Virus record (IMG/VR): IMGVR_UViG_3300020446_000001
Coordinates: 1-64,000 of that record
From: a virus
DNA: 64,000 bases
Reading direction: 5' to 3' (one strand)
Within the stretch, counting starts at the first letter, position 1. Each line of letters starts with the position of its first letter. This document shows, piece by piece, positions 1 to 64,000 of this stretch. The position numbers and the translations under genes are program-made. The notes below the pieces were generated by a model that saw only the letters and a program-made list of their open reading frames with translations, was not told where the DNA came from and did not search any database.

Positions 1-344
1 CCGCTTACCCCCATGTTGGATATAAAGTGTTCAATCTTCTGCTGCGCAACTTGTCCCTTAGGCCCAGAGATGTATACTTTATGCGCTCCAGTTACTGAGC
101 CGTTTTTTACTTGACTATAGTGTTCTTCAAGCCCCGTTGCTCGGACTATGAATCTGTCTTTCAGTAAGGACTTTATGTGTTTGGAAACGGCTGGTCTTCC
201 TACTCCCATGGTTTCTGCGATTCTAGCAGCGATTAGTCTCTCATTGATGAGAAGATCATATACAATCCACCTTGCTTTGCCTCTGCGTGAGATGTTTCCT
301 GACTGCCACCACCTAGTTTCCCTTTGTGTTTCCTTAGTCAACAT
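1..344 (-). CDS. Winged-helix regulator, 3' end missing
   Basis: The reading frame starts at an ATG complementary to 342-344 and runs off the left edge, so only 114 codons are visible. A ribosome binding site (GGAGGTGG, complement of 347-354) lies just upstream, which decides the start. Residues about 25-70 have the pattern of a winged helix-turn-helix: helix, a recognition helix around VGRPAVSKHIKSLL, then a wing (DRFIVRATG). This suggests a MarR/ArsR-like DNA-binding regulator. It is divergent from the rightward block, and the direct repeats between them may be its operators (inference). The Shine-Dalgarno start contrasts with the leftward array. Confidence 0.8.
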   Translation of the reverse strand, partial: MLTKETQRETRWWQSGNISRRGKARWIVYDLLINERLIAARIAETMGVGRPAVSKHIKSLLKDRFIVRATGLEEHYSQVKNGSVTGAHKVYISGPKGQVAQQKIEHFISNMGVS

Positions 345-448
345 AACCACCTCCTTTTGTCCGCAGGAGTTTGTCCTGAGCACATCACCAATATGAACTA
401 TCCCCCTAATTTTTGCCTTGTTTCCCTATGTTTCCTTATGATTTGGGC

Positions 449-502
449 CATGGTCGGACATGGTTGGTTGTACATGGTTGCTCATTTCACCTTACATGGT
501 TG
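449..502. repeat. CATGGTTG direct repeats
   Basis: ACATGGTTG occurs at 458-466, 472-480 and 494-502, and a related CATGGTC at 449-455. The spacings are 14 and 22 bp. The cluster lies between the divergent regulator gene and the rightward block, so operator sites or origin iterons are both reasonable readings. Confidence 0.6.
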
Positions 503-712
503 TGATTTTTGCTCCGATAACATGAAAAAAACATATATTTTTTCGTTTCTTTATGAAAAAACACACGATACGAACAAGGTACACGAAACCATGACCGTAA
601 AAATCACTACGAATTACAACAACCTCGGGTGCTATCCATGGGTTCATGGTAAAAATTGCACGATAACACGAAATTTCATTCTATTACTGTCTGTTTTTTT
701 GGGGAATCCTTC

Positions 713-725
713 AAACGGTTGATAC
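713..725 (+). promoter_or_regulatory. Promoter-like motif before rightward block
   Basis: AAACGGTTGATAC lies 15 nt before the ATG of the first gene of the rightward block. It belongs to a set with the same placement before other genes and before both canonical tRNAs. With a leaderless start it would occupy about -28 to -16. Confidence 0.6.
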
Positions 726-740
726 GGAGTAGTCCTGTTC

Positions 741-1094
741 ATGCTGAAAGCCAAGACTATTACCCTGCTTGACGGAGGAACGATGGACGATGTTGAGATT
801 TTGCCCGGACTGGGTGCCTATTATATTTTGAAAGATGATGGAAGTATAAGAGAAGTACCAAAAGAGAGAGTCGCACATATAGATTATGTAGATAAAAAAA
901 CAGTAGAGGTTGTAAAAGGACTTGCTCTTGTTCCAATCATTGATGACTTAGATACACTTGATGAACTCTACGAAGATTACGATTCTTTGAATGCTTTGAT
1001 GGCGGAAGTGACAGCAGAGGATGACTCGGCAAAAGTAGAATCTGGAGAACCTATAAGCCCCCTTTCTAAAAATCCATATGAGGCTGATGCTTGA
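741..1094 (+). CDS. Unrecognised 117-aa protein
   Basis: First gene of the rightward block, preceded by the promoter-like motif at 713-725. The N-terminal half (residues 1-75) looks like a small beta-rich domain (LLDGGTMDDVEILPGLGAYYIL) and the C-terminal 40 residues are acidic and probably disordered. The stop codon overlaps the next start (TGATG), so the two are probably translated together. I do not recognise a family. Confidence 0.8.
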   Translation: MLKAKTITLLDGGTMDDVEILPGLGAYYILKDDGSIREVPKERVAHIDYVDKKTVEVVKGLALVPIIDDLDTLDELYEDYDSLNALMAEVTAEDDSAKVESGEPISPLSKNPYEADA

Positions 1095-1408
1095 TGGAAA
1101 CAGATGTTGATATTTTAGATGGAGAAATATTGCGAGAAGTGCAACAATCTACACTTCGCATTATGCAACTACTTTCAAAGTTCATTCAGTGGCCTACGAC
1201 TCAACTTATTTTGTTAGACCAAATAGATGAAGAACTCGATACTATTCGAGAACTAATGGATCATACGATTCCACAAGATGATGTAACATTGCCTGCACTC
1301 GCTGAGGCCTCAGATGTGCTAGGTTTTGAACAGATGGCTGTTGCAACTGCTTGGACAGGAGTTAAGGAAATGTTAGATGGTTTTTTTGGAAAACAATGGA
1401 GGGACTAA
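1094..1408 (+). CDS. Unrecognised 104-aa acidic helical protein
   Basis: Starts at the ATG that overlaps the previous TGA by one base; a TTG one codon earlier is a weaker alternative. The product is mostly helical and acidic, with no recognised motif. It ends one base before the next gene, which has its own ribosome binding site inside this gene's 3' end. Confidence 0.75.
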   Translation: METDVDILDGEILREVQQSTLRIMQLLSKFIQWPTTQLILLDQIDEELDTIRELMDHTIPQDDVTLPALAEASDVLGFEQMAVATAWTGVKEMLDGFFGKQWRD

Positions 1409-1409
1409 T

Positions 1410-2822
1410 ATGGCAAGATATGAACCGGAAGAGCTTAAGGCAATGCTAAACAAGTATTTCACCAAAGTATACACTGAACAACACATAGAGCAAGGATATG
1501 ATGCGAAAGTTGGACAGCCTGTTTGGTATGCGAATGGCGAACCAAAGTATGATGCTATCGGGCAACGACTAGGAATTAGTGGAGAAAAGGTGAAAATGTC
1601 GTATGAGTCTTGGCTTTCGGCAGGCAACACGCCGCCGGGAGGCATAAGTCCAGTAAAAAAGCAAAACCCTGTACAACCTTTGCAACTTGTTGCAGGCGGA
1701 ACTAGTCAAGTACAAAGTAATCCTGCTTCTGGTGGTTTGTCTGAGACAGTGAATACACTCAACCAAGTGGCAAGCCTAAAACAAGCGCAGCACAATATTC
1801 AACAAATAGATCAAGCGACTGTCACGCCAGGAGGAACAGGCGATTTGGGGTCTGTAGTTGGAGCACTTGCATCAGCACTAGCAAAACCAAGAGACGATAC
1901 ATCGTCGATGGCAATGATGATGCAAATGAATCAACAAGCTCAACAGTCTGCGCAAGCGGCAAGAGATTCTCAAGACCAGCGTTTTACCGCTTTGTTGAAC
2001 ATCATGTTTCAGCAACAGGCCCAAAGTCAAACTATGATGATGGAGGCGATGCGTGGAGGCGGCACCCGCTCGGCGCTTGAAGAGCGTATTCTCAACAAGT
2101 CGGTAGACCAAATGCTAACGGGCAATGCCACACCAGAAGATACCTTACTGACTCAATTAGTTCAATCTGGGCAACTTCCTGAAATCGGGAAGGGCTTACT
2201 TGATGGTGTTGCAGGAGTTTTGGCGGCTCGACAGCCCCCCAACACACAACAACCATCATATCTAGCGCAACCTCAGCCTCAAACAGTAGTGCAACAACCT
2301 CAACCACAAGCTCAAATCCCAATGCAACAAGCCCAACCTCAACCCGCCCAAGAAATGCAACTTACTTTCGAGCAGAAATGTGATGTTGTTATGGAAGGAT
2401 TCCACAACAACCTGCCCGACGCTTACAAAGAAGATTTAGCATACATAGGAGTTCTAAAGCGACAAGTTGAGATAGCCGTTCAACGAGCAGAAGATAGTTT
2501 CCCTAATGATATCAGAAGCCAACTAATATTTGCCGACAAAGAAATGCATTTAATTGTAAATTTAAGATCAATTGCAGTCAATATACAACGAGTAGTAAAG
2601 GGAGAAGTGCAAACTGAGATGGCAGCACAGGTCCTCCAAGGACTTCCAATCTTCAATGACCACTTTAGAGGTGAAACATACGAAAATTTGATTACAAAGG
2701 TGGCGCCATATGCCGCCGCAGACCCTCCGGGTCAGAAAATGTTTGGATGGGATATTGAATTCTTGCAGGGTGAACAAGCAGCAACGGTTATCCGTCAGAT
2801 ACTCGTGGTAGCGAATAGGTGA
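1410..2822 (+). CDS. Gln-rich 470-aa protein, possibly structural
   Basis: The start is set by GGAGGG at 1398-1403, seven bases before the ATG; the longer frame from 1377 lacks a site. Residues 1-70 form a compact domain with a W/Y-rich stretch. Residues about 85-330 are low complexity, rich in Gln, Met, Ala and Pro, with runs of alternating Gln-Pro. Residues 330-470 return to a folded, helical composition. Long Gln-rich linkers between folded ends are seen in scaffold, tail and secretion-apparatus proteins, so a structural role is possible but not shown. I recognise no family. Confidence 0.85.
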   Translation: MARYEPEELKAMLNKYFTKVYTEQHIEQGYDAKVGQPVWYANGEPKYDAIGQRLGISGEKVKMSYESWLSAGNTPPGGISPVKKQNPVQPLQLVAGGTSQVQSNPASGGLSETVNTLNQVASLKQAQHNIQQIDQATVTPGGTGDLGSVVGALASALAKPRDDTSSMAMMMQMNQQAQQSAQAARDSQDQRFTALLNIMFQQQAQSQTMMMEAMRGGGTRSALEERILNKSVDQMLTGNATPEDTLLTQLVQSGQLPEIGKGLLDGVAGVLAARQPPNTQQPSYLAQPQPQTVVQQPQPQAQIPMQQAQPQPAQEMQLTFEQKCDVVMEGFHNNLPDAYKEDLAYIGVLKRQVEIAVQRAEDSFPNDIRSQLIFADKEMHLIVNLRSIAVNIQRVVKGEVQTEMAAQVLQGLPIFNDHFRGETYENLITKVAPYAAADPPGQKMFGWDIEFLQGEQAATVIRQILVVANR

Positions 2823-2827
2823 GACAG

Positions 2828-3307
2828 ATGTCAGATGATAAAACATATTATACATACGCCCTTGATAAGCCCCTTTTAGGAAAATACTTAGGAAAAACAG
2901 TAGCGATTCGCCCCTCGTGGGTGCGTCGATGCCAGCGATATGCTGGTGCTACAGGATTGAACATACGAACTGTGTTCAAGTTCATCAACAACGGATTGAT
3001 TGACCGTTCAACCGAAGGATTCAATGATGAAGGACTAGATGGAAAACTTTCTGATGCTCAAAAATGGGTCCTTTTGTATCTTTTCTTAGGCCGAGGAGTC
3101 CCAGAATTTATACAAAACCCAGATGTTGATGAAAAACTACCATCCCTCGTAAATGAAGAACCGATAGAATCTACTGGAATAGTCGGCACAGTTAGTTCAA
3201 CTGCTGCTGCTGCTGCAAATGTAGTAACAACTCCTGTAAAATCGTTGGCAGACATGGTGACTGGAAAGAAAGAAAAGAATGTAGAGGAAACCGAGGACGG
3301 CGAGTGA
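2828..3307 (+). CDS. Unrecognised 159-aa protein
   Basis: The ATG at 2828 sits five bases after AGGTGA, a good ribosome binding site; a GTG at 2819 is the alternative. Residues 1-105 are a probable folded helical domain (PSWVRRCQRYAG, WVLLYLFLGRG), followed by an Ala/Thr/Val linker and a charged tail. Its stop overlaps the start of the next membrane protein (TGATG), suggesting co-expression. Confidence 0.8.
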   Translation: MSDDKTYYTYALDKPLLGKYLGKTVAIRPSWVRRCQRYAGATGLNIRTVFKFINNGLIDRSTEGFNDEGLDGKLSDAQKWVLLYLFLGRGVPEFIQNPDVDEKLPSLVNEEPIESTGIVGTVSSTAAAAANVVTTPVKSLADMVTGKKEKNVEETEDGE

Positions 3308-3528
3308 TGATGAATGCTTGGGTTACATCATTCCTGATGGGAGTCGTTTTTTATGGGATTGGTGTTGTCGACTCAGCTTTGATGCTTGCTTCGATTGGCT
3401 CATTAGTTGCTTGGAGTATCGTTAATTCAAAAAATGATACAAATGAAATCATTGATGAATTAGATCGGATTCGGAAAACACAACTAGTGCAAGTTTATGA
3501 TGGAGGTGACATAGATGAGATTGATTAG
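3307..3528 (+). CDS. Small membrane protein, 73 aa
   Basis: Residues 5-37 form one or two closely spaced hydrophobic segments, followed by a charged cytoplasmic-type tail. Start chosen at the ATG overlapping the upstream stop. Overlaps the next gene, also a membrane protein, by 14 bases, so the two may form a complex. Confidence 0.75.
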   Translation: MMNAWVTSFLMGVVFYGIGVVDSALMLASIGSLVAWSIVNSKNDTNEIIDELDRIRKTQLVQVYDGGDIDEID

Positions 3529-4174
3529 AGCGTCAGATTCGGATTGGGAAGAGCAGTGGGAAGATGAAGTAAACAGCCTAGAGCATCGTCTTGGCAGACC
3601 CATCGCTATAGATGATTCCCGTTCGAGAATGGACCGACAACGAAGAGTTTTGATAGCAATCACGATGTTGCTAGTCATTACAATCCCAATAATGCAGTAT
3701 TTGATGCCTGCTGTAAATGCCTATGTGTTGTCTGCTGCTATGGCCTTCACAATAGGAACTAATCTTACAATCTTTATCATTTCTACACAGATTGAGGACA
3801 AAGCAGACAAAATGGAACGAAAAATTGAATCACTTTTAGATGAGCTTGATAGAGCGGCTACTGGGCTTGACAATTTCCATTCAGAACTTTCAAGTGTCAA
3901 CATACCTGCCATCGTATCCAGTATTGAGAGAGCAAGAGAGGAGATGCGCCCCAATTTAGAAAGACTGCAAGGAGTATCTTGGGAGCAGTTGAGTGAAGCG
4001 ATGGATAATTTGTTTGATTTTTGGGATTCTGTTAACAAAGACAAGCTCAACAACTTCATCTCACCTTTCCTCAATGGAGAAGTGTCTCTTGTGCCTGCCC
4101 CAACTAGGACATTTGAGGATTATGATGAGTATTTACCTGATTTAGATGATGATGAATTTATGCCGGGGTTGTGA
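3515..4174 (+). CDS. Membrane protein with coiled coil, 219 aa
   Basis: GGAGGTGA at 3502-3509 gives a strong start. Two hydrophobic segments lie at about residues 45-65 and 68-92, separated by a short turn, so both ends face the same side. Residues 95-190 have heptad-like spacing typical of a long coiled coil, and the last 25 residues are very acidic. The layout (hairpin anchor, coiled coil, acidic tail) fits a tethering or structural membrane protein. No family recognised. Confidence 0.85.
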   Translation: MRLIRASDSDWEEQWEDEVNSLEHRLGRPIAIDDSRSRMDRQRRVLIAITMLLVITIPIMQYLMPAVNAYVLSAAMAFTIGTNLTIFIISTQIEDKADKMERKIESLLDELDRAATGLDNFHSELSSVNIPAIVSSIERAREEMRPNLERLQGVSWEQLSEAMDNLFDFWDSVNKDKLNNFISPFLNGEVSLVPAPTRTFEDYDEYLPDLDDDEFMPGL

Positions 4175-4176
4175 TT

Positions 4177-4374
4177 ATGACAGAAAATGATGATTCTAGA
4201 AATGAAAACCAAGACAAAAAGGCCTTGGTACCAGTCCAGACATGTTACATTGTCTGCCGTGATATCCCTGTCGAAATAAAAGACCAATTAGTAAGGATTA
4301 GAAGAGAAAGAGGCTGGAGTGCTTGGAAAGATATGGTCCTTGAAGTGGTTGCTTTATGGGGTGACCATGAATGA
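4177..4374 (+). CDS. Small ribbon-helix-helix-like protein, 65 aa
   Basis: Residues 28-62 show a short strand (ICRDIPVEIKDQL) followed by two helices (VRIRRERGWSAWKDMVLEVVALW), the general pattern of a ribbon-helix-helix DNA-binding protein. The assignment is weak. Its stop overlaps the start of the RusA gene. Confidence 0.7.
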   Translation: MTENDDSRNENQDKKALVPVQTCYIVCRDIPVEIKDQLVRIRRERGWSAWKDMVLEVVALWGDHE

Positions 4375-4823
4375 GTTTTACATTGAAGATTCCAGGACCG
4401 CCAATGGCGCAACCAAGAGCAAGAGCATCTACAATCAATGGTAAAGCTCGAATGTATCAACCGAAGAAAGCCGCCGACAGTAAGGCATTTCTCATGACAC
4501 TGGCTAGATACGAGATTGAAAAGGACAAAAGGGATGATTTACCTTACAAGGGGCCAGTAGCAGTTCGTATAGTGGCTTGCTATCCATGTCCTAAATCACA
4601 AGAGAGAAAGCGTTCGCCTTCTCCAACTAAGTGGAAGGCAAACGGTTCAGACATCGACAACATTGCAAAACACTACATGGATGCTTTGTGTGCATCCGGC
4701 ATCCTCACAAATGATGACCGACAAGTGAGTTCATTGCAAGTCTTAAAAGTACAATTAGAACAAGGCGCCAGCCCATACACTCAGTTTGAAATTAGTCCTT
4801 TGGGGGATCATGATGCGGCATGA
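4371..4823 (+). CDS. rusA: RusA-family Holliday junction resolvase
   Basis: 150 residues, close to the usual RusA length. The N-terminus has the family GxP start (LKIPGPPMAQPRARA), and the catalytic segment is visible as DIDN at residues 94-97 and DALCASGILTNDDRQV at 104-119, matching the Asp cluster that binds magnesium in RusA. RusA cuts four-way junctions symmetrically and resolves recombination or replication intermediates; phages use it in late recombination or packaging. The start overlaps the upstream stop. Confidence 0.9.
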   Translation: MSFTLKIPGPPMAQPRARASTINGKARMYQPKKAADSKAFLMTLARYEIEKDKRDDLPYKGPVAVRIVACYPCPKSQERKRSPSPTKWKANGSDIDNIAKHYMDALCASGILTNDDRQVSSLQVLKVQLEQGASPYTQFEISPLGDHDAA

Positions 4824-5250
4824 CCACATTGAACAAGTCTTGGGCGTATTACGAACTCTTTACCGAGACATACCGCAAGAGCAAAGGCTAAGAACAATGC
4901 TAGTCAATCTTGAGTTGACCAAGGGTAGGCCAAAGAAAAAAAATGCAGAACCCAGAGAAAAATGGCTTGAAGAGGCTAGAAAGTTTGCTAGAAGGTATAT
5001 CCGTAAGAACGGAGTAGTTGATATTCATATTATACGACAACATGTTCCATTACCTCATGGAGTAGATGAAAGGGCTACTGGAGGGGTATTGAAACATCCT
5101 GATTTTGTCAAACTACGGGATAAGCCGTTTAGGAGTGCCACTGGCAGAATCAAAACAATCGGAGAATATAGTCTTGTAGGGCTACACGAAGATGATCCGC
5201 CAACATATGGTAGTGACGATGATGATTACGGTTTTGTAAGGTTCGATTGA
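4813..5250 (+). CDS. Basic 145-aa protein
   Basis: I chose the ATG at 4813; the adjacent ATG at 4810 or a start at 4786 in the same frame is possible. The gene overlaps the end of the RusA gene. The product is Arg/Lys-rich at residues 30-75 (TKGRPKKKN, RKFARRYIRKNG) and acidic at the C-terminus. The basic region suggests nucleic-acid binding (inference). No family recognised. Confidence 0.75.
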   Translation: MRHDHIEQVLGVLRTLYRDIPQEQRLRTMLVNLELTKGRPKKKNAEPREKWLEEARKFARRYIRKNGVVDIHIIRQHVPLPHGVDERATGGVLKHPDFVKLRDKPFRSATGRIKTIGEYSLVGLHEDDPPTYGSDDDDYGFVRFD

Positions 5251-5288
5251 AGGAAAACCTCAATTTAGGAAACAGACTACGCCTGTTC

Positions 5289-5828
5289 ATGTCGGACTTC
5301 ATGTTCTCACCCGGTTCTATCCTCCGACGAAAGCTTGCTTTGGGAAAAAAACTAGAGAAAGGAGAATATTGGCATTACGGTGTAGCAAGCCAATACATAG
5401 ATCCTAATGGCGAGCAAATGATATTTCAATTCGGCGGTCCGTTTCCCGGCAACAAACCTGAGCACCCACATTACCAATCAAAGGCTTCGTCTATATTGAA
5501 CAAATTGTGGCCTACTAAAGACGGATACACAGGAACTCATATCGGCCTTACACCTTTTTCCTACTTTGCTGAATCGAAGCCTGTATATGTCAACAATGTT
5601 CCAGATAACCCAATGCCCGTGTTGCAAAGAGCAGAGGCTTTGATGAATCACAAAGGCTACAATCCGGCGATTAGTAATTGTGAGCATTACGCTAATTACT
5701 GTCTAACAGGTTCATGGAAAAGTCTTCAAGCAAGGGGAACGGTCATGAAAGGCGGATTGGTAGTTTCTTTGTTACTTGCGGCAGGCATTGTTGTAGTGCT
5801 ACGAAGGGTATCAGACAACCCTTCGTAG
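5289..5828 (+). CDS. LRAT-domain (H-rev107-like) protein with C-terminal membrane anchor
   Basis: The LRAT signature is visible: a His in a YWHYGVA strand (H29) and the NCEHYANYCLTG motif with the catalytic-type Cys131 and His133. LRAT/H-rev107 proteins are NlpC/P60-like thiol acyltransferases or phospholipases acting on lipids. Residues 152-171 are a membrane segment followed by two arginines, so the enzyme is probably tail-anchored. The ATG at 5289 follows CCTGTTC, as at 741; an in-frame TTG at 5247 overlapping the upstream stop is an alternative. The 3' end, including the stop codon, lies inside a perfect 11-bp hairpin. Confidence 0.85.
   Translation: MSDFMFSPGSILRRKLALGKKLEKGEYWHYGVASQYIDPNGEQMIFQFGGPFPGNKPEHPHYQSKASSILNKLWPTKDGYTGTHIGLTPFSYFAESKPVYVNNVPDNPMPVLQRAEALMNHKGYNPAISNCEHYANYCLTGSWKSLQARGTVMKGGLVVSLLLAAGIVVVLRRVSDNPS
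5799..5828 (+). terminator. 11-bp perfect hairpin at gene end
   Basis: CTACGAAGGGT at 5799-5809 pairs perfectly with 5818-5828 across an 8-nt loop, and the second arm contains the TAG stop. No U-tract follows. It could terminate, stabilise or process the transcript between the LRAT gene and the next gene. Confidence 0.5.
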
Positions 5829-5862
5829 CGAAGGTTAAGAACTAGTACCGTTACGCTACCCT

Positions 5863-6384
5863 ATGACCCGCCGAATATCAACCCAAATGAAGTTTAATGG
5901 AGAAGCCGATCTGACGATTCAACTGAGTCCTGATGAGGTCACTGCATGGAATAGACTCAATCAAACGGGTCGTCAAAACATTATCCAAGGTATGTTCAAT
6001 AGACTTTTGACCTCTTCTCGGCCAGGATTGTTGACTGATGAACAATTACTTGCCGCTCAACCGATTGGTCGAGACCCGATGAGTCAAGGTGCTGCCGAAG
6101 AGGCTCGACCATCTTACACACAAGCTTGCCGCAAAATACTCCGTATGCTAAATCAAGCAGGAGACGAGGGTTCTACTGACGAGGAGGGACAGGAATTACT
6201 TCACATGTCTGGAAATTCATACAGACCTGCAAGAGTGGCATTGGTCAAACTTGGATATGCGGCAAAAAGCGGAAGAAGTAGAAAGACTCGAAGTGGCCGG
6301 TCTGCAAACATATGGATTGCTACTATTACGGAGCATCAGGCTGAACTTGATTGGACTTTAGAATCAGAGGAGGGGGATGCGTGA
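5863..6384 (+). CDS. Helical/winged-helix protein, 173 aa
   Basis: Residues 1-55 form a small domain with PDEVTAWNRLNQTGRQNIIQGMF. Residues 85-150 fit a winged helix: several helices, then a basic wing (GYAAKSGRSRKTRSGRS). A DNA-binding role is likely, the family uncertain. It begins 34 bp after the previous stop, behind the hairpin. Confidence 0.75.
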   Translation: MTRRISTQMKFNGEADLTIQLSPDEVTAWNRLNQTGRQNIIQGMFNRLLTSSRPGLLTDEQLLAAQPIGRDPMSQGAAEEARPSYTQACRKILRMLNQAGDEGSTDEEGQELLHMSGNSYRPARVALVKLGYAAKSGRSRKTRSGRSANIWIATITEHQAELDWTLESEEGDA

Positions 6385-6476
6385 TTTCTGATATTTTGGT
6401 TGCTTTAGGTATTGCAGTTGCAATTGTACTATTCTATGAATTGATTTCTCACTTTTTGTTGGAGGGAGACGAGTGA
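6381..6476 (+). CDS. 31-aa single-span membrane peptide
   Basis: A GTG start at 6381 is preceded by a purine-rich GGAGGGGG run and overlaps the previous stop. The product is MISDILVALGIAVAIVLFYE followed by 11 residues: one membrane span with an acidic end. It overlaps the next GTG by TGA sharing. Similar to small phage or plasmid membrane peptides, function unknown. Confidence 0.65.
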   Translation: MISDILVALGIAVAIVLFYELISHFLLEGDE

Positions 6477-7114
6477 AAGAACTGTTTCTCCACGGTGAAA
6501 TTATTCCCTCATCGGAAATTAGTTATGGAATCGGACAAAGAGTTTTTGATGCTCTTACTAATGAGGTTTCAGTGATAACTGCTTTGGTTGGAAGAAGCGT
6601 AATAGTGGAAACTGAACAGGCCGAGGAAGTTGCTTTGCGTAAGAAAAACCTGCACTGGGTAGGAAACCATTGGGTAAATTTGCCGAGACCATGGGTTGTT
6701 ACAGTTGAAGATTGGGACGGCAAGACATACATTGCGCAATTCCATGAAACACAAACAGAAGCGATGGTTGATGCTGCCTCAGATAAAGAGGTAGCCTTGA
6801 AATTTCAAGGAAGAGGCTTAATGACGCTTTTCAAACTTCAGAGAATGATGATTCGTCTGGATTCTGTTGCTTTGATAAACGGCTTGATTCATGATTTAAG
6901 TGAAAACGGAGCTTTCGGTAGTACTTTGGATTTAACAATGTCTCGTCCTACTCTCAAAGAGACGCTATCGCCAAAAATCAAAAATTCGCTGATTGATGGT
7001 TTAGATAAGGCTTGGGATCAGTCTGCTCCGGAGGGTGTTTGGTGGGCCATCGGTGGTGTTGGAGAAACATGGTGTTGTGATTGTGCTATGCCTGTATTGA
7101 GGTGTTCATGTTGA
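6473..7114 (+). CDS. Unrecognised 213-aa protein
   Basis: GTG start six bases after GGAG and overlapping the upstream TGA. The middle (residues 60-90) has a beta-rich WVGNHWVNLPRPW segment and the end carries a Cys cluster (WCCDCAMPVLRCSC) that could bind a metal. It ends just after the start of the next zinc-ribbon gene. Confidence 0.8.
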   Translation: MKELFLHGEIIPSSEISYGIGQRVFDALTNEVSVITALVGRSVIVETEQAEEVALRKKNLHWVGNHWVNLPRPWVVTVEDWDGKTYIAQFHETQTEAMVDAASDKEVALKFQGRGLMTLFKLQRMMIRLDSVALINGLIHDLSENGAFGSTLDLTMSRPTLKETLSPKIKNSLIDGLDKAWDQSAPEGVWWAIGGVGETWCCDCAMPVLRCSC

Positions 7115-7272
7115 ACCCCAAGAAATACCGAAGACGGTTAGATGTAAAGTGTGCGTGTGGGTCGCTAGGGAGGCTTTTTTTCTTGGGAAAATACAAGGAG
7201 GACAAGGAGATATGTCATTTCGTGTGTGTTTGTTCAAAACCTACTGTAGACTTTGAAAACCCATATTCTTGA
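7108..7272 (+). CDS. Small zinc-ribbon protein, 54 aa
   Basis: ATG at 7108 follows GAGGTG by three bases. Two Cys pairs (CAC and CVC) about 30 residues apart around a beta hairpin fit a minimal zinc ribbon. Overlaps the end of the previous gene. Function unknown. Confidence 0.7.
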   Translation: MLNPKKYRRRLDVKCACGSLGRLFFLGKYKEDKEICHFVCVCSKPTVDFENPYS

Positions 7273-7312
7273 GAGCGATAGTCTTAACGCGAGCGCCTTT
7301 CATGCTCTTTAC

Positions 7313-7750
7313 ATGGGGAAGTTCCACATTTGGACTGACGGATCAAGTTATGGCAACCCTGGTCCATCTGGATATGGATATAGAATGGATTTCAACGGTA
7401 ATACAGTGAGGCTTGGTTTTGGTCCTTTGGGGAACATGACTAATAACGAAGCAGAATACATTGCCGTCAAGAAAGCTCTAGAAGAGGCAACAATGTATAG
7501 TATCAATCCAAAACAGGACAAAGTGATAATAAATACTGATTCTCAGTTATTAGTACGGCACAATGACGGCAAGTATAATGTGAAAAAACCTATGTTGGTC
7601 AAGATTATGAAGGACATAGGTGTTCTACAAGAAAATTTCTTGAATGTCGTCATTAGACATGTTGGAAGAAAGAACAATGCAGTAGCGGACTATCTAGCAA
7701 ATCAGGGTTCAATCCAATCCAAAAAGAGAACGGACACTTCAAACGGTTGA
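7313..7750 (+). CDS. rnhA: Ribonuclease HI
   Basis: From the ATG at 7313 the protein is 145 aa, the normal RNase HI length, and begins directly with the catalytic strand (WTDGSSYGNPG, D9). The other acidic residues follow in order: E46 in NNEAEY, D76 in NTDSQ, D126 in NAVADYLAN. An in-frame TTG at 7253 would add 20 unlikely residues. RNase HI degrades RNA in RNA-DNA hybrids, for example replication primers. The last codons and stop lie inside the promoter-like motif for the next gene. Confidence 0.93.
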   Translation: MGKFHIWTDGSSYGNPGPSGYGYRMDFNGNTVRLGFGPLGNMTNNEAEYIAVKKALEEATMYSINPKQDKVIINTDSQLLVRHNDGKYNVKKPMLVKIMKDIGVLQENFLNVVIRHVGRKNNAVADYLANQGSIQSKKRTDTSNG

Positions 7751-7753
7751 ACA
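7741..7753 (+). promoter_or_regulatory. Promoter-like motif AAACGGTTGAACA
   Basis: Overlaps the stop codon of the RNase HI gene and ends 13 nt before the ATG at 7767. With preceding TTC it forms the near-palindrome TTCAAACGGTTGAA. Confidence 0.65.
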
Positions 7754-7766
7754 TATTCGTCGGTTT

Positions 7767-8483
7767 ATGTCAGACTGGGCTAATCGATTTATGCCGAATA
7801 GTGAATCCGATGATACTCCCGTTCAAGATGATGCCGAACCTGGGCCAATCGAGCTTGAAGAAGTAGAGGTTGTAGATACCCCTACTATAGCAGACATCAA
7901 TGAAATAATGATTTCTTTGAAAAATGTTCACAGCGAGATTCTAAATGAAAATATGGTATTGATGTCTGCTTTAGACATAATCAGGGAAGATCAGCGAATT
8001 GCATCTAACGAAAACAAACAGATACTTCTAGCATTGACCGAAGTTGTAGGTCAACTCAATCAGAGATTAGACTCTTTAGAAGGGCTCTTTGTTAGAAAGT
8101 TAGGGCAGTTAGAATTTTCGTTACAAAAACCACCTCCAGAACCAATGACGGATGTCATGAAAGTCCTGTCACCACAAATCATTGAGGCTATTCGGAAAGA
8201 GGAGTACCAACCTTACAATACACGCATAGACCAAGGTTCGACTGGTTATGATGTAAAGGAACATCCTGAGGATGTGCTTGGTGGTGTCAAAAGGAGAGAC
8301 GATGACGAAGGCCCGACAATCCATGACCTTGTAAAAGGCGTGCCAAAAGAAATTCTAGATGCTTACCATGCATGGAAACATGGAGACGAGGCAGGTTCTT
8401 CCGGTTGGCACGCATTCATGCGTGTTTGTAAAGGTGCAAAAGAAGCAAAAGCATTCAAAGACCAGATTGAATCACAACTTTGA
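7767..8483 (+). CDS. Acidic coiled-coil protein, 238 aa
   Basis: Residues 1-40 are acidic and probably disordered; 45-115 contain regular hydrophobic heptads (coiled coil); 165-238 are a charged, likely folded domain (LVKGVPKEILDAYHAWKHG). It has its own promoter-like motif and lies directly before the RNA polymerase subunit gene, so a role in transcription is possible but not shown. Confidence 0.8.
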   Translation: MSDWANRFMPNSESDDTPVQDDAEPGPIELEEVEVVDTPTIADINEIMISLKNVHSEILNENMVLMSALDIIREDQRIASNENKQILLALTEVVGQLNQRLDSLEGLFVRKLGQLEFSLQKPPPEPMTDVMKVLSPQIIEAIRKEEYQPYNTRIDQGSTGYDVKEHPEDVLGGVKRRDDDEGPTIHDLVKGVPKEILDAYHAWKHGDEAGSSGWHAFMRVCKGAKEAKAFKDQIESQL

Positions 8484-8494
8484 AGGTATCGATT

Positions 8495-8507
8495 AAACGG
8501 TTGGCCT
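8495..8507 (+). promoter_or_regulatory. Promoter-like motif before polymerase gene
   Basis: AAACGGTTGGCCT, exactly 14 nt before the ATG at 8522. It supports 8522 rather than the in-frame TTG at 8480 as the start of the polymerase subunit gene. Confidence 0.6.
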
Positions 8508-8521
8508 CCCTACGCTTACAC

Positions 8522-11011
8522 ATGGCGGAGGATTTAGTGCAGTATCACCTCGATACACTTAGATCTCATGTCGATAGGCAAAGACACAATTTAGTGAATG
8601 AAAAAACACTCTTGATTGTAGCAGAAATGCTTGGTAGTATTGACCCCTTAACCAATGAACCCAAAGGCAATAGATATATTGCTAATGATTTGACAGAAAA
8701 ACAGGCTGTTGCTATTCTTGACGGTTTGCAGTCAGAATACGAGGAACGACAAATCAGCCCTGGAGAGGCTGTAGGAGTAATCGCAGGCCAATCCCTAGGT
8801 GAACCATTCACACAAGCTATACTTCGTACTTTCCATTATGCTGGCGTTGTCAAGACAGTTTCTCCTGAGCAAAGTCTAACTGATGCTGTGGGACATCATG
8901 AAAATCATTTGCATTCGATATGTCTCGCATTAAAGGGAGATTATGGTATGGATCGTGTTTTGGCCGAAAGGGTAAACAATAAGCTTCAAAGATTGAAACT
9001 TGGTGAATTCTTTGAGTGTACTGTTGATTACGAGGGTCGTGAAGATTCCAAAAGGTTGCAAGAACTTGAAGATATAATACACAAATTCGAGGGTCAACGA
9101 TATGAAACTTCAACTAAATTTAGCAATCTGCTCCAAATAGATGTTGAAATACAGGGTGAACCACTTCCTGAATTTGCAACACTTCTTGATGAAGCACAAA
9201 CTTTGAGAGAAAAACTGAGGGAAACTTCGGAAGGGTTATCTGATTCAAGGACTATCCGATTTTCAATGAAATTTGCCGAAGAAGTATTCAACAAAAAGGA
9301 GCGAAAGATGGTTCCGCCCGGACACGGCTGGAGGAAAAGAGAAGACGGTTTGTATGAACCTGAGATGGGTGTTTCGGGACTTCGTGCTGCACTAACAAGA
9401 ATAATGAAGACTTCAAGAAATAAATTAAAATCAGTAACCGGCTTGCCTGGATTTTATGAATCGGTTAGGTTCTTCGATGATGGCGACGATGTTTTGGTCA
9501 CATACCCTCAAGTTTCCTTTACTCATATTATTGATTTGACCGAATTGATTCCGACTTTGGACTTGTGCGGTGGTTGTTTTGGGGCGCTAAAAGCTTTCAA
9601 ACTCGACCCTGAACGAGACCTTGCAGTAAAAAAAGAAAAGGTGATAGGCGATCTTGAAAGAGATTTAGAATTTGATTTGACGAAAGTGGAAAAGTATTTG
9701 CGAGAGATTTTGGACGACCCTACTAGCAAAACGGACATTAAAACGAATCCTCCACCAGATAACCCAATAATCAATAAAAAAAGGTTCGGCTGGCAAGAGG
9801 TAAGCTATGACAAGTGTTGTCCCGACTGCGGAGGAGGCTGGTGGAATACATCAACTGCACTGTATCAGGTGGGCGGGGGAGATTATACACAAGGTTGGGG
9901 TACACAGCTTATTGTTCCGCCTCAACATGATTATGCAGTGATGACCGATAACCACATCGAATTCTATGAAGACGAAACTAATCCAAGGAATTGGTTTCCC
10001 ACAGAGAGAATGGCACAGATCATGGTTCCTTGGCCGTACAGTAGACCCGGTGCAATTTCTGACATGCCGATGATTTACAATCACTCTGGATTTATTCCAG
10101 CGAGCCCCTCTCGGGGAGAATATTTCATAATTACTCGATATGCCAATCCTGAATTGCTAAAGGAAACAAAATGGGGTCAGTCAAAGAAGTCGAACAAACC
10201 ACCCGGGCATTTCGCTAATGCTAGAATGTTCCTTCCAGAAGTAGATTTTTACAGGTCTTCTACAAACGATGTTCATCAAACCCATTCTAATCTGGGTATT
10301 GAAGCGGCAAGGACTGTTTTGTTGCAGAATTTGTATGCAACGCTTTCAGGAGGCAAAAAATTGGCAGGCGCTGACGCACATATCGATTTAGCCCATTATA
10401 CATTGTTGGCTGATACTATGACTCACGGCCCAGATATCATCGGTGCCCCGACAGGAACTGCCAGTAGAGCGGGTGCTGCGGCCACAAAGGGTGGCGGTAA
10501 CGCAGTATTGGCTGTTGCATACGAGCAAGAGGTGAAGGTTTTGTTTGATGCGGCTTCGCGTGGAATCGTTGAGCCATTAGATTCCCCAAAGAGTTCTCAA
10601 ATCGCTGGTCTCGCACCCAAGATGGGAAGTGGTATGTTCACATCCAAGGGCAGGTTTTCGCCTACTGAATCACTTGCAATAGAAAACGCAAAGGCATTCG
10701 TCGACACAACACGAGAAAATTTGCAAATGGCAGCGATGCAGGTAGGGTTTCCGTATTTTACCACAGCAGACCCTGGGCTTGAAGGCTTAGGGGTGCATCA
10801 ACTTGAGATAACACCTGGAGAAGTAGATATGCCTGAGATAACTAAGAATTTACTCAAAGGGCGTTTGGAACAAATGATGGAGAATGATGAATTCGTAATT
10901 GCTTTACAAGAATATAGGAGTGCCTTCGAGAATCTGAGGCTTCTAATGGAAGAATCATTTGATTCAAGGGGAGTTCCTGCAAACCCGGATATATATCGGG
11001 GCGGTCAGTAG
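8522..11011 (+). CDS. rpoA2: RNA polymerase A''-like subunit, divergent
   Basis: 829 aa, about twice the usual archaeal A'' length. Residues 80-110 (SPGEAVGVIAGQSLGEP, then TFHYAG) match the bridge-helix end and trigger-loop region of the largest polymerase subunit. Residues from about 625 (HYTLLADTMTHG, then the stretch ending in PKMGSGMF) match the conserved C-terminal part. Between them lies a long divergent region with Cys clusters CGGCFG (about 347) and CCPDCGGG (about 430) that may form a zinc-binding insertion. A'' works with A' to form the active site, so this protein must pair with a host or element A' outside the window. It is not a host copy in context: it follows RusA and RNase HI and has the element's promoter motif. 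Confidence 0.88.
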   Translation: MAEDLVQYHLDTLRSHVDRQRHNLVNEKTLLIVAEMLGSIDPLTNEPKGNRYIANDLTEKQAVAILDGLQSEYEERQISPGEAVGVIAGQSLGEPFTQAILRTFHYAGVVKTVSPEQSLTDAVGHHENHLHSICLALKGDYGMDRVLAERVNNKLQRLKLGEFFECTVDYEGREDSKRLQELEDIIHKFEGQRYETSTKFSNLLQIDVEIQGEPLPEFATLLDEAQTLREKLRETSEGLSDSRTIRFSMKFAEEVFNKKERKMVPPGHGWRKREDGLYEPEMGVSGLRAALTRIMKTSRNKLKSVTGLPGFYESVRFFDDGDDVLVTYPQVSFTHIIDLTELIPTLDLCGGCFGALKAFKLDPERDLAVKKEKVIGDLERDLEFDLTKVEKYLREILDDPTSKTDIKTNPPPDNPIINKKRFGWQEVSYDKCCPDCGGGWWNTSTALYQVGGGDYTQGWGTQLIVPPQHDYAVMTDNHIEFYEDETNPRNWFPTERMAQIMVPWPYSRPGAISDMPMIYNHSGFIPASPSRGEYFIITRYANPELLKETKWGQSKKSNKPPGHFANARMFLPEVDFYRSSTNDVHQTHSNLGIEAARTVLLQNLYATLSGGKKLAGADAHIDLAHYTLLADTMTHGPDIIGAPTGTASRAGAAATKGGGNAVLAVAYEQEVKVLFDAASRGIVEPLDSPKSSQIAGLAPKMGSGMFTSKGRFSPTESLAIENAKAFVDTTRENLQMAAMQVGFPYFTTADPGLEGLGVHQLEITPGEVDMPEITKNLLKGRLEQMMENDEFVIALQEYRSAFENLRLLMEESFDSRGVPANPDIYRGGQ

Positions 11012-11012
11012 T

Positions 11013-11240
11013 TCAAAGCATTCCACGCTTTCTCATTTTCTTTTGAATAGTTTTTTTGTTAGATTTTGTAATCTTTTTGACTTCCTCTTTTTTGCGAGGT
11101 TTTTCTACTGTTTTTGTTCCTTGTTCTCCTTCAACATTCCGAGGTACTTCATACTCCCCGGCCTTGTATTTAGCCCAAAGTTCAGAGATTTCAGATTGTT
11201 TCATTCCGGAGTGTGCCTTGCGAAATTGATTCCAGCGCAT
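11013..11240 (-). CDS. Basic 75-aa HMG/YABBY-like protein
   Basis: Converges with the polymerase gene with one base between stops. Residues 1-30 (RWNQFRKAHSGMKQSEISELWAKYK) resemble the helix pattern of YABBY/HMG-like boxes; the rest is extremely Lys-rich. Probably binds DNA or RNA. Unlike the array behind it, its ATG is not preceded by ACCGCTC but by the AAACGGTAGAACC motif. Confidence 0.75.
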   Translation of the reverse strand: MRWNQFRKAHSGMKQSEISELWAKYKAGEYEVPRNVEGEQGTKTVEKPRKKEEVKKITKSNKKTIQKKMRKRGML

Positions 11241-11253
11241 GACACGAACATAC

Positions 11254-11266
11254 GGTTCTACCGTTT
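11254..11266 (-). promoter_or_regulatory. Promoter-like motif AAACGGTAGAACC
   Basis: On the minus strand, ending 13 nt before the ATG at 11240. Shows that the motif works in either strand orientation. Confidence 0.6.
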
Positions 11267-11350
11267 AACGACTCTGCAAGATGGAGGAGGCAAAAATATT
11301 AGAGAGCCCTGTGCTGGGCTAGTTGCAAGATGGTTTTTGCCGCAAAGCGA

Positions 11351-11377
11351 CCCTCCGACGCAGGTTGCGACGGAGGG
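11351..11377 (-). terminator. Hairpin at end of leftward array
   Basis: CCCTCCG pairs with CGGAGGG, extended by GCG/CGC across an A-A mismatch. On the minus strand it directly follows the last array gene's stop and a copy of ACCGCTCAC without start codon. Likely transcript end of the array. Confidence 0.65.
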
Positions 11378-11387
11378 TGAGCGGTGA

Positions 11388-11888
11388 TTATTCGTCGTGT
11401 TCGGCGTGGAAATCTGCTACCATCTTTTTCAACCGATTCACATCTTTTTGGAAATATTTGTTTTCTTCAATTCCATCTGGGAATTTTTCTCCGAATCCCT
11501 GCATATTGTATGTCTCATTGGGGTTGCCCCATCCTGATTCAAAGCAGTAACATGGCGTTGATACGACTTCAATAGTCTCTCCCGTATTGGTTTCGACCTC
11601 AAAAGAGTACCATGTATCTGTTTCCATGCTACTGTAAGTGTCTATGATGGTGACACCCCATTTGTCGTCTTTTTCGTGGTATTCCCATATATCCACATTT
11701 TCTCCTTCGTATATTCTCCAGTTTTGGAGATCTATGAATTCCAAAAGTTGTTTTTTGTCCAAAACTGGGCATTCCCAGCCATTCCATGTGTTGTGTCTGC
11801 TTCTTGGTTCATCTTCACCTCGAGAGAGGTAGCCCCAAAAGTCCATACCAGCACAATGCAATTTGGCTAATCTAAATTTTCTTTTCAT
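11388..11888 (-). CDS. Unrecognised 166-aa acidic protein
   Basis: Last gene of the array. Trp/Tyr-rich and acidic, with MDFWGYLSRGEDEPRSR near the N-terminus and a beta-rich middle. Overlaps the upstream gene by 17 bases: the upstream frame reads through the ACCGCTCATG motif. The stop is followed by ACCGCTCAC and a terminator hairpin. Confidence 0.85.
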   Translation of the reverse strand: MKRKFRLAKLHCAGMDFWGYLSRGEDEPRSRHNTWNGWECPVLDKKQLLEFIDLQNWRIYEGENVDIWEYHEKDDKWGVTIIDTYSSMETDTWYSFEVETNTGETIEVVSTPCYCFESGWGNPNETYNMQGFGEKFPDGIEENKYFQKDVNRLKKMVADFHAEHDE

Positions 11889-12108
11889 GAGCGGTATCAG
11901 AAAGTTTGAATCGTTGAGGAGATTCTCGTATCACATCAAATCGAGAATCTGCTGCGAGATACGACTTGACAGCTTGTGAAGCGATATCAGGGCCGTTTCT
12001 TTCTCTAACTCTATTGGCTAAATCAGCTCCCGTTAAGCATTCAGTCTCTTGAAGGATACGGAAAGCATATTCCCTGAATCTCTCTTTTTTTGTCATGTTC
12101 TGTGTCAT
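11872..12108 (-). CDS. Small winged-helix protein, 78 aa
   Basis: Residues 8-70 fit a winged helix: helix (FREYAFRILQETE), LTGADLANRVRER, a recognition helix IASQAVKSYLAAD, and a wing ending FKL. Probably DNA-binding. ATG overlaps the upstream TGA, within ATGA. Confidence 0.8.
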   Translation of the reverse strand: MTQNMTKKERFREYAFRILQETECLTGADLANRVRERNGPDIASQAVKSYLAADSRFDVIRESPQRFKLSDTAHEKKI

Positions 12109-12899
12109 GAGCGGTTCCCCGTTAATTCAAGGGGGATGATTGTACGGAAATGGATTTTACTACTCGATGGTTTTCTTTGAGTAACAAGATAAAACTCCAT
12201 CATCCTTTCATACAGTGTAATCTCAACACTTCCTTTTGCCCACATGGCCTTTCCGATTCTCCCTAGAGATTCAATGAAGTCGTAGCCAACTACCTTTGCT
12301 GTTATCTCTTGCAAAGGAGTTTCTGCATCGCAGGTCGCGTTAATCGACTCGATTACATCGTCATTTTCATCAAGTTTTCGTTTGGACAGTACGAAGAGGT
12401 CTGGGCACCAATCGAGTCCCCATTCAATGTTAACTGGTCCAAAATCTATCCAGCGACTCAATCGCATAGCCTTAAAGGCTTGATACAGATTGCCTGATAG
12501 GTTTGTATGTCCAAGGGCTTTTCCTCTTAGTTCTCCTGTAATTCGTAGCATATTTTCCGGTATTCCAATGCATTCTGTAATGAAAGTTTGGTTGTTTGAG
12601 ACAATTTTTGTTTCTCGTTCATTTAACAATTCTATGTCTAATTCCCGATAATATGTGTTATTGATGGTTCTCTTCAATTGCTTAAATTCAAACTTAGTTT
12701 CGCCATTGTCTATCCACATGCTTTTCGTCATTCTATCATGTTCATTGATAGCAACCCATGTCGGTATTCTTGCGTCTGATTTTCCAGTCATCATTTGTAG
12801 ACCTGTTTCTTCGCAAAAGGTTAACCAACCGTAGTGGCTTTTTGTTTGGTTACCAAGCAGCGTTGTTGCTGCCTTCAAGTCAAGTCTGTCTATAATCAT
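12105..12899 (-). CDS. Unrecognised 264-aa protein, clamp-like tail
   Basis: Alternating beta strands throughout. The C-terminal 40 residues (SVEITLYERMMEFYLVT, then KIHFRTIIPLE) recall the last strands of sliding clamps, and the overall length is clamp-like, but no PCNA signature is clear, so I leave the function open. Confidence 0.8.
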   Translation of the reverse strand: MIIDRLDLKAATTLLGNQTKSHYGWLTFCEETGLQMMTGKSDARIPTWVAINEHDRMTKSMWIDNGETKFEFKQLKRTINNTYYRELDIELLNERETKIVSNNQTFITECIGIPENMLRITGELRGKALGHTNLSGNLYQAFKAMRLSRWIDFGPVNIEWGLDWCPDLFVLSKRKLDENDDVIESINATCDAETPLQEITAKVVGYDFIESLGRIGKAMWAKGSVEITLYERMMEFYLVTQRKPSSSKIHFRTIIPLELTGNRS

Positions 12900-12909
12900 G
12901 AGCGGTTCT

Positions 12910-13347
12910 TCAATCCTTCACAGACTCTCCGACCGTAGGGAAGTAGCGTCTATGAGGCGAGTAAGTTCCATATTTTAGGGAATTTCCCTCAAAGGTGACA
13001 AAGAAGCCGTATCCATCAATCACTTGATTTACCATCTTTCCATCGAGAGGAAGTGGTTCGCAAAAGTCATCGACTCCGGCTGCATCTCTGGTTCTTTCAT
13101 ACAAATCTTCTGTGCCCGGTTCAAAGCCCATAGCATAGGCTACAAGGTTTACTTCACCATCAGGCCCAGTAAGGTTTTCGTAAGCTCCGGACATGATGTA
13201 AATTCCAGAGTCCTTCACAAAGTCGATATGCATTTGATTCTCCATTTCTGGCATAATTCCATACGGATTCGACCATTTTTTTGCTTCCTTCGTGTGTTTG
13301 AAGATTTGTGCTAGTGTTTCGCTTGGAGCGAACAATATTTGTGTCAT
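12910..13347 (-). CDS. Unrecognised 145-aa protein
   Basis: Starts at MTQILFAPSETL; the frame is open far upstream but has no start motif there. The junction reads TAA-TCCGCTC-ATG. Gly/Tyr-rich C-terminal half (GYGFFVTFEGNSLKYG). No family recognised. Confidence 0.8.
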   Translation of the reverse strand: MTQILFAPSETLAQIFKHTKEAKKWSNPYGIMPEMENQMHIDFVKDSGIYIMSGAYENLTGPDGEVNLVAYAMGFEPGTEDLYERTRDAAGVDDFCEPLPLDGKMVNQVIDGYGFFVTFEGNSLKYGTYSPHRRYFPTVGESVKD

Positions 13348-13354
13348 GAGCGGA

Positions 13355-13618
13355 TTATTTTTTCTTTTTCTTCTTACCCCATTTGAGGATTTCAAAGGTG
13401 GTAGCTTCAACTGTAAACCCTGAGCGTTGCGATGTTGTAACTTCCAATGTCTTAAACGGTGCAAGGTCTTTCGGTAATTCAATTTGTCCACTGTCTTTGA
13501 GTTGTTCCATAAGTGACTCTTTGAGGCTGTCAATTTCATGTTTTAGTCTATTGAATTGATCCATTTTTGCTCGTAAATCCTTTATGTCAATCATGACCGT
13601 TTCTATTTCTGATTCCAT
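13355..13618 (-). CDS. Coiled-coil protein with Lys tail, 87 aa
   Basis: Residues 5-50 are a charged coiled coil (IKDLRAKMDQFNRLKHEIDSL); the last six residues are all Lys. It resembles small phage proteins that pair with nucleases or single-strand binding proteins, but this is only a resemblance. Confidence 0.8.
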   Translation of the reverse strand: MESEIETVMIDIKDLRAKMDQFNRLKHEIDSLKESLMEQLKDSGQIELPKDLAPFKTLEVTTSQRSGFTVEATTFEILKWGKKKKKK

Positions 13619-13625
13619 GAGCGGT

Positions 13626-14327
13626 TTACATCTTCTCAAATATACTCAGTACTCTAATACGGGTATTTGGTCCGCATGTCACGGATACCGTCATAGCCCT
13701 TCGGGTATTTGCTGGTGTTTTGTAAACGAGGTGATGTAAAATGGCAAGATATCCTCCAGGTTTTAGAACACGGACTGCTTCTTCGACCCAAGCATAGGGT
13801 CTGATGAATTCTGTCTTCCAAAGTTTTTCACTGTAGTTGATTTTTACTCCATCTGTCGTGTTCATATCATAAGGTGGATCACTAATTACGACATCGTATG
13901 AGTCGTCGTCCATCGGAAATCTTTTCCTTGCATCTGCAACGAAGGTTGGTTCGTTTTCAGCCTGAATATCCATCGTGTGTTCTCCCTCACGGTCTCTTAG
14001 ACTACCTGAAAAAAGGTGTAGGACTTGGTGCTCCGTTGTAATGCCAAGTAATGCATCAAGTCGCTTCAAAAACCCGTTAGGGTAAGCTCCTTTGTACTTT
14101 GCAGTTGGTCGGCCACAAGCCCAGCCTAATCGCCTACTTGGGATGTCTTTGATTCGGTTCCTTTTGTATTTTAGTTGATCGTAATGATTTGCAATCTTCC
14201 AAACAGTACCTTTCGATACTCCATGCATAGAACCTACTTCATCATATGTCAATCCACTGTGAAGGTCAATCAAAACCTTCGTGTGGTCTATTCCATTTAC
14301 TTTTTTTCCTTTCAATGCTAATGCCAT
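13626..14327 (-). CDS. DNA methyltransferase with HTH, DPPY type
   Basis: 233 aa. Residues 26-50 are a helix-turn-helix (LTYDEVGSMHGVSKGTVWKI). LHLFSGSL at about 104-110 is the SAM-binding motif, and DPPY at 150-153 is the catalytic motif of amino-methyltransferases (N6-adenine or N4-cytosine). The region after DPPY has the usual RVLKPGG segment. The fused HTH may give sequence specificity. Likely protects element DNA or regulates it. No restriction enzyme is adjacent. Confidence 0.88.
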   Translation of the reverse strand: MALALKGKKVNGIDHTKVLIDLHSGLTYDEVGSMHGVSKGTVWKIANHYDQLKYKRNRIKDIPSRRLGWACGRPTAKYKGAYPNGFLKRLDALLGITTEHQVLHLFSGSLRDREGEHTMDIQAENEPTFVADARKRFPMDDDSYDVVISDPPYDMNTTDGVKINYSEKLWKTEFIRPYAWVEEAVRVLKPGGYLAILHHLVYKTPANTRRAMTVSVTCGPNTRIRVLSIFEKM

Positions 14328-14334
14328 GAGCGGT

Positions 14335-14613
14335 TCACCATTCATTAGTGTGTCCTGTTTTTAGGAGTGATATTATGATTCTATTGATGGCAATCATTCT
14401 TGAAGTGATTGACTCATCATCGAAGCGTTCAAAATAAGTCATGAGGTCTCCATAATCGTCCATGTTCCATTCCCCGTTCAAAACAAGGTCTGTAACTTTG
14501 TCAATATCAATAGGTCTCAGTTCAAATCTTAGAATATTCGAAGGGAGTTGACCTGTTTGTTCATTGAAACCCCATGTTGCTTCTAACATTTTCCTAATCC
14601 AGTTATCATACAT
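14335..14613 (-). CDS. Unrecognised 92-aa acidic protein
   Basis: Helical and acidic (DYGDLMTYFERFDDE), with a more hydrophobic end (RIIISLLKTG). Seven-base junction with the upstream gene. Confidence 0.75.
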   Translation of the reverse strand: MYDNWIRKMLEATWGFNEQTGQLPSNILRFELRPIDIDKVTDLVLNGEWNMDDYGDLMTYFERFDDESITSRMIAINRIIISLLKTGHTNEW

Positions 14614-14620
14614 GAGCGGT

Positions 14621-15091
14621 TTATACCATGTCTATTACAGCCCACCCTACGCTTTGACAGTAGAGATAACGGCGTACATCGACAGGTCCGTCTGTTGAGT
14701 CTATTGATTGTTCAAAACAGATCATATCCCCGACAGACATGCTTGTGTGGTGTACTTCATTTTGTTCTAACCATTCTTGGCCTTTCATGTCAAAGACGCC
14801 ACGCCAAGTTTTATGGAAATCGGGAGAAAGTGGATTTTGTTGATATTGATTCATCGAAGAAAAAATTCGATTAGCCAATTCAATTTCATCACTTGCGCTT
14901 TCTATATCCCCAACAACTAAAACATTACTTAAGTCATCAATTACCCAGTTGGGTAATTTTCGATAATATTTCTCTACATCCTTATCTGTAAGCTCTGTGT
15001 CAAGATTACAAAATCTATATGGGTGTCTTAGTTCATCATCTACATCATGCGAAGATGTGTAGTAGATTGAAATTTTTTGTTCTTTATTCAT
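14621..15091 (-). CDS. Unrecognised 156-aa protein
   Basis: Start after CCCGCTC. The C-terminal half (VGDMICFEQSIDSTDGPVDV) looks like a small beta fold; the N-terminal half is acidic and helical. The frame open upstream is the antisense-free shadow of the Mom-like gene, so the internal start is preferred. Confidence 0.75.
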   Translation of the reverse strand: MNKEQKISIYYTSSHDVDDELRHPYRFCNLDTELTDKDVEKYYRKLPNWVIDDLSNVLVVGDIESASDEIELANRIFSSMNQYQQNPLSPDFHKTWRGVFDMKGQEWLEQNEVHHTSMSVGDMICFEQSIDSTDGPVDVRRYLYCQSVGWAVIDMV

Positions 15092-15098
15092 GAGCGGG

Positions 15099-15959
15099 TC
15101 AAAGAGCCTTGGGCATCGGCAAAACTGCGTCGATGCTTTTTGGATACAATAGAGAAGGTTTGAACCGTGTTTCGGTTTCTTTTCTTTCCCTTTTGTCACC
15201 GATTGCCCATACATACGCATGATTTCCAGGGTGCTTCACAGTCCTGAGATTTGCAATCGTTCTTTTAATGTATCTTTCATTACTCTCTGAGGGTAATTGA
15301 ACCTGTCCAGTGTGTTGCTCAAACCATTTTCGAGCATAGTGTTGTCCAGATTCCTTATTTCTTAATTTAGACAGCATCCGTTGGTTAACGGACTTGCCGT
15401 TTTCAGTCAAAACCATCTTTTTCGGATGGCTTCTCCCCAGATACTGCCCGTTATGGGCTTGGTAAATCGTTCCAATGTGTCCTGGCATGACTGTATTGCC
15501 TTCAAGTGTCGTTCGCTTGACTGGGTCTGAAAAGGCCAAAACGCTGGAAATGTCATTTAGTGTATCTTTTACAATGGCACCGGATTTTCCAAAGCATTGG
15601 CCTAGAAACCAAGTCTCTCCGTTTGCTGGAACATCATCAAGTAAAACGAATCTGGATAGTTCAATACTATCATGTATCGTCGCTTCGTTGATGTATCTAG
15701 CAAAAACAGAATTGCTCATAGGCACTCCAAAAGCAGCCACACCGCACAGTTCGTTTCCTTCCTCGCTTTCTCGGTACAATCCGACTTGTAAGCGAGTTGC
15801 GGGATATGTTCCACTGTAATGGTGCTTTTGAACGAATTCTTTACCAACTCTTTTTGGAACTATTTCGGCATAGTAGCCGTCTCGATGAACATTGATTGGT
15901 TCACCTGCGGGCCTGTATGATTCTAATTTGTTCCTCCATCGTTGACATAAGTCTTTCAT
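15099..15959 (-). CDS. Mom-like DNA-modification protein
   Basis: 286 aa. Residues 27-80 (YAEIVPKRVGKEFVQKHHYS, then LCGVAAFGVP) follow the GNAT-like pattern of phage Mu Mom proteins, and LSRFVLLDDVPANGETWFLG continues it. Mom turns adenine into N6-carbamoylmethyladenine and protects phage DNA from restriction. The C-terminal 100 residues are basic (KRERKETETRFK) and may bind DNA. Assignment rests on pattern recognition; residue-level confirmation needs a profile search. Confidence 0.7.
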   Translation of the reverse strand: MKDLCQRWRNKLESYRPAGEPINVHRDGYYAEIVPKRVGKEFVQKHHYSGTYPATRLQVGLYRESEEGNELCGVAAFGVPMSNSVFARYINEATIHDSIELSRFVLLDDVPANGETWFLGQCFGKSGAIVKDTLNDISSVLAFSDPVKRTTLEGNTVMPGHIGTIYQAHNGQYLGRSHPKKMVLTENGKSVNQRMLSKLRNKESGQHYARKWFEQHTGQVQLPSESNERYIKRTIANLRTVKHPGNHAYVWAIGDKRERKETETRFKPSLLYPKSIDAVLPMPKAL

Positions 15960-15967
15960 GAGCGGTT

Positions 15968-16192
15968 TCAGCGATTCATCCAATCCGTAATTGTTGATTG
16001 CTTGGTTCGGGATTTAAGTTCAAGGATTTTTTCGTTGTAGAGATTGATTGCTTCATGACGAGTCATTCCGCACCAACCCTCTACATATCCTTTGAATTCA
16101 TCACACCAAATATCCACTACATGCTTCAATACAGGATGATGATAGTTGAACCATTTTACTTCCTTTGTTCCAATCATTCCACTTTCTTCCAT
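15968..16192 (-). CDS. Unrecognised 74-aa protein
   Basis: Contains WFNYHHPVLKHVVDIWCDEF, then a helical charged end. Two Cys are too far apart for a metal site. Eight-base junction. Confidence 0.75.
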   Translation of the reverse strand: MEESGMIGTKEVKWFNYHHPVLKHVVDIWCDEFKGYVEGWCGMTRHEAINLYNEKILELKSRTKQSTITDWMNR

Positions 16193-16199
16193 GAGCGGT

Positions 16200-16547
16200 T
16201 CAGTCGTAATCTTCTGGATTAATTTCTGTGATGTAAATTTCAATGTTATGCTTCTTTAGCCATTCCAAAGTGTCATCAAAACCAAAGGTAGTATCATGGT
16301 CTTGTAATGTAACACCTAACTCTCGGCATAAATCAACCATCATTGCTTGCATACATTCAATTGCCATTGCATTAGAATTGAAGGTCCAATCCATGTCTCG
16401 CTGTCCAAATCCGAATCCAGAACCTCCATCAGTCATGAATTCGTTGTATTTTTCAGCAATTTTATCCATGCTTTTGCTTCTGTCTCTAAAGATAGAGGCA
16501 TCATCATCTTCTGTCAACTTCCATTGTAAGTTTACTCTCCATTCCAT
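16200..16547 (-). CDS. Unrecognised 115-aa protein
   Basis: Starts MEWRVNLQWKL. Acidic, with a Gly/Phe stretch (GGSGFGFGQRDMDW) in the middle followed by a helical domain. Junction of seven bases. Confidence 0.78.
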   Translation of the reverse strand: MEWRVNLQWKLTEDDDASIFRDRSKSMDKIAEKYNEFMTDGGSGFGFGQRDMDWTFNSNAMAIECMQAMMVDLCRELGVTLQDHDTTFGFDDTLEWLKKHNIEIYITEINPEDYD

Positions 16548-16554
16548 GAGCGGT

Positions 16555-16830
16555 TCATTCACCAAGCAAAATATCTCTAACCTTTCTGCTGATGTGATAT
16601 GTGTCCTGTCTCCATTTTCCATCATAAAAACATCCTTGTATTTCAAAGGTGTTAAGGTAGTTGTTGATGTGTTTTATTGTTTTAGGAAAATAATGAATCC
16701 CATCATAGTAAACGGCTTCATCGAATTTTCTTGATGGTCTTGGAGGGTTTATTTCTACCTCAACTTTGGGATCAAGAAATGGCCCCGAGGTTGTAATCGT
16801 TCTTCCATTAGTTGTTTTTTGTGTTTCCAT
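16555..16830 (-). CDS. Unrecognised 91-aa protein
   Basis: Thr/Pro-rich N-terminus followed by a compact domain with DEAVYYDGIHYFPKTIKHI. No motif recognised. Confidence 0.75.
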   Translation of the reverse strand: METQKTTNGRTITTSGPFLDPKVEVEINPPRPSRKFDEAVYYDGIHYFPKTIKHINNYLNTFEIQGCFYDGKWRQDTYHISRKVRDILLGE

Positions 16831-16837
16831 GAGCGGT

Positions 16838-17617
16838 TCAGTGAGTCCAAGACCAAAAGAGAGCTTTTCTCCGCTTTGGTCCTAAAGCCTTTTTCACTTG
16901 CTTTTCGTCGTATTGTCCGTCATCGTCAGACCAGTCGTAACAGAATAAATCTACAGGTTTCTCTTCACAAGAGCACTGAGGATCATCCCAATTATTCAAA
17001 TTAATTTGTACATTTTCAAAAAGTTGGCCTCTTGGCATCACTTCATACAATTCTTCTATGAAATCATTTGGTTCCATAATTAGGTAAGTCTTAGCGATTT
17101 CAACCCAAGGTTCGTAAGAATTGATATTGTCTATCAAGTGTTCCAAGTGGCACATCCAAGAATTTTCGTACTGATTTCTTTGCCATTCGTAGCGCAAATA
17201 GCCTGCGAAGTTATTTATCACTTCGTCTATAGCATCTTTGAGTTCTTCCAGTTCGCCCCATTCTTGATATCCATGTATTTTGCAATTTTCTGAATTCCAA
17301 CTGCTACAATCGATGGTGAACATTAGAGAGGTCAATGGTAAGTCACACCAAGGACACATCGCTTCGAACCATAATCTGACACATACCTCAGGGTATGTTG
17401 GATTTTCTCCATCATCACCCCAACAGGCTTCATGTTCTAATTCGGTCAATATAGATATGTCCGGAATTCGTAAATCATATTCTGTGTTTGCACATTCTGG
17501 CCCGACGCCTCGATATATTGAGACTGGGTCAGTCAATTTGCGATTACAAACTCTACAATTAGTGTGAATTGATTTTATGTTCAGGAAATCCCTCAACACT
17601 GTATCTAATTGTTCCAT
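16838..17617 (-). CDS. DUF6011-like zinc-finger protein, 259 aa
   Basis: Residues 19-44 (TNCRVCNRKLTDPVSIYRGV then GPEC) match the small DUF6011 zinc-binding module found in phage and plasmid proteins, with C21, C24 and C42 as ligands. A second possible metal site is the CPWC further on, and CSCEEK lies near the end. The middle is acidic and helical. Start motif is the variant ACCACTC. Confidence 0.8.
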   Translation of the reverse strand: MEQLDTVLRDFLNIKSIHTNCRVCNRKLTDPVSIYRGVGPECANTEYDLRIPDISILTELEHEACWGDDGENPTYPEVCVRLWFEAMCPWCDLPLTSLMFTIDCSSWNSENCKIHGYQEWGELEELKDAIDEVINNFAGYLRYEWQRNQYENSWMCHLEHLIDNINSYEPWVEIAKTYLIMEPNDFIEELYEVMPRGQLFENVQINLNNWDDPQCSCEEKPVDLFCYDWSDDDGQYDEKQVKKALGPKRRKALFWSWTH

Positions 17618-17625
17618 GAGTGGTA

Positions 17626-17763
17626 TCATATCAGTCCAAGTTCTTTTGCTGCTAATTCTATTGCGACTTCAAGAGGTATGATGTTTCCTCCTTTTGCTTT
17701 TAGGTTGTAGTGCAAATAAATTTGAACTGCTTTTTGTGAATGAGCTTTATTGATAATTTTCAT
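17626..17763 (-). CDS. 45-aa helical peptide
   Basis: A short frame (MKIINKAHSQKAVQIYLHYN onward) with an exact ACCGCTC before its ATG and a TGA followed by TACCACTC and the next ATG. Position inside the array makes it a real gene despite its size. Confidence 0.8.
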   Translation of the reverse strand: MKIINKAHSQKAVQIYLHYNLKAKGGNIIPLEVAIELAAKELGLI

Positions 17764-17772
17764 GAGCGGTAT

Positions 17773-18360
17773 CTAAGAAAGCAATGTTTTCTTTCTTGTT
17801 CCATTCACCCACTTGAAATTAAATTTCAAGTGTTTTATGGTGTGGTCAATGTGCCACATTTCTGTTTCAGTAAATCCATTTGGGTGATTGTAAGCATAGT
17901 CCATATCTGCTGATGGTAAATTCCTTCTCATTAGATATTCCATTGTATTGACAAACCCGTTCAAATTGCTGCCAGGGGCTGCGCTGGGTCCGACTAAAGA
18001 TTGTGATGATAAACTTGCCATCATTTCAACTTCTGTCGGCGGGTCAAGGTCTACACCATCTCTAATCCTCGCAATCATTTCTTTGTAATGCGACTCCAAT
18101 GCTTCTTTATTGTTTGAAAGGTCTGTTTCCGCAACACTTTCATTTGCTCCACCTTTTCCGAGGCGAAGTAAACCTAGATTTACTTCATCCAGCCTTTTGT
18201 AGGCAAGAGAGGATTTGCGGTGTTTGTCTCTTTCTTCATCAAGCATTTTCCAAGCAAGATCTATTTTGTTCAATTCCGATAAAATCGGGTTCATTTCAGG
18301 AAACTCATGAATCATCAATTGTTCTTGCATGGATTGTGCTAATTGCTTTAATTGTTGCAT
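17773..18360 (-). CDS. Helical 195-aa protein
   Basis: Residues 1-110 are strongly helical with Gln- and Leu-rich heptads (MQQLKQLAQSMQEQLMIHEF). The C-terminal part (DYAYNHPNGFTETEMWHIDHTIKH) looks globular. Function unknown. Confidence 0.8.
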   Translation of the reverse strand: MQQLKQLAQSMQEQLMIHEFPEMNPILSELNKIDLAWKMLDEERDKHRKSSLAYKRLDEVNLGLLRLGKGGANESVAETDLSNNKEALESHYKEMIARIRDGVDLDPPTEVEMMASLSSQSLVGPSAAPGSNLNGFVNTMEYLMRRNLPSADMDYAYNHPNGFTETEMWHIDHTIKHLKFNFKWVNGTRKKTLLS

Positions 18361-18368
18361 GAGCGGTT

Positions 18369-18716
18369 TCACAAAGCCTCAACAGACCAACGGTTCACTT
18401 GGATTTTCACATCCGGGTAGTAGTGGTCGTGGCATTGCTGTACTTGGTAGGCAAGCATTCCATCGGGTTCTGAGTCGTAAGTTCCGTAGCGGCTAAACAG
18501 ACTCATCACGATCCTCATGTCATGCTTCAATTTTTCCGCGAAGTCAATCGCGTCTTGATGCCCGAAGGGTACTCCGGGCTTCTTGGTCGCACCGTACATG
18601 TCCCGAGCCATCAAATTGAATGACATGTTCAGGATTTCAGCAACCTCATCACAGTCCATCGTGCTTGAGTACAGTTGCCATGTTTGGGCGTCCATTTTGC
18701 ATTGGTAGTGTTCCAT
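18369..18716 (-). CDS. Unrecognised 115-aa protein
   Basis: Two Met-rich helices followed by QVQQCHDHYYPDVKIQVNRW. Slightly higher GC than its neighbours, which may reflect a different origin. Eight bases separate its stop from the next ATG. Confidence 0.75.
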   Translation of the reverse strand: MEHYQCKMDAQTWQLYSSTMDCDEVAEILNMSFNLMARDMYGATKKPGVPFGHQDAIDFAEKLKHDMRIVMSLFSRYGTYDSEPDGMLAYQVQQCHDHYYPDVKIQVNRWSVEAL

Positions 18717-18725
18717 GAGCGGTTA

Positions 18726-19370
18726 TCATAGATACCTCGATTTAAATCTTGATATTGTATCCTCTGCTGAGAGTTTCTGCGATTTCACAATATTACCCAT
18801 CAAAGTGTGTACTATGTATTCTTCATTACTCCAATACTTCCCTTTGTAATTGGAAGGTTTCGGTGCCTTGCATGGCGAGTACCAAACTGGTGAATCTTCA
18901 TCTGCAAGAACTTTCAGTTCCGGTATGCTTGAAAATATATTCAAAGCTGCCGAGAACAATTCTCTTTTGCATGTACGATAATCAGATTCTGCTTCCAACG
19001 CAGGACAATTTCCTTCTTTTGTTGGCTCATTGTCATTATCTATGTGCGCTTGGTCTAGTTTTGCATAATAGGTTTTGTCTAACAATAGCAGAGAAGCTTT
19101 GTCGTAGTGTTCTTTCCAGTTATTTTCCAAACATTCATCTGTCAAACGGTCTAAGAACCAAACTTTGTCTCGTTTCATTTCTGTTTCTTGTAATGCATCG
19201 AGGTATTTTTGTTTGTTCTCATGCCAATGATTTTTCCATATAGGCTCAATATACTCATCTACTCTTTCTCTCATAAGTGTTGCAATCGTTTCTGCAATGA
19301 GTGTTGTCTCGACGAGACCTATGATTTCTGGAGTCTCAAAGTGTTTTTTTAGTATTTTTCCTGTTAGCAT
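18726..19370 (-). CDS. Unrecognised 214-aa helical protein
   Basis: Acidic and helical; a short Cys-containing middle (CPALEAESDYRTCKRE). Start motif is GCCGCTC, a one-base variant. Confidence 0.78.
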   Translation of the reverse strand: MLTGKILKKHFETPEIIGLVETTLIAETIATLMRERVDEYIEPIWKNHWHENKQKYLDALQETEMKRDKVWFLDRLTDECLENNWKEHYDKASLLLLDKTYYAKLDQAHIDNDNEPTKEGNCPALEAESDYRTCKRELFSAALNIFSSIPELKVLADEDSPVWYSPCKAPKPSNYKGKYWSNEEYIVHTLMGNIVKSQKLSAEDTISRFKSRYL

Positions 19371-19379
19371 GAGCGGCCC

Positions 19380-20096
19380 TCATCTTGAGGGATTTATCCA
19401 GTTGTAAAGCCTCAAGAATGAATGCATAACATTTTCTTGCGGGTTTTCTGGATCGTAAGTTGATGTTCCTGTTAGTCCGAAGTAGGCTTTTGTTTCCTTT
19501 ACGCTCCAATTTGCATTGGGCAGAATATGTGGGCCTCCTTCTAAGAATTCTCCTGTCCGTGAGTTGTATCCCGTCCATAGGCTAAAGTCTCTATGTGAAA
19601 TAATTAAGTTCCACATTGCTCCACCCATCGGGTTTCCATTCACATTCAGAACGGGTTCTCCTTTTTGGATAGCCTGTAATTCTTCTGTCAATTGCTTCAT
19701 AAATGGACTCACCATCATTTCATGTGTCAAAGGCTGTATGTCGTCGTTTTCTCGGGGGTCTTGCCCTCCAAACTCGTACTTAATGTGCTCTTTGTCTAAT
19801 TCACCATAGTAGTCGTAGGTTCTCCATGTTGGACCTACAATATACCCTACATACGCTTGGAATCCGTCTTCGGTTCTTTCATCATACTCAGCTTCCCAAA
19901 GGACAACGAGCTGTTTGAATTTCAAAGAAGTTAGGATTGCATCCATTTGTTTTTGGGTTTTTTCTAATCTATCTGGCAATTCATGGGCGAATACATCTGA
20001 AAAGTAGTATTCGGAACCCCAGTTGTACCAGCCTGCTGTTTTTAACCAGTCAAGTGTTTCTTTTTCTGGTTCTGTCAGGTGCATTTTATCTTTCAT
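19380..20096 (-). CDS. Unrecognised 238-aa protein
   Basis: Aromatic-rich with many Trp/Tyr (GWYNWGSEYYFSDVF) and a globular composition throughout. Possibly an enzyme or binding protein; no motif that I recognise. Confidence 0.78.
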   Translation of the reverse strand: MKDKMHLTEPEKETLDWLKTAGWYNWGSEYYFSDVFAHELPDRLEKTQKQMDAILTSLKFKQLVVLWEAEYDERTEDGFQAYVGYIVGPTWRTYDYYGELDKEHIKYEFGGQDPRENDDIQPLTHEMMVSPFMKQLTEELQAIQKGEPVLNVNGNPMGGAMWNLIISHRDFSLWTGYNSRTGEFLEGGPHILPNANWSVKETKAYFGLTGTSTYDPENPQENVMHSFLRLYNWINPSR

Positions 20097-20103
20097 GAGC
20101 GGT

Positions 20104-20436
20104 TCATTCAGAATCGTAGGTCACATAGACCACCGACATGTCTGGATGGTTCTCTTGAGCCTTGTCTTGGCGGAAAACCAAAATTTTGGCATCAGCAGGT
20201 ATAGTGATTTCCTCTTGAGCACGACCAGTGTAAGCCACTTTGCCTCTGTCTCCTTGATACCACAGTCCTGTGATTTGGTTGTAAGTTGGTTTCCCACCTT
20301 GTATTTGGTCTACTAATTCTTGCGTCAAGCGCATCCATGTTTGACTGATGAGCGAGGGATCTGCCGGGGTTCCGAAGTCTCCTTTTGCCATCATTTCGTT
20401 TATTTTTTGGTTTATCTTATCCAATTGTTCTGTCAT
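20104..20436 (-). CDS. Unrecognised 110-aa protein
   Basis: Helical N-terminal half (EQLDKINQKINEMMAKGDFG), beta-rich C-terminal half (KILVFRQDKA then MSVVYVTYDSE). Seven-base junction. Confidence 0.75.
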   Translation of the reverse strand: MTEQLDKINQKINEMMAKGDFGTPADPSLISQTWMRLTQELVDQIQGGKPTYNQITGLWYQGDRGKVAYTGRAQEEITIPADAKILVFRQDKAQENHPDMSVVYVTYDSE

Positions 20437-20443
20437 GAGCGGT

Positions 20444-20773
20444 TCACCATAGGTGGTTGTTTGATGCATTGATTAGCGTCAATATTTCCCACCTGTAAAA
20501 GGTGACTCCATTGATTTCCACACAGAAATCGTCATCTTCTGGTATTTTGGACATATCTGGTCTAGGACACATGACTTTTCCGTCACCGTATCTAGTGGTT
20601 GCCATAAATTTTGAGAAGTGTTCCAAAGAAAAATCTTTACGAATACTTCCTGAACGGGCTGACGAGTAAAACAATTGTGTGTCTGCGTCTCGCATTTTAC
20701 CCATCAATAACATCCATTGGTCTTTTTCATCCCAGACACTGATGTCCATTCCATCTTCACGGTTCGGTTGCAT
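20444..20773 (-). CDS. Unrecognised 109-aa protein
   Basis: Mixed alpha/beta composition ending GVTFYRWEILTLINASNNHLW. Junction is TAA-TCCGCTC-ATG. Confidence 0.75.
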   Translation of the reverse strand: MQPNREDGMDISVWDEKDQWMLLMGKMRDADTQLFYSSARSGSIRKDFSLEHFSKFMATTRYGDGKVMCPRPDMSKIPEDDDFCVEINGVTFYRWEILTLINASNNHLW

Positions 20774-20780
20774 GAGCGGA

Positions 20781-21053
20781 TTATAGGATTGATACGCCTA
20801 CATCATCGTCTGCGCTATTTCCTCCTTCGTCTGTTCCTATTCTTTTGAGTGTTATTTCAACTCGGTTGCCACCAGTCGGTGACACATTTTTTCTAGTAGG
20901 CGTTTCATCAAAATGAAAAACGGTGTCAATTTCCAGTTGCCAGCCGTCGTAGTCTTCCAAAAAGTAAAACACAACATTTGTGTCCATTGTTGTATCTCTT
21001 GGCTGTGTCAATATTTCAATAAGTTCGCCTACTGTAACATGTTTCTTTACCAT
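20781..21053 (-). CDS. Small protein, paralog of 46677-46940
   Basis: 90 aa. The ending GTDEGGNSADDDVGVSIL is nearly the same as in the gene at 46677-46940, and the strand pattern before it also matches. The start lies 23 bases after the upstream stop. Function unknown. Confidence 0.8.
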   Translation of the reverse strand: MVKKHVTVGELIEILTQPRDTTMDTNVVFYFLEDYDGWQLEIDTVFHFDETPTRKNVSPTGGNRVEITLKRIGTDEGGNSADDDVGVSIL

Positions 21054-21076
21054 GAGCGGTTTAGGGTGATTTTTTA

Positions 21077-21526
21077 TCACCTTTTGTATTCCCAGTCAAT
21101 CCTTTGTGGATTGTCGTCTGCTATTTCGTCCTCAGAAACGAATGTATGTTCAACTAATTCATTTCTAAAATCATTCGAAGCGATAGCTAATGCAGTCAAA
21201 GCTTCATCATATGCGGCATCGCCTTCTTCCTTGACATAGACTCGACTTAGCGCACGATATAATAGGATTTCCAGTTGGGTAGGTTCCCAACTGGGGTCAA
21301 TGTATTCTTTGGTAGATATCACATTGCGATGAATGTCTTCTCTTTGTTTCATTTTCATATCTAGAAAAGCATCTTTTACAGATTCGGGTGTAATTTCTTC
21401 ACCGTATGGATCTTCTTGCATCCCAGCCAATATATCACCAATTCTATTTACAGCATCGGTTAATTTAGGTATCGTATGAAACGCAAATCTAACTCCTGCT
21501 TGTGTATTTATCCAATTATTAGTCAT
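21077..21526 (-). CDS. Unrecognised 149-aa helical protein
   Basis: Strongly helical with charged and small residues alternating (YDEALTALAIASNDFRNELV). It may oligomerise. No family recognised. Confidence 0.78.
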   Translation of the reverse strand: MTNNWINTQAGVRFAFHTIPKLTDAVNRIGDILAGMQEDPYGEEITPESVKDAFLDMKMKQREDIHRNVISTKEYIDPSWEPTQLEILLYRALSRVYVKEEGDAAYDEALTALAIASNDFRNELVEHTFVSEDEIADDNPQRIDWEYKR

Positions 21527-21534
21527 GAGCGGTT

Positions 21535-22665
21535 TCAAGCCACTATCGTAGAATCCAATGCGTGGAAATTGATAAATTCGTCTGCTGGCGATGCACCTTT
21601 ACGGATGTCATACGCTTGCGCTAGAATTTTCTTGTTTAGGCTGTGGTGGTAGCCTGTTCCTTGCCATTGATTCAAAATGTGCTGCTTGAGTCTGTCGGGG
21701 TCATCAGCCATTTCGCTGAGTTCCTTAGCATCACGGTCAAGTTCCCATATGTTGTGTAATCCTCTAGCCGTAGTTGCTTCTGCCCCATCAGCACTTAGAA
21801 GTGCTATCATTTCATCAAATGCGTAGCCTTTGGCGTAACCAAAGGGGTGGTCGTCTTCTTGGTGTGCTTTACGAAGGTGAGAATCTGCCCACTCTTTGTG
21901 TAAAGTAGAGTCTCTACCGACTTTGATGAAGCGTCCGTGTTCAGCATCCATCAATCTTCGAGTCATTGCGTTCAAGCGCCAGCTTGTAGCATCGACACAT
22001 TCTGCGCCGAGCATTGTGGCTATCTTTGCAGCATTCATACCTCCAGCACCAAGCAGGAAGAACTTGCGATCTTGTTGCAGTAGTTCTTCGCTCGCTTCAA
22101 TGATTACTTGCCATAAATCTGATTTGCTGACAAGGGGCTTTGTCGAGTCAGTTTTTGCTGCCCCGATTCTAGACATTACACGGTGAGTTGATTGAGCAAG
22201 GTTTGAACCAAACCCAACCATACCGTCTGTGTTGTAATTGTTCAAGTGGTACAATATCTCTTTTGCATTTCTTCCATGAATGACAGGGATTGTTTGAGGA
22301 ATTACCTCTTTCATCTCTGTATACCAATCACAGCTTGTTTGCTGGCGATTGATAACTTCTTCATCCGTTAGGTTTGCAAATCTGGGAATCGGAAAGTCGG
22401 CGGCAATGATTATGTCGTTGTCGTTGAGTCCGATTCTTCGGTGACTCTCAACAAGCGTGTTAACATCAAAGTCTTCTGCCTTTTCCGGCTCCATTAGGAA
22501 TTTGAATCCCCCTGAGTCTTTTGCTACTCGATTGGATGACAATTTTTTACTGTAGCCATCTTCGAGTTTATTATCCACTGTTATCAATATTGTTTCTGTG
22601 TGATTACGGATATCTAATGGTCGTTTGCCAATTAGACTAGCCGTTTCACTTGTATAGTTTTTCAT
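21535..22665 (-). CDS. tRNA-guanine transglycosylase/DpdA-like base-exchange enzyme
   Basis: 376 aa. DSGGF at 50-54 is the TGT-family substrate motif, AADFPIPRF places an Asp at 90, and VIHGRN at 128-133 and LLGAGG at 204-209 follow the barrel order. CVDATSW places Asp225 at the expected nucleophile position. TGT enzymes swap guanine for a 7-deazaguanine; in viruses the related DpdA does this in DNA and makes it resistant to restriction. Short length and lack of a C-terminal PUA domain favour a DpdA-like or reduced TGT. I cannot tell RNA from DNA substrate from sequence alone. No preQ0 synthesis genes are visible in the window, so the host would supply precursor. Confidence 0.82.
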   Translation of the reverse strand: MKNYTSETASLIGKRPLDIRNHTETILITVDNKLEDGYSKKLSSNRVAKDSGGFKFLMEPEKAEDFDVNTLVESHRRIGLNDNDIIIAADFPIPRFANLTDEEVINRQQTSCDWYTEMKEVIPQTIPVIHGRNAKEILYHLNNYNTDGMVGFGSNLAQSTHRVMSRIGAAKTDSTKPLVSKSDLWQVIIEASEELLQQDRKFFLLGAGGMNAAKIATMLGAECVDATSWRLNAMTRRLMDAEHGRFIKVGRDSTLHKEWADSHLRKAHQEDDHPFGYAKGYAFDEMIALLSADGAEATTARGLHNIWELDRDAKELSEMADDPDRLKQHILNQWQGTGYHHSLNKKILAQAYDIRKGASPADEFINFHALDSTIVA

Positions 22666-22671
22666 GAGCGG

Positions 22672-23016
22672 TCATTCCTCTTCGGATTCACCTGGGCGTA
22701 GAACCCAATGGTATGTTCCGTTTCGCATAGTGTCTCTATGAGAACGAGCATTTCTACCTATTTCTCCACAAATTGAGCATCTGTTTTTGAATTTAGTAGG
22801 CATACCGGCTTCGTCCATGCAGGTTGGTCTTTCTTCAATCACCTCTACTAATTCCTCTTGTGGTTTGTATTCAGGTTGTGTTTTCACAAAATCTGATTTG
22901 CTTTCATTTGTAGGCACTAGTATCGGTCTTGGTTCTATCCTAATTTTGTCCATCATCTGTTTCAGTAAAGAAAATACATCTTTATCTTTCATCTCGATTT
23001 CAATCTTAAGTTTCAT
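22672..23016 (-). CDS. Zinc-knuckle protein, 114 aa
   Basis: A disordered acidic N-terminal 75 residues, then a single treble-clef or knuckle-like module (RCSICGEIGRNARSHRDTMR). The Cys-Cys-His arrangement suggests nucleic-acid binding. Confidence 0.78.
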   Translation of the reverse strand: MKLKIEIEMKDKDVFSLLKQMMDKIRIEPRPILVPTNESKSDFVKTQPEYKPQEELVEVIEERPTCMDEAGMPTKFKNRCSICGEIGRNARSHRDTMRNGTYHWVLRPGESEEE

Positions 23017-23023
23017 GAGCGGT

Positions 23024-23221
23024 TTAGTTTTCTAAACTAAAAATTTGAAATGCCTTCAAGAAAGCCTCTAGCAGTTCAGATGTTCCTGCTTCGATTAACA
23101 TGCTCTTAGGTAATCCCGATTGTTCCCACATTTGTTCGTCGATATAGAAATTTATCTTGTGGGGTGTGCCGTCTGGGCTAACTCCAACTGCAATTGTTCC
23201 TTCTATGTATTCAATGTTCAT
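23024..23221 (-). CDS. Unrecognised 65-aa protein
   Basis: Beta-rich start (YIEGTIAVGVSPDGTPHKINF) then a helix. The frame is open 11 codons further upstream but the motif selects this ATG. Confidence 0.72.
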   Translation of the reverse strand: MNIEYIEGTIAVGVSPDGTPHKINFYIDEQMWEQSGLPKSMLIEAGTSELLEAFLKAFQIFSLEN

Positions 23222-23231
23222 GAGCGGTTGT

Positions 23232-23585
23232 TCAAGCGTGATTACGCTGTTCATACTTTAAAGCCAACCAATTCAAAAGTTTCATTCTTGCTGGTTGATC
23301 CATCTTTGTGTAAAAATTCCAAAATTTGTCACTTGATGAAAACCAATAACCTGTGTATTCTTCAACCCATGAGTCGTTTCCTACACCTTCATCGTCAGTG
23401 TCAATAAATCCTGAATATCGATTTACCATTTCGGTTAGTTTCTTTTCATCGTATTTCTTCATGTGGTCTAAAGTTAGTAAAAATTCTACCAATCCTTCTG
23501 TCCCGTTATTGTTATACCAAGCGTTACCGACCATATCGAAAGCTTGGCGAACTAATTTATTCAATCCATCTGTGATTGTCTCCAT
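23232..23585 (-). CDS. Protein family A, 117 aa, paralog of 43462-43878
   Basis: Shares with the gene at 43462-43878 an early helix, a Gly/Asn-rich turn, and an ending of NDSW, an aromatic-Trp-Phe segment, SD(K/R)F, and a final LLNWL or FFNWL helix. A globular, mostly helical domain of unknown function. Confidence 0.8.
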   Translation of the reverse strand: METITDGLNKLVRQAFDMVGNAWYNNNGTEGLVEFLLTLDHMKKYDEKKLTEMVNRYSGFIDTDDEGVGNDSWVEEYTGYWFSSSDKFWNFYTKMDQPARMKLLNWLALKYEQRNHA

Positions 23586-23600
23586 GAGCGGTCCGACCCC

Positions 23601-23834
23601 TTACAAGTACATCATTCTAGCGAACAATACATAATCGCTGGCTAGAATTGATACATTTCCCCAAGGATAGTGTGGGTTCGATACTTTTGCAATCGCTTGG
23701 ATTTCCGTTCCATTATCAGCCGTGACTGTGATTGAGCCACAGTCACACTGATGATAATCGAATGTCACTTCTCCAGCAACTTCACTTCGTACGATTGTCA
23801 GATTGTTGTCTTTTGGGGGCATACATTTGCACAT
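23601..23834 (-). CDS. Small Cys-containing protein, 77 aa
   Basis: CKC near the start and CDCGS at about residue 31 could bind one zinc. The rest is beta-rich (SITVTADNGTEIQAIAKVS). Fifteen-base gap before the next ATG. Confidence 0.75.
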   Translation of the reverse strand: MCKCMPPKDNNLTIVRSEVAGEVTFDYHQCDCGSITVTADNGTEIQAIAKVSNPHYPWGNVSILASDYVLFARMMYL

Positions 23835-23841
23835 GAGCGGT

Positions 23842-24114
23842 TTAGGCTGGCGACAGTATTTCAGGTAATAGGAGAGGGGAGCCCTCCAGTGCCCCAAGCA
23901 ATTTTGTCACTACATCTTGTGCAACCAACAAATCATTGCGATAGGCTGTCATTTTTGCCTGGAGTTGTTTCAAAAACTCATCTCCTTCTGTTACACGGAT
24001 GTTTTCAATTAAGGATTGGTCTTTGTTCCAACTCTTACCGTGTTTTGTTATCAAATCCGCTTCGAGTTGGACAAGGTCCAAACCGAGTTGCGGGTGCTTA
24101 TATTCTTCAAGCAT
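23842..24114 (-). CDS. Unrecognised 90-aa helical protein
   Basis: Helical throughout with QLQAKMTAYRNDLLVAQDVV; may form a coiled coil. The longer open frame upstream is not used. Confidence 0.75.
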   Translation of the reverse strand: MLEEYKHPQLGLDLVQLEADLITKHGKSWNKDQSLIENIRVTEGDEFLKQLQAKMTAYRNDLLVAQDVVTKLLGALEGSPLLLPEILSPA

Positions 24115-24125
24115 GAGCGGTGGGT

Positions 24126-24383
24126 TTAAACTAACGCATCTACTTCTTGTTCTATAATGTCTACAAGTAAGTACTGATGCTTGTTTAGCATAGGGCCTCC
24201 GTTGATTGTCGGCTCCCAATGGGGAGCTTTCATTAGTTTTCTGTCGCCTTCGCAGACGGCTGTGTGTTCATTAGCATAATTTTCTAGTATTTCACGGGTC
24301 GTATACCCCTCTTTAGGGTAAATGTGTCGAGACCCACAAAACTTGCATTCAAAGATGCCCCGGTAGGTTCCGTTTTTTGTCAT
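24126..24383 (-). CDS. Zinc-finger protein, 85 aa
   Basis: CKFCGSRH followed by HTAVC gives a CCHC or CCCH type zinc module in residues 13-45. Probably nucleic-acid or protein binding. Confidence 0.78.
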   Translation of the reverse strand: MTKNGTYRGIFECKFCGSRHIYPKEGYTTREILENYANEHTAVCEGDRKLMKAPHWEPTINGGPMLNKHQYLLVDIIEQEVDALV

Positions 24384-24389
24384 GAGCGG

Positions 24390-24626
24390 TCAAAGTGCGA
24401 GTAATTGTGACAATTCCTCCTCTGCAAGAGTCCTCCAATGTTCTGTGTTAATTGTGAAATCGAGGATTGTAGAATCAGGATATTCGCCAACGGGCAAAAC
24501 TCGCCAAGACCCAGTGGCCCAAAAAGCGGCCTGCTCTGCGTCTTCCTTTGTTTTGATGAATGAGCCATCTGGTAAAGTCATAATGACCTTTTTACCGTTG
24601 GTAATGCACCATTTTAAGCGTTTCAT
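24390..24626 (-). CDS. Unrecognised 78-aa protein
   Basis: Begins MKRLKWCITNGKKVIM, a short beta unit, then KEDAEQAAFWATGSW helix. Six-base junction where the TGA shares its A with the motif's neighbour. Confidence 0.72.
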   Translation of the reverse strand: MKRLKWCITNGKKVIMTLPDGSFIKTKEDAEQAAFWATGSWRVLPVGEYPDSTILDFTINTEHWRTLAEEELSQLLAL

Positions 24627-24635
24627 GAGCGGGCT

Positions 24636-24890
24636 TCAAGGGATGTAATCTTGTTTCCCAAGTAGCATTTTTATTTTGTGCTTCCAGTAAGAATCCAACT
24701 TGTCTATCAAATCTCTCATCTCTTCTTGTGTTTTCACAACTGGTTCAGCCCAAGGGTCAGCATGAGAGTCCTGTACATCTAGTGGAAATTTCTTGTAAAG
24801 AAATTCGCACATTATGTCAAAGTATTCATTGTGGCTCCATGTATCATGCAGTATTCTATCCCAATATTCGTCTGTATTTTCCAACGGCAT
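24636..24890 (-). CDS. Unrecognised 84-aa acidic protein
   Basis: Acidic and Trp/Tyr-rich (EYWDRILHDTWSHNEYFDIM), ending in a basic helix. The next gene starts after CCCGCTC. Confidence 0.74.
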   Translation of the reverse strand: MPLENTDEYWDRILHDTWSHNEYFDIMCEFLYKKFPLDVQDSHADPWAEPVVKTQEEMRDLIDKLDSYWKHKIKMLLGKQDYIP

Positions 24891-24897
24891 GAGCGGT

Positions 24898-25155
24898 TTA
24901 ATCTAGCCATGCGTGGGCTAATATTTCGTAACAACCTCTGTCAAATTCCCATATTGTTGTTGCATAATCAAAAGCCCAAAGAATTGTCTCTTTGCACATA
25001 TCGCTACCATCTTCGATGTCTCTAATTAACTGTTTTGCGACTTCGATTGTGTAAGTCCAATCCTTAAAACCTGATAAATCCATGAATGTTTTAGGATCTA
25101 ATTGGCTACTATCTAATTTTCTTACATCTTCTAGTGTTTTGCTTCCATTAATCAT
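24898..25155 (-). CDS. Unrecognised 85-aa protein
   Basis: Mostly helical (SMDL to WAFDYATTIWEFDRGCY). No motif recognised. Confidence 0.74.
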   Translation of the reverse strand: MINGSKTLEDVRKLDSSQLDPKTFMDLSGFKDWTYTIEVAKQLIRDIEDGSDMCKETILWAFDYATTIWEFDRGCYEILAHAWLD

Positions 25156-25161
25156 GAGCGG

Positions 25162-25269
25162 TTAGTCCTCAAGTATGAGGATAATTTCGTTTATATCTCC
25201 ATCTTCATCGACAAAGGCCATGTATGGGGTTGCGAGCCCGTGTCTTGTTTCAATAGGTTTAGTTTGCAT
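25162..25269 (-). CDS. 35-aa peptide
   Basis: Starts MQTKPIETRHGLATPYMAF after an exact ACCGCTC. The open frame continues 40 codons upstream but overlaps the next gene there, so the short form is the real one. Confidence 0.75.
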   Translation of the reverse strand: MQTKPIETRHGLATPYMAFVDEDGDINEIILILED

Positions 25270-25282
25270 GAGCGGTGTTAGT

Positions 25283-25600
25283 TCATCTATTACGATCTTG
25301 CCAAGAGCCATCGTCTCTTTCCCATGAACCATCCAAACCTGCAATGTTGTCTTCACCCGTTCGGGGGCGATATTCAAGATCGGGTTCACCTGCGTTGTTA
25401 AACCAATTATCTCCTGTAATCAGTCTAAGCATCATCGTCAAATCAGTTGCTTCCGATTGAGTCATAAATGCTTCGTAATACTTGCCCCCCTCTGCAGGGG
25501 TGTCGCCAGTATATTCGCTATCTGGACTCCATATACGGAACCATTTTCTTTCTTCATCAATATCTCTCCATATAAACGGAGGTTTGTCTTCTTCTGACAT
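25283..25600 (-). CDS. Unrecognised 105-aa protein
   Basis: Pro/Trp/Asp-rich with WFRIWSPDSEYTGDTPAEGG and an acidic, arginine-containing end. The gap to the next ATG is 13 bases. Confidence 0.76.
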   Translation of the reverse strand: MSEEDKPPFIWRDIDEERKWFRIWSPDSEYTGDTPAEGGKYYEAFMTQSEATDLTMMLRLITGDNWFNNAGEPDLEYRPRTGEDNIAGLDGSWERDDGSWQDRNR

Positions 25601-25607
25601 GAGCGGT

Positions 25608-26057
25608 TTATGCTTCAGCATAATTGCGTTCTCTGTGCTTGTTCCATGTTTCAACAAGTTCACAAATCATCCAGTTTTCCTCTAACATGTCGCCAAGTTT
25701 TACCTTTATTCGTTCACCCATCACTACATCTTGATGTATCGGGTTCATCACAAATGATACATCTACTAGACTTGCCATCGCAATATCTTGGATATCATTG
25801 AACTGTTCAGCGTCTTCTGCATCAACGATGCAGGCTTGTAGGAATCTAAGAGGCACATGTGCATTCATCCTGCTTCCTTCTGCAACACCATAGATATTTA
25901 CTATATCTCTTTGAGCACAGGCGTAATATCCTTGCTCTTTGTATCTCAGTAGCCATTGTTTAGCGGCCTCTATTGCTTGTCCTAGGGTAGAGTATCTGTT
26001 TCCATCCGTAGACATGTTATCAAAATAGTTCCATACTATGTATTTTGGTTCTTCCAT
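25608..26057 (-). CDS. Unrecognised 149-aa protein
   Basis: N-terminal 45 residues (YIVWNYFDNMSTDGNRYSTL then AIEAAKQWLLRY) look like a small alpha/beta module; the rest is helical and acidic. Seven-base junction. Confidence 0.78.
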   Translation of the reverse strand: MEEPKYIVWNYFDNMSTDGNRYSTLGQAIEAAKQWLLRYKEQGYYACAQRDIVNIYGVAEGSRMNAHVPLRFLQACIVDAEDAEQFNDIQDIAMASLVDVSFVMNPIHQDVVMGERIKVKLGDMLEENWMICELVETWNKHRERNYAEA

Positions 26058-26065
26058 GAGCGGTA

Positions 26066-26704
26066 TTAGACATCAATCAAGTATCCTTGAGAATCATAGT
26101 TCTTGGGATCGATTGTTGTCTTTTCGTAAGCCTTGTGAGGATTCACTACCATAAAGCGGTCTTTCGAGATTGCTAGAACTGCCTCTTCGAATTGCCTTTG
26201 CTTTCTGTTGTGTCCTCTTAGGTGTTCTTCTGGACTCCATGCTCCATCAAGGAAAAGAACTCCATCCGGATTATCATCAGGATGTCCGTAGCCTTTTTCT
26301 TCCTTTGTGTAGTTTTTTTCTTCCATAGATGGGCCACCGAATTTATGCTTGTGTTCTCGAATCAAGAACCAAGATAGGCTGATTGCGAATTGCAGTCTTG
26401 TAGTCCAAGATGCTGCGTTCGTGTACCAGCCTGCTTCTTTCATTCTTTCAACAAACTCAAGATTTACAAAATCTGGTAGTTTCTGCATTTCGCCTACAAG
26501 GTTGCCATCAGAATCTTTGGTATAATGTGCGTTGAAGAGAGGCCATACCAACATGAGTCTATTCAAGAACTCTCTTGGGTCTCGGCAATCTCCGCATCCT
26601 GTTACTGAACTTACACTACCAAGGCGAAAGCCGTTGGTAAAATCAAGTTCTTCGTCTGTAAAGCCCTTTGATGGGCCGTTTTCTATTCCTACTAATAGTG
26701 GCAT
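26066..26704 (-). CDS. Unrecognised 212-aa protein
   Basis: Contains one CGDC pair at about residue 39 and a helical middle (NAASWTTRLQFAISLSWFLI). The C-terminal third is basic and polar. No family recognised. Confidence 0.78.
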   Translation of the reverse strand: MPLLVGIENGPSKGFTDEELDFTNGFRLGSVSSVTGCGDCRDPREFLNRLMLVWPLFNAHYTKDSDGNLVGEMQKLPDFVNLEFVERMKEAGWYTNAASWTTRLQFAISLSWFLIREHKHKFGGPSMEEKNYTKEEKGYGHPDDNPDGVLFLDGAWSPEEHLRGHNRKQRQFEEAVLAISKDRFMVVNPHKAYEKTTIDPKNYDSQGYLIDV

Positions 26705-26711
26705 GAGCGGT

Positions 26712-26996
26712 TCATTGTTCGTCAATTTCCAACATTTCCATCAATTCGTTCCAACAATCCTCGATTGCTCCTGGATCTGTATGACCTTCGATTGGTCTTG
26801 TTTCTTGTTTTATTGTGTTTAATAACGCACTTACCTTAAAGTGGTTCAAAGACTCAATTTTACTTAGAGCATTTCTAATATCCTCTCTAAGTTCATGTCC
26901 AAAAAAGGAACTTTCTGCGTCCAATGTTAATGTCTCAGTTATTCTAGTTGCTGCCCAATGCGGCAGTACCCAGATTTCAAAGTTTTTTGATTTCAT
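26712..26996 (-). CDS. Unrecognised 94-aa protein
   Basis: Mixed alpha/beta (FEIWVLPHWAATRITETL) with an acidic helical end. Seven-base junction. Confidence 0.74.
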   Translation of the reverse strand: MKSKNFEIWVLPHWAATRITETLTLDAESSFFGHELREDIRNALSKIESLNHFKVSALLNTIKQETRPIEGHTDPGAIEDCWNELMEMLEIDEQ

Positions 26997-27003
26997 GAGC
27001 GGT

Positions 27004-27186
27004 TCAATCGTATTCTAAATCATAATAGCCATGTTCGTGAATCTTTTGAAAGATTAGTTTTAACTTTTTCACTTCCCTTCGAACATCATGAAAATCTTGC
27101 TTGGATAGAATACGAGAATAGTACATACGGGCAACGACTTCGAAAAGAATTTCAAAAGCGTCATCCTCTGTTGTCAATTTATCCAT
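27004..27186 (-). CDS. 60-aa helical protein
   Basis: Two helices (EILFEVVARMYYSRILSK and DVRREVKKLKLIFQKI) that could form a helical hairpin. A model junction: TGA, ACCGCTC, ATG. Confidence 0.78.
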   Translation of the reverse strand: MDKLTTEDDAFEILFEVVARMYYSRILSKQDFHDVRREVKKLKLIFQKIHEHGYYDLEYD

Positions 27187-27193
27187 GAGCGGT

Positions 27194-27691
27194 TTAGTAT
27201 GAGGGCAGATAATGTTCTATTGGGTCGCCGTCGAGGGTGGTGTAACCTTGGCTATTCCAAAATTCAACCCAACCTTCGCCATATTCCCCGCACTCTTCAT
27301 CAGGGCACGGTTCATAACCAAGTTTCCGTAATTGTTCAATTACGAAGGTTCCAATACCATTTCTTCTGTGCTCTTTTTTTATTTCGCCGTGAATGCAACC
27401 GCATCCACTAGAACCGATTGAAGGCATTTTCTTTCGGATTCTTTCGTCGCATTTGCAATATTCCATAAAATATTCTGGTTCTTCTCCAGGCTCTTCATAT
27501 TTCAACCATTTTTCTTCGATGCAAATTTCTCCTATTTCGGTTCCTTCGTATCGAATGATGGCTATGATAGGTTTGTATAGTGCGACATCGTCAACATAAA
27601 GCACAGGTATGACTTGTTCCATTCTACTTTCATACTCCTCAATGAACTCTATATCATATTCCCGTTTGTCTTTTCCGATGAAATTGTTCAT
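27194..27691 (-). CDS. GNAT-type acetyltransferase
   Basis: 165 aa. The acetyl-CoA-binding loop is visible as HRRNGIG at about 108-114, preceded by a beta strand and followed by the typical helix (TFVIEQLRKLGY). A Cys-rich segment just before (YCKCDERIR and SGCGCIHGE) is unusual and may bind metal. Substrate unknown. Confidence 0.82.
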   Translation of the reverse strand: MNNFIGKDKREYDIEFIEEYESRMEQVIPVLYVDDVALYKPIIAIIRYEGTEIGEICIEEKWLKYEEPGEEPEYFMEYCKCDERIRKKMPSIGSSGCGCIHGEIKKEHRRNGIGTFVIEQLRKLGYEPCPDEECGEYGEGWVEFWNSQGYTTLDGDPIEHYLPSY

Positions 27692-27698
27692 GAGCGGT

Positions 27699-28043
27699 TC
27701 ATTGACAACTTTCCATTGGACAGCCTTCTCCTTTGTTGATTGGTTCTCCGCATTCATCGCAATGAGCCCAAAGTCCAAAGTCGCCGTCAATCCAACACCA
27801 ATATTCATTTTCTTCGTGAATCGTGTTGTCTGTAAGCCATCCTTCTAGTTCATCAATGACTTCTACAATGATTTCAAAGTGCGCGTCAATCTCGTCATCA
27901 TCCATTTCCGATAGGTTTGTTATCTCTTCCGGAAGGTTTTCCCAACCTAGTCCTTCTGCAAAGTCAATAATTCGTAATGCATTATTTTTGAAGCCGAAGG
28001 CTCCATCAAAATAACATCCTACATCGTATCTTTGTTTTTCCAT
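27699..28043 (-). CDS. Acidic protein with C-terminal zinc module, 114 aa
   Basis: Very acidic first 90 residues (LSEMDDDEIDAHFEIIVEVI), then CDECGEPINKGEGCPMESC, a four-Cys zinc ribbon. Function unknown. Confidence 0.8.
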   Translation of the reverse strand: MEKQRYDVGCYFDGAFGFKNNALRIIDFAEGLGWENLPEEITNLSEMDDDEIDAHFEIIVEVIDELEGWLTDNTIHEENEYWCWIDGDFGLWAHCDECGEPINKGEGCPMESCQ

Positions 28044-28052
28044 GAGCGGTAT

Positions 28053-28511
28053 TCATTCAATCGTGTGGAGGTGCATTGTGGCAATTGGGTCGTTTTGCGC
28101 CCAAGTTTCTTCATTGTACACCATGCCGATCTCGTCATAACCAATTTTCATTGCAAGGTCGTTCAGTTTGGTTTCAAACACACCTGTTGCCTTGCCCGAA
28201 TTAGAAATCCGTTCGGTGAAATCGTACAAAGGCATCGTTTTGTAATCGCTCGGTCGTGGAAGTGGCTCGTTCGGTTCACCTGTTTGTGGGTTAAACGGTG
28301 TCCATTCACGGTAAGCTTCCCATTCCTTGTCCAGTGCAAAATCGTCTTGTTTTGGCATGTATTCAAGGGTGTGCTTAATCACTAAATCCTTTGCCTCTTC
28401 TTCTGTTCGCACATAAAGCAATTCCATTCCTTCGTACTGCTCGTATTCCATTTCAGCAGTTGGATCGTAAAGGGTTACGATCCAAAACTGTATTTTCTTT
28501 GCTTTTGTCAT
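28053..28511 (-). CDS. Unrecognised 152-aa protein
   Basis: N-terminal beta-alpha unit (IQFWIVTLYDPTAEMEYEQY) and a Pro-rich middle. Composition is globular. No motif. Confidence 0.77.
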   Translation of the reverse strand: MTKAKKIQFWIVTLYDPTAEMEYEQYEGMELLYVRTEEEAKDLVIKHTLEYMPKQDDFALDKEWEAYREWTPFNPQTGEPNEPLPRPSDYKTMPLYDFTERISNSGKATGVFETKLNDLAMKIGYDEIGMVYNEETWAQNDPIATMHLHTIE

Positions 28512-28519
28512 GAGCGGTA

Positions 28520-29455
28520 TCACCTAGTTTTTTCTGTGCCACACTGATTCGGACATTTCCCACAAGTGGTGACACATCCGATTGCCCAGGCATCTTTCTC
28601 TTTGTATGGGTCTCCTTCAAAGTAAATTGCTCCAGCAGTTTGTTTCCTACCTACCTTTTCCCAGTCAGCATAGGAGTGTGTTCGTTCATACTTTTCACGG
28701 TCAACATATTCCCATCTTGGGTCATCTGCTTCCATTTTCCACGGTGTTTCCAAAATTCTCCATCCGTGTCGTTTTGCTTCGCTTGCAAAGTATTCTTGTG
28801 CCTGCCATAGCTTTTCGCCATCAGGGGTCTTTCGATCCCACAAAAAAGTGCAAAGTCGGATGAAAATGTTCTCCTCGTTCGACATTCTGTGTAATTTATA
28901 CAGTGTATCAAGGATGCGTCGGCTTCTGTTGCTATCGTCTGGGTGTTGGTCGTATCCTGGAATAACGCTCCAGTGAATAACAGCCCCCGCAATAGCAAGT
29001 CGTGTAAGTTCTGCATTAGTTGGCATCCTCCAAAACTTAGTGATGATTACTGGAATCAATCCAGTACTAGCAATCACTTCTGCGGTATCGACCGTTAGAG
29101 GCCAATCAAAGCTTGGGTCACCCATGACGCCAATGCGAACCCATCTAATATCGGGTCGATTGAACATCAAGTTCATGCAGTCCCATCGGAGTGAACCTTT
29201 GTCGAGTATTTGTGAAACTGGTTCATCAAAATCTATACGACTGAATAGTACTCCGGGTGAGCCTCTTGCATAACAACCCCAGCAACGACCAGCGCAACCT
29301 TTGACGGTATCGCAGATGTTTGGATCTGTCTTGGTATTGCCGTGAATTCTGATGATTTTACTATCATATGGCGTCAAAGGAATCCCTCTTGATGTATGGG
29401 TTTTCCTTTTTGCTCTTGGAATCACGGGTCCAAGTCTTCTTTCTTGTTTTTGCAT
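28520..29455 (-). CDS. Radical SAM protein
   Basis: 311 aa. CAGRCWGC with C54, C58 and C61 is the CxxxCxxC iron-sulfur motif of radical SAM enzymes, and the barrel pattern follows (VRIGVMGDPSFDWPLT, VIITKFWR). The end (CVTTCGKCPNQCG) carries more Cys and may hold a second cluster. Radical SAM enzymes modify nucleic acids, proteins or small molecules; the neighbours suggest a nucleic-acid modification role (inference). Confidence 0.83.
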   Translation of the reverse strand: MQKQERRLGPVIPRAKRKTHTSRGIPLTPYDSKIIRIHGNTKTDPNICDTVKGCAGRCWGCYARGSPGVLFSRIDFDEPVSQILDKGSLRWDCMNLMFNRPDIRWVRIGVMGDPSFDWPLTVDTAEVIASTGLIPVIITKFWRMPTNAELTRLAIAGAVIHWSVIPGYDQHPDDSNRSRRILDTLYKLHRMSNEENIFIRLCTFLWDRKTPDGEKLWQAQEYFASEAKRHGWRILETPWKMEADDPRWEYVDREKYERTHSYADWEKVGRKQTAGAIYFEGDPYKEKDAWAIGCVTTCGKCPNQCGTEKTR

Positions 29456-29470
29456 GAGCGGTCAAACCCG

Positions 29471-29854
29471 TCACCAATGGATGGGTTCGTGTTTGAGTGT
29501 TGCTGTGCCTTTGAGTGTTGCTGTGCCTTGGATTGATTTGGGTTTCTCCCCAAGCTCAATGGTATACAAGTGCTCAATGTCCCCGTGTTGTTGGGTTGTG
29601 GGCTCGTAAGCTCCAACTTTCCATCCAAACATATCTGGGTATTTTTCACTCATTTCTTGGTATTCTTCGATACCTTGCTTAATTATCCATCCAGAAAACT
29701 GGACGAGGTTTCCACGCAAGGTTCCGTCATTGACCTTGTCAATCAATGGTTGTAGGCTGGGAAGGACAGTTTCTGGGTAACCGTCACTGTGACGATAAAA
29801 CCACAGTTCTTGCCCGAGGTCGTCCTTCACCACGACATTACATCTTGTAGACAT
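29471..29854 (-). CDS. Phage-type MSTR protein, 127 aa
   Basis: MSTRCNVVVKDDLGQ and YRHSDGYPE match a small protein type often seen in phage genomes, whose function is unknown. The sequence GTATLK is repeated near the end (GTATLKGTATLK), a small recent duplication. Confidence 0.82.
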   Translation of the reverse strand: MSTRCNVVVKDDLGQELWFYRHSDGYPETVLPSLQPLIDKVNDGTLRGNLVQFSGWIIKQGIEEYQEMSEKYPDMFGWKVGAYEPTTQQHGDIEHLYTIELGEKPKSIQGTATLKGTATLKHEPIHW

Positions 29855-29861
29855 GAGCGGT

Positions 29862-30101
29862 TCAATTGTTTAACTTCCTGAAGGAATCTTCATGGATGTA
29901 TTTGAACAGGTTCTCTTTCAACTTCGGAGATCTTTGTGCCTTCTCCCATAAGAGTCTAAGAACTTCGGTGTTCTCTTCTGCTGAATGTTCGAGGCAGCCG
30001 TCAAATGTTCGACCATTACAGCGCATGTTGTCTTTGTTTATGTTTTGTCTGATAATGCGAGCCATGTAATTGGCTCTCTCTTTCGTTGTCCATTTCGACA
30101 T
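29862..30101 (-). CDS. Unrecognised 79-aa basic helical protein
   Basis: Begins SKWTTKERANYMARIIRQNI, suggesting nucleic-acid contact. Two Cys about nine apart. No family. Confidence 0.75.
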   Translation of the reverse strand: MSKWTTKERANYMARIIRQNINKDNMRCNGRTFDGCLEHSAEENTEVLRLLWEKAQRSPKLKENLFKYIHEDSFRKLNN

Positions 30102-30118
30102 GAGCGGTGAGATTTTCC

Positions 30119-30265
30119 TCAAATTGAGTCATCGATAGATTGAGCCCTTCTGCGTCTCTCCCATTCCTCCAAAGGAGGTCCGGCCTTCATTGCCCGGTTA
30201 ACAAATTGTCGGAAGGCAACTTCGTCATCGTTGATTTTCTGCGCGATTTTTTCCAGTTCGTTCAT
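30119..30265 (-). CDS. 48-aa helical peptide
   Basis: MNELEKIAQKINDDEVAFRQ then a helix ending in four arginines. Bracketed by ACCGCTC at both ends: its ATG has the motif and its TGA is followed 17 bases later by the next motif and ATG. Confidence 0.8.
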   Translation of the reverse strand: MNELEKIAQKINDDEVAFRQFVNRAMKAGPPLEEWERRRRAQSIDDSI

Positions 30266-30273
30266 GAGCGGTT

Positions 30274-30549
30274 TCAACGGCGACCTGCGTATGGCAGGGA
30301 TTGTTCATTGATTTTCCATATTTTGTTGGGCATTGAATCAAGTTCATCTTGACTAATTGAGCCCCATTCTTCATACATTCCTTGGACATAACCATAATGG
30401 ATTCCTTTTCCATAGGCGTCCTTCTCTACTATGAACCAAAACCAGCCACTGTAGGATTCATATCCTTCCAAAACTGGGCTGTGGCATGCTGTTCCATTTA
30501 TTTCAGTCTCAAGGACTAATTTGTTATCTATTGTTCGCAGTTTTGTCAT
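30274..30549 (-). CDS. DUF2958-like protein, 91 aa
   Basis: The order aromatic-Trp-Phe strand, a Gly-Tyr-Val segment, then EEWGSISQDELDSM matches the pattern of DUF2958, a small domain common on phages and plasmids. Function unknown. Confidence 0.72.
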   Translation of the reverse strand: MTKLRTIDNKLVLETEINGTACHSPVLEGYESYSGWFWFIVEKDAYGKGIHYGYVQGMYEEWGSISQDELDSMPNKIWKINEQSLPYAGRR

Positions 30550-30558
30550 GAGCGGTGT

Positions 30559-30798
30559 TCAACCATATTCCCAATACCAGTTGTCCCCGCCTTTGGCGAG
30601 GTTTTCTGCTGCCCGGATAGTTTGGTCGAATTTCCGTTCGAGTTCTATTACTCGTGATTCGATTTTGTTAACAACGACTAATGCGCCGTGTTCATCTTTG
30701 GTGAATTCTAATTTCTTTTCAAGCTCGGCTATTTTTTGAGCCATTTTCACCATTCTTTCCTCTAGGTGTTCAATTTCCTGTAGAGATGTCTTTGTCAT
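30559..30798 (-). CDS. Coiled-coil protein, 79 aa
   Basis: An almost continuous coiled coil over residues 5-65 (EIEHLEERMVKMAQKIAELE). Start motif is the variant ACCTCTC, which lies inside the 3' end of the upstream gene. Confidence 0.78.
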   Translation of the reverse strand: MTKTSLQEIEHLEERMVKMAQKIAELEKKLEFTKDEHGALVVVNKIESRVIELERKFDQTIRAAENLAKGGDNWYWEYG

Positions 30799-31030
30799 GA
30801 GAGGTTAAATCCCAAACACATACCTCATAACTTCCCGATATAACACCAGAACGATAAGTATGGCCGACTTTTTGATAGTCAGGATATTTGGCTAATATAT
30901 TGCCAAGTTGGTGTGAAGTAGTTCCCCATTTGGTTCGTTCGTTCACTCCTTCTAGTATCTTGTGCGTGGGTAGCGGTCCTTTTTCCGCTAGTAGTTTGTT
31001 TACTGCGTTTCTTATTCGTTGGGTTCTCAT
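30770..31030 (-). CDS. Small winged-helix protein, 86 aa
   Basis: Residues 5-55 fit a winged helix: NAVNKLLAEKGPLPTHKILEG, recognition helix near SHQLGNILAKYPD, wing VGHTYRSG. A likely DNA-binding regulator. It has no ACCGCTC; instead the promoter-like motif at 31045-31057 lies 14 nt before its ATG. Its last codons read through the next gene's start motif, a 29-base overlap. Confidence 0.78.
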   Translation of the reverse strand: MRTQRIRNAVNKLLAEKGPLPTHKILEGVNERTKWGTTSHQLGNILAKYPDYQKVGHTYRSGVISGSYEVCVWDLTSHDKDISTGN

Positions 31031-31044
31031 GGATTACCAACGAA

Positions 31045-31057
31045 GTGCTTACAGTTT
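31045..31057 (-). promoter_or_regulatory. Weak promoter-like motif inside the array
   Basis: AAACTGTAAGCAC on the minus strand, 14 nt before the ATG at 31030. Matches the motif family at AAAC-GT, so weaker than the others. It may start a second transcription unit within the array. Confidence 0.45.
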
Positions 31058-31077
31058 ATGAGTTCTTCGTGAGCGGG

Positions 31078-31956
31078 TCATGTAGTGTTGATATTGAAAC
31101 CGAGAGAATCCTTCATGCGTTTGAATCCAGCATCAAGAAATTCTTTACCAAGTTCAATACCAACAGCACATCGTTTTGTTAGCATTGCTGCCATGCCGAG
31201 GCTGAAAGAGCCTGCAAATGGATCTAATACCGTATCTCCCTCATTTGTGGAGAATTTCAGTAAATCAATCAATAATTCTATCGGCTTTTCCGTTTGGTGG
31301 ACTCGTTTTTTGCCCATAACTCGGGCGTGAGTCAAAACATCAGGAATCGAATTGTTGATTCTTCGTCGTTTTCCTTTAGAGAAGAACATAATCAATTCGT
31401 GCCTTGGCCTTCCATTGTAGCCTAACGATATAACTTTCTTGTCCCACACCCATTGAGAATTGAAAGTAAATCCTGCCTGTTCAGCAAGTTTTACTTGAGC
31501 GTGTATGTAATCTATCGTGTCGTGCTTTGCTGACGGCATAAAGCAGAAAAAATGCCCATTAGGTTTCAAAACACGGAACAATTCGCCAAACATTTCTAAA
31601 TCAAGGTCTCTTGTTTCAAAGTCGAAACCTTTGTTTAGATTTCGTTTGCGTGTTGTCCCGGTTTGCATTTGTTTGTTCAAAGCTTCGTATGGCGGGTCTG
31701 TAATTATTGCATCAAATGAGTCGTCTTCGAACGACTTGATTTTATCCCATGCGTTTCCTTCAATTAAGGCGCATTGAGTTTCACCAATGGTTGCAATGTA
31801 AATTCCTCGGCCTACGCGTTTGAAACATTTGTTTATATTTTCATTCAAACGACCTCTAATAGTCGTTTCTTTTTCGTCTGGTAAGGCCTCGTATATCTCA
31901 CTAAGAGAAGAGGCGTTTTCTAACAAAAAATCAATGAGCTTTTGCTTCAATGTCAT
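31078..31956 (-). CDS. DNA methyltransferase with N-terminal wHTH
   Basis: 292 aa. Residues 1-55 form a winged-helix-like module (FLLENASSLSEIYEALPDEK then GRGIYI). The methyltransferase domain has DPPY at 87-90 and, near the end, LDPFAGSFSLG, the SAM-binding motif; this order is the beta class of N6-adenine or N4-cytosine methyltransferases. FMPSAKHD and the HQTEKP segment are typical. No restriction partner nearby. After its stop comes CCCGCTCAC with no start codon. Confidence 0.9.
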   Translation of the reverse strand: MTLKQKLIDFLLENASSLSEIYEALPDEKETTIRGRLNENINKCFKRVGRGIYIATIGETQCALIEGNAWDKIKSFEDDSFDAIITDPPYEALNKQMQTGTTRKRNLNKGFDFETRDLDLEMFGELFRVLKPNGHFFCFMPSAKHDTIDYIHAQVKLAEQAGFTFNSQWVWDKKVISLGYNGRPRHELIMFFSKGKRRRINNSIPDVLTHARVMGKKRVHQTEKPIELLIDLLKFSTNEGDTVLDPFAGSFSLGMAAMLTKRCAVGIELGKEFLDAGFKRMKDSLGFNINTT

Positions 31957-32526
31957 GAGCGGTTTGTTACACTTGTTTTCGGTGATGTCCTGTATATCGG
32001 AACAAGGGTCTTTCGTCGTTTCCCTCCCTAGCACACTGCTCAGGCCAGTAACCTTGTGAACTAAAATTATTGCAGAAGCTTGTATGGGTTCCAAAAAGAG
32101 GCTTGTTCTAGTTCAAGTCCGCCTCACCGTCCTTGGCAACAAAGCAACTGTCCAAATAACTGCAGAACTAATTTCAGCAACTAGACTTCTTCTGAACTAG
32201 ACCTTGATCTGTTCATACTTTGTCATGGGCTTTATTTCGTCTGTCTGTGGACAGGTGAGCGGTTCGTGCGGATACGCCATGCGTATTACGGCCAGTCCTA
32301 AGACTCCTGCCGATTAGTCCGTTGACAATTAATATCTGGACAACGAAACTATGAAAACCTCGTAGTTGGTCTATCGGTTATCCTACGCGAGTTTCGCACG
32401 AAGCACTACCTCATTTTTGAACTGCAGTGACCTTGAATTACTGGACTTCTTCCAAACTAGACCGTAATCTGTTTGTACTTTGTCTCGGAATATTGGTGTT
32501 CTGTCTGTCCTCGGGTAGTGAGCGGT
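31957..32526 (-). ncRNA. Noncoding stretch with two related RNA-like units
   Basis: About 570 bp without a gene in the middle of the dense array. It contains two related units (32160-32264 and 32422-32527), each beginning on the minus strand right after ACCGCTCAC, and a perfect TACGC-CAT-GCGTA hairpin near 32270. The array motif in front and conserved core suggest noncoding RNAs. No RNA family is recognised. Confidence 0.5.
32160..32264 (-). repeat. RNA-like unit A
   Basis: Minus-strand copy A. It shares with copy B the blocks ACAGACAGA, GACAAAGTA, AACAGAT, GGTCTAGTT, GAAGAAGTC and a final CTGCAG, in the same order and nearly the same spacing. Confidence 0.6.
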
Positions 32527-32527
32527 T
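32422..32527 (-). repeat. RNA-like unit B
   Basis: Minus-strand copy B, directly after the stop of the gene at 32527 and its ACCGCTCAC. Diverged from copy A outside the shared blocks, so the blocks appear conserved by selection. Confidence 0.6.
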
Positions 32528-32916
32528 TAGTTTTGGTATGGTATCCAATCATTTTCTTCTTGTGACCATTGCCAGTATTGTCCATAACCTTGGATATACC
32601 ATTGGCCGGAGCCTGGAGGCATTTCAAACGCTTCTCCCCAGCCTTGTTGTCCTTGTTGCATTGGAGTCTCGAATTGAGACTGTACTGGAGTTAGATTCAC
32701 TTGTCTTCGACTAGGAATCGCCACTAGTACTGGCAACCAACAAAACACCATTATTGTGATGTATCCAGTGTAAAAGGCTGGCGTGTGTACAAATGCTGGT
32801 AGGTCTGCTTGGGGAAGGTCATACTCGAAGTATGTCGCACCTGCGTAAGCCAAAGCTCCAAGCAGCATCAAAATCCCAATTATTCGGCGGGTTACCATTG
32901 CTACTAAGTTCGTCAT
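32527..32916 (-). CDS. Two-span membrane protein, 129 aa
   Basis: Hydrophobic segments at about 10-30 and 50-70, both cytoplasmic-type ends. The last 55 residues are Gln/Gly/Trp-rich (QGQQGWGEAFEMPPGSGQW), similar to low-complexity tails of envelope-associated proteins. Confidence 0.8.
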   Translation of the reverse strand: MTNLVAMVTRRIIGILMLLGALAYAGATYFEYDLPQADLPAFVHTPAFYTGYITIMVFCWLPVLVAIPSRRQVNLTPVQSQFETPMQQGQQGWGEAFEMPPGSGQWYIQGYGQYWQWSQEENDWIPYQN

Positions 32917-32937
32917 GAGCGGTTTGAACGGGTTCAA

Positions 32938-33294
32938 CTAGATGATGTCTTTGTTTTCAAAATCTATTTCAGTCAAAAATTTCTCCATCAATCGTATGCG
33001 TTCAACTTGGTCTAGTCTGGCATCAAGATCAATGATGGTATTCACAATCTGTACTCCGTTTTTGTCTGTAAGCGTACATCTTGTTCTAGGTTTTAGGTAA
33101 ATCCTATCATTCCCCATATCTTCAATAGCAAAATCACCTGCTTTTGTGAGGCGGCATTCCATTTTTTGACCCTCGATATTTCGAGAAATCACAATGTCCA
33201 CGCCGCAATCATCTAGGAGATGTTTCTTTAGTTGTTCTTCGGTTCCAGTCCAAAATTCTTCAATACCGTTCGGTGTTTGGTAAGATAATTGCAT
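32938..33294 (-). CDS. Unrecognised 118-aa protein
   Basis: Mixed alpha/beta (FWTGTEEQLKKHLLDDCGVD), ending in an acidic helix. The start lies 11 bases after the upstream stop. Confidence 0.76.
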   Translation of the reverse strand: MQLSYQTPNGIEEFWTGTEEQLKKHLLDDCGVDIVISRNIEGQKMECRLTKAGDFAIEDMGNDRIYLKPRTRCTLTDKNGVQIVNTIIDLDARLDQVERIRLMEKFLTEIDFENKDII

Positions 33295-33305
33295 GAGCGG
33301 TATTT

Positions 33306-33605
33306 TCATCTATCCATTCTAGACTGTTGTTCAAAAGAAAGATAATTTTCTCCTTCAACAATCCACTCTAGTACTTCTTTCCATTCGTCGAACTTTGATT
33401 TGAGCAAGTCAGTTCGTTTTGATGCGCTTCTGTTTTTTGACTTATTTCCCACATTGAATAATTGTTTCAAATATTCTCTTCGGCCATCCACCAAATGAAT
33501 ATTGTATACTTCTCCACCATCTTTGGCAATTTCTCGCATACGAATCAATGACAAATTCAAACTAGGGAATTGAGCTTGTTCTAAGACCTCAACTTTTCTT
33601 GTCAT
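33306..33605 (-). CDS. Unrecognised 99-aa protein
   Basis: Start motif ACCACTC. N-terminal strand-helix, basic middle (KSKNRSASKRTDLLKSKFDE). May bind nucleic acid. Confidence 0.76.
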   Translation of the reverse strand: MTRKVEVLEQAQFPSLNLSLIRMREIAKDGGEVYNIHLVDGRREYLKQLFNVGNKSKNRSASKRTDLLKSKFDEWKEVLEWIVEGENYLSFEQQSRMDR

Positions 33606-33611
33606 GAGTGG

Positions 33612-33836
33612 TTACTCTTCCTCTGAGTATTTTTTGTTTTCTATTGAAATTGTCTCTTCATTATCGATTGTTTCTTTTGGTAATAGCATGTATGCAAACC
33701 AAAAGTATGACAAAATCCCAATGAAAGTCAAGGTGTATGGCTCGGGCATTATCAGACCGATAAAGCCTGCCCACATACCTGTCAAGGCTACTGCCAAAAG
33801 ATTTCTTTGATTTAATTCAACTAATTTCTCTATCAT
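33612..33836 (-). CDS. Two-span membrane protein, 74 aa
   Basis: Hydrophobic segments at residues 13-30 and 36-52 with a Pro-containing turn, then an acidic tail. Function unknown. Confidence 0.8.
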   Translation of the reverse strand: MIEKLVELNQRNLLAVALTGMWAGFIGLIMPEPYTLTFIGILSYFWFAYMLLPKETIDNEETISIENKKYSEEE

Positions 33837-33846
33837 GAGCGGTTGT

Positions 33847-34125
33847 TCACCTTTGAATCAGTCCCGTCACTTCGGCAAGGATGTTCAAGTATTCAGCAGC
33901 ATTGTGCTTCGGGTCTGTGGTAAAAGCCTCTGCAAGTATTTTTTCTATCTCATTGTATTTTGAAAGCAGGAAATTGTATTCATTTATGATATCCTGCCAA
34001 TCATTGTGATCTAATTTGTACCAATCATCAATTGTGAGTTCAGTAAACGCTGAATCATTAATTATTGATGAATCCGCAAATTTTTGTTCAATTACTTGAG
34101 GGTCCGTAGGGTCTATTTCGTCCAT
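33847..34125 (-). CDS. Acidic helical protein, 92 aa
   Basis: Acidic start (MDEIDPTDPQVIEQKFADSS) and a helical end. No motif recognised. Confidence 0.75.
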   Translation of the reverse strand: MDEIDPTDPQVIEQKFADSSIINDSAFTELTIDDWYKLDHNDWQDIINEYNFLLSKYNEIEKILAEAFTTDPKHNAAEYLNILAEVTGLIQR

Positions 34126-34133
34126 GAGCGGTT

Positions 34134-34451
34134 TCAGATTGACCTACCTCTACAAGCTTCCAGTTTTAGGATTGCTCTTATGATATTTCTTAGTGTCTTT
34201 TCTGATTTTTCATCAAGGTCTTGGTTTCGCATGACCTCATATTTTATGTAGAGTTTGAAGAGTTTTTCTTGTTCTTCAATTGACAAAGGAGTAAATAGGG
34301 CTGATTCCCTATTAGTAATCAATGCTTCAACACGACGCATTTCCTGTCTGTGTTGATGGTCGAGACTGTAATACCATTCCTTTGCACACCTCCTCCATTC
34401 TCTGCGTAGGCGAATCAGCGCTTCTGCTTTAGTTCGAGTTCTTTGGAGCAT
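34134..34451 (-). CDS. Basic helical protein, 105 aa
   Basis: Arg/Lys-rich helices (RTKAEALIRLRREWRRCAKE). Probably interacts with nucleic acid; family unknown. Confidence 0.77.
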   Translation of the reverse strand: MLQRTRTKAEALIRLRREWRRCAKEWYYSLDHQHRQEMRRVEALITNRESALFTPLSIEEQEKLFKLYIKYEVMRNQDLDEKSEKTLRNIIRAILKLEACRGRSI

Positions 34452-34459
34452 GAGCGGTG

Positions 34460-34672
34460 TTATTCTTGGTTGTGCGAAACAGTCGTTACTGCTGCTTCCC
34501 CATTCATTACCTTCTGTAATCTGTATTTATTTATCAAAAGGGATATGTATCGTTGTCCGTCCGAGGCAGTATAGTTTGAACAATCTTGCAATGCATTCAC
34601 ATTAAGAGATAATTTCACTTTCTCGTCTGCTGTCTTTCTAGCATATCCTACTGGTTTACTTTTTTCAGTCAT
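34460..34672 (-). CDS. Unrecognised 70-aa protein
   Basis: Starts MTEKSKPVGYARKTADEKVK. Resembles small phage proteins with a VKLSLNV strand. The upstream extension of the frame is ignored because the motif marks this ATG. Confidence 0.74.
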   Translation of the reverse strand: MTEKSKPVGYARKTADEKVKLSLNVNALQDCSNYTASDGQRYISLLINKYRLQKVMNGEAAVTTVSHNQE

Positions 34673-34679
34673 GAGCGGT

Positions 34680-34934
34680 TCAAGGCCCTGAAAACAATTT
34701 CTTGATGTAGTCAGGACCAGGGTTAAGGATTTCAAGGCATTCAGAAAGGATTTCCTTGACCTTCTTGTCTTTCGATTCAATCTCTTCTGGGGTCAAACCG
34801 TTGTCTTCACGACTTCCCATTCCGAGAGCCCACCACATGTAGTACAATCCGTGTTCGTCACAGTTTGCTTCCATGTAACGAAGGCAAGTCCATACTGCGT
34901 TCCTTTGCCATGGGTTCAAATTGATTTTTTTCAT
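34680..34934 (-). CDS. Unrecognised 84-aa protein
   Basis: Trp/Tyr/Met-rich helix region (YYMWWALGMGSREDNGLTPE). No family recognised. Confidence 0.75.
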   Translation of the reverse strand: MKKINLNPWQRNAVWTCLRYMEANCDEHGLYYMWWALGMGSREDNGLTPEEIESKDKKVKEILSECLEILNPGPDYIKKLFSGP

Positions 34935-34944
34935 GAGCGGTGCT

Positions 34945-35241
34945 TCAAGCCTCTTCCATCATTATGCATCCATTACAACACTTCAATCGGGTTTTCCATC
35001 CACCATCGTCAACGACGATGTCTTCGGGAACCCAAATCGTTTCGTGGTCGTCGTATTCAACGATGACAATGTCGTCTTCGCTGTAGCCCTTTTCCAGCAA
35101 ATGTGGAACATTTGTGTCTGGGCTACTGGATGCAAACATGACATAGCCTTTGTAGGGCGGGTCTAGTTTGTCTCTTGCATTCCATAGGATCGTCTCGCAG
35201 AACGAGCCGTTTTGTCTTTCTATTGACCTTTCATCTGTCAT
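34945..35241 (-). CDS. Unrecognised 98-aa protein
   Basis: Alpha/beta composition with SEDDIVIVEYDDHETIWVPE; a CCNGC near the end might bind metal. Ten bases separate its stop from the next ATG. Confidence 0.76.
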   Translation of the reverse strand: MTDERSIERQNGSFCETILWNARDKLDPPYKGYVMFASSSPDTNVPHLLEKGYSEDDIVIVEYDDHETIWVPEDIVVDDGGWKTRLKCCNGCIMMEEA

Positions 35242-35249
35242 GAGCGGTG

Positions 35250-35453
35250 TTATTTAATCCCCATAACATATGCAGCAAATTTTCTCCTGCACTTTTCATG
35301 AATCCATAGATTCTTTGTGATGGACAATGAAGACCCTGGGTGGTTCTTGAGCATTAGGGCAGTTTCCCCTTTCGTCATAGTTTTCCCACAGTAAATACAA
35401 ATCTGCTGGTCTGTCATTGACTTCTTCATCTTGATTCGTTCTTTCAATGTCAT
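35250..35453 (-). CDS. Small zinc-finger protein, 67 aa
   Basis: CIYCGK at about residues 18-23 and HEKC some 30 residues later form a CCHC-type site, similar to small phage zinc-finger proteins. Confidence 0.8.
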   Translation of the reverse strand: MTLKERIKMKKSMTDQQICIYCGKTMTKGETALMLKNHPGSSLSITKNLWIHEKCRRKFAAYVMGIK

Positions 35454-35461
35454 GAGCGGTA

Positions 35462-35788
35462 TCAATATGCATCTTCCCACGCAATCAAAGCTTCATGGAG
35501 CAGGCCTTCGTTTTGGTTCCTCCCACCCATGCTCGAGTAACTTGCTGCGGGTATAACTGTGTCATACAGTGCCCTGTAAATTTCTAACATTAGTTCTCGG
35601 GCTTCTGCTGCAGGTATCTCGTTGCATTTTGTTTCTTCAAAAAATTTCTTCCATTTCCCGTATGTGCCCCATCTCCTTTTTCTTAGGTATTGTTGATGGT
35701 TTTTCAGCAGCGTCAAATCTTGAGTTTTTGGATTAACTAAGGATACTCCTTTGGCGTCTTTTGCATTCGACCAAATAATTTCTGCCAT
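35462..35788 (-). CDS. Unrecognised 108-aa protein
   Basis: Basic helix (QQYLRKRRWGTYGKWKKFF) followed by an acidic helical domain. Eight-base junction. Confidence 0.76.
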   Translation of the reverse strand: MAEIIWSNAKDAKGVSLVNPKTQDLTLLKNHQQYLRKRRWGTYGKWKKFFEETKCNEIPAAEARELMLEIYRALYDTVIPAASYSSMGGRNQNEGLLHEALIAWEDAY

Positions 35789-35795
35789 GAGCGGT

Positions 35796-36692
35796 TCAAA
35801 GTGCATCTAAAGTTCCACACATCCAAATCTTTTCTTTAGTTCCTGTAAGATGTGTCACTGTGATGTCACTATTTGTCACAAGCACTTTTGTTTGTCCTTT
35901 GCGACAGGTATTTTGCATGATTCTGTTGAGTAGCCAAGAGTCAAAAACCGTTGTCGGCGTATCTCTCAGTACTTTTACTTCGTCTTGGTCGTAAATAACT
36001 CTGAAAACTTCACCAGTAACACCACCATTCGAGCATATCATTACTAGTTTTCCTGGATTGTCAAAATCCTCAGTAGTGAATTGTATTCTAGATGTAGATG
36101 CTGCTGCGGTTTTCAAGTTCTTCATGAATTCTGTAGTTTTCAAAATTTCAAATGAAAATTCAGAGGGCCAATATTCTTCGACATCAATGTCTTGAATGTA
36201 ATGGCAGTTGCCCCAAGTTCCGGCAGGTACGGGGAGGTTTATTTCTCCTTTTAGCCATTTTCCGTCTTCACCTGTGGCATGATTTCTCAAATATTCTTCT
36301 GAAACAGTTCTTATGGACTCCATAAGGCCATCAATTCGATATACTACTTTGAAAGTAGTTCCTTTTTCAAGATGGCCTAATGGCTGTCCTTTTCTATATC
36401 CTTTTCCGCCGAGATTGGTAAATGCGAGGCCTTGCTTATTTGCTTGTATCACCTCGCTATCGCCCCAATGTCGAATCAAAGATAAGAAGCGTTTCAATGA
36501 AGCGCTATTTACGGTCAATGTGAAGTCAGAATTATCCGATTTATTATTCGGTTTACAATATTGTGGAACGACAATTTGCACTTCATCTTCGGGTTCTACA
36601 TCCTCAAACACTTGGTCTAAAATTAGTCCGAGCGCCTCTTCTGTGACTCCTAAACGGTCTGCAATTATCGGTCTGGCTTCTATCCATTCCAT
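35796..36692 (-). CDS. Unrecognised 298-aa protein, beta-rich
   Basis: One of the longer unassigned products. Alternating strands from residue 40 on, with motifs such as FKVVYRIDGLMESIR and FSFEILKTTEFMKNL that recall the repeated domains of sliding clamps; there is no clear PCNA or PIP-binding signature. A clamp or DNA-binding role is a guess. Confidence 0.8.
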   Translation of the reverse strand: MEWIEARPIIADRLGVTEEALGLILDQVFEDVEPEDEVQIVVPQYCKPNNKSDNSDFTLTVNSASLKRFLSLIRHWGDSEVIQANKQGLAFTNLGGKGYRKGQPLGHLEKGTTFKVVYRIDGLMESIRTVSEEYLRNHATGEDGKWLKGEINLPVPAGTWGNCHYIQDIDVEEYWPSEFSFEILKTTEFMKNLKTAAASTSRIQFTTEDFDNPGKLVMICSNGGVTGEVFRVIYDQDEVKVLRDTPTTVFDSWLLNRIMQNTCRKGQTKVLVTNSDITVTHLTGTKEKIWMCGTLDAL

Positions 36693-36699
36693 GAGCGGT

Positions 36700-36945
36700 T
36701 TACCATTCAGAGTGCATCAATAAGTGTGTCCAATATTCTCTGAAACATTTAGACCCCTTTTCCGACCGGCACATACCGACTGCGTAGTTTCCTTCCCCGG
36801 CAATTGCGTCTAATACAAGTTTGTGATAAACTTCTAGACTTAGGTTGTTGTTCTCACAAAATTCTTTCAATATTTTGAAAGCATTTCGGATTGGCACTTC
36901 TGCTTTGTAGCTTTTGAGATATTTTATTGTCCCTTTTTCTACCAT
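36700..36945 (-). CDS. Unrecognised 81-aa protein
   Basis: Helical first half (IRNAFKILKEFCENNNLSLE), then SEKGSKCFREYW. Resembles small conserved phage proteins; no name known to me. Confidence 0.75.
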   Translation of the reverse strand: MVEKGTIKYLKSYKAEVPIRNAFKILKEFCENNNLSLEVYHKLVLDAIAGEGNYAVGMCRSEKGSKCFREYWTHLLMHSEW

Positions 36946-36952
36946 GAGCGGT

Positions 36953-37246
36953 TCATTGGACAGGTCTTGGATCAGTCCAAACAATTTCATCTTTTTCTCC
37001 AGTTTGATGAATGCTGTCGGTCCTAATTCCTATCTCTGCTTCGTATTGTTTGTTGTCGTCACCAATCAAGGTGACACGGTTCGAGCCATGAGGGTCAAAT
37101 CGCATCAGCCTCTTTGTTTCAGAGCCAAAATAATCGTGCTTCATTTGAATCTCTGACAATCCTAAATCTGGGTATTCTTGTTGGAACCACTTCAAGAAGT
37201 TCTGCAAATTCTTAGCCGTTCCATTCCATTCGCAACTTTGTGCCAT
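36953..37246 (-). CDS. Unrecognised 97-aa protein
   Basis: Trp/Phe helices at the N-terminus (LQNFLKWFQQEYPDLG) and a beta-rich C-terminus (RVTLIGDDNKQYEAEIG). Seven-base junction. Confidence 0.75.
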   Translation of the reverse strand: MAQSCEWNGTAKNLQNFLKWFQQEYPDLGLSEIQMKHDYFGSETKRLMRFDPHGSNRVTLIGDDNKQYEAEIGIRTDSIHQTGEKDEIVWTDPRPVQ

Positions 37247-37253
37247 GAGCGGT

Positions 37254-37520
37254 TTAGGTCATGAACCACATTCTAATTCTGATGTGATCTCGTTCGCTGT
37301 CATATGGGACAAGAAAAATCCTAGTGATTTCAACAGTCTGCGTTTTTTTCTTTTTGCCCTTTGCAGGAGTCATTGTCGAGGTACTTTTTATTACATCTTC
37401 AACTATCCACTTGTCAAATTGTTTTAGCAGATTATGTTCCTTGCCTAATACTTTTTTGACCTTGCTAGCAGATAAGATATCTCCTATTTTTAGAGCCTTT
37501 GTTCGTTGTATTCGAGGCAT
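37254..37520 (-). CDS. Basic 88-aa protein
   Basis: Lys-rich (KALKIGDILSASKVKKVLGK) with a second basic run PAKGKKKKTQ. Start motif ACCACTC. Likely nucleic-acid binding. Confidence 0.75.
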   Translation of the reverse strand: MPRIQRTKALKIGDILSASKVKKVLGKEHNLLKQFDKWIVEDVIKSTSTMTPAKGKKKKTQTVEITRIFLVPYDSERDHIRIRMWFMT

Positions 37521-37571
37521 GAGTGGTTTAGCAACAGTGGGTTTTGGTATTACAACCTATCTATGAGTGGT
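37521..37571 (-). other. Mini noncoding cassette
   Basis: After the upstream stop the minus strand reads ACCACTCATA, about 30 nt without a usable frame, TAA, then ACCACTCATG of the next gene. It looks like a cassette whose start codon changed to ATA, or a spacer of unknown role. Confidence 0.45.
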
Positions 37572-38675
37572 TCAATCTGTGATGAAATCTTTTAGATTTT
37601 TGTCTATAAGTGCCTGTTTACGGCGCTCAATGTGTTGTTTCACAGTATATCGAACTTTTCCCTTTGCATGGGGTTGATACGCTGCTCCTTCATTCGGATA
37701 GCGTAGTGAAATTAATGTGGCCTTTCCGTGCTTATTGCTATCAGCACACTGCGGCTTGTCACAATATCCAGTTGCATAGGGCTGTTTGTGGTGCCCACCA
37801 AAGCAGGCACCGTTGGATTTAGTAGGCTCGCCATCAGCGTGCCACTGTGCGTGTTTGTCCGTTTGGTAGAATCGTTCTTCAATGGCAAGAGCCTCTTCAA
37901 GACCCTTTCCGTTTGCATCAATTAGACGATCCACTTCCCATTCTTTCACGAATGGACACCACATGCACGATGATTTTTGCACATCGTATTCCCAACCAAG
38001 AGCTTCAAGCATCTCAAGACATTCTTTACGGTCCATACCCAAATCCATTAGGGGATATCCATAGGTGTGTCCAAGAATTTGTTTGCCTTGATTGGTTTTT
38101 TTCTTGCGGTTTGCTGTGAATCTGTCTGACCGACCTTTTTCGCCTTTTTCAATTCCAAGAAGCCAATGTTTGTTGCATTCTTCATGGTCTCCGAATTCTT
38201 TGTCAGCCCATTTTTGTTGGACTTGACCTTTGAATCTCATAGAGCAAGTATGACCTCCAGAACCGGGAATCACGGGAAAACTCCCACTATCCATCAGCCA
38301 TTCAAAAATCGGGTATACTCTAGAAGTTTTTTCATACTCCTGTTTCGTTTCTTTGTCAAGAGACCTCCACTTCATAGTGCGGAGTTCTTCACCAGTGTCA
38401 CGGTGAACATATACATTGATTTCATGTCGAACGGTGATAAGTGGTAATCCGACTTCGGCGCATCGCTTTTCTGCGTAGGCAATGTTCTCGTATGTTTCAG
38501 GCCATTCTGAGCCTGGGTCTGAGAATACTGCTGCCACAATAGGCGGTAGAGCTTTGTCAAGTGTTTCCCTAGTAATTCCTAGTGTTTCGGCGGCTTTATC
38601 ACGGTTTAATACCATAGCAAGAAGCGCTGTTGAGTCAACGCCTCCACCAAAGGACAGTATGTTTACTGTTTTCAT
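37572..38675 (-). CDS. PP-loop ATPase, PAPS reductase/DndC-like
   Basis: 367 aa. SFGGGVDST at 8-16 is the PP-loop that binds ATP and adenylates a substrate, as in PAPS reductases, DndC and tRNA thiolation enzymes. CSMRFK, CMWCPF and a His/Cys-rich C-terminus (CFGGHHKQPYATGYCDKPQC) offer ligands for an iron-sulfur cluster or zinc. DndC works in DNA phosphorothioation, but no other Dnd gene is visible. With the TGT-like and Mom-like genes it suggests nucleic-acid modification (inference). Confidence 0.83.
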   Translation of the reverse strand: MKTVNILSFGGGVDSTALLAMVLNRDKAAETLGITRETLDKALPPIVAAVFSDPGSEWPETYENIAYAEKRCAEVGLPLITVRHEINVYVHRDTGEELRTMKWRSLDKETKQEYEKTSRVYPIFEWLMDSGSFPVIPGSGGHTCSMRFKGQVQQKWADKEFGDHEECNKHWLLGIEKGEKGRSDRFTANRKKKTNQGKQILGHTYGYPLMDLGMDRKECLEMLEALGWEYDVQKSSCMWCPFVKEWEVDRLIDANGKGLEEALAIEERFYQTDKHAQWHADGEPTKSNGACFGGHHKQPYATGYCDKPQCADSNKHGKATLISLRYPNEGAAYQPHAKGKVRYTVKQHIERRKQALIDKNLKDFITD

Positions 38676-38706
38676 GAGCGGTTTCTTGTTGGCATCATGG
38701 AGTCTA

Positions 38707-38898
38707 TTACTCCCCGTCTGCCATTTCCTCTTCGATTCTTTTTGCGACATCGTCACTGTCTCCGATTTTGTCGTAAATTAAATCTTCTACACTACATATT
38801 TCTATGGTGCATTCTTTGTCTAAGGTTTCATTGTAAAATGTGACCCATACTTCTTCGACTCCTTCCAAGAGTTGGGTTGGTTTCCATTCATTTGTCAT
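38707..38898 (-). CDS. Acidic 63-aa protein
   Basis: Acidic, beta then helix (VWVTFYNETLDKECTIEICS). The gap to the PP-loop start is 31 bases, longer than usual. Confidence 0.74.
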   Translation of the reverse strand: MTNEWKPTQLLEGVEEVWVTFYNETLDKECTIEICSVEDLIYDKIGDSDDVAKRIEEEMADGE

Positions 38899-38914
38899 GA
38901 GCGGTAATCGAAAT

Positions 38915-39472
38915 TCAATTGTCCAGATTTAGAGCAGCCAACATTTCCTCGATTCTTTGTCGAGCACCAATGTTGTCTGGATCTAAGCAATTGTAACTTA
39001 CTGGTTCACCAACAGTTTGGTATTCCGAACCATCGATAACTACAGTCATTTGGTCTGTGTCGTAAATTAATTTACCCTCACAAGACCAGTCTCCAGCAAA
39101 AGAACCGTATTGATTCCAAATGGGGTCTATAAGAGCCTCTTCGAAAGTCAAATCTCGGTGCTCTCTAGAAATAACGGTGTAGCTTTGAACATCTTCAAGT
39201 AGACTTTGGTCAAACTCAAATTCATTTACATAATATTTGAATTCGCTTACATCGCCACTATCGTGTCCCCCGTAGAAATAAATCTCGGCTTTTGTTATAC
39301 CGATACCTTTCAAAAATGCCAACACCTTTTCAGGAGTTGGTACATGTTCTATTTCTCGGCCCCATTTACTGTTCGGGTCTGTTGTTATACTGAACTCTTT
39401 TTCAAGAGTCTCCATTCCTTTCTCAAATTTTTTCTGGACTTCCTGCCTTACTTCTTTTTGTGTTTTGGTCAT
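38915..39472 (-). CDS. Unrecognised 185-aa protein
   Basis: Coiled-coil-like N-terminus (KTQKEVRQEVQKKFEKGM) then an alpha/beta domain rich in acidic and aromatic residues. No motif recognised. Confidence 0.77.
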   Translation of the reverse strand: MTKTQKEVRQEVQKKFEKGMETLEKEFSITTDPNSKWGREIEHVPTPEKVLAFLKGIGITKAEIYFYGGHDSGDVSEFKYYVNEFEFDQSLLEDVQSYTVISREHRDLTFEEALIDPIWNQYGSFAGDWSCEGKLIYDTDQMTVVIDGSEYQTVGEPVSYNCLDPDNIGARQRIEEMLAALNLDN

Positions 39473-39483
39473 GAGCGGTTTGT

Positions 39484-40071
39484 TCATCCGAAAATGACAT
39501 CTCGAAGAACCATGCATTGAAGCATCACATCTGAAGTGATTGCATCGCCACCTTGGTTTATGAAATCGTTAAAATGGCGAGGGTAATTCTCTGCCATGAT
39601 TTCGAGACCTATTTGTATCGAACTTCGATTCAATATAGCAGGTCTGCCATGATGGGTCAAGACTTCATACTCGAATTCTTCTTTTTCTTCATTCCATTTC
39701 CTTGACTCAGTATCGTAAAATGTGAGTTCTCCGCCGAGGAATGGTATTTGGTGACTGTAATGAAAACCTTTCATTTCACGAAGTAAAGGGAAGGAATCTG
39801 TTGCGTTCCATCCGTCTAGTTTTCCATAGCTTCTTCCAGGTTGATATTCTCGATGTAATTCGCTGTATTCTTGAAATTCAGCAAGTGCGTCTGCATTTGC
39901 TTCGGCAAGATACTCCTTACATTCTTGTTGTGTAACCCTTCTCAAACCTGCTTTATCGGTTATTTTTGTTCTAGCCCAGTAGTTAGACCCTCCTTCGAAA
40001 GCTCCTACTAGCCAATTCCATATTTCATAATCAGTCAATTTGATAGTTCTTGTAACTTCAATAATTGTCAT
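39484..40071 (-). CDS. Unrecognised 195-aa protein
   Basis: N-terminal IIEVTRTIKLTDYEIWNWLV segment, which resembles small phage domains, then a mostly polar domain. No named family. Confidence 0.78.
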   Translation of the reverse strand: MTIIEVTRTIKLTDYEIWNWLVGAFEGGSNYWARTKITDKAGLRRVTQQECKEYLAEANADALAEFQEYSELHREYQPGRSYGKLDGWNATDSFPLLREMKGFHYSHQIPFLGGELTFYDTESRKWNEEKEEFEYEVLTHHGRPAILNRSSIQIGLEIMAENYPRHFNDFINQGGDAITSDVMLQCMVLRDVIFG

Positions 40072-40078
40072 GAGCGGT

Positions 40079-40366
40079 TCAATCGTATAATAACGACTGA
40101 TCTAATATTTTGCCTGCTTTGATAGCATTTGAACCTCTAAAGTTCGGATTAGAACTACTTTGGGCTTCTATTGCGCATATCATATAATACAATAACTGAT
40201 TTTGATGTTTCAGTAGTGTATTCCTTTGTTTGTTGACAGCGATTTCATGTTCTTTTTGAATTCCCGGCATATCTCTAGATATGTCGCTCTCCATCGGAAC
40301 TTTTGCTTCAAGATTACTTTCATGCAGTACTTTTTCTGCGGTTTCATACCATGCTGGTTTTGCCAT
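40079..40366 (-). CDS. Unrecognised 95-aa helical protein
   Basis: Helical and polar (EHEIAVNKQRNTLLKHQNQL). Seven-base junction to the next gene, 14-base gap before its own ATG. Confidence 0.75.
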   Translation of the reverse strand: MAKPAWYETAEKVLHESNLEAKVPMESDISRDMPGIQKEHEIAVNKQRNTLLKHQNQLLYYMICAIEAQSSSNPNFRGSNAIKAGKILDQSLLYD

Positions 40367-40380
40367 GAGCGGTGCGACCC

Positions 40381-40644
40381 TTAGTTGGGTCGGTAGCAGT
40401 TTGATACATCTGTTTCAACACGAACTCTCGCGTCGGACATTGATTGCAATGTCACCAGCCCAGAATCCGTAATCTCAATCACAGTAGCAAAGTCTCCAGA
40501 ATTCAAAGTTTTGTTTCCAGTTGTTACTGTTGCATATACTGTGACAAAGTCCCCTTCGTCGAGGTCATAGTTTTTCTGTGTGTATGTCTGTGCTGCTGCT
40601 GATTCTACAAGTTTCAGTAGGTGCGCATTAACTCGTCTTCCCAT
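40381..40644 (-). CDS. SH3-like small protein, 87 aa
   Basis: Residues 28-80 have the strand pattern of an SH3-like or KOW-type barrel (GDFVTVYATVTTGNKTL then FATVIEITDSGLVTL). Binding partner unknown. Confidence 0.72.
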   Translation of the reverse strand: MGRRVNAHLLKLVESAAAQTYTQKNYDLDEGDFVTVYATVTTGNKTLNSGDFATVIEITDSGLVTLQSMSDARVRVETDVSNCYRPN

Positions 40645-40652
40645 GAGCGGTT

Positions 40653-41165
40653 TTAGAAACCTTCTTGTTGTACAATCCAGTCGATTTCATCCTCTGTCAA
40701 GGATGCGTATCCATCAGGATCGTCTTTCTTGAAGCGTTTCTTTGTTTCATGCGGGTCTACTCGCCATTCGACCTTTGTTCGCGGGTCGTTTTCTTGGGCG
40801 AGTTCGTCCCATTCTTCATAAGTCAAACCGTGGCGATCTACTCGCCAATCTGGTTCGCCTCCTATTTCTCCTCCCCACATATCACCTTCTCGGACATCCC
40901 AAAAATGGTTTCCTAATTCAATACACACATTTCTGACAGTGTATGATTGACCCTGTGGCATAGTAAGATACTCAAGCCATTCCGAGTCAGGAGACCATTT
41001 GGTTGCCCAATACAAAATTAAAGTTTTTTCATCTCGGTGCTCAAGAGACATATAATAGCCTCTTGGCTCTTTTTCCAATAAATTTTTCAAATTAAGTATT
41101 GCAAGGGGGCTTGTTTCCAGCCCTGTGTGGGTTATTGTTGTGTAATTGTGACACCAGTTAGCCAT
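40653..41165 (-). CDS. YubB/DUF1281-like protein, 170 aa
   Basis: ANWCHNYTTI at the N-terminus matches the conserved start of the YubB ferredoxin-like family of plasmids and phages, and the Trp-rich middle (LYWATKWSPDSEWLEYL) fits its second motif. Function of the family is unknown. Confidence 0.78.
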   Translation of the reverse strand: MANWCHNYTTITHTGLETSPLAILNLKNLLEKEPRGYYMSLEHRDEKTLILYWATKWSPDSEWLEYLTMPQGQSYTVRNVCIELGNHFWDVREGDMWGGEIGGEPDWRVDRHGLTYEEWDELAQENDPRTKVEWRVDPHETKKRFKKDDPDGYASLTEDEIDWIVQQEGF

Positions 41166-41172
41166 GAGCGGT

Positions 41173-41679
41173 TCATTCCAAATCATCGAGGGTGTCGATG
41201 ATTTTCATGTTGTGTCTTTGTTCAAGTTCAATGTAAACATCTCCCTCGCACCAGTCCCAGTATTTGCAGGCATATCTGTCAATGTCTGAGAAGGCAACTA
41301 TTTCTCTGTTTTCACCTTTTTTTTCGTCCCACCAGTCAAGTACGCCCCAGTTGAACAATCGTTTCCTCCCATCTCCTCGGGGGGGTTTTTGTTGCTCATA
41401 CGCATCTATTTTCTTTTGGGCCTCATCGGAGAAGGAACAGTTGTAATTCATTCCCTCTATTTTTTCTGGTGGAAGGTCGTCTGTCAAAGCAAATACATCG
41501 TCATGTTCGGAGGCTATCCAATCTAGGATTGCTCCGTTATTCCAGTCTTGTGTAACTGCATCACCGACACGGTCTGCGGTTAGTTCGCAAAGAGTCTCAA
41601 AAATATCTTCTCTTAGAACATAACGCTGTCCATCATCTGTTGTCTTGACGACTGTTTCTATCCATTCAGTTTCTTCCAT
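41173..41679 (-). CDS. Unrecognised 168-aa acidic protein
   Basis: Acidic, Trp-rich, with GRKRLFNWGVLDWWDEKKGE and a Cys/Trp segment (YACKYWDWCEGD). No family. Confidence 0.78.
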   Translation of the reverse strand: MEETEWIETVVKTTDDGQRYVLREDIFETLCELTADRVGDAVTQDWNNGAILDWIASEHDDVFALTDDLPPEKIEGMNYNCSFSDEAQKKIDAYEQQKPPRGDGRKRLFNWGVLDWWDEKKGENREIVAFSDIDRYACKYWDWCEGDVYIELEQRHNMKIIDTLDDLE

Positions 41680-41688
41680 GAGCGGTGA

Positions 41689-41868
41689 TTAAGGGATTCT
41701 AACCTCTAAAACGAAATGTTTGATTTCAACATCCATTTCCCAGCCACAGTTATTGCAGTGGTATGTATATACAGTCACATCTCCATCAGTTTCGATGTCT
41801 CCGTCTTCGCAATTGGGACAATATATTATGTCATATGCGCCGAGTTCGTATCCTTTTGTGTATGTCAT
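41689..41868 (-). CDS. Zinc-ribbon protein, 59 aa
   Basis: CPNC at 18-21 and CNNC at 38-41 form a four-Cys zinc ribbon. Exact ACCGCTC before the ATG; stop TAA followed by the next motif. Confidence 0.83.
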   Translation of the reverse strand: MTYTKGYELGAYDIIYCPNCEDGDIETDGDVTVYTYHCNNCGWEMDVEIKHFVLEVRIP

Positions 41869-41875
41869 GAGCGGT

Positions 41876-42223
41876 TCAAATAAAGCGATATCTCAGTAGC
41901 AAACTTCCTGTTCCGTGCGATTCCTTCCATTCATTTAGTACGGAAAATCCTTCCCCGTCTTCATCAAAGGTAAGTTCCTTTGCTTTCGGCACTTCTAATC
42001 GGCTTCCACTGATATACCAATACGATTTGTATGGCTGTTCTTCATCAACTTCACGAATTTTGCCGATAATTCCCCGTTTCACATGAGGATCATCTTGGTA
42101 TTCATCTAGGTTGTCTATAACTATTGATTCGACGACTTCGCCATCCCTTGTTCGGGTGTATTCAGTCATCATAATCTTGGTTCCTGGAACCATTCTTCTT
42201 TTCAAATCTGTAAGTGTATACAT
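41876..42223 (-). CDS. Beta-rich 115-aa protein
   Basis: SH3-like strand pattern (VPGTKIMMTEYTRTRDGEVV). Ends in basic and hydrophobic residues. Unknown function. Confidence 0.76.
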   Translation of the reverse strand: MYTLTDLKRRMVPGTKIMMTEYTRTRDGEVVESIVIDNLDEYQDDPHVKRGIIGKIREVDEEQPYKSYWYISGSRLEVPKAKELTFDEDGEGFSVLNEWKESHGTGSLLLRYRFI

Positions 42224-42238
42224 GAGCGGTAAAGGATT

Positions 42239-42448
42239 TCATTCCTCTTCTTCGAGGGCGTATCGTTCATCGTGGCCTTCAATCACCCACGAACCTACGC
42301 CATTACCATTGATGTCCTGTATTAGGCCACCCATCGAGCCGTTACTTATTGCATATGTAATTTCAGCAAAGATTCTTTTTGTTTCAGGTAAAGGCGTGTC
42401 ATCAAACGCAGCGCTATCTATTTGGTACATAATTCTAATTTGTGCCAT
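42239..42448 (-). CDS. Unrecognised 69-aa protein
   Basis: Beta-alpha-beta pattern with an acidic tail of five Glu-type residues. The gap to the next gene's ATG is 15 bases. Confidence 0.74.
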   Translation of the reverse strand: MAQIRIMYQIDSAAFDDTPLPETKRIFAEITYAISNGSMGGLIQDINGNGVGSWVIEGHDERYALEEEE

Positions 42449-42457
42449 GAGCGGTGT

Positions 42458-42625
42458 TCATTGTTTGCGCCTTTTGTTATCTTCAACCTCTAATCGATGT
42501 ATTAGTTTGTGAAATTGATACCAGTCCGTACCAATCATTCGTTCCAATTCTTCATCTGGGCAATTCAAGTATTCACTTAAATTAAACACAATTTTCTTCA
42601 TTTCGGTATAGTTTATTCTATCCAT
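42458..42625 (-). CDS. 55-aa helical protein
   Basis: MDRINYTEMKKIVFNLSEYL then a second helix and a basic end. Bracketed by the array motif on both sides. Confidence 0.78.
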   Translation of the reverse strand: MDRINYTEMKKIVFNLSEYLNCPDEELERMIGTDWYQFHKLIHRLEVEDNKRRKQ

Positions 42626-42632
42626 GAGCGGT

Positions 42633-42839
42633 TTAGAATCTCCAATTGAGTTTTCTTACCGTGTAGAAGTCTAGTTCTATCAGGTAGTTCAATGTTTTAT
42701 CGTAATCAAAATTGCCTAATCGCATATAACTGCCTTGGCAATTGCCGTTGTGCCATACATTCTTAGGGATATAATCAGCCCATAACCATGATTCATAACC
42801 ATTGAATGCACATACTGGGCAATGATGAAGGTATTTCAT
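42633..42839 (-). CDS. Small Cys-containing protein, 68 aa
   Basis: CPVC near the N-terminus and a single Cys at about 34; a partial zinc site is possible. Aromatic-rich. Confidence 0.75.
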   Translation of the reverse strand: MKYLHHCPVCAFNGYESWLWADYIPKNVWHNGNCQGSYMRLGNFDYDKTLNYLIELDFYTVRKLNWRF

Positions 42840-42845
42840 GAGCGG

Positions 42846-42929
42846 TCATTCTCCGATGAATTCTCCAATGTAAGGCATTACTGATTCATCGTTTGAGTTT
42901 GTGATTTTGATTTCAAATGTTGGAGTCAT
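42846..42929 (-). CDS. 27-aa peptide
   Basis: MTPTFEIKITNSNDESVMPY and seven more residues. Six-base junctions on both sides with the motif intact. Among the shortest genes in the array. Confidence 0.7.
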   Translation of the reverse strand: MTPTFEIKITNSNDESVMPYIGEFIGE

Positions 42930-42935
42930 GAGCGG

Positions 42936-43073
42936 TTAGTCGGGATAAGGCGTAGCATTATCATCGTAGTAATCGGGAACGCAGCAAAGGCCACGGTTAG
43001 TTCCATCACCAATGATGTCGTTTTCATCTATCACTTTGTTACAAGATGCACAAGTAGTCTTGAGTTCTTTCAT
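42936..43073 (-). CDS. Small zinc-ribbon protein, 45 aa
   Basis: CASC and a later CC pair suggest a metal site. Its ATG overlaps the upstream stop (ATGA), with the motif read in frame by the upstream gene. Confidence 0.75.
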   Translation of the reverse strand: MKELKTTCASCNKVIDENDIIGDGTNRGLCCVPDYYDDNATPYPD

Positions 43074-43270
43074 GAGCGGTCATATCGTCTCCACATCCTC
43101 TCGTAAATTGAGTATATCGGCATGAAGATGATTGTACTGTAAACTATGAAAGGGCCAATCATTCCTAGATAGTCAACCTCCGTCAGCCAACACCATAATA
43201 GTGCAAACGGCTGAAAGACGATTGTCCCGTATATGGGACGAATGAAATCTTTCCAAAAATTAGGTCTCAT
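43070..43270 (-). CDS. Two-span membrane protein, 66 aa
   Basis: Two hydrophobic stretches (about 12-30 and 36-54) with basic ends. The last five codons and stop are encoded by the next gene's start motif. Confidence 0.8.
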   Translation of the reverse strand: MRPNFWKDFIRPIYGTIVFQPFALLWCWLTEVDYLGMIGPFIVYSTIIFMPIYSIYERMWRRYDRS

Positions 43271-43277
43271 GAGCGGT

Positions 43278-43454
43278 TCATTGTGAAATGATTACTGGCT
43301 CATCAAACATTTGATGGCATTCTTCACAGTATATTTCGATTGGCACTCCCTCACAGAGTTCCTTAAATGTCAAATCTTCATCACAACAAGGGCATTTTTG
43401 TTTTTCCCAACCGAGAAGTAAATCTCTGATATCGTGTTCGAGAATTAATTTCAT
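43278..43454 (-). CDS. Zinc-ribbon protein, 58 aa
   Basis: CPCC at 21-24 and CEEC at 43-46 form a zinc ribbon. Similar in size to the ribbon at 41689-41868 but not clearly a paralog. Confidence 0.83.
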   Translation of the reverse strand: MKLILEHDIRDLLLGWEKQKCPCCDEDLTFKELCEGVPIEIYCEECHQMFDEPVIISQ

Positions 43455-43461
43455 GAGCGGT

Positions 43462-43878
43462 TCAGTTTTTCTTACGGATCAACCAGTTGAAGAATAATTT
43501 ATCTTCATCTGCTAGATGATATTGACAAACAGTAAGAAATCTGTCACTTCCTTCAAACCATATAGCGTATTGCTCTTGAAGCCATGAATCATTCAAAGCC
43601 TTGCTTACATCATAGATTTCCATTTTGACACTTCCATTCCTGTTTTTTTCTTCATACTCTTCTGGAATTCCATGTAAGTTGATGTATGCCATTTCATGTA
43701 GTAAGTCTCTATCGAATCTGCATCTTGGGTGTCTTGCATAGAATTCAGCAAATCCATCTTTGCCATTATTCTTTTTCCACTTTTCCATCAGCATTCCGAA
43801 TGCTTTGTAAATAATCTTGTCAAGATTTTTTCCAATTTGGTTCATTTCCTGTTCTATTGGGCCAATTAAGGTTGTCAT
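43462..43878 (-). CDS. Protein family A, 138 aa, paralog of 23232-23585
   Basis: Same fold pattern as 23232-23585: matching NDSW, IWFEGSDRF and FFNWLIRK segments. The extra 20 residues lie in the middle. Confidence 0.8.
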   Translation of the reverse strand: MTTLIGPIEQEMNQIGKNLDKIIYKAFGMLMEKWKKNNGKDGFAEFYARHPRCRFDRDLLHEMAYINLHGIPEEYEEKNRNGSVKMEIYDVSKALNDSWLQEQYAIWFEGSDRFLTVCQYHLADEDKLFFNWLIRKKN

Positions 43879-43885
43879 GAGCGGT

Positions 43886-44236
43886 TTAACATGTAGTATA
43901 CCCAATCAGTGCTTCGCATTCTGGCAACCATCTTTCGACACCGTCTGGTAAGTCAATTTTAGGTGCAGATGTTTTAGTATAGGTTAGGTATTCTTCAATT
44001 TCCTGTATGTCTTCGCTAAGTTTCATCGCTTCTTCTAGACTAATTCCATGTTCATCCATCAATGTGTCTATATGTTCCCATACAAGATATTCCATTTCTT
44101 CATTCAAAGCTATCATAGCTTCTTCTTTTGAGTCATGGAAGGACACACCATGAAGGAACGATATTCCTCCCTCAAAGCCATCTGAGTATCTTACGCAAAC
44201 GGCGTGCAACGGAGCACGAATCTGTGTTCTTTTCAT
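43886..44236 (-). CDS. Unrecognised 116-aa acidic protein
   Basis: Begins MKRTQIRAPLHAVCVRYSDG with a beta hairpin, then acidic helices. Start motif is ACCTCTC after an 85-nt structured spacer. Confidence 0.78.
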   Translation of the reverse strand: MKRTQIRAPLHAVCVRYSDGFEGGISFLHGVSFHDSKEEAMIALNEEMEYLVWEHIDTLMDEHGISLEEAMKLSEDIQEIEEYLTYTKTSAPKIDLPDGVERWLPECEALIGYTTC

Positions 44237-44321
44237 GAGAGGTGCTCTCCACCACCTAAATATGGTGGGAGTTCAAACTGCATTCCTTTTGGTCCATGGC
44301 AGCATCTGGAGAGCGAGCGGT
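44237..44321 (-). other. Structured 85-nt spacer
   Basis: Between the methyltransferase stop (followed by ACCGCTCG) and the next ATG. CTCTCC pairs with GGAGAG near its ends and CCACC pairs with GGTGG around TATTTA. A noncoding RNA or attenuator-like element is possible. Confidence 0.45.
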
Positions 44322-45056
44322 TCAAGGTATTTTGATAAATGCAAACCAATAAGTTCCACCATCGTTGACACTTTTTTTAGTTCGTGTCCCAACGATTGGT
44401 TTTTCTGGAAATTGTGCCAGCATATCTGAAACCTTGATGTCTAAATCTGCATACTTGAACAAGAGTACTCCGTGGGGCTGGAGTATTCTCCAGCATTCTT
44501 CGAATCCTTTCTTTACATCATGTTGCCATGTGTACCCAAGCTTACCGTATTTTTTGAGCATAATTCCACTTTTTGCTTCAAGAATGTGGGGTATGTCCCA
44601 CACTAACAAGTGAAAGTGTTCATCCGGGAAAACCATGTCCCGATAATCTCCTATAATGTCCGGTTTTACACTCCAGTTCGGTTGAAGAGCGATTGATCCT
44701 GGCTCTTCTTCTCGAATATCCATGTAAATTGCATTCGGGTGGGCTTTGTCAAACCATATTGAGCGGCTCCCGCAACATAAATCTGCGAGTACTTTGCCGT
44801 CCAAATGTACTTGAATTCTCCAGTATCCCTTGTCTAGTCCAGTTTTGTGAACGCGACCTTTACCTTTCAGTGTTTGCAGTGCGTTTCTTACTTTGTGTTT
44901 CCATTCAGGAGAATCTGCCCAGCCTGTTGTGCATAAATCTTCATTGCACTCTTGAGGGTAGGCCTCCTGAACATAGTCATATATGACCTCTAAATGATGA
45001 AGTCCGTCAGGGACGCATTTCATATTTGTCTGGGTCAAAACTGTTTGTAAACTCAT
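44322..45056 (-). CDS. SAM-dependent methyltransferase, phage type
   Basis: 244 aa. An N-terminal HTH-like region (residues 20-80), then LADLCCGSRS at 90-99 (SAM-binding motif I with an unusual CCGS), YMDIREEE at 111-118 (motif II) and VWDIPHI at 152-158 in place of DPPY. The DIPH variant occurs in phage methyltransferases of uncertain target. Third methyltransferase of the array. Confidence 0.82.
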   Translation of the reverse strand: MSLQTVLTQTNMKCVPDGLHHLEVIYDYVQEAYPQECNEDLCTTGWADSPEWKHKVRNALQTLKGKGRVHKTGLDKGYWRIQVHLDGKVLADLCCGSRSIWFDKAHPNAIYMDIREEEPGSIALQPNWSVKPDIIGDYRDMVFPDEHFHLLVWDIPHILEAKSGIMLKKYGKLGYTWQHDVKKGFEECWRILQPHGVLLFKYADLDIKVSDMLAQFPEKPIVGTRTKKSVNDGGTYWFAFIKIP

Positions 45057-45064
45057 GAGCGGTT

Positions 45065-45547
45065 TTATCTTTGTGGGTATTCCCAACCCGTTTTTCTGCT
45101 GAACTTCCAACCATTCAAGACGAAACCATCTTGCGGTGTTTCGTCATCGTTGTCGTCAATACAATTACAAATGGTCAAATTCTTACATGGGCAACCCAGT
45201 CCAATTGGGTCTGTTTCATCGGAAACAAAGTCATAAGGCAGTGCTACAAGGTGTGCCGGGACTTCGTCCGGTATTTTCACATGGGTAGCCACAATGGTAT
45301 GTTCGTAACCGATTTCAAATCCACAGTCTGGGCACCTCAATGTCCATTGGTTGTACTCTACATCGACATCCTGTAACTGTGGCTCATCGCCGTATTTGTA
45401 TTTAGGATGTTCAACTTCGGTGTATTCAGTAGAACAAAGGGGGCAGCATGAGTACGCATCGTATTTGTCGACGACATCTCCCTCTTTTGTGAGATTTTCA
45501 CAGAGGTATTCCCATTTTGTTTTGTAATCTGAGTGATCTATTGTCAT
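45065..45547 (-). CDS. Multi-zinc-site protein, 160 aa
   Basis: CCPLC, then CPDC about 35 residues on, form one zinc ribbon; CPCKNLTICNC is a second Cys cluster. Acidic. Possibly a nucleic-acid binding adaptor. Confidence 0.8.
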   Translation of the reverse strand: MTIDHSDYKTKWEYLCENLTKEGDVVDKYDAYSCCPLCSTEYTEVEHPKYKYGDEPQLQDVDVEYNQWTLRCPDCGFEIGYEHTIVATHVKIPDEVPAHLVALPYDFVSDETDPIGLGCPCKNLTICNCIDDNDDETPQDGFVLNGWKFSRKTGWEYPQR

Positions 45548-45562
45548 GAGCGGTGATTTGGT

Positions 45563-45955
45563 TTAAAGAATCAAATCATAAAGGTCAGTAATCGCCTGTC
45601 TGTAATCTACTTCATCATCACTTGCTGCGTCAAGCAAGCGGACTAATTCATCTTTGATATCCTCTAGTGCTTGGTCTGCACTTCGCATTACAAAATAGCA
45701 AGCATCTTTCTCAGAAAATCCGAATTCTATTAGTTGTTGCTTCAACCAAAAAATGCAACGGTTCATGTCTGGATTCAGTGAGTTCAACGCTACCATTTCT
45801 TGGTAAGAATTGTATGCCTCACAGTATGCAGCACTTCGGAGAAATGTGTCTCCGTGAATTGTCGTTACTTCTTCTGCCCAATATTTCGGCAGGTAATCCG
45901 GATGACATTTCAAAGTATCTGGAATATAGTTGATGTAATCTTCTTCTTTTATCAT
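45563..45955 (-). CDS. Unrecognised 130-aa helical protein
   Basis: Helical with aromatic residues (YINYIPDTLKCHPDYLPKYW). Start after ACCGCTC, with the frame open further upstream. Confidence 0.76.
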   Translation of the reverse strand: MIKEEDYINYIPDTLKCHPDYLPKYWAEEVTTIHGDTFLRSAAYCEAYNSYQEMVALNSLNPDMNRCIFWLKQQLIEFGFSEKDACYFVMRSADQALEDIKDELVRLLDAASDDEVDYRQAITDLYDLIL

Positions 45956-45962
45956 GAGCGGT

Positions 45963-46346
45963 TTAGTTGAATGGAGCTTGTTTGAACTCTTTTGGGCGAG
46001 GTTCGTTGTGCTTGCCCGATTGTGCATTTGCTACCATCCATCTTTTAGTTGCTGTCATTGAACTGACCCAATCCTTTGGCGTTGGTATGAAACCAAAGTC
46101 CTCAAGCATGTGCTGTTCTCCGATCCATTGTGTTGGAATCGTTGTTCCATCGCTATTTGTCAATGAAGCTCCGAAAATTTCTGTCATCGTTTTTATTCCT
46201 TGGCTATGATGCCGAAACATTCGATGTCGAAAATCATGGTGATGTTCCTTTGGGGCATCAAACCATTCGTGTATCGCTAGGTAATCTTCTACCTTTCCTC
46301 CGTACTTTTTCACGGAGCCCATTGCATGATGTAGTGCATGACTCAT
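45963..46346 (-). CDS. DUF6915-like protein, 127 aa
   Basis: His-rich start (SHALHHAMGSVKKYGG), FRHRMFRHHSQGI and GEQHMLEDFGFIPT match the phage protein family DUF6915, whose function is unknown. The His clusters suggest metal binding. Confidence 0.85.
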   Translation of the reverse strand: MSHALHHAMGSVKKYGGKVEDYLAIHEWFDAPKEHHHDFRHRMFRHHSQGIKTMTEIFGASLTNSDGTTIPTQWIGEQHMLEDFGFIPTPKDWVSSMTATKRWMVANAQSGKHNEPRPKEFKQAPFN

Positions 46347-46357
46347 GAGCGGTGATT

Positions 46358-46669
46358 TTACCATTCAGCAACCACATCTCCGTCGTCCGGAAATTCTTCG
46401 TTTGCTCCGTATTCCATCAAAACCATGTGTTCGATGACACCTTCTTTGATCATTTCAATCGTTTCTGGGTCTTCCGGATTAGGGTAGCCGTATTTTTGGC
46501 ACAGTTCATCTGTGGCTTTGTCCAGTTCTTCAAATTTCAACAATGCTGTTCTCTTGTCTGAAAACTTGAGGATTCTGTTCGGAATTCCCAGTGCATCATT
46601 GATATGCCTCAGACTATAGGGGTCATCTTCGATGGCGTCCCAAATCTGTAATTCGTATGTAATTGTCAT
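46358..46669 (-). CDS. Unrecognised 103-aa acidic protein
   Basis: Acidic helical protein with YSLRHINDALGIPNRIL in the first half. No family. Confidence 0.75.
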   Translation of the reverse strand: MTITYELQIWDAIEDDPYSLRHINDALGIPNRILKFSDKRTALLKFEELDKATDELCQKYGYPNPEDPETIEMIKEGVIEHMVLMEYGANEEFPDDGDVVAEW

Positions 46670-46676
46670 GAGCGGT

Positions 46677-46940
46677 TCAAAGGACTGATACGCCGACATC
46701 CTCGTCGGAATCGTTGCCTCCTTCATCTGTCCCAACACCCTTCACGGTGATTTCGATGACTGGTTCGCCATTCCAATCTGTGTGGAGGACAGTTTCAAGT
46801 TCCATTGCTTCAAGGTTGTAGCCCTTGAGGTAGTAGAATTGGATTTTCGTATCAGGGTCCACTGAGATGTAGTTCCGAAACCCTCTGAACAGTTGTTCAT
46901 CTTTGTTAATCATTCGAATCAATTCAATCACTGTTGTCAT
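46677..46940 (-). CDS. Small protein, paralog of 20781-21053
   Basis: 87 aa. The ending GVGTDEGGNDSDEDVGVSVL matches the 20781-21053 product closely. The N-terminal helix and the middle strands also align. Confidence 0.8.
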   Translation of the reverse strand: MTTVIELIRMINKDEQLFRGFRNYISVDPDTKIQFYYLKGYNLEAMELETVLHTDWNGEPVIEITVKGVGTDEGGNDSDEDVGVSVL

Positions 46941-46947
46941 GAGCGGT

Positions 46948-48021
46948 TTAGAGACGGCGACGGATTGCATCCCTCAGAGAGGTTAGCCTCTGCAAGTATG
47001 TATCTAAGTCGTTAAGTGCCTCTTCATAAATAGCCACGATTTGTTCGACCTTGCGTTCGACCTGTTTCTCTTTCACAAAGATAGAAACCATTTGTCCAGG
47101 GTCTTTATCGTGGATTACTGGTATTGCTCCAGAAACATTTTTTGGCGTGGGTTCGAGGATATTTCCTTCTGTGTCCACAAGTTCTGTTTCATTAGGCAAT
47201 GGCTCCAGTACATTTTCTGTATCGACCATGTCGAATACGGTAAGTTCTTGCTCGCCCGAATCAAAGTCATGTGTTTCCATCGGCTTTTCCGGTTCGGGTT
47301 CTGGTTCAAAATTAGACTGTTCTTCCAAAGCTTGTTTGATTTGTTGCTTTGCAACATCCCTCCAGTTTTCTTCGGGTTCATCTTCTGTATCAGGAGTTAT
47401 CGGTTCTACGGTTTCTTCAAGGAGTTCTGCGCTAATTGCAGGTTCCTCCTCTTTTTCCTCTTCGATTTCTTCCTCTTCTTCTTCCAGTTCGGGAGAAATC
47501 GTTTCTAAGGTTTCTTTCAGGAGTTCTGTGTTAATCACAATCTCTTCCTTTTCTTCCTCTTCGATTTCTTCCAGTTCCTCCTCCATTTCAGCCGTTTCTT
47601 CAACTGGCTCGGGGTGTCCAAGAACTTCTCGCATTGCTACAACAGGGTCTTCATTGTTTTCTATTGCATCTTTAGCAGCATCCCAAAGTTCTTCGGAGCG
47701 AAGTCTTTCATCATCACTTATCTTTTCAATAAAGTCTGTAACAATATCAACTAGTTCAGGCTCCGGTTCTTCTCTTTCAGGTATCTCATCGCGTTCAAGG
47801 TCTTCCTGTGCCCTAATTCGGAGTTGGCGAGCCATCTCGCAAATCCGGTGAATGCCAGGTTCAAAACCATCAAACGCATTTTCATCTACTGCGTCTTCAA
47901 GAACGATTTTCGCCAGTTGGACCTTTTTCTTAGTCACTGCTGGATCGTCTTGGTCGTCCTTTGATACCTTCTTGAGTCTTTCAAGAATGCTATCGATGTC
48001 TTGTTGCATGTCTGCGTTCAT
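46948..48021 (-). CDS. Acidic coiled-coil protein, 357 aa
   Basis: Helices at both ends; residues about 140-290 are almost pure Glu with Thr/Pro spacers, including a repeated ELLEETVEPI-like unit (ELLKETLETIS, ELLEETVEPIT). The composition suggests a long disordered acidic spacer, as in chaperone-like or DNA-mimicking phage proteins. No family recognised. Confidence 0.85.
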   Translation of the reverse strand: MNADMQQDIDSILERLKKVSKDDQDDPAVTKKKVQLAKIVLEDAVDENAFDGFEPGIHRICEMARQLRIRAQEDLERDEIPEREEPEPELVDIVTDFIEKISDDERLRSEELWDAAKDAIENNEDPVVAMREVLGHPEPVEETAEMEEELEEIEEEEKEEIVINTELLKETLETISPELEEEEEEIEEEKEEEPAISAELLEETVEPITPDTEDEPEENWRDVAKQQIKQALEEQSNFEPEPEPEKPMETHDFDSGEQELTVFDMVDTENVLEPLPNETELVDTEGNILEPTPKNVSGAIPVIHDKDPGQMVSIFVKEKQVERKVEQIVAIYEEALNDLDTYLQRLTSLRDAIRRRL

Positions 48022-48036
48022 GAGCGGTGAAGAGGT

Positions 48037-48276
48037 TCAATACTCTTCTTCTTCATCTTCTTCAAGTACGGCTACGCCAGTCACTATTACATTATTGTAA
48101 TCTCCTGACATCATGTGCGCTGTTACTTGGTTAATATCCTCTCTAGGCCAACCTGCTCTGCGTAGTTGCCTAGATACATAACCCATAACATTCATTGCAT
48201 TCCCATCTATTCCGATGAGGCTTCCTGTTGCTTTTCCGTTTTTCTCTACTAATTGTTCAATTGTATCCAATGACAT
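48037..48276 (-). CDS. Phage-type small protein, 79 aa
   Basis: GNAMNVMGYVSRQLRRAG, then MMSGDYNNVI, matches a small protein type found in many phages (GNAFAIMG and SGDYDHLL pattern). Start motif ACCACTC after a terminator hairpin. Acidic tail. Confidence 0.83.
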   Translation of the reverse strand: MSLDTIEQLVEKNGKATGSLIGIDGNAMNVMGYVSRQLRRAGWPREDINQVTAHMMSGDYNNVIVTGVAVLEEDEEEEY

Positions 48277-48308
48277 GAGTGGTGCAAGATGTTTAGAGCC
48301 TAGAAACA

Positions 48309-48334
48309 ACCCCAGCCGGTGTTCCGGCTGGGGT
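48309..48334 (-). terminator. Strong terminator hairpin
   Basis: ACCCCAGCCGG pairs perfectly with CCGGCTGGGGT around a 4-nt loop; minus-strand continuation is TGTTTC. It directly follows the ACCGCTCAC after the gene at 48353. Confidence 0.8.
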
Positions 48335-48352
48335 ATTTAGTTAGTGAGCGGT

Positions 48353-48541
48353 TTAGACGACTGCGTCTTTCCTACAAAATCCTCTGCCACACCGATGGCA
48401 GTCGGCTGGGTCATTGGGAAGGGGTTCTTGCACGCCTTTTGGTAGGAAAGGGTCGTCGTCATTGTGAATAGTGATATTTGAAGTTCCACAATAAGGGCAA
48501 TGAAGCCTTGGTGGTGTTGAAATAACTACTATGTTTACCAT
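48353..48541 (-). CDS. Zinc-finger protein, 62 aa
   Basis: CPYC and CHRC form a zinc ribbon; last before a terminator hairpin. Stop TAA, ACCGCTCAC, hairpin. Confidence 0.82.
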   Translation of the reverse strand: MVNIVVISTPPRLHCPYCGTSNITIHNDDDPFLPKGVQEPLPNDPADCHRCGRGFCRKDAVV

Positions 48542-48555
48542 GAGCGGTTTGCTTT

Positions 48556-48771
48556 CTATTCATTGGTTACTTCCCAATTTGCGTAAAACGAATTTTGGTG
48601 CCAGCGGCTTTCCAAGGGCAAACCTCGTTCTACTTCATCATATTCAAGAGTGAAAACCCAAGCAAATTTGTCCATTCCTATTTTTTGCTTGTCTTGTGCT
48701 ACAAGCGTTGCTAGAGCACCAGTGTGTATGTTTTTCCATCTCAATCCTACGGCATGTGGCTTGCGGGTCAT
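48556..48771 (-). CDS. Unrecognised 71-aa protein
   Basis: Beta-rich, basic start (MTRKPHAVGLRWKNIHTGAL). No family. Confidence 0.75.
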   Translation of the reverse strand: MTRKPHAVGLRWKNIHTGALATLVAQDKQKIGMDKFAWVFTLEYDEVERGLPLESRWHQNSFYANWEVTNE

Positions 48772-48789
48772 GAGCGGTTGAGTTCATTC

Positions 48790-49287
48790 TCACCAATAAC
48801 TATTGTTGTCCCAATAACTGTTGTATGAGGAATGTCTAATCCTTTTGCTTTTTATTTTCAAAAGTCCTTTGTAGATTTCGTTGTATTTGGAATCTTCTGA
48901 AGTGAATACTAAATCTTCTGCATGCCCAGCCCAACCAAGCTTAAATGAATGGCTGTGGGGAAGGAAGATTTCTATTCGGTTATTTTCATCTGATTTTGTC
49001 ATTATTGTCTGAGATGCTGCACCAGTATGTGCAGGGTGATTCCAATCATCACCAATTTGGGCTTTAATGAAATCAACGAATCTTTCGTAGTTTGTTCCTT
49101 GAAAGTTAGGATTTTTTTCTTTGTGTATTTCGACTACTGTGTTTATTGTGCGTTGTTGCTTTTCTTCATCTGTAGACCCAAATACTGGCGAGCCACCAAA
49201 GACGGTTTCCATCACCTTTATTGGTTCTTCTCCATTTTCAATCATTTTTTCTCCAATCATAAATCTGATTGCGTCTGTTTCTTTCAT
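48790..49287 (-). CDS. Unrecognised 165-aa protein
   Basis: Starts MKETDAIRFMIGEKMIENGE. A helical N-terminus and a C-terminus rich in Asn, Ser, Tyr and Trp with the repeat NSYWDNNSYW, a small tandem duplication. Confidence 0.77.
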   Translation of the reverse strand: MKETDAIRFMIGEKMIENGEEPIKVMETVFGGSPVFGSTDEEKQQRTINTVVEIHKEKNPNFQGTNYERFVDFIKAQIGDDWNHPAHTGAASQTIMTKSDENNRIEIFLPHSHSFKLGWAGHAEDLVFTSEDSKYNEIYKGLLKIKSKRIRHSSYNSYWDNNSYW

Positions 49288-49295
49288 GAGCGGTT

Positions 49296-49523
49296 TCAAT
49301 TCTTGATAGGCACCAATTTGAATTTGTAGCCTATCATCCATTCATACATAAAGCCCCATTTAGTATTGGGTCTTCGTATAGTCCACCATTTATCGCAAAA
49401 AGGTTCAATCCCTTTAGAATCAAGCCACTTCATTGCGGCTTTTCTGTTTTTGAACTTAGGGGATTTGAAACGGACTCTTTCTTGATTCTTGTAAAGGTGG
49501 AGTGTGTATCTGTGTTCTACCAT
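49296..49523 (-). CDS. Basic 75-aa protein
   Basis: Basic, Trp-rich (SPKFKNRKAAMKWLDSKG). Probably nucleic-acid binding. Confidence 0.76.
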   Translation of the reverse strand: MVEHRYTLHLYKNQERVRFKSPKFKNRKAAMKWLDSKGIEPFCDKWWTIRRPNTKWGFMYEWMIGYKFKLVPIKN

Positions 49524-49529
49524 GAGCGG

Positions 49530-49766
49530 TCAATAATCGGGGCTATCTCGATAACCCAAAAACCATAGATGACTCGCCTCGACTCCCCGGAGGGCATTGT
49601 AGTTTCGAATCGCATTTCTAAAAGCTGGGTGGCGGATAGCCAGTTCTTTTTTCCCTTTCCATTGAGCAAGTACTACTTCCCATTTGTGCATTCTTGCACG
49701 AATGTCATTGAGGGATTCAACTACTTCTTCTCTGGTTCGTGATTGTAATTGTGTATATTGTAACAT
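49530..49766 (-). CDS. Unrecognised 78-aa helical protein
   Basis: Helix with many Arg (REEVVESLNDIRARMHKWEV). A second in-frame ATG lies five codons upstream but the motif marks this one. A short hairpin precedes it. Confidence 0.76.
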   Translation of the reverse strand: MLQYTQLQSRTREEVVESLNDIRARMHKWEVVLAQWKGKKELAIRHPAFRNAIRNYNALRGVEASHLWFLGYRDSPDY

Positions 49767-49803
49767 GAGCGGTTTTTCCATGTTGAGTGACGCTCGGCAT
49801 CAC

Positions 49804-50244
49804 CTAAATGAACTTCTCGCGTGAGTCGTCTTCCCATCGTTCTCTCATTCGCTTGATACCATCTGCCGGAACGCCATGCTTGTTTCTATCTGCAAGCTCT
49901 TGGTCGGTTGGTTCGTGATATCTATAGTTTTGATTGAAGTTTAAGATTTCGTAATCATAGCCATTGGCTACAGCGAGTTTGATGTAATTTGAGTATTCCC
50001 ATTTCATAGTGTTCGTATTATCAACGATGATGTGCTCTGCTTGTCCAACAAAGTTCATTGCATCGATGAATTTACCAAAACACCATTGGTGAGCTACTGG
50101 TACTTGCGCACCAACAAAATTATACTTGCCATCTTTCATGAAGAAGTCATCTGCCGAACAGACAACTGCATGTGGAAAATGGCTTGCATATTCTGATTTG
50201 CCTGTGCTGGGTAATCCTCTCAAAATTTGTACTATTTTTTTCAT
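49804..50244 (-). CDS. P-loop kinase, polynucleotide-kinase-like
   Basis: 146 aa. RGLPSTGKSEYA is the Walker A loop of the PNK/zeta-toxin group (AAA_33 type). VCSADDFF and VDNTNTMKWE fit the substrate-site Asp and the lid region, and the C-terminal Arg-rich helix (RMRERWEDDSREK) fits too. Such kinases phosphorylate nucleic-acid 5' ends, nucleosides or small molecules. Target unknown. Confidence 0.85.
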   Translation of the reverse strand: MKKIVQILRGLPSTGKSEYASHFPHAVVCSADDFFMKDGKYNFVGAQVPVAHQWCFGKFIDAMNFVGQAEHIIVDNTNTMKWEYSNYIKLAVANGYDYEILNFNQNYRYHEPTDQELADRNKHGVPADGIKRMRERWEDDSREKFI

Positions 50245-50254
50245 GAGTGGTAGG

Positions 50255-50323
50255 TCATGGTTCTACATATTCTTCGTAGATCCATTGTTCTGTTTCGATG
50301 CGTATTTTTAATTCGCTTGTCAT
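50255..50323 (-). CDS. 22-aa peptide
   Basis: MTSELKIRIETEQWIYEEYV and two more residues. Start motif is the variant ACCCCTC; the next gene's motif follows the stop after three bases. Lies directly downstream of the tRNA-like gene. Confidence 0.6.
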   Translation of the reverse strand: MTSELKIRIETEQWIYEEYVEP

Positions 50324-50410
50324 GAGGGGTACATGCTGCCCATGAGTCTCTCCTGTTAAGGTTGTAGGCGTGCTGTAACGCCTCGTTGTTCGTCTTCCGA
50401 CTACTCTCAT

Positions 50411-50540
50411 GGTACGCAAACCCGGATTTGAACCGGGAGCTTCAAAGTCATTACAGCAATCACTTTCCTCAAACCGCCTGCAGTCGGTCGAGGGGTGTTC
50501 TGTATGGGGCTTTGATGTGTTAGCATTACACCATTTGCGC
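50411..50540 (-). tRNA. tRNA-like gene with long anticodon-region insert
   Basis: Minus strand. Acceptor arms GCGCAAA (50534-50540) and TTTGCGT (50415-50421) pair, T-arm CCCGG-TTCAAAT-CCGGG is perfect, D-arm GTGT/ACAC pairs, and a CCA is encoded after the discriminator A. A stem CAAAG/CTTTG flanks about 60 nt instead of a 7-nt loop, so an archaeal tRNA intron is likely. The anticodon cannot be read with confidence (AAT if splicing leaves the 3' side). The D-loop lacks GG. A CCGCTCACAT copy of the array motif lies directly upstream. Confidence 0.6.
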
Positions 50541-50561
50541 ATGTGAGCGGCGATTGCCCTA

Positions 50562-50954
50562 TCAGAAAGGGCTAACCATGTATTTTTGTTCCTTTGGATA
50601 GTAAAACATAACCGTGTTTAGGTGTGTTGCTTTTAGGTCTTTGAGTCTCATATATTCTTCGGCCTCTTTACGCTGTTCAGGCGTAAGTTCAGAGGAGAAT
50701 GGGTTAGGACCCTCGTAGTTGCGTTCCATTGTTACGGTCATTCTTGAACTACTACGAGCTACTTGAAGTTCTTTCATACAGAAATCAGCGTCAAGTAGGT
50801 CGTCTATGGATACTTCCAACTGCTTCGCCATGTCGCTTAGTGCAGTCGGCCATCGTTTTACACGGTCTGGGTGTAATTTTACACTCCAGTATCCGGTAAA
50901 GGTTCCAAGTTTGTTTCCAAAGGCTTCAACGATATCTTCGTATTTGTTATCCAT
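50562..50954 (-). CDS. Unrecognised 130-aa protein
   Basis: Contains HPDRVKRWPTALSDMAKQLE, an HTH-like stretch, and an acidic C-terminal half. Start motif ACCACTC. Last gene before the tRNA-like element; between them is CCGCTCAC. Confidence 0.77.
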   Translation of the reverse strand: MDNKYEDIVEAFGNKLGTFTGYWSVKLHPDRVKRWPTALSDMAKQLEVSIDDLLDADFCMKELQVARSSSRMTVTMERNYEGPNPFSSELTPEQRKEAEEYMRLKDLKATHLNTVMFYYPKEQKYMVSPF

Positions 50955-50966
50955 GAGTGGTCTCCA

Positions 50967-51233
50967 TCAACAGATGGAGTTCCATGCGTCGGCAATGTCT
51001 TTTGCTTCACTATTGCTGACTGTAATCCTGCGGCCATTGTTTGAAACACCAATGACTTTCCCTCCTTTAGACCAACGATATACTTGGTCTTGAGCGAATT
51101 TTCTGTACTTTTTCTGTTTTGCTGGATTTTGACTTCCGATCATTCTTGCGGCATGTTCGAAAGTTCCAGTGGTGTTGAGATAGTCAATCGATCCTGTTTT
51201 GTGATTGACTTTCCATGGTAGTCTGCGGGACAT
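50967..51233 (-). CDS. Basic 88-aa protein
   Basis: Basic throughout (NPAKQKKYRKFAQDQVYRWS), with a strand GRRITVSNSEAK. It could bind DNA. Confidence 0.76.
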   Translation of the reverse strand: MSRRLPWKVNHKTGSIDYLNTTGTFEHAARMIGSQNPAKQKKYRKFAQDQVYRWSKGGKVIGVSNNGRRITVSNSEAKDIADAWNSIC

Positions 51234-51244
51234 GAGCGGTTCAA

Positions 51245-52147
51245 TCACACTCCAAATGTGTCTAGTAGTTCCTTCCAATCTACGCCTTTTTGTATGTTGT
51301 GTTGTGCAAACAGGCGAGTACGGATGGCTCTGTCTAGAGAACGGAATGTAACTGGGTCTTCCTCGGATGCGATTGTCTTTAGGTGCGCTAAGACTTCTTG
51401 TTTCATCTGTAGCGGAACCTTCGGAAACATATCCGGGAGTACTTTTTGCATTCTTTCGAGAACCTCGGTTCCTGTCAAGACAACAGGAACAAAGAAGCTT
51501 CTGTCAATTAATGGCTGTGGCATATCTTTCTCCTCTTTGTTAGTGATAAAGATTACTTGACCCTTGAAGGGAAACTTGCGAGGTAGACCTTTGTTGTCTG
51601 CCCATGAAGAGTCCCAACTGATTGTTCGTTCAGCGTAGGAGTCAAGTGCTGCTTTGCACAGTTCCATCATGGTCTCATTCGACCAGATATCAACATCGTC
51701 AAGAACAAGGACACCGCCGTCTTTTCGACGGTGCATTGCGGTGTAGAGACCAGTAGGTGCCATGTGTCCGGCAACCCAAGTGTATCCCTTTGGACCTTCC
51801 TTATCTTCAATCAATTTAGCGGCTTTGAGACGCTCTTTGACTAAGTGTGATTTTCCAAGCCCACCTGTTCCGCAAATGATTACGGAAGGTGAGAATTTCT
51901 GTATCACCATCGTGACGATTGTTTCCATCATTTCGAATCGCTTATTGACAGGCTTTTGAGCCATACGACGAGTTACTACCTCGTTCCTGGCTTTCAATTT
52001 CGCTTGCTTCTTACGGCGATGGGCTGCTTCGACTGCGTCGATAACTTCCCTATCCGCAATCGCAGGTTCATTTGTCACCGGCTTTGGAGCAGGTGTATTT
52101 GTTGCCTGCTGGACTTTGCCGGGTTGTTTCGCGTTTTCGAATTTCAT
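51245..52147 (-). CDS. AAA+ ATPase
   Basis: 300 aa. Walker A ICGTGGLGKSH at 91-101 and Walker B VLVLDDVD at about 151-158, followed by sensor-like FITNKEEKDMP and an Arg (PLIDRSFFV). The first 60 residues are a basic, likely disordered region. Related to phage ATPases that load or move on DNA, or to a helicase loader. Start is the variant ACCACTC after a strong hairpin. Confidence 0.85.
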   Translation of the reverse strand: MKFENAKQPGKVQQATNTPAPKPVTNEPAIADREVIDAVEAAHRRKKQAKLKARNEVVTRRMAQKPVNKRFEMMETIVTMVIQKFSPSVIICGTGGLGKSHLVKERLKAAKLIEDKEGPKGYTWVAGHMAPTGLYTAMHRRKDGGVLVLDDVDIWSNETMMELCKAALDSYAERTISWDSSWADNKGLPRKFPFKGQVIFITNKEEKDMPQPLIDRSFFVPVVLTGTEVLERMQKVLPDMFPKVPLQMKQEVLAHLKTIASEEDPVTFRSLDRAIRTRLFAQHNIQKGVDWKELLDTFGV

Positions 52148-52175
52148 GAGTGGTGCAAGTTGGCGCAGAACGAAC

Positions 52176-52211
52176 GAAAGCCCCACACCGCAGATACGGT
52201 ATGGGGCTTTC
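52176..52211 (-). terminator. Hairpin before AAA+ gene
   Basis: GAAAGCCCCA pairs with TGGGGCTTTC, extended by ACCG/CGGT. Lies about 30 nt before the AAA+ start; terminator or attenuator. Confidence 0.7.
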
Positions 52212-52382
52212 TAATACGCTGCGTGAGTAGTAAGTGCTGTTTTGGCTCGCCATCCTCCTGCTTGCCATGGATGCACTAACTCCTATGCTTATATTCACTT
52301 CCAGAGGAAGCTATTCCCGTTCCATTGGGCCAGATTGATTGATCATCTTAGTGAGATGGGTTAGACCAATTCTGTTAGCATT

Positions 52383-52412
52383 CTACCTTTTGATGTCGTT
52401 AATTACCTTCAT
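52383..52412 (-). CDS. 9-codon mini-ORF after array motif
   Basis: ACCGCTCATG followed by MKVINDIKR and TAG. A leader peptide or remnant; the motif is exact, but the frame may not be functional. Confidence 0.35.
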   Translation of the reverse strand: MKVINDIKR

Positions 52413-52427
52413 GAGCGGTGCAGTTCA

Positions 52428-52456
52428 CCCCCCTCGCCTTTCGGGTCATCGGGGGG
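52428..52456 (-). terminator. GC-rich hairpin
   Basis: CCCCCC-CG arms with one bulge around CCTTTCGGGT. Follows the stop of the gene at 52482. Confidence 0.6.
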
Positions 52457-52481
52457 CTGCGTTGAAATGACGCTGTGGTGC

Positions 52482-53375
52482 TCAAGCATCCATGACCACA
52501 AGGGTCGGGAGGCCATCTGCGCCAATGGTCAAGTCGACAAAGTACTGTCTAATGCGGACATTGCAGTCCAAAGCACGACGCCAGGAGTTACCCTTGTCAG
52601 GCTTGGCAACTGGGAACCCCTTGATTCCACTGTCAACGAGCATTTGATGTGCTTCGCCGTCTAGTGTGTTCGGAGTATTGCCTCGTCCCGTCAGTATGAA
52701 GCCGGGGTTGATTCCGGCGCCATCACTGCGCTTTAGGGACATGCGGCGGTTGTCACCATTTATGTCTGCGAGGATTTGGACTAAGCCGTGTTGGGCGTGT
52801 CCCCTCTTGGAGTCGTTTCGTTCTTGGCCGTCCTTTGTGTAAGGAATCGACTTGAATCGAATGGCTGCATTAATCAGCAAACAGTATCCGTCAACTAAGA
52901 CCTTGTCTGTGGCACTGTGAAGTTGCCACTTGGCGAGTCCGGTATAGTCAGGCGCAGGCCAGTGAGATAGGCCTTTGTCTCTGTTATCCGGTGCAGGTAG
53001 CATCTCAAGGAACAAGGCAGGATTGCCTGTTTCTGGGTTTGCTGCCATGTATGCCTTGCACATCCCAGCCTCTTTCATTGGAGCGATTACCGACTTGAAG
53101 CGAGTAATATCGCCATCAGTGGTGGTCTTGCCCTCAAGGTCTGTGGTCTTCAACATGTAGAGAGGATTGTCTTCCTTACTCTGTGTGACATAGGTAAAGC
53201 GAACTCCGCCATTCGTTTTGTAAACGGGGAACTTCTTTCCTTTGCGCCACACTGTCTCGACGGACACACCGTTAAGGTGTTGCTCCGTATCGAGTATCAT
53301 ATTACTGAACTCCTCGATGGAGATGTCTGGGTTGTTTTGCGTCTTGTTATCTTTTGTTTGCATTTCGGTTTGCAT
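52482..53375 (-). CDS. Unrecognised 297-aa protein, higher GC
   Basis: No recognised domain. The middle (SATDKVLVDGYCLLINAAIR) and the end (LDCNVRIRQYFVDLTIGADG) look like alpha/beta globular folds; a single-strand DNA binding or recombination role is a guess from context only. Start motif is ACCGCAC, and it follows a structured spacer. GC is higher than in the rest of the array. Confidence 0.8.
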   Translation of the reverse strand: MQTEMQTKDNKTQNNPDISIEEFSNMILDTEQHLNGVSVETVWRKGKKFPVYKTNGGVRFTYVTQSKEDNPLYMLKTTDLEGKTTTDGDITRFKSVIAPMKEAGMCKAYMAANPETGNPALFLEMLPAPDNRDKGLSHWPAPDYTGLAKWQLHSATDKVLVDGYCLLINAAIRFKSIPYTKDGQERNDSKRGHAQHGLVQILADINGDNRRMSLKRSDGAGINPGFILTGRGNTPNTLDGEAHQMLVDSGIKGFPVAKPDKGNSWRRALDCNVRIRQYFVDLTIGADGLPTLVVMDA

Positions 53376-53377
53376 GT

Positions 53378-53640
53378 GCGGTTATGCACCTCGTCTGTCT
53401 GACGCCCACGGCTGTCTCAGCCTTTGGGTTCAATGCTATCGAGGGTTCGGTTCACAATGCGGGTTTCCACACCCATGAACTGCCTTCTTCTCACTTTACA
53501 AGCGAGAAGGGGGGCGTAGTTCTCATTTCTTACATACATCTTATGTTCCCAAGCAGGCAACTGCCGAAGCGTTGCCTACTATCTTTCCACAAGAGTAGCG
53601 GTATTGTTACAGTGAGCGGTTTTCTGAGTAGTTCTCAGAA
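53378..53640 (-). other. Structured 260-bp spacer
   Basis: Minus strand begins AACCGCTCAC without a gene, then GGCAAC/GTTGCC, CTTCTC/GAGAAG and GGCT-GAGAC-AGCC hairpins, ending at the ACCGCAC of the next gene. Looks like a noncoding RNA or long leader. A hairpin TTCTGAG/CTCAGAA lies right after the upstream gene. Confidence 0.5.
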
Positions 53641-53943
53641 TCAGCGATAGGCGCCAATTGCTAGACCTGGTAAGTAGGATAAATCCCCCTTACGGGCTGC
53701 TTGACGAAGGCCACTGAGTATCCTGTGTAGATCTCTGTTGCCTTGGAAACTGATTTCACCGTCAGTCTCTACCTCTAACTCGAAGTCAAAGGCACCAGTT
53801 TGCCTAAGGTCGTCTTCACATAGGAGGCAAAGATGCTCAGGCGCTTGGTTAATCGTCAATACCTTGCGATGACCCACCCCCTTGAACTCAGGGGCGGTCA
53901 TGTCGGCTAGGCAAATGGCGCATGTACAATTTTTACTTGTCAT
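53641..53943 (-). CDS. Zinc-finger protein, 100 aa
   Basis: CTCAIC near the start and HLCLLC about 30 residues later form a four-ligand zinc site. The rest is beta-rich then basic. Confidence 0.8.
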   Translation of the reverse strand: MTSKNCTCAICLADMTAPEFKGVGHRKVLTINQAPEHLCLLCEDDLRQTGAFDFELEVETDGEISFQGNRDLHRILSGLRQAARKGDLSYLPGLAIGAYR

Positions 53944-53977
53944 GAGCGGTAGATGTAGTAATATAACCCTAACGAGT

Positions 53978-54352
53978 TCAAAATTCTTCCAGATTGTTCA
54001 ACATTGTCTGTTGAACTTGCTTTGCGTTATTCCAAGCAATCTGTTTCCTCCGGTAGGAAACCCTGCGAGGGTCTGGGAAAGCTTCTGGACAGTATCGTTC
54101 AACTACATCTTGATGTGCAGTGACTTGATTCAATAGTCCAAGGCATGTCTTAGAGGCAACACTGCGTCCGTCCCAACCGTTGAAGAAATTCATCAATGAT
54201 TTCTCAACACGGGCATAAACACCTTGAGGCGCTCTTTTCCTTACCATAGACAACCAACCTTCCCAACACAAAACCCACATGGGGACTTGCGTATCATCAG
54301 AAGTTTGTATTTTCGTGTCACTTGGCATAATTGTTCTCGGTGTAAAAAACAT
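53978..54352 (-). CDS. Unrecognised 124-aa protein
   Basis: Helical, basic (VRKRAPQGVYARVEKSLMNF), ending in an acidic LEEF. Start motif ACCACTC, with a GC-rich hairpin region upstream. Confidence 0.77.
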   Translation of the reverse strand: MFFTPRTIMPSDTKIQTSDDTQVPMWVLCWEGWLSMVRKRAPQGVYARVEKSLMNFFNGWDGRSVASKTCLGLLNQVTAHQDVVERYCPEAFPDPRRVSYRRKQIAWNNAKQVQQTMLNNLEEF

Positions 54353-54411
54353 GAGTGGTCGGTCTTTCCCGGGGGTCTTCAGAGATACTGCTCTGTATCA
54401 GGAACCAAGCC

Positions 54412-54693
54412 TCAAAGTTCAACCATGCTTGGCAAAGGAGGTGTCTTCCTTGTGCCTTTACGAGGTTTGGACTTTCGCTTTTGAGTTTTTGTTGCAGCAT
54501 TGGCTTGCTGTACTTTGAACTCATTTTCAATGGCCTTTGCTAGATTATGAACACCAAACACCGTTGGCAGTTCATTAGTCGGGTCATTGATAATCCAGTT
54601 TCCAACAATCACTGGCTCGTAAAGAGACTTAGATGGCTCCTTATCAGCATTGGTTGTTCGAGGTTTTCTGTTCACATTTATGATTCTAGTCAT
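54412..54693 (-). CDS. Unrecognised 93-aa basic protein
   Basis: Ends in a basic low-complexity tail (KTQKRKSKPRKGTRKTPPLP); middle has VIVGNWIINDPTNELP. Start motif ACCACTC directly abutting a terminator hairpin. Confidence 0.77.
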   Translation of the reverse strand: MTRIINVNRKPRTTNADKEPSKSLYEPVIVGNWIINDPTNELPTVFGVHNLAKAIENEFKVQQANAATKTQKRKSKPRKGTRKTPPLPSMVEL

Positions 54694-54700
54694 GAGTGGT

Positions 54701-54744
54701 GGCCCCCGTCGCCTCATGAGCCGAGGCGCTCAGTGACGGGGGCC
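54701..54744 (-). terminator. Strong two-part hairpin
   Basis: GGCCCCCGTC pairs with GACGGGGGCC, and inside it GCCTC pairs with GAGGC. It ends one base from the ACCACTC motif of the next gene. GGTCTGTTAGACC beside it is a further small hairpin. Confidence 0.8.
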
Positions 54745-54773
54745 GGGGGGTCTGTTAGACCTGCCTCGCTAAA

Positions 54774-55202
54774 TTAGCAAGAGTAACCATAGGGGTTAAG
54801 CCAATCCGAGTAAATTCTTTGATTGGGGGACTTAGGTCCCAACTTCTCTACATCAGCCCTTTGGCTTTCGGCATCAAAGGGGACTGGGTTGATTCGGTCG
54901 GGCTTGCCATGAGATTTCCTCTCTTCAATTGTCCACCCAAAGGCGGTTGCAAGAGCAAGGAGTGTTTCAGGAGCCTCGGACCAGCGTCCAGAGTAGAGTG
55001 CGTTTCCCATGTTCAAGACTTCCACTAGTTGGTGCTCAATTGCACGAAATGTGGTCATTCTTTGTTCGGATACGGCTTTTATTACATCGTTCAGAGGCAT
55101 CATTGTTGATAGAAGGCTCAAGGTCAATTCAATTAGACCTTGTTTCTTCTTGATGAGGTTCTCTGCTGTGCGGGCTAGATCTGCATTAATTATAGTTTGC
55201 AT
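54774..55202 (-). CDS. Helical 142-aa protein
   Basis: Helical first 90 residues (DLARTAENLIKKKQGLIELT), then a polar end. Start motif ACCACTC. Function unknown. Confidence 0.77.
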   Translation of the reverse strand: MQTIINADLARTAENLIKKKQGLIELTLSLLSTMMPLNDVIKAVSEQRMTTFRAIEHQLVEVLNMGNALYSGRWSEAPETLLALATAFGWTIEERKSHGKPDRINPVPFDAESQRADVEKLGPKSPNQRIYSDWLNPYGYSC

Positions 55203-55263
55203 GAGTGGTAGAGATAGGTGATGATGTGTACCGGGCATCAATTTTTATCTCAGTCGTATTAGT

Positions 55264-55305
55264 GGGGGGTAAAGCCCCCCCGGAGGCCTAAGCCTTCGGA
55301 GGGGC
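55264..55305 (-). terminator. GC-rich double hairpin
   Basis: GGGGGGT/AAA/GCCCCCC and a second GGAGGC-CTAA-GCCTTCG hairpin overlap in this stretch. Likely terminator between the genes at 55359 and 54774. Confidence 0.65.
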
Positions 55306-55358
55306 AGTTATATTACGCATAATATATCAGTTCATAAATGAATTTGAGAGAAAAAAAA

Positions 55359-55490
55359 TTATTCTTTCTTGACAACTTTGGTGTCGTTCAAAGCTTGAAC
55401 GGTTGATTTTACCATATCGTCGTCTGCGTTCTCTGCGCAAATTTTTCTAAAGTCTGCTAGTATGCGTTTCAATATATCATCTTTTGACAT
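55359..55490 (-). CDS. 43-aa helical peptide
   Basis: MSKDDILKRILADFRKICAE and a further 23 residues, ending in KVVKKE. Start motif ACCGCAC. Preceded by the structured noncoding region. Confidence 0.75.
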   Translation of the reverse strand: MSKDDILKRILADFRKICAENADDDMVKSTVQALNDTKVVKKE

Positions 55491-56297
55491 GTGCGGTGGT
55501 TAGGCGCCTCGTCGCTGGCTGGTTTCCCATTACCACTATCGAGGTTATTCCGTTATCTAGGGCAAGCCCTAGTTTAATCGAGGATTACCAGTCCTCTATT
55601 TCCCAAGACCTCTTACCAAATATGAGTATCAAACTGGACCGTAAAGTCTGTTTGACAGAGCATATCGTAAAGAGCATCTTTTGTTGCGTGTGTGGTGTGT
55701 GCGGTTGCCAATTCACTAGGGAAATCGGATTCCTAGTTTACACACACTGTTGCCTTGCTTCTATGAAGCGACATCCAGACGCCCTAGCGTCTTACTGTCC
55801 TACAGGCAGGAGTCAGCAACATCAATCCAAAGTTCAGCCCAATAAGTGGGCTTCGAGTTTGAGATTGAATCGGCTTTGTCCTCAGTGCGTTTCACTTGTT
55901 GCGAGAAGACTCGTTTACGGCATGTTTCAGCCAACTTCTCTGGGTAGAAACCTTCGACCAATGCTAATGATTACCTACTCTAAAAGAGTGGTAATTAGTA
56001 GCAAATTACGGCCAAAGTTTTCTGGTTTTACGAGTGGTGGGAGGGTTGCCAAAACCGTCAATGATTTCGCAATCGGCCCATGTTGCGGGCTACTGTTGCG
56101 GTTTTGGCTGGCATCGTTAACTAGTTTAATGCCTCCCTCATTAGTTAGAGCCACAGGGGCCCTAGGGTGTGTCATTTGTGGGGGGTGGGGCCCCCCAATG
56201 AGGCCGAAACCTCTGGGGGGCATTTACAATCCGCAGATTGTATCGGTCCGAATGAGGGTCGTTATTCGGACGAATATGTTACAAGACTGGTACAGAT
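55491..56297 (-). ncRNA. Structured noncoding region, about 800 bp
   Basis: No convincing gene on either strand; the long plus-strand frame over it has no protein-like composition. Perfect or near-perfect hairpins include CTAGGG/CCCTAG (55558), GACG-CCCTAG-CGTC (55778), GCCCA/TGGGC (55837), ACTCT/AGAGT (55977), CCAAAACCG/CGGTTTTGG (56047-56107), ACAATC/GATTGT and a terminator-like hairpin at 56190-56221. This is typical of one or more structured RNAs. The family and strand are not known. Confidence 0.5.
56190..56221 (-). terminator. GC-rich hairpin
   Basis: GCCCCCCA-GAGG type stem around CCGAAA; six C/G pairs at its base. Probably ends the gene at 56298 on the minus strand. Confidence 0.65.
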
Positions 56298-56735
56298 TTA
56301 GAATTTCCACCATGGTTTCTTAATTCCGAGCGAGGGCGAGAAATCAGTTCTGCGACTCCATCGGGCTCCAGGTTTTGTATTGGCATAAGAGTAATCTATT
56401 GGTAAAGCAAAATAATCTTGTTCTGCTTTTACTGCTTCAGGACTTGGGTTCCATTTCAAATTCTGGAGTTCCATCCAAGTTTTGTTGTTCTCTTTCATCC
56501 ATCGTAATTCATGGTCTTTCACCTTAACGGTGAATCCACCTGTGCCTTTGGTTAAAGTCCAAACAACATCGGAGGTATCCTCATTTGACATGATTTTTCT
56601 TCCAGTGTCTTTTTCTTGCCCTAATACATAGGGTTCGGGCTTTCTTATCCAATTTTCAAGAAATTCATTTATTTGTTCTGTGTTTGATAGTACAGTCGGT
56701 AGTAACTTCGGTATTTTTGTATTTTTATATTTCAT
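56298..56735 (-). CDS. Unrecognised 145-aa protein
   Basis: The rightmost array gene with the start motif (ACCACTC). Basic start (MKYKNTKIPKLLPTVLSN), then a Trp-rich middle (LRWMKENNKTWMELQNLKW). Possibly nucleic-acid binding. Confidence 0.78.
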   Translation of the reverse strand: MKYKNTKIPKLLPTVLSNTEQINEFLENWIRKPEPYVLGQEKDTGRKIMSNEDTSDVVWTLTKGTGGFTVKVKDHELRWMKENNKTWMELQNLKWNPSPEAVKAEQDYFALPIDYSYANTKPGARWSRRTDFSPSLGIKKPWWKF

Positions 56736-56937
56736 GAGTGGTTTGTGTATTTGTTGTGAGCGGTGACTCCGATTCCAATCCATACTGACGAACTTCCTCG
56801 GATGCCAATTCTGACCTGTTTCCAGGTACTCTCGGCAACCGTAGAAGAGCGGAACCGTGACCAAATATTGGCTTTAGGTTCTCGTAGCTCGCCTTCTGTT
56901 CATCTGACACCATTACTGGCGGCAGATGCTCTTCCAT
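56725..56937 (-). CDS. Doubtful 70-aa frame
   Basis: A frame with plausible composition (VMVSDEQKASYENLKPIFGH) that overlaps the next start by 11 bases. It reads through ACCGCTCAC and ACCACTC, lacks a start motif, and lies in the structured region, so it may be noncoding. Confidence 0.3.
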   Translation of the reverse strand: MEEHLPPVMVSDEQKASYENLKPIFGHGSALLRLPRVPGNRSELASEEVRQYGLESESPLTTNTQTTHEI

Positions 56938-57593
56938 AACTAGCGGCTGGGGGTCGAATTGCTGAAATGTCTAACCAATCCAGAATAATCGGGCTCAAGG
57001 CCACGATTGTCATCGTCAGTTGTATATTTTCGTAAGCGGTTCGACTCCATGCACATTCAGGGGTGTCCTTCACCGTCAAGCGGTGTTGGTAACGCTGTTT
57101 TCCTATCTTTCCCCTCTTCCCAGCATTGGAATCGTTGATTGAGTCATCTGTTTTAGCGTACGAGCCCTGGACTACCTCATGTCCGGCGGGCTAACCCGTG
57201 CTGCCCTTTCGGGGCACTGACCTATCTGCAAGGCAACCAGCCTTGGTGTTCGAAACAACCAAAATATCGTAAATAACGATACTTTGATTGAATCGGTTTC
57301 GATAGACCAGCATTGATGATTAGTGCCGATAAACACTAGATCATCGAATCAGCGTGGGTCCGTTGACCGGAGAGGGCTGGAGGCGTTAGCCTCACAGGGG
57401 TATCCCTGTTGTCCGGTCCAAGACTCGGTGGAATCCTCTTTCGAGGCTCCGACGCCCCACATCCTCTGTCTCCAGAGCTTGGGGGTCAATCCGTGAAGGC
57501 CCGTAGGCCAACCGAGTGAGGGCTTCTATCCCTCATTAAGAGGGGCCACAGGAGCCCTAAGGCCTGCAACAGTGTGCAGGTTGATGAGCGGTT
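56938..57593 (-). ncRNA. Structured noncoding region, about 650 bp
   Basis: No gene. Minus strand begins with ACCGCTCATC, then CCTGCA/TGCAGG, ACAGGG/CCCTGT, GGAGGC-GTTA-GCCTC, GATGATTAGTG/CACTAGATCATC, GTGC-CCC/GGGGCAC and ATATCGT/ACGATA hairpins, with a second ACCGCTTAC at about 57035. Likely one or two structured RNAs. I could not match RNase P, SRP or rRNA signatures. Confidence 0.5.
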
Positions 57594-58107
57594 TATGTTG
57601 CTCGTAGCATAGTGCCACAGGAGGTACATATAGCGGCCTCTGGCACTCTTGGAGCTTCAAACAGATCTACAGCAAGTCATGGCCTAAGACATAGGCGTAA
57701 GTTGTGTATATGTATATGTTGCTCATAGCATAGTGCCACAGGAGGTACATAAAGCGGCCTCTGGCACTCTTGGAGCTTCAAACAGATCTACAGCAAGCCA
57801 TGGCCTAAGACATAGGCGTAAGTTGTGTATATGTGTATGTTGCTCGTAGCATAGTGCCACAGGAGGTACTTAAAGCGGCCTCCGGCACTGTCTGGAGCTT
57901 CATATCGATCTACAGCAAGTCATGGCCTAAGACATAGCCGTAAGTTGTGTATATGTGTAAGTTGCTCGTAGCATAGTGCCACAGGAGGTACATAAAGCGG
58001 CCTCCGGCACTGTCTGGAGCTTCATATCGATCTACAGCAAGCCATGGCCTAAGACATAGCCGTAAGTTGTGTATATGTGTATGTTGCTCGTAGCATAGTG
58101 CCACAGG
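57594..58107. repeat. 121-bp tandem repeat, four full units and a partial
   Basis: Units start at 57594, 57715, 57836, 57958 and 58080 (lengths 121, 121, 122, 122, then 28 bp). Each contains GTAGCATAGTGCCACAGGAG, a GTGCCA-CAGG/CCTCTGGCAC stem, and GCCTA-AGACA-TAGGC. In units 3 and 4 the last stem is broken by one change (TAGCC). The partial fifth copy ends at the TFB gene, whose ATG follows within 7 bases, so the repeats may be its multiplied control region, an origin or tandem small RNAs. Confidence 0.85.
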
Positions 58108-58113
58108 TGCTAT

Positions 58114-59205
58114 ATGACCCGACCTCATCAGACAATCATGGACGGAGACATCGAAGTCGTCATTTCTGCAAGGTGCCCAAGTTGGGAGGTTCCTTCTGAT
58201 TGTGCAGTCAAACTGGCAAAAAGTGGTGACCAGAGCTTACAGGTTCAGTCTAGTGGAATGGCTTACTGTTCAAACTGTGGCATAGAGTTTGTTGTGGATG
58301 GTTATGTGAGAGAACATTCGTATGTGAAGGATAAACTTACAGGGTTCAAGACAGTATTTGGTGCACAACTCAAAAAAACTGGCAAACAGAGGAATCGCCA
58401 AGAGTCCTTTAGTCGTCTTGCTTATTTGTGTACCACAATTTTAGGCTTAGAACAAAATGTATCGATGGTCGCATCGCAAATATTACAGAAATTGATGGAT
58501 TCTGGCGCATCTAGAGGCGGAAGAGGTTTTGTTGTTTTGGAGGTAGTCGCGGCTTATACTGCTGCTAGGATTAGTAACCAATCTGTAAAGCTCGAAAATG
58601 TGATAGATTCGCACCGGGGCTGGACTACAGCCGAGGGCGAATATAGAGCGATAAAATCTGTATCGCCAAAGGCTGTTCGGCGTTTGATTGTCGAACAACA
58701 ACGCCAGGGAACAATACCTACTATTAGGCCAATGGCCTCAGATTTGATTCGAAATAATCGGTGGTGCCTAGAAAATTTGTCTGATGAGGTCATATCTACG
58801 GCTCAAGAATTAACAAAGGGGGTATCGGGCTCTCCAGACTCAATCGCAGCAGCAGCAATTGTCATGGCCTGTGGAGATTTGAGAGTGATATCTCCTGGTA
58901 GCAAATACTTCAAGGATACAACTACAGGCCGAGAAAATGATGGACAGCGAATGACTTTGGCCGTTGCAGCACAGCTTTTTTCCGGGACATCGACCCGCAC
59001 GATTCGCAAAAGGATGAAGGAAATAAGAGAGATTCAAGGTATATCTGTGTTGTCCAACCCCATAGAGGATGCTAGAAAAGAAGTAATCAAGGGTCGCTTG
59101 AAACAAGTAGTAAGCGAGTTGGGAGGAGAATTAGATCCAGATAAGCCTCCTTTCGGAATAACTCGGAAAGATGTAGAAGTCTTAGAGAGAATCAAGAACC
59201 CATAA
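58114..59205 (+). CDS. tfb: Transcription initiation factor TFB, divergent
   Basis: 363 aa. Residues 20-60 carry the remains of the N-terminal zinc ribbon (C21, then C52 and C55 in YCSNCG); one Cys of the usual four appears lost. Two cyclin-type repeats follow at about 95-190 and 205-310 (ASRGGRGFVVLEVVAAYTAA in the first, SIAAAAIVMACGDLRV in the second), and GTSTRTIRKRMKEI fits the end of the second repeat that contacts the BRE. TFB brings RNA polymerase to archaeal promoters. An element-coded copy next to an element-coded A'' subunit suggests own promoter recognition. No canonical promoter motif is visible; the 121-bp repeats lie upstream. Confidence 0.9.
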   Translation: MTRPHQTIMDGDIEVVISARCPSWEVPSDCAVKLAKSGDQSLQVQSSGMAYCSNCGIEFVVDGYVREHSYVKDKLTGFKTVFGAQLKKTGKQRNRQESFSRLAYLCTTILGLEQNVSMVASQILQKLMDSGASRGGRGFVVLEVVAAYTAARISNQSVKLENVIDSHRGWTTAEGEYRAIKSVSPKAVRRLIVEQQRQGTIPTIRPMASDLIRNNRWCLENLSDEVISTAQELTKGVSGSPDSIAAAAIVMACGDLRVISPGSKYFKDTTTGRENDGQRMTLAVAAQLFSGTSTRTIRKRMKEIREIQGISVLSNPIEDARKEVIKGRLKQVVSELGGELDPDKPPFGITRKDVEVLERIKNP

Positions 59206-59216
59206 ATGGCTGAACC
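59204..59216 (+). promoter_or_regulatory. Promoter-like motif before tRNA-Lys
   Basis: AAATGGCTGAACC, exactly 14 nt before the first base of tRNA-Lys. Overlaps the TFB stop codon. A GAACCGCTCA copy of the array motif overlaps its 3' end. Confidence 0.65.
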
Positions 59217-59230
59217 GCTCACAACTGATT

Positions 59231-59304
59231 GGGTCTGTAGCTTAGTCAGGTAGAGCGATGGGCTCTTAACCCATCGGTCGCGGGTTCGAACCCCGTCAGA
59301 CCCG
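59231..59304 (+). tRNA. tRNA-Lys (CTT)
   Basis: GGGTCTG pairs with CAGACCC; D-arm GCTTAGTCAGGTAGAGC; anticodon stem ATGGG/CCCAT with loop CTCTTAA, anticodon CTT; T-arm GCGGG-TTCGAAC-CCCGT (one G-T pair). No intron. All conserved positions present, so probably functional. No CCA encoded. Confidence 0.93.
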
Positions 59305-59742
59305 CTTGAGTTTCTTAGATAGTCGCTGTTTTTCCAGGTCTTTCTTTAGTTGATAAACAATGTAATGGATGTCTCTGCGATTCCATCCCTGCCCGTCTTT
59401 ATCTGCCTGCCAGCATTTGAATCTAAAACCGTTTTCTGTTGTGATTAGAGTCATTTCTTCATCTGTCAAATTGTAAATGACTTGTATCTCTTCTTTTGTG
59501 ACACTTGTATCAGGCACCAATCGCCAAAGTGTACGCCTATATTCCTCTGAGCCATGTCTAGAGCGCTCGGTTCCTGCTGGATCAAATCTATCAGGGTAAG
59601 AGGACAAAATACCTGCAAGCACCGATTTTGAAGTAGTCATCATTCTCATGATTTCATCGAAAGGCAAGACATCTCTTTTTGAGTCCGTAAACACTTTTTC
59701 AACGACAGGCACAAGACGATTTTTTACTTTACGGCGCCCCAT
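59296..59742 (-). CDS. Winged-helix-like protein, 148 aa
   Basis: Residues 20-65 fit a winged helix (LPFDEIMRMMTTSKSVLAGI then ERSRHG), similar in pattern to the gene at 30770. The C-terminal half has a Trp-containing globular part and a basic tail. Start at the ATG overlapping the upstream stop. Its 3' end overlaps the tRNA-Lys 3' end by 9 bases on the opposite strand. Not part of the ACCGCTC array. Confidence 0.77.
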   Translation of the reverse strand: MGRRKVKNRLVPVVEKVFTDSKRDVLPFDEIMRMMTTSKSVLAGILSSYPDRFDPAGTERSRHGSEEYRRTLWRLVPDTSVTKEEIQVIYNLTDEEMTLITTENGFRFKCWQADKDGQGWNRRDIHYIVYQLKKDLEKQRLSKKLKRV

Positions 59743-59924
59743 CACTCAGCACCCCCTTCTGAATCTGTCGGCTGTTGACGAAAACTAAGCACTTCATTTA
59801 GAAGTCGCCAAACGATGTCATCCATCGTTTCACCTCGACTACCCAAATCATTGAGTAGGTCGTGGGTTCTTTGTTTTATGTTAATATGCTTAAGTTTGGA
59901 GCCGTCAGCAGCAGTCTTTCCCAT
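59742..59924 (-). CDS. Ribbon-helix-helix-like protein, 60 aa
   Basis: HINIKQRTHDLLNDLGSRGE, then DDIVWRLL, is the strand-helix-helix pattern of small archaeal antitoxin-type DNA-binding proteins. Co-transcribed with the next gene (TGATG overlap). No toxin is recognised next to it. Confidence 0.78.
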   Translation of the reverse strand: MGKTAADGSKLKHINIKQRTHDLLNDLGSRGETMDDIVWRLLNEVLSFRQQPTDSEGGAE

Positions 59925-60042
59925 ATTTCACCGACAATAGTACCAGTCATATAATGAATCTCCTCGGTTCGGTAGTGAACAATGCTGATGGTGTCTCAAC
60001 TGATGGGAACACTTATGGACTTGTAATGTAGACCTGTTATTC

Positions 60043-60249
60043 GTGGAAGCAGCATTACTAGAGAGATTTGAGACCGCAATTGATGATTTGGGCAACATTG
60101 ATTCGAAAGAGCTTAAGCGACTAATGGACATTGCATCGACACTTCTTAAGCAGATTGACCGACCCATCAGTGTGGCTGCGCTCATGTTCTCTATAGTGGA
60201 AGTGGCAACTACTGAAAATTTCAATGCAGAAATATCAGGATACGCATAA
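60043..60249 (+). CDS. Helical 68-aa protein
   Basis: GTG start; mostly helical (FETAIDDLGNIDSKELKRLM). No promoter motif in front, no Shine-Dalgarno sequence. The stop lies in the promoter-like motif of tRNA-Arg. Moderately certain. Confidence 0.65.
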   Translation: MEAALLERFETAIDDLGNIDSKELKRLMDIASTLLKQIDRPISVAALMFSIVEVATTENFNAEISGYA

Positions 60250-60260
60250 ACGGCTGAACC
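60248..60260 (+). promoter_or_regulatory. Promoter-like motif before tRNA-Arg
   Basis: AAACGGCTGAACC, exactly 14 nt before the first base of tRNA-Arg, the same spacing as for tRNA-Lys. Confidence 0.7.
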
Positions 60261-60274
60261 TATTCCGGTAAAAT

Positions 60275-60348
60275 GGCCTGTTAGGGTAGTCTGGATATCC
60301 TTCATCCCTGCGGAGGATGAGACCCGTGTTCAAATCGCGGACGGGCCG
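60275..60348 (+). tRNA. tRNA-Arg (GCG)
   Basis: GGCCTGT pairs with ACGGGCC (one G-T pair). D-arm has A14, GG and A21; anticodon stem CATCC/GGATG with loop CTGCGGA, anticodon GCG; variable loop AGAC; T-arm CCGTG-TTCAAAT-CGCGG. No intron. CGC and CGT codons would be read. Discriminator G, no CCA encoded. Confidence 0.88.
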
Positions 60349-60356
60349 CTCGATTC

Positions 60357-60369
60357 AAACGGTTGAACC
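60357..60369 (+). promoter_or_regulatory. Promoter-like motif before glycosyltransferase
   Basis: AAACGGTTGAACC, 14 nt before the ATG at 60384. With TTC in front it gives the near-palindrome TTCAAACGGTTGAA. Confidence 0.7.
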
Positions 60370-60383
60370 TGCTCCAACTGGTT

Positions 60384-62927
60384 ATGCGAGTAGGATTCAT
60401 GCTTTTGGGTAATGCCCCTTTTTACCTTACAGGGTACGGAACGCAATTGAAAATGATTGGTGACAAACTCATTCAGCAAGGATTCCCGGTTGCACATGCC
60501 GCAGATTTTGGATATGCAGGATCTAAAATTGAGTGGGAAGGGAGGACTCTCTATCCGCATGATAAGTTGCCAGGGACTTTGAACGCAGAAACTTTGCGAA
60601 GCCACATAGAGTCTTTCCAAAGAGCCCACGCACTCGATAAAGTTATACTTTGGAGTTTGGGAGATACATGGAAGTTTTCCCGCATTAATTCTGTAGTTAA
60701 ACACCCGGATTGGGTTTGCATGACTCCTGTGGATGCTGATCGCCTTGATAGCCCGACGATGGCCTCTCTTTCAAGTTCCTCTCACCCGGTCTCCATCAGC
60801 CAATACGGCAAAAATATCATGCAAAGTGTTGGTTTAGATGCATCTTATTTGCCTCACATGATTGACCCTGTTTTTGGCGAACCAATTGATAAAGAATTTG
60901 CTAGAGCATCTGCAGGAATTCCATCTGAGGCTTTTGTTGTTGGCTATTTTGGCGATTTGTCAATGAGGAAGAGTCCGTATGAAACGATTGAAGCCTTTGC
61001 TAAGTTTGCTTCAAGAGTAAATAATGCTGTATTTCTTATCAAAGGTTCTAACCACATAAATGGACTTTCTATGCAAAAACTCATTTCAGATTACAATTTG
61101 ACGGGTAGAGTAATTGCAATACCCAATTACGATTCGTTAATCGGATTTACTGAAAAAGAAATGGCTAGGGCATACGCATGCATGGATGTGCTCGTCCATG
61201 CATCCGCTCAGGAGGGTTTCGGAATTATGCAGGCTGAGGCTCAAGCTTGCGGAGTCCCCGTTATTAATACCGATTTTGGGTGTATGAAAGAATTGCAGTC
61301 CCTTCCAGAACTTGCGATAGCCCCTCTAGGATTACACCGTACGCAGGCAGGAACTTTCATCCCTCAAGTTCCAGCAGATGGAATAGTAGAAAGATTACTG
61401 AAAGTGTATTCGATGAGTTCAGAAGAAAGAGAAAAAATGAGCGAAACGGCACATAGATGGGCAAAGCGTTGGTACATAGACAAAGTTTGGGCTGAACACT
61501 ACGAACCCTTCATTGAACAGTTATGTTTTGAGGATTTCACGCGCAAACGGTTGAATCACGCCCCACGGCCAATAAAAAAAGTAGGTTTTGTTGCAACATT
61601 CGACACAACATGCGGTATAGCAACTTATACCTTGATGCTCGCAAAAGAACTGCAAAAAAAAGGAATTGAAGTTGTGGTGTTCTCGGAGATAGAAGACATG
61701 GAAATGTCAAAACCCGGTGAGCCATTGGTTCATGAGGGAGTAAACCACTATCGGTGCTGGGATAGGTCTTCAAGGGTTGTTAAGCCATTCCTTGATTGCC
61801 TCATCAGTGAAAATGTTGATATGCTTCATTTTCAGCACGAATGGCAGTTATTCAAACATACTGCACTGATAGAGGCTGTTCGAGAGATGCCTATGAAAAA
61901 GGTCTGTACATATCATACGCCGACCCCTGAATCTTTAGGTAGTCTAATGGCCGTCACCGATGTAGTCTTGGACGCCCACATTACACACTGGCCTGAGACT
62001 TCTCAATTGCTGCCTATGTGTACAAGACATGGAATGCTGGGCGGCCTTCAAACCATTAAACATGGAGTTTTGGAACATGATGCGCCTAGTGTTGAAAACC
62101 CTAAAATGGACTGGTTCGGCATTCCAAAGAAAGTCCCGATGTTTTTCACATTTGGATTTGCATCTGGTTCTAAGGGGCTGGATTATTTTGTCGATGCGGC
62201 AATCAAAGCTTCGGAGACGCCAGGGTGCCCTTACTTCGAGGTTGTGATATCTATGTCTCCACATCCAGCTTGGTCGTCAGATGAATATAGGGCAATGGTG
62301 CATGAAAAGGCAAGCGCCTGTGATTTTATCACGGTGGTCGATGGTTTCATGTCGGAAGAGGAAATAGATCGCCATGCCTCCGCATGTGACTATTTGGTGT
62401 TTAGTTATCGCTGGCCTCAAACTGTTTATTCCGCCTCTGGGGCTGTTCGCAGAGCGTTGGGGCATGGCAAACCTGTCCTCGTTTCAGATGAAGGTCGGTT
62501 GCGTGATTTGGCAGGGGGTATCCATGGATGGAAATTCGGCCAATATGACATAGATTCGTTTGCAAAATCAATAGTTGACGCTGTTCACTCTTTTGGCACT
62601 GAGAAATACCAAACTTTTGAGGCCAATGTTAAGGAACTTTGTCAAAAAGATTCTTGGACAAATACCGCCAAGCAGCATATTGACCTGTATGCAAAGATAG
62701 GTTCAACATGGTCGGTCATTCCGGAGCCAATGATTCGGGCAAGAAAGGTAGAATCGGAAAAACCCTATCCAGAACTAATTGATGCAGTTCTTGAAAGTTC
62801 TGCGGGACCTGAACCTATGAGGGATAACAGTCTTTCTGTTGAAGAAGAAATACACTCTCAAATGAAAATATCCGAGATGTTGCTAGAGGAGTTTCCGGAT
62901 TTGTTAGAAAAAGGAGGCGAAGAATAA
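60384..62927 (+). CDS. Double GT4 glycosyltransferase (fusion)
   Basis: 847 aa with two GT-B glycosyltransferase units. The first, residues 1-395, begins MRVGFMLLGNAPFYLTGYGT and has the GT4 donor motif EGFGIMQAEAQACGVPVI at about 275-292. The second, residues 397-760, begins IKKVGFVATFDTTCGIATYT and has a shorter match (SGAVRRALGHGKPVLVSD). The tail is acidic. GT4 enzymes transfer sugars from nucleotide sugars, often to lipids, protein or, in viruses, DNA bases. The start is set by the promoter-like motif; the frame open 7 codons upstream is ignored. A second copy of the motif lies inside, see findings. Confidence 0.88.
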   Translation: MRVGFMLLGNAPFYLTGYGTQLKMIGDKLIQQGFPVAHAADFGYAGSKIEWEGRTLYPHDKLPGTLNAETLRSHIESFQRAHALDKVILWSLGDTWKFSRINSVVKHPDWVCMTPVDADRLDSPTMASLSSSSHPVSISQYGKNIMQSVGLDASYLPHMIDPVFGEPIDKEFARASAGIPSEAFVVGYFGDLSMRKSPYETIEAFAKFASRVNNAVFLIKGSNHINGLSMQKLISDYNLTGRVIAIPNYDSLIGFTEKEMARAYACMDVLVHASAQEGFGIMQAEAQACGVPVINTDFGCMKELQSLPELAIAPLGLHRTQAGTFIPQVPADGIVERLLKVYSMSSEEREKMSETAHRWAKRWYIDKVWAEHYEPFIEQLCFEDFTRKRLNHAPRPIKKVGFVATFDTTCGIATYTLMLAKELQKKGIEVVVFSEIEDMEMSKPGEPLVHEGVNHYRCWDRSSRVVKPFLDCLISENVDMLHFQHEWQLFKHTALIEAVREMPMKKVCTYHTPTPESLGSLMAVTDVVLDAHITHWPETSQLLPMCTRHGMLGGLQTIKHGVLEHDAPSVENPKMDWFGIPKKVPMFFTFGFASGSKGLDYFVDAAIKASETPGCPYFEVVISMSPHPAWSSDEYRAMVHEKASACDFITVVDGFMSEEEIDRHASACDYLVFSYRWPQTVYSASGAVRRALGHGKPVLVSDEGRLRDLAGGIHGWKFGQYDIDSFAKSIVDAVHSFGTEKYQTFEANVKELCQKDSWTNTAKQHIDLYAKIGSTWSVIPEPMIRARKVESEKPYPELIDAVLESSAGPEPMRDNSLSVEEEIHSQMKISEMLLEEFPDLLEKGGEE
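61545..61557 (+). promoter_or_regulatory. Promoter-motif remnant inside fused gene
   Basis: AAACGGTTGAATC, exactly 14 nt before codon ATA at 61572, where the second glycosyltransferase unit begins. Probably a leftover of a former separate gene. Confidence 0.6.
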
Positions 62928-63727
62928 TGACTGTCAAAATTTCGTTAATTATGTCTACTGCAAGAAAACAAGCAGGCTTACACACGCTACTCAAAAGCAT
63001 ATCAAAACAGACAATAGATCTTAGATTGGTTGAGTTCATTTTGGTTGACAAAGCATATGATGAAAGGAAGGAAAACTATTTAGATGTATTAAAGTCGTTT
63101 TGGGATAGAGATAAACCAGAAACTGCTCTACACAATGTCAAGTACATCAAAGACGAAAGTCAAAAGGGATTTGTCGCAATATCATCTGCAAGAAATAAAG
63201 GCGTTGAGAATGCAGAGGGAGAATGGATTGTGTCGATAGATGATAGAACTATCCTCTACCCAAATACCCTGGAATTACATCTAAAATATCTTGAGGCAGG
63301 GTACGATGGTGCGGCTGGTTTTTCTGATTTTCATCATACAGATGGTTTTGCGATTTCTGAACCGGACAAAGTAGATGAAAGGTTCAATGTACCCGGGGCA
63401 AGCAACGGTCTTTTCGCTGCAAGACATTTTTACGGCTATAACATGGGTTTTACAAAAAAATCATGGAAGAAAGTAAAAGGATTTGATGAAACATTCGATG
63501 GCACATACGGTTGGGAGGACATCGATTTTGGCATGAGAATATATAATGCTGGAGGCGTTATTAAGTTAGCTCCAGAGTGTAAAGTTTTACAGGTGAGAGA
63601 TAAGGCACATCACAATACATTCGATGACAAAAAAGCTCCGACTACAATTGTTGCTGGTCGTTTGAAATGGAAGAATGATAAGTGCCATAGGTTAACTTTA
63701 ATGAATCAAAGGAGGATGAGATGGTGA
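62927..63727 (+). CDS. GT2-family glycosyltransferase
   Basis: 266 aa. N-terminal GT-A fold with SARNKGVENAEGEWIVSIDD (D105, D106 near the DxD position) and a later GWEDIDFGMRI, the ED acid motif. GT2 enzymes add sugars with inversion. AAGGAGGCG ends eight bases before the ATG, and the start shares an A with the previous stop, so the gene is translated with the GT4 gene. Together they may glycosylate lipid, protein or DNA. Confidence 0.88.
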   Translation: MTVKISLIMSTARKQAGLHTLLKSISKQTIDLRLVEFILVDKAYDERKENYLDVLKSFWDRDKPETALHNVKYIKDESQKGFVAISSARNKGVENAEGEWIVSIDDRTILYPNTLELHLKYLEAGYDGAAGFSDFHHTDGFAISEPDKVDERFNVPGASNGLFAARHFYGYNMGFTKKSWKKVKGFDETFDGTYGWEDIDFGMRIYNAGGVIKLAPECKVLQVRDKAHHNTFDDKKAPTTIVAGRLKWKNDKCHRLTLMNQRRMRW

Positions 63728-63855
63728 AGAAAAATAGCAGAAGATACCGTAGACTGATGAAAGCATGGAAGAAAAATCGTAGAGGGCGTAAGAAGCCTGT
63801 TGCCTCAAAGCGGCAGGGCCCTCCGGTGAGAAAGAAGCGACCTAGGAGGTATTGA
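63721..63855 (+). CDS. Very basic 44-aa protein
   Basis: MVKKNSRRYRRLMKAWKKNR then more Lys/Arg: about half of all residues are basic. GGAGG at 63711-63715 lies five bases before the ATG. Could compact nucleic acid or be a small structural protein. Overlaps the previous gene by seven bases. Confidence 0.75.
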   Translation: MVKKNSRRYRRLMKAWKKNRRGRKKPVASKRQGPPVRKKRPRRY

Positions 63856-63856
63856 T

Positions 63857-64000
63857 GTGGTTGAAGGTCTCCTTCAACATGATGACTGGCATGATGTATG
63901 TCCGATTTGCAAAGAGATAGTTACGGAGGAGGAGTGGCCGGCTCCGATTCAAAGGAAGTCCACAGAGACTCAATCATTTCCTCCGTGTATCGTTTGCGGT
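63857..64000 (+). CDS. Zinc-ribbon protein, 3' end missing
   Basis: GTG start six bases after AGGAGGT. CPIC early and CIVCG at the window edge form a zinc ribbon. 48 codons visible, the rest outside the window. A competing ATG two bases earlier gives a 21-codon frame only. Confidence 0.7.
   Translation, partial: MVEGLLQHDDWHDVCPICKEIVTEEEWPAPIQRKSTETQSFPPCIVCG

Follow-up and report, generated by a model that had tools for sequence, protein, structure and literature searches.

The DNA analyzed here (the window, 64,000 nucleotides) comprises positions 1 to 64,000 of a 127,570-bp (127.6 kb) marine virus record that is terminally redundant and otherwise normal. The virus is probably an archaeal one of the tailed type and encodes a group II chaperonin (Cpn60_TCP1, E = 5e-107), the closest cellular chaperonins being those of Poseidoniales/Thermoplasmatota. 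The combination of a viral group II chaperonin with archaeal-type information genes, a trait of Magrovirus-related Poseidoniales viruses, is thus present. The host is probably an archaeon, and probably one of the Poseidoniales, in keeping with the archaeal setting assumed in an earlier first-pass annotation of the window. On the minus strand lies a long array of genes:

11388..56735, minus strand: array of 107 consecutive ORFs with ACCGCTC or a one-base variant at -7..-1 of each ATG

A word at the start codon of 107 genes

Starts were counted where a word with at most one mismatch to ACCGCTC was followed by ATG and an ORF of 19 or more codons. There are exactly 107, from 56735 down to 11888, and the last ORF ends at 11388. 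The exact motif stands at 86 of the 107, and ACCACTC accounts for about half of the remaining starts. In the window, the minus strand carries 87 copies of ACCGCTCATG and 92 of CCGCTCATG, the plus strand none of either, and the remainder of the 127,570-bp record holds no further ACCGCTCATG. In an order-2 Markov simulation of the array, 0.055 copies of ACCGCTCATG were expected by chance, with a maximum of 1 per run in 200 runs. No copy of the word precedes an ATG on the opposite strand. The first-pass annotation had described the motif before about 107 genes, about 90 of them with CCGCTC, and had proposed a count against a random background; these figures bear it out. Its view that the genes are non-homologous also holds, as BLASTP at 1e-3 found three weak pairs among the 107 and no Pfam or PHROG family recurs in more than one of 98 array proteins.

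All of the information over the 107 starts falls within -7..-1. Positions -50..-10 carry at most 0.12 bit, with no TATA/BRE-like element upstream of the array starts, and the conserved element at about -35 to -22 that would mark an archaeal BRE/TATA promoter is missing from them. The distance from word to ATG is constantly 0, whereas the distance from the upstream stop to the word varies from 6 to several hundred nt. The gap between stop and ATG is exactly 7 nt at 35 of 106 junctions, as many as the first-pass annotation had estimated, which leaves these 35 without room for any leader; at 7 more it is 6 nt, the A of the stop codon doubling as the A of the motif. Within sense coding sequence proper, ACCGCTC occurs 0 times versus 2.2 expected, a depletion that is not significant.

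As had also been claimed, the word does not serve as a Shine-Dalgarno (SD) sequence. Scored as a purine-rich GGAG/GAGG/GGTG core 4-12 nt before the start, SD cores are found at 15 of 107 array genes, equal to the background of 13.7%, in contrast to 41 of 71 non-array genes (Fisher, 1e-9). The late genes of the same virus have clear SDs, so the array messages need another route into translation. Early array codons are unusually A-rich, the second codon being ACA in 20 and AAA in 18 of the 107 genes, while non-array genes are not A-rich. Stop-start overlaps are rare in the array, at 2 of 106 junctions compared to 18 of 50 elsewhere in the virus (P = 1e-8), where SD genes show ATGA overlaps. This rarity would be expected if the RNA were cut at the junctions, and it is in part due to the word itself, which would have to fit the upstream reading frame. 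The array has two ATGA overlaps and one 17-nt overlap (the gene at 11888).

Copies away from start codons and structured RNAs

The first-pass annotation had treated the word as a start-codon signal. Its position flush with the ATG of 107 genes stands, but the word is not solely a start signal, since it also follows stop codons and borders structured non-coding RNAs (ncRNAs). In the array, ACC[GA]CTC has eleven sense copies that do not precede an ATG, and all 11 are intergenic despite a coding span of 90% (P about 1e-11). Eight of them are followed by A and four abut a stop codon; one lies after the last array gene, and another stands at the head of a strongly folded RNA of 821 nt. A purine directly follows nearly every copy of the word. 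As would be expected of a processing site, the word marks the borders of RNA units regardless of whether they code. The main features of this kind, with the repeats at the head of the array, are as follows:

57529..58136, minus strand: tandem repeats, five copies of ~122 bp, separating the array from the divergent TFB-like gene
57586..57592, minus strand: ACCGCTC then A, 5' border of a structured ncRNA, directly downstream of the tandem repeats
56765..57585, minus strand: predicted structured ncRNA, 821 nt, motif copies flush at both ends (fold z = -9.8)
56758..56764, minus strand: ACCGCTC then A, 3' border of the 821-nt RNA
53614..53620, minus strand: ACCGCTC then A, not before an ATG, 20 nt past a gene end, folded RNA next (z about -5)
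48346..48352, minus strand: non-ATG copy abutting a stop codon, then a strong hairpin
44315..44321, minus strand: non-ATG copy abutting a stop codon, then a 72-nt unit with mutually paired 5' and 3' ends
37565..37571, minus strand: ACCACTC then A, not before an ATG, abutting a stop codon
32520..32526, minus strand: non-ATG copy abutting a stop codon, opening a non-coding interval
32257..32263, minus strand: second non-ATG copy within that interval
31071..31077, minus strand: variant CCCGCTC then A, a fifth copy abutting a stop codon
11379..11385, minus strand: ACCGCTC then A, 2 nt past the stop of the last array gene, hairpin next and no more array genes

The tandem-repeat copy at 57529-57650 is degenerate (65%), and the repeat region, lying upstream of the array, is a candidate promoter or origin region. 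The 821-nt RNA matches no Rfam family, even at a relaxed threshold, and its final base before the next motif is paired in both the MFE and the centroid structure. The perfect complement GAGCGGT does not occur in the array ncRNAs, which leaves a simple guide-RNA model unsupported.

Other start types, transcription genes and relatives

Two further types of start are used in this genome, namely SD genes and genes with a leaderless promoter that we call class II, AAACGGTTGAACC, located 25-28 nt before the ATG or 27 nt before tRNAs. Class II words and the transcription genes in the window are listed here:

713..725, plus strand: class II word, 28 nt before ATG 741
7741..7753, plus strand: class II promoter word AAACGGTTGAACA, 26 nt before ATG 7767
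8495..8507, plus strand: class II word of the A''-like gene, 27 nt before ATG 8522
8480..11011, plus strand: RNA polymerase (RNAP) A''-like subunit, 843 aa as ORF, with trigger-loop and C-terminal motifs and a large insertion
11254..11266, minus strand: class II word of a separate minus-strand ORF that lies beyond the array, 26 nt before ATG 11240
58114..59205, plus strand: tentative TFIIB/TFB-like protein (Pfam TFIIB, E = 8e-5, just under the cut-off)
59204..59216, plus strand: class II word of tRNA-Lys, 27 nt before its 5' end (59231)
60248..60260, plus strand: class II word, 27 nt before an ARAGORN-predicted tRNA-Arg (60275)
60357..60369, plus strand: class II word, 27 nt before ATG 60384

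The start of the A''-like gene that carries the class II promoter is ATG 8522. No RNAP A' or B subunit gene was found in this genome, and the structure model of the TFB-like protein was uninformative (pLDDT 39) and not used. On the plus strand ACCGCTC occurs genome-wide only at 59214 and 113381; the copy at 59214 was rejected as a member of the array's class, as it belongs to the class II promoter of tRNA-Lys.

Relatives of the virus encode a complete fused RNAP A subunit. Finding relatives by A'' and chaperonin needed alignment queries, as single sequences were insufficient and single-protein scans with either retrieved nothing. Two A''-like matches (L116 and L117) were rejected because their apparent start motifs are coding tandem repeats; both look like fragments of large eukaryotic viruses. 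The metagenome search for the same array that the first-pass annotation had suggested gave no second case: a scan of IMG/VR with TGAACCGCTCATGA returned 110 stretches, each with two copies of CCGCTCATG at most. The exact word ACCGCTC is absent from the relatives examined, in which class II words are absent or single matches. One sister virus (G030) has a start-abutting word of its own, GGTTCACAG then ATG, at 17 exact genes. It is found on one strand only, its non-ATG copies also precede A, and fixed elements at about -52..-38 and -29..-22 give it a promoter-like layout.

Possible cleavage at the word or initiation at it

The confinement of information to the word, with neither SD nor TATA/BRE, together with the non-ATG copies, the other start types, the viral A'' subunit and the word of G030, suggests that the array messages probably lack leaders and begin at the A following the motif. 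The first-pass annotation had offered either a promoter with this A as +1 or a processing site, each yielding leaderless mRNAs; the leaderless part is the best reading. We lean slightly towards sequence-specific RNA cleavage, with ACCGCTC as the putative punctuation word of a long minus-strand transcript that is cut to leaderless mRNAs, and would give this a rough probability of 0.45. Transcription of the array would set out from the region upstream of 57.6 kb and yield a single long RNA or a few of them, and a sequence-specific endoribonuclease, viral or host, would cut directly 3' of the word (ACCGCUC, then A), separating about 107 cistrons and several structured ncRNAs. Each mRNA would thereby begin with the A of its AUG and be translated leaderless, with no Shine-Dalgarno. 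The 5' ends at this A, their origin by cleavage and the nuclease itself are what we infer. The proposal in full, that one very long transcript carries over 100 genes together with several structured RNAs and is cut at a 7-nt word after every unit, with no tRNAs, splicing or Shine-Dalgarno, and that every cut gives a leaderless mRNA from its AUG, is put forward slightly more tentatively.

Cleavage is supported by structured RNAs that end flush with the word (the 821-nt RNA, and the 72-nt unit with paired ends) and by the copy after the last gene, which precedes a hairpin alone and where a promoter would have no evident use. Against it, strong hairpins inside the array head resemble terminators, in which case new promoters would be needed downstream; complete cleavage would cost the two ATGA overlaps and the 17-nt overlap their stop codons; and no such nuclease was identified among the virus proteins, nor was a MazF-like gene found. 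The strongest competitor, which we consider only slightly less probable than cleavage, is an initiator-only promoter: a viral or virus-modified RNAP (viral A'' with host subunits, and perhaps the TFB-like protein) would read ACCGCTC at -7..-1 and start at the A of ATG, giving each gene and ncRNA its own leaderless transcript. The A''-like subunit and tentative TFB-like factor of the virus, the complete fused A of its relatives, the purine after nearly all copies of the word, and the class II promoters, leaderless with +1 at the ATG or tRNA 5' end, all fit such a mechanism. By analogy with G030, whose word abuts the ATG within a promoter-like layout, the word here could be an initiator, and poxvirus intermediate promoters combine a core at -26..-13 with an initiator at -1..+3 (PMC12917281). 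However, the array lacks any conserved element at -50..-10, unlike class II and G030, and its word is G+C-rich at the very site where DNA must melt. A promoter also leaves unexplained the structured RNAs that end flush with the next copy, and past the last gene it would serve only a hairpin.

The zero spacing to AUG in 107 of 107 genes, the A-rich early codons and the lack of SDs would also suit a translation signal read in the mRNA beside AUG by the ribosome, rRNA or an initiation factor, but copies after stops and before ncRNAs have no AUG at all and the late genes of this virus use ordinary SDs, making this improbable. Non-homologous genes arranged head-to-tail with a shared 7-mer at each border could instead reflect recombination or insertion of [word + gene] units, with the start position as a by-product. 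A DNA-level border of that kind needs no fixed word-ATG distance beside a variable stop distance, and the searches turned up no sister array in which cassettes had been exchanged; we regard it as very improbable. Short repeated words are common in many genomes, yet neither an ordinary operator or uptake word nor an assembly artefact has any real chance here, and both position and strand specificity refute them as the main explanation: the word is flush with the ATG of 107 open non-homologous genes, with zero opposite-strand ATG copies, in an otherwise normal genome.

Either of the two leading mechanisms, if true, would be new for archaeal viruses, whether as a 7-nt cleavage word yielding about 107 leaderless mRNAs or as an initiator-only promoter read by an RNAP carrying a viral subunit. 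According to a 2017 review, no RNAP is encoded by archaeal viruses themselves (PMC5569661), a statement made testable by the viral clade found here, whose RNAP A subunits are partial or complete. Should the enzyme be a nuclease, it would be an RNA cutter specific for a 7-nt sequence, and the class II and G030 words are ready-made promoters for an archaeal RNAP of hybrid or viral make-up.

Among known systems, tRNA punctuation in animal mitochondria and the gene-end words of yeast mitochondria likewise mark polycistronic borders and lead to leaderless mRNAs, although here the mark is a 7-nt word instead of tRNAs, in a DNA virus with >100 cistrons. Sequence-specific RNA cutting at words of up to 7 nt is known from MazF: archaeal MazF-hw recognises the 7-mer UUACUCA, and cleavage by E. 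coli MazF at or near AUG gives leaderless mRNA (PMC5408214). MazF, however, is a toxin acting on scattered sites, in contrast to a word built into every gene border. A single upstream regulatory word common to many small non-homologous genes is also seen in SIRV2 and other archaeal viruses; there, 11 of 13 early genes share a BRE + TATA core (PMC11065993), neither part of which occurs in the array. Cluster K mycobacteriophages carry start-associated sites (SAS/ESAS), a 13-bp GGGATAGGAGCCC with an SD-like AGGAG core upstream of the start, with 125 SAS sites over eight genomes and a role that is unproven (PMC3203893; PMC12699233). These are similarly genome-specific asymmetric words, mostly in one orientation, before many unrelated genes outside the structural genes. 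The array shares the many one-orientation copies before non-homologous genes and has no 13-bp word like GGGATAGGAGCCC; its word is 7 bp long, flush with the ATG of 107 genes in one genome, unaccompanied by an SD, and also found at gene ends and RNA borders. Poxvirus intermediate promoters, with a TAAA initiator and an AT-rich core (PMC12917281), likewise have an element at the start site, in a virus with its own RNAP and TFIIB-like factor. The array differs from them in having a G+C-rich word alone, in a virus encoding only a partial RNAP (A'') and a tentative TFB-like protein; their core at -26..-13 coincides with the place of the class II word.

A word flush with the start codon

The pattern itself is directly established from the DNA. 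The minus strand carries 87 copies of ACCGCTCATG and the plus strand 0; the remainder of the 127,570-bp record contains none, and order-2 Markov modelling of the array gives an expectation of 0.055. The two ends of the record repeat each other, and the virus genome is thus probably complete. When up to one mismatch is allowed, 107 ORFs, from 56735 to 11888, begin at the motif ACCGCTC, which bears out the first-pass annotation's estimate of about 107 consecutive genes. Its further observations, that stop codon and ATG are separated by exactly 7 nt at about 35 junctions and that the genes are not homologous, also held: of 106 junctions, 35 have a spacing of 7 nt and another 7 have 6 nt, and the array proteins show no relatedness among one another. 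In the base profile of the 107 starts, all information is confined to -7..-1 (A 95%; four invariant C positions; G 87%, with A 10%; T 98%). A small signal at -10..-8 represents the preceding stop codon, and no signal above 0.12 bit was seen at -50..-10.

The virus genome has three kinds of gene start, namely Shine-Dalgarno (SD) genes, genes with a second word, AAACGGTTGAACC, and the array. Among non-array genes, which are mainly structural, SD cores are present in 41/71 and -4/-1 stop-start overlaps are common (18/50), both fractions being approximate and taken from a simple ORF chain with first-ATG starts; E-values and counts outside the array depend on our own gene calls. In the array, SD cores are at background (15/107), in agreement with the earlier view that the word is not an SD site, and overlaps are nearly absent (2/106 versus 18/50; P = 1e-8). 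Early array codons are A-rich, the second codon being ACA in 20/107 genes versus 2.5% internally (P = 3e-12). As array genes lack an SD and leave no room for a leader, their messages would most simply be leaderless and begin at the A that follows the word. In about ten genes the second word lies 25-28 nt upstream of ATG, and tRNA-Lys and a predicted tRNA-Arg both have it 27 nt upstream of their 5' ends; because its spacing to ATG and to tRNA ends is the same, it is best read as a putative promoter whose +1 is the ATG or the tRNA 5' end.

Relatives, transcription genes and host

Alignment-based searches yielded a viral clade (G008, 56.8 kb; G013; G014; G020; G024; G029; and the terminally redundant sister virus G030, 140 kb) whose members have in common a chaperonin, a polyprotein and capsid-side genes. 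The search for the word proposed in the first-pass annotation, which may have passed over very near records, did not turn up the exact word in any relative tested or in the IMG/VR stretches that a 14-mer including it retrieved, but the sister virus has a different start-abutting word. There, GGTTCACAG is flush with ATG in 17 genes (18 with GGTTCATAG), on one strand only (L310-L312, 53-91 kb), with fixed elements CATAGAACCGAACCA at about -52..-38 and GAATTRCA at about -29..-22. At the sequence level, start-abutting words thus appear repeatedly in the clade, though their letters differ; the sister virus word, given its fixed upstream elements, looks like part of a promoter. All 7 of its 7 non-ATG copies have A next. 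Several short junctions (L310, 50.6-54.2 kb) have, in place of this word, a small perfect hairpin followed directly by NCAG and ATG, and related CTCATAG words followed by A come after hairpins at the ends of preceding genes (L310-L312). Stretches of G013 (L298-L301) and G029 (L318) have a repeated start context, AAGGAGGCTTCACA before ATG, which combines a strong SD with TTCACA flush with ATG.

Five relatives encode a complete, fused archaeal-type RNAP A subunit of ~1610 aa; all five Rpb1 domains were present in both subunits tested against Pfam.

L298 (stretch of G013), 6498-11351: fused RNAP A subunit
L288 (stretch of another viral record), 10164-14990: fused RNAP A subunit
G024, G029 and G030: fused RNAP A subunit also present

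In G013 and G020 a family B DNA polymerase lies next to this subunit. The window virus retains the A'' part only, near the same RNase H gene; this A''-like protein (Pfam Rpb1_5, E = 4e-20) has a long insertion, and its best solved match is archaeal Rpo1C (E = 7e-23). An RNAP A' or B gene was looked for in this virus and not found. The divergent gene at 58114 is only tentatively TFIIB-like, as its match falls just below the Pfam cut-off and structure modelling did not back it. Between it and the array lie five tandem copies of ~122 bp (57529-58136), a possible promoter cluster or replication origin. The thermosome-type chaperonin (E = 5e-107) has its closest cellular matches in Poseidoniales and other Thermoplasmatota, and the host is therefore probably Poseidoniales.

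The array also holds DNA modification genes, for a Mom-family protein (15099-15959, E = 8e-26), an adenine-type methyltransferase (31078-31956) and a weaker methyltransferase-like protein (13626-14327). Elsewhere, the viral stretch L112 carries two very long fused ORFs, possibly polyproteins: 4514-11908 (2464 aa; DUF5824, DNA ligase, TFIIS zinc ribbon and FGase domains) and 12080-16915 (1611 aa; guanylate kinase and DUF7831).

Copies without a start codon

A further 11 ACC[GA]CTC copies on the array sense strand have no ATG after them. All 11 are intergenic in a span that is 90% coding (P ~1e-11), and the next base is A in 8. Copies at notable positions, including one variant, are as follows.

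48352, minus: copy adjoining a stop codon
44321, minus: copy adjoining a stop codon
37571, minus: copy adjoining a stop codon
32526, minus: copy adjoining a stop codon
31077, minus: variant CCCGCTC adjoining a stop codon
11385, minus: copy two bases past the stop codon that ends the array's last gene, with only a hairpin after it

The 821-nt region between the copies at 57592 and 56764 has an exceptional predicted fold (z = -9.8), its final base before the second copy being paired in both MFE and centroid structures, and the first and last bases of a 72-nt unit after 44321 pair with each other. Further non-coding intervals near the head of the array also have good predicted folding, unlike those at 32.5-31 kb. 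A second large interval in the array head (55498-56290) has a strong predicted fold (z ~-7). No Rfam families matched these RNA regions. Together, the intergenic copies and the folded units flush with the word indicate that it marks borders of RNA units, not starts only.

Possible cleavage or initiation at the word

We slightly favor RNA cleavage at the word, at a probability of roughly 0.45: a long RNA would be cut there, leaving mRNA 5' ends at the following A. Cleavage would account for the lack of upstream elements, the near-absence of overlaps, the copies past stop codons and past the last gene, and the RNA units that end flush with the word. Three overlapping junctions, at which complete cutting would cost a gene its stop codon, speak against the strict form of this reading. 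If the word is instead an initiator promoter, read as DNA with transcription starting at the A, the purine that follows it is accounted for; this somewhat less probable alternative also fits the viral RNAP subunit and, by analogy, the second word and the sister virus word. From the pattern we infer the 5' ends, the cleavage, its enzyme and the timing of expression. The array encodes a P-loop kinase of polynucleotide-kinase type (49804-50244), which, if cleavage holds, could speculatively act on 5'-hydroxyl RNA ends.

When the word was tested against features that define SD sites, BRE/TATA promoters and SAS, it fitted none of these classes. The nearest described systems are the SAS words of cluster K phages, the BRE/TATA promoters that early genes of SIRV2 share, poxvirus intermediate promoters, and the leaderless mRNA made by MazF, including an archaeal 7-nt specificity.
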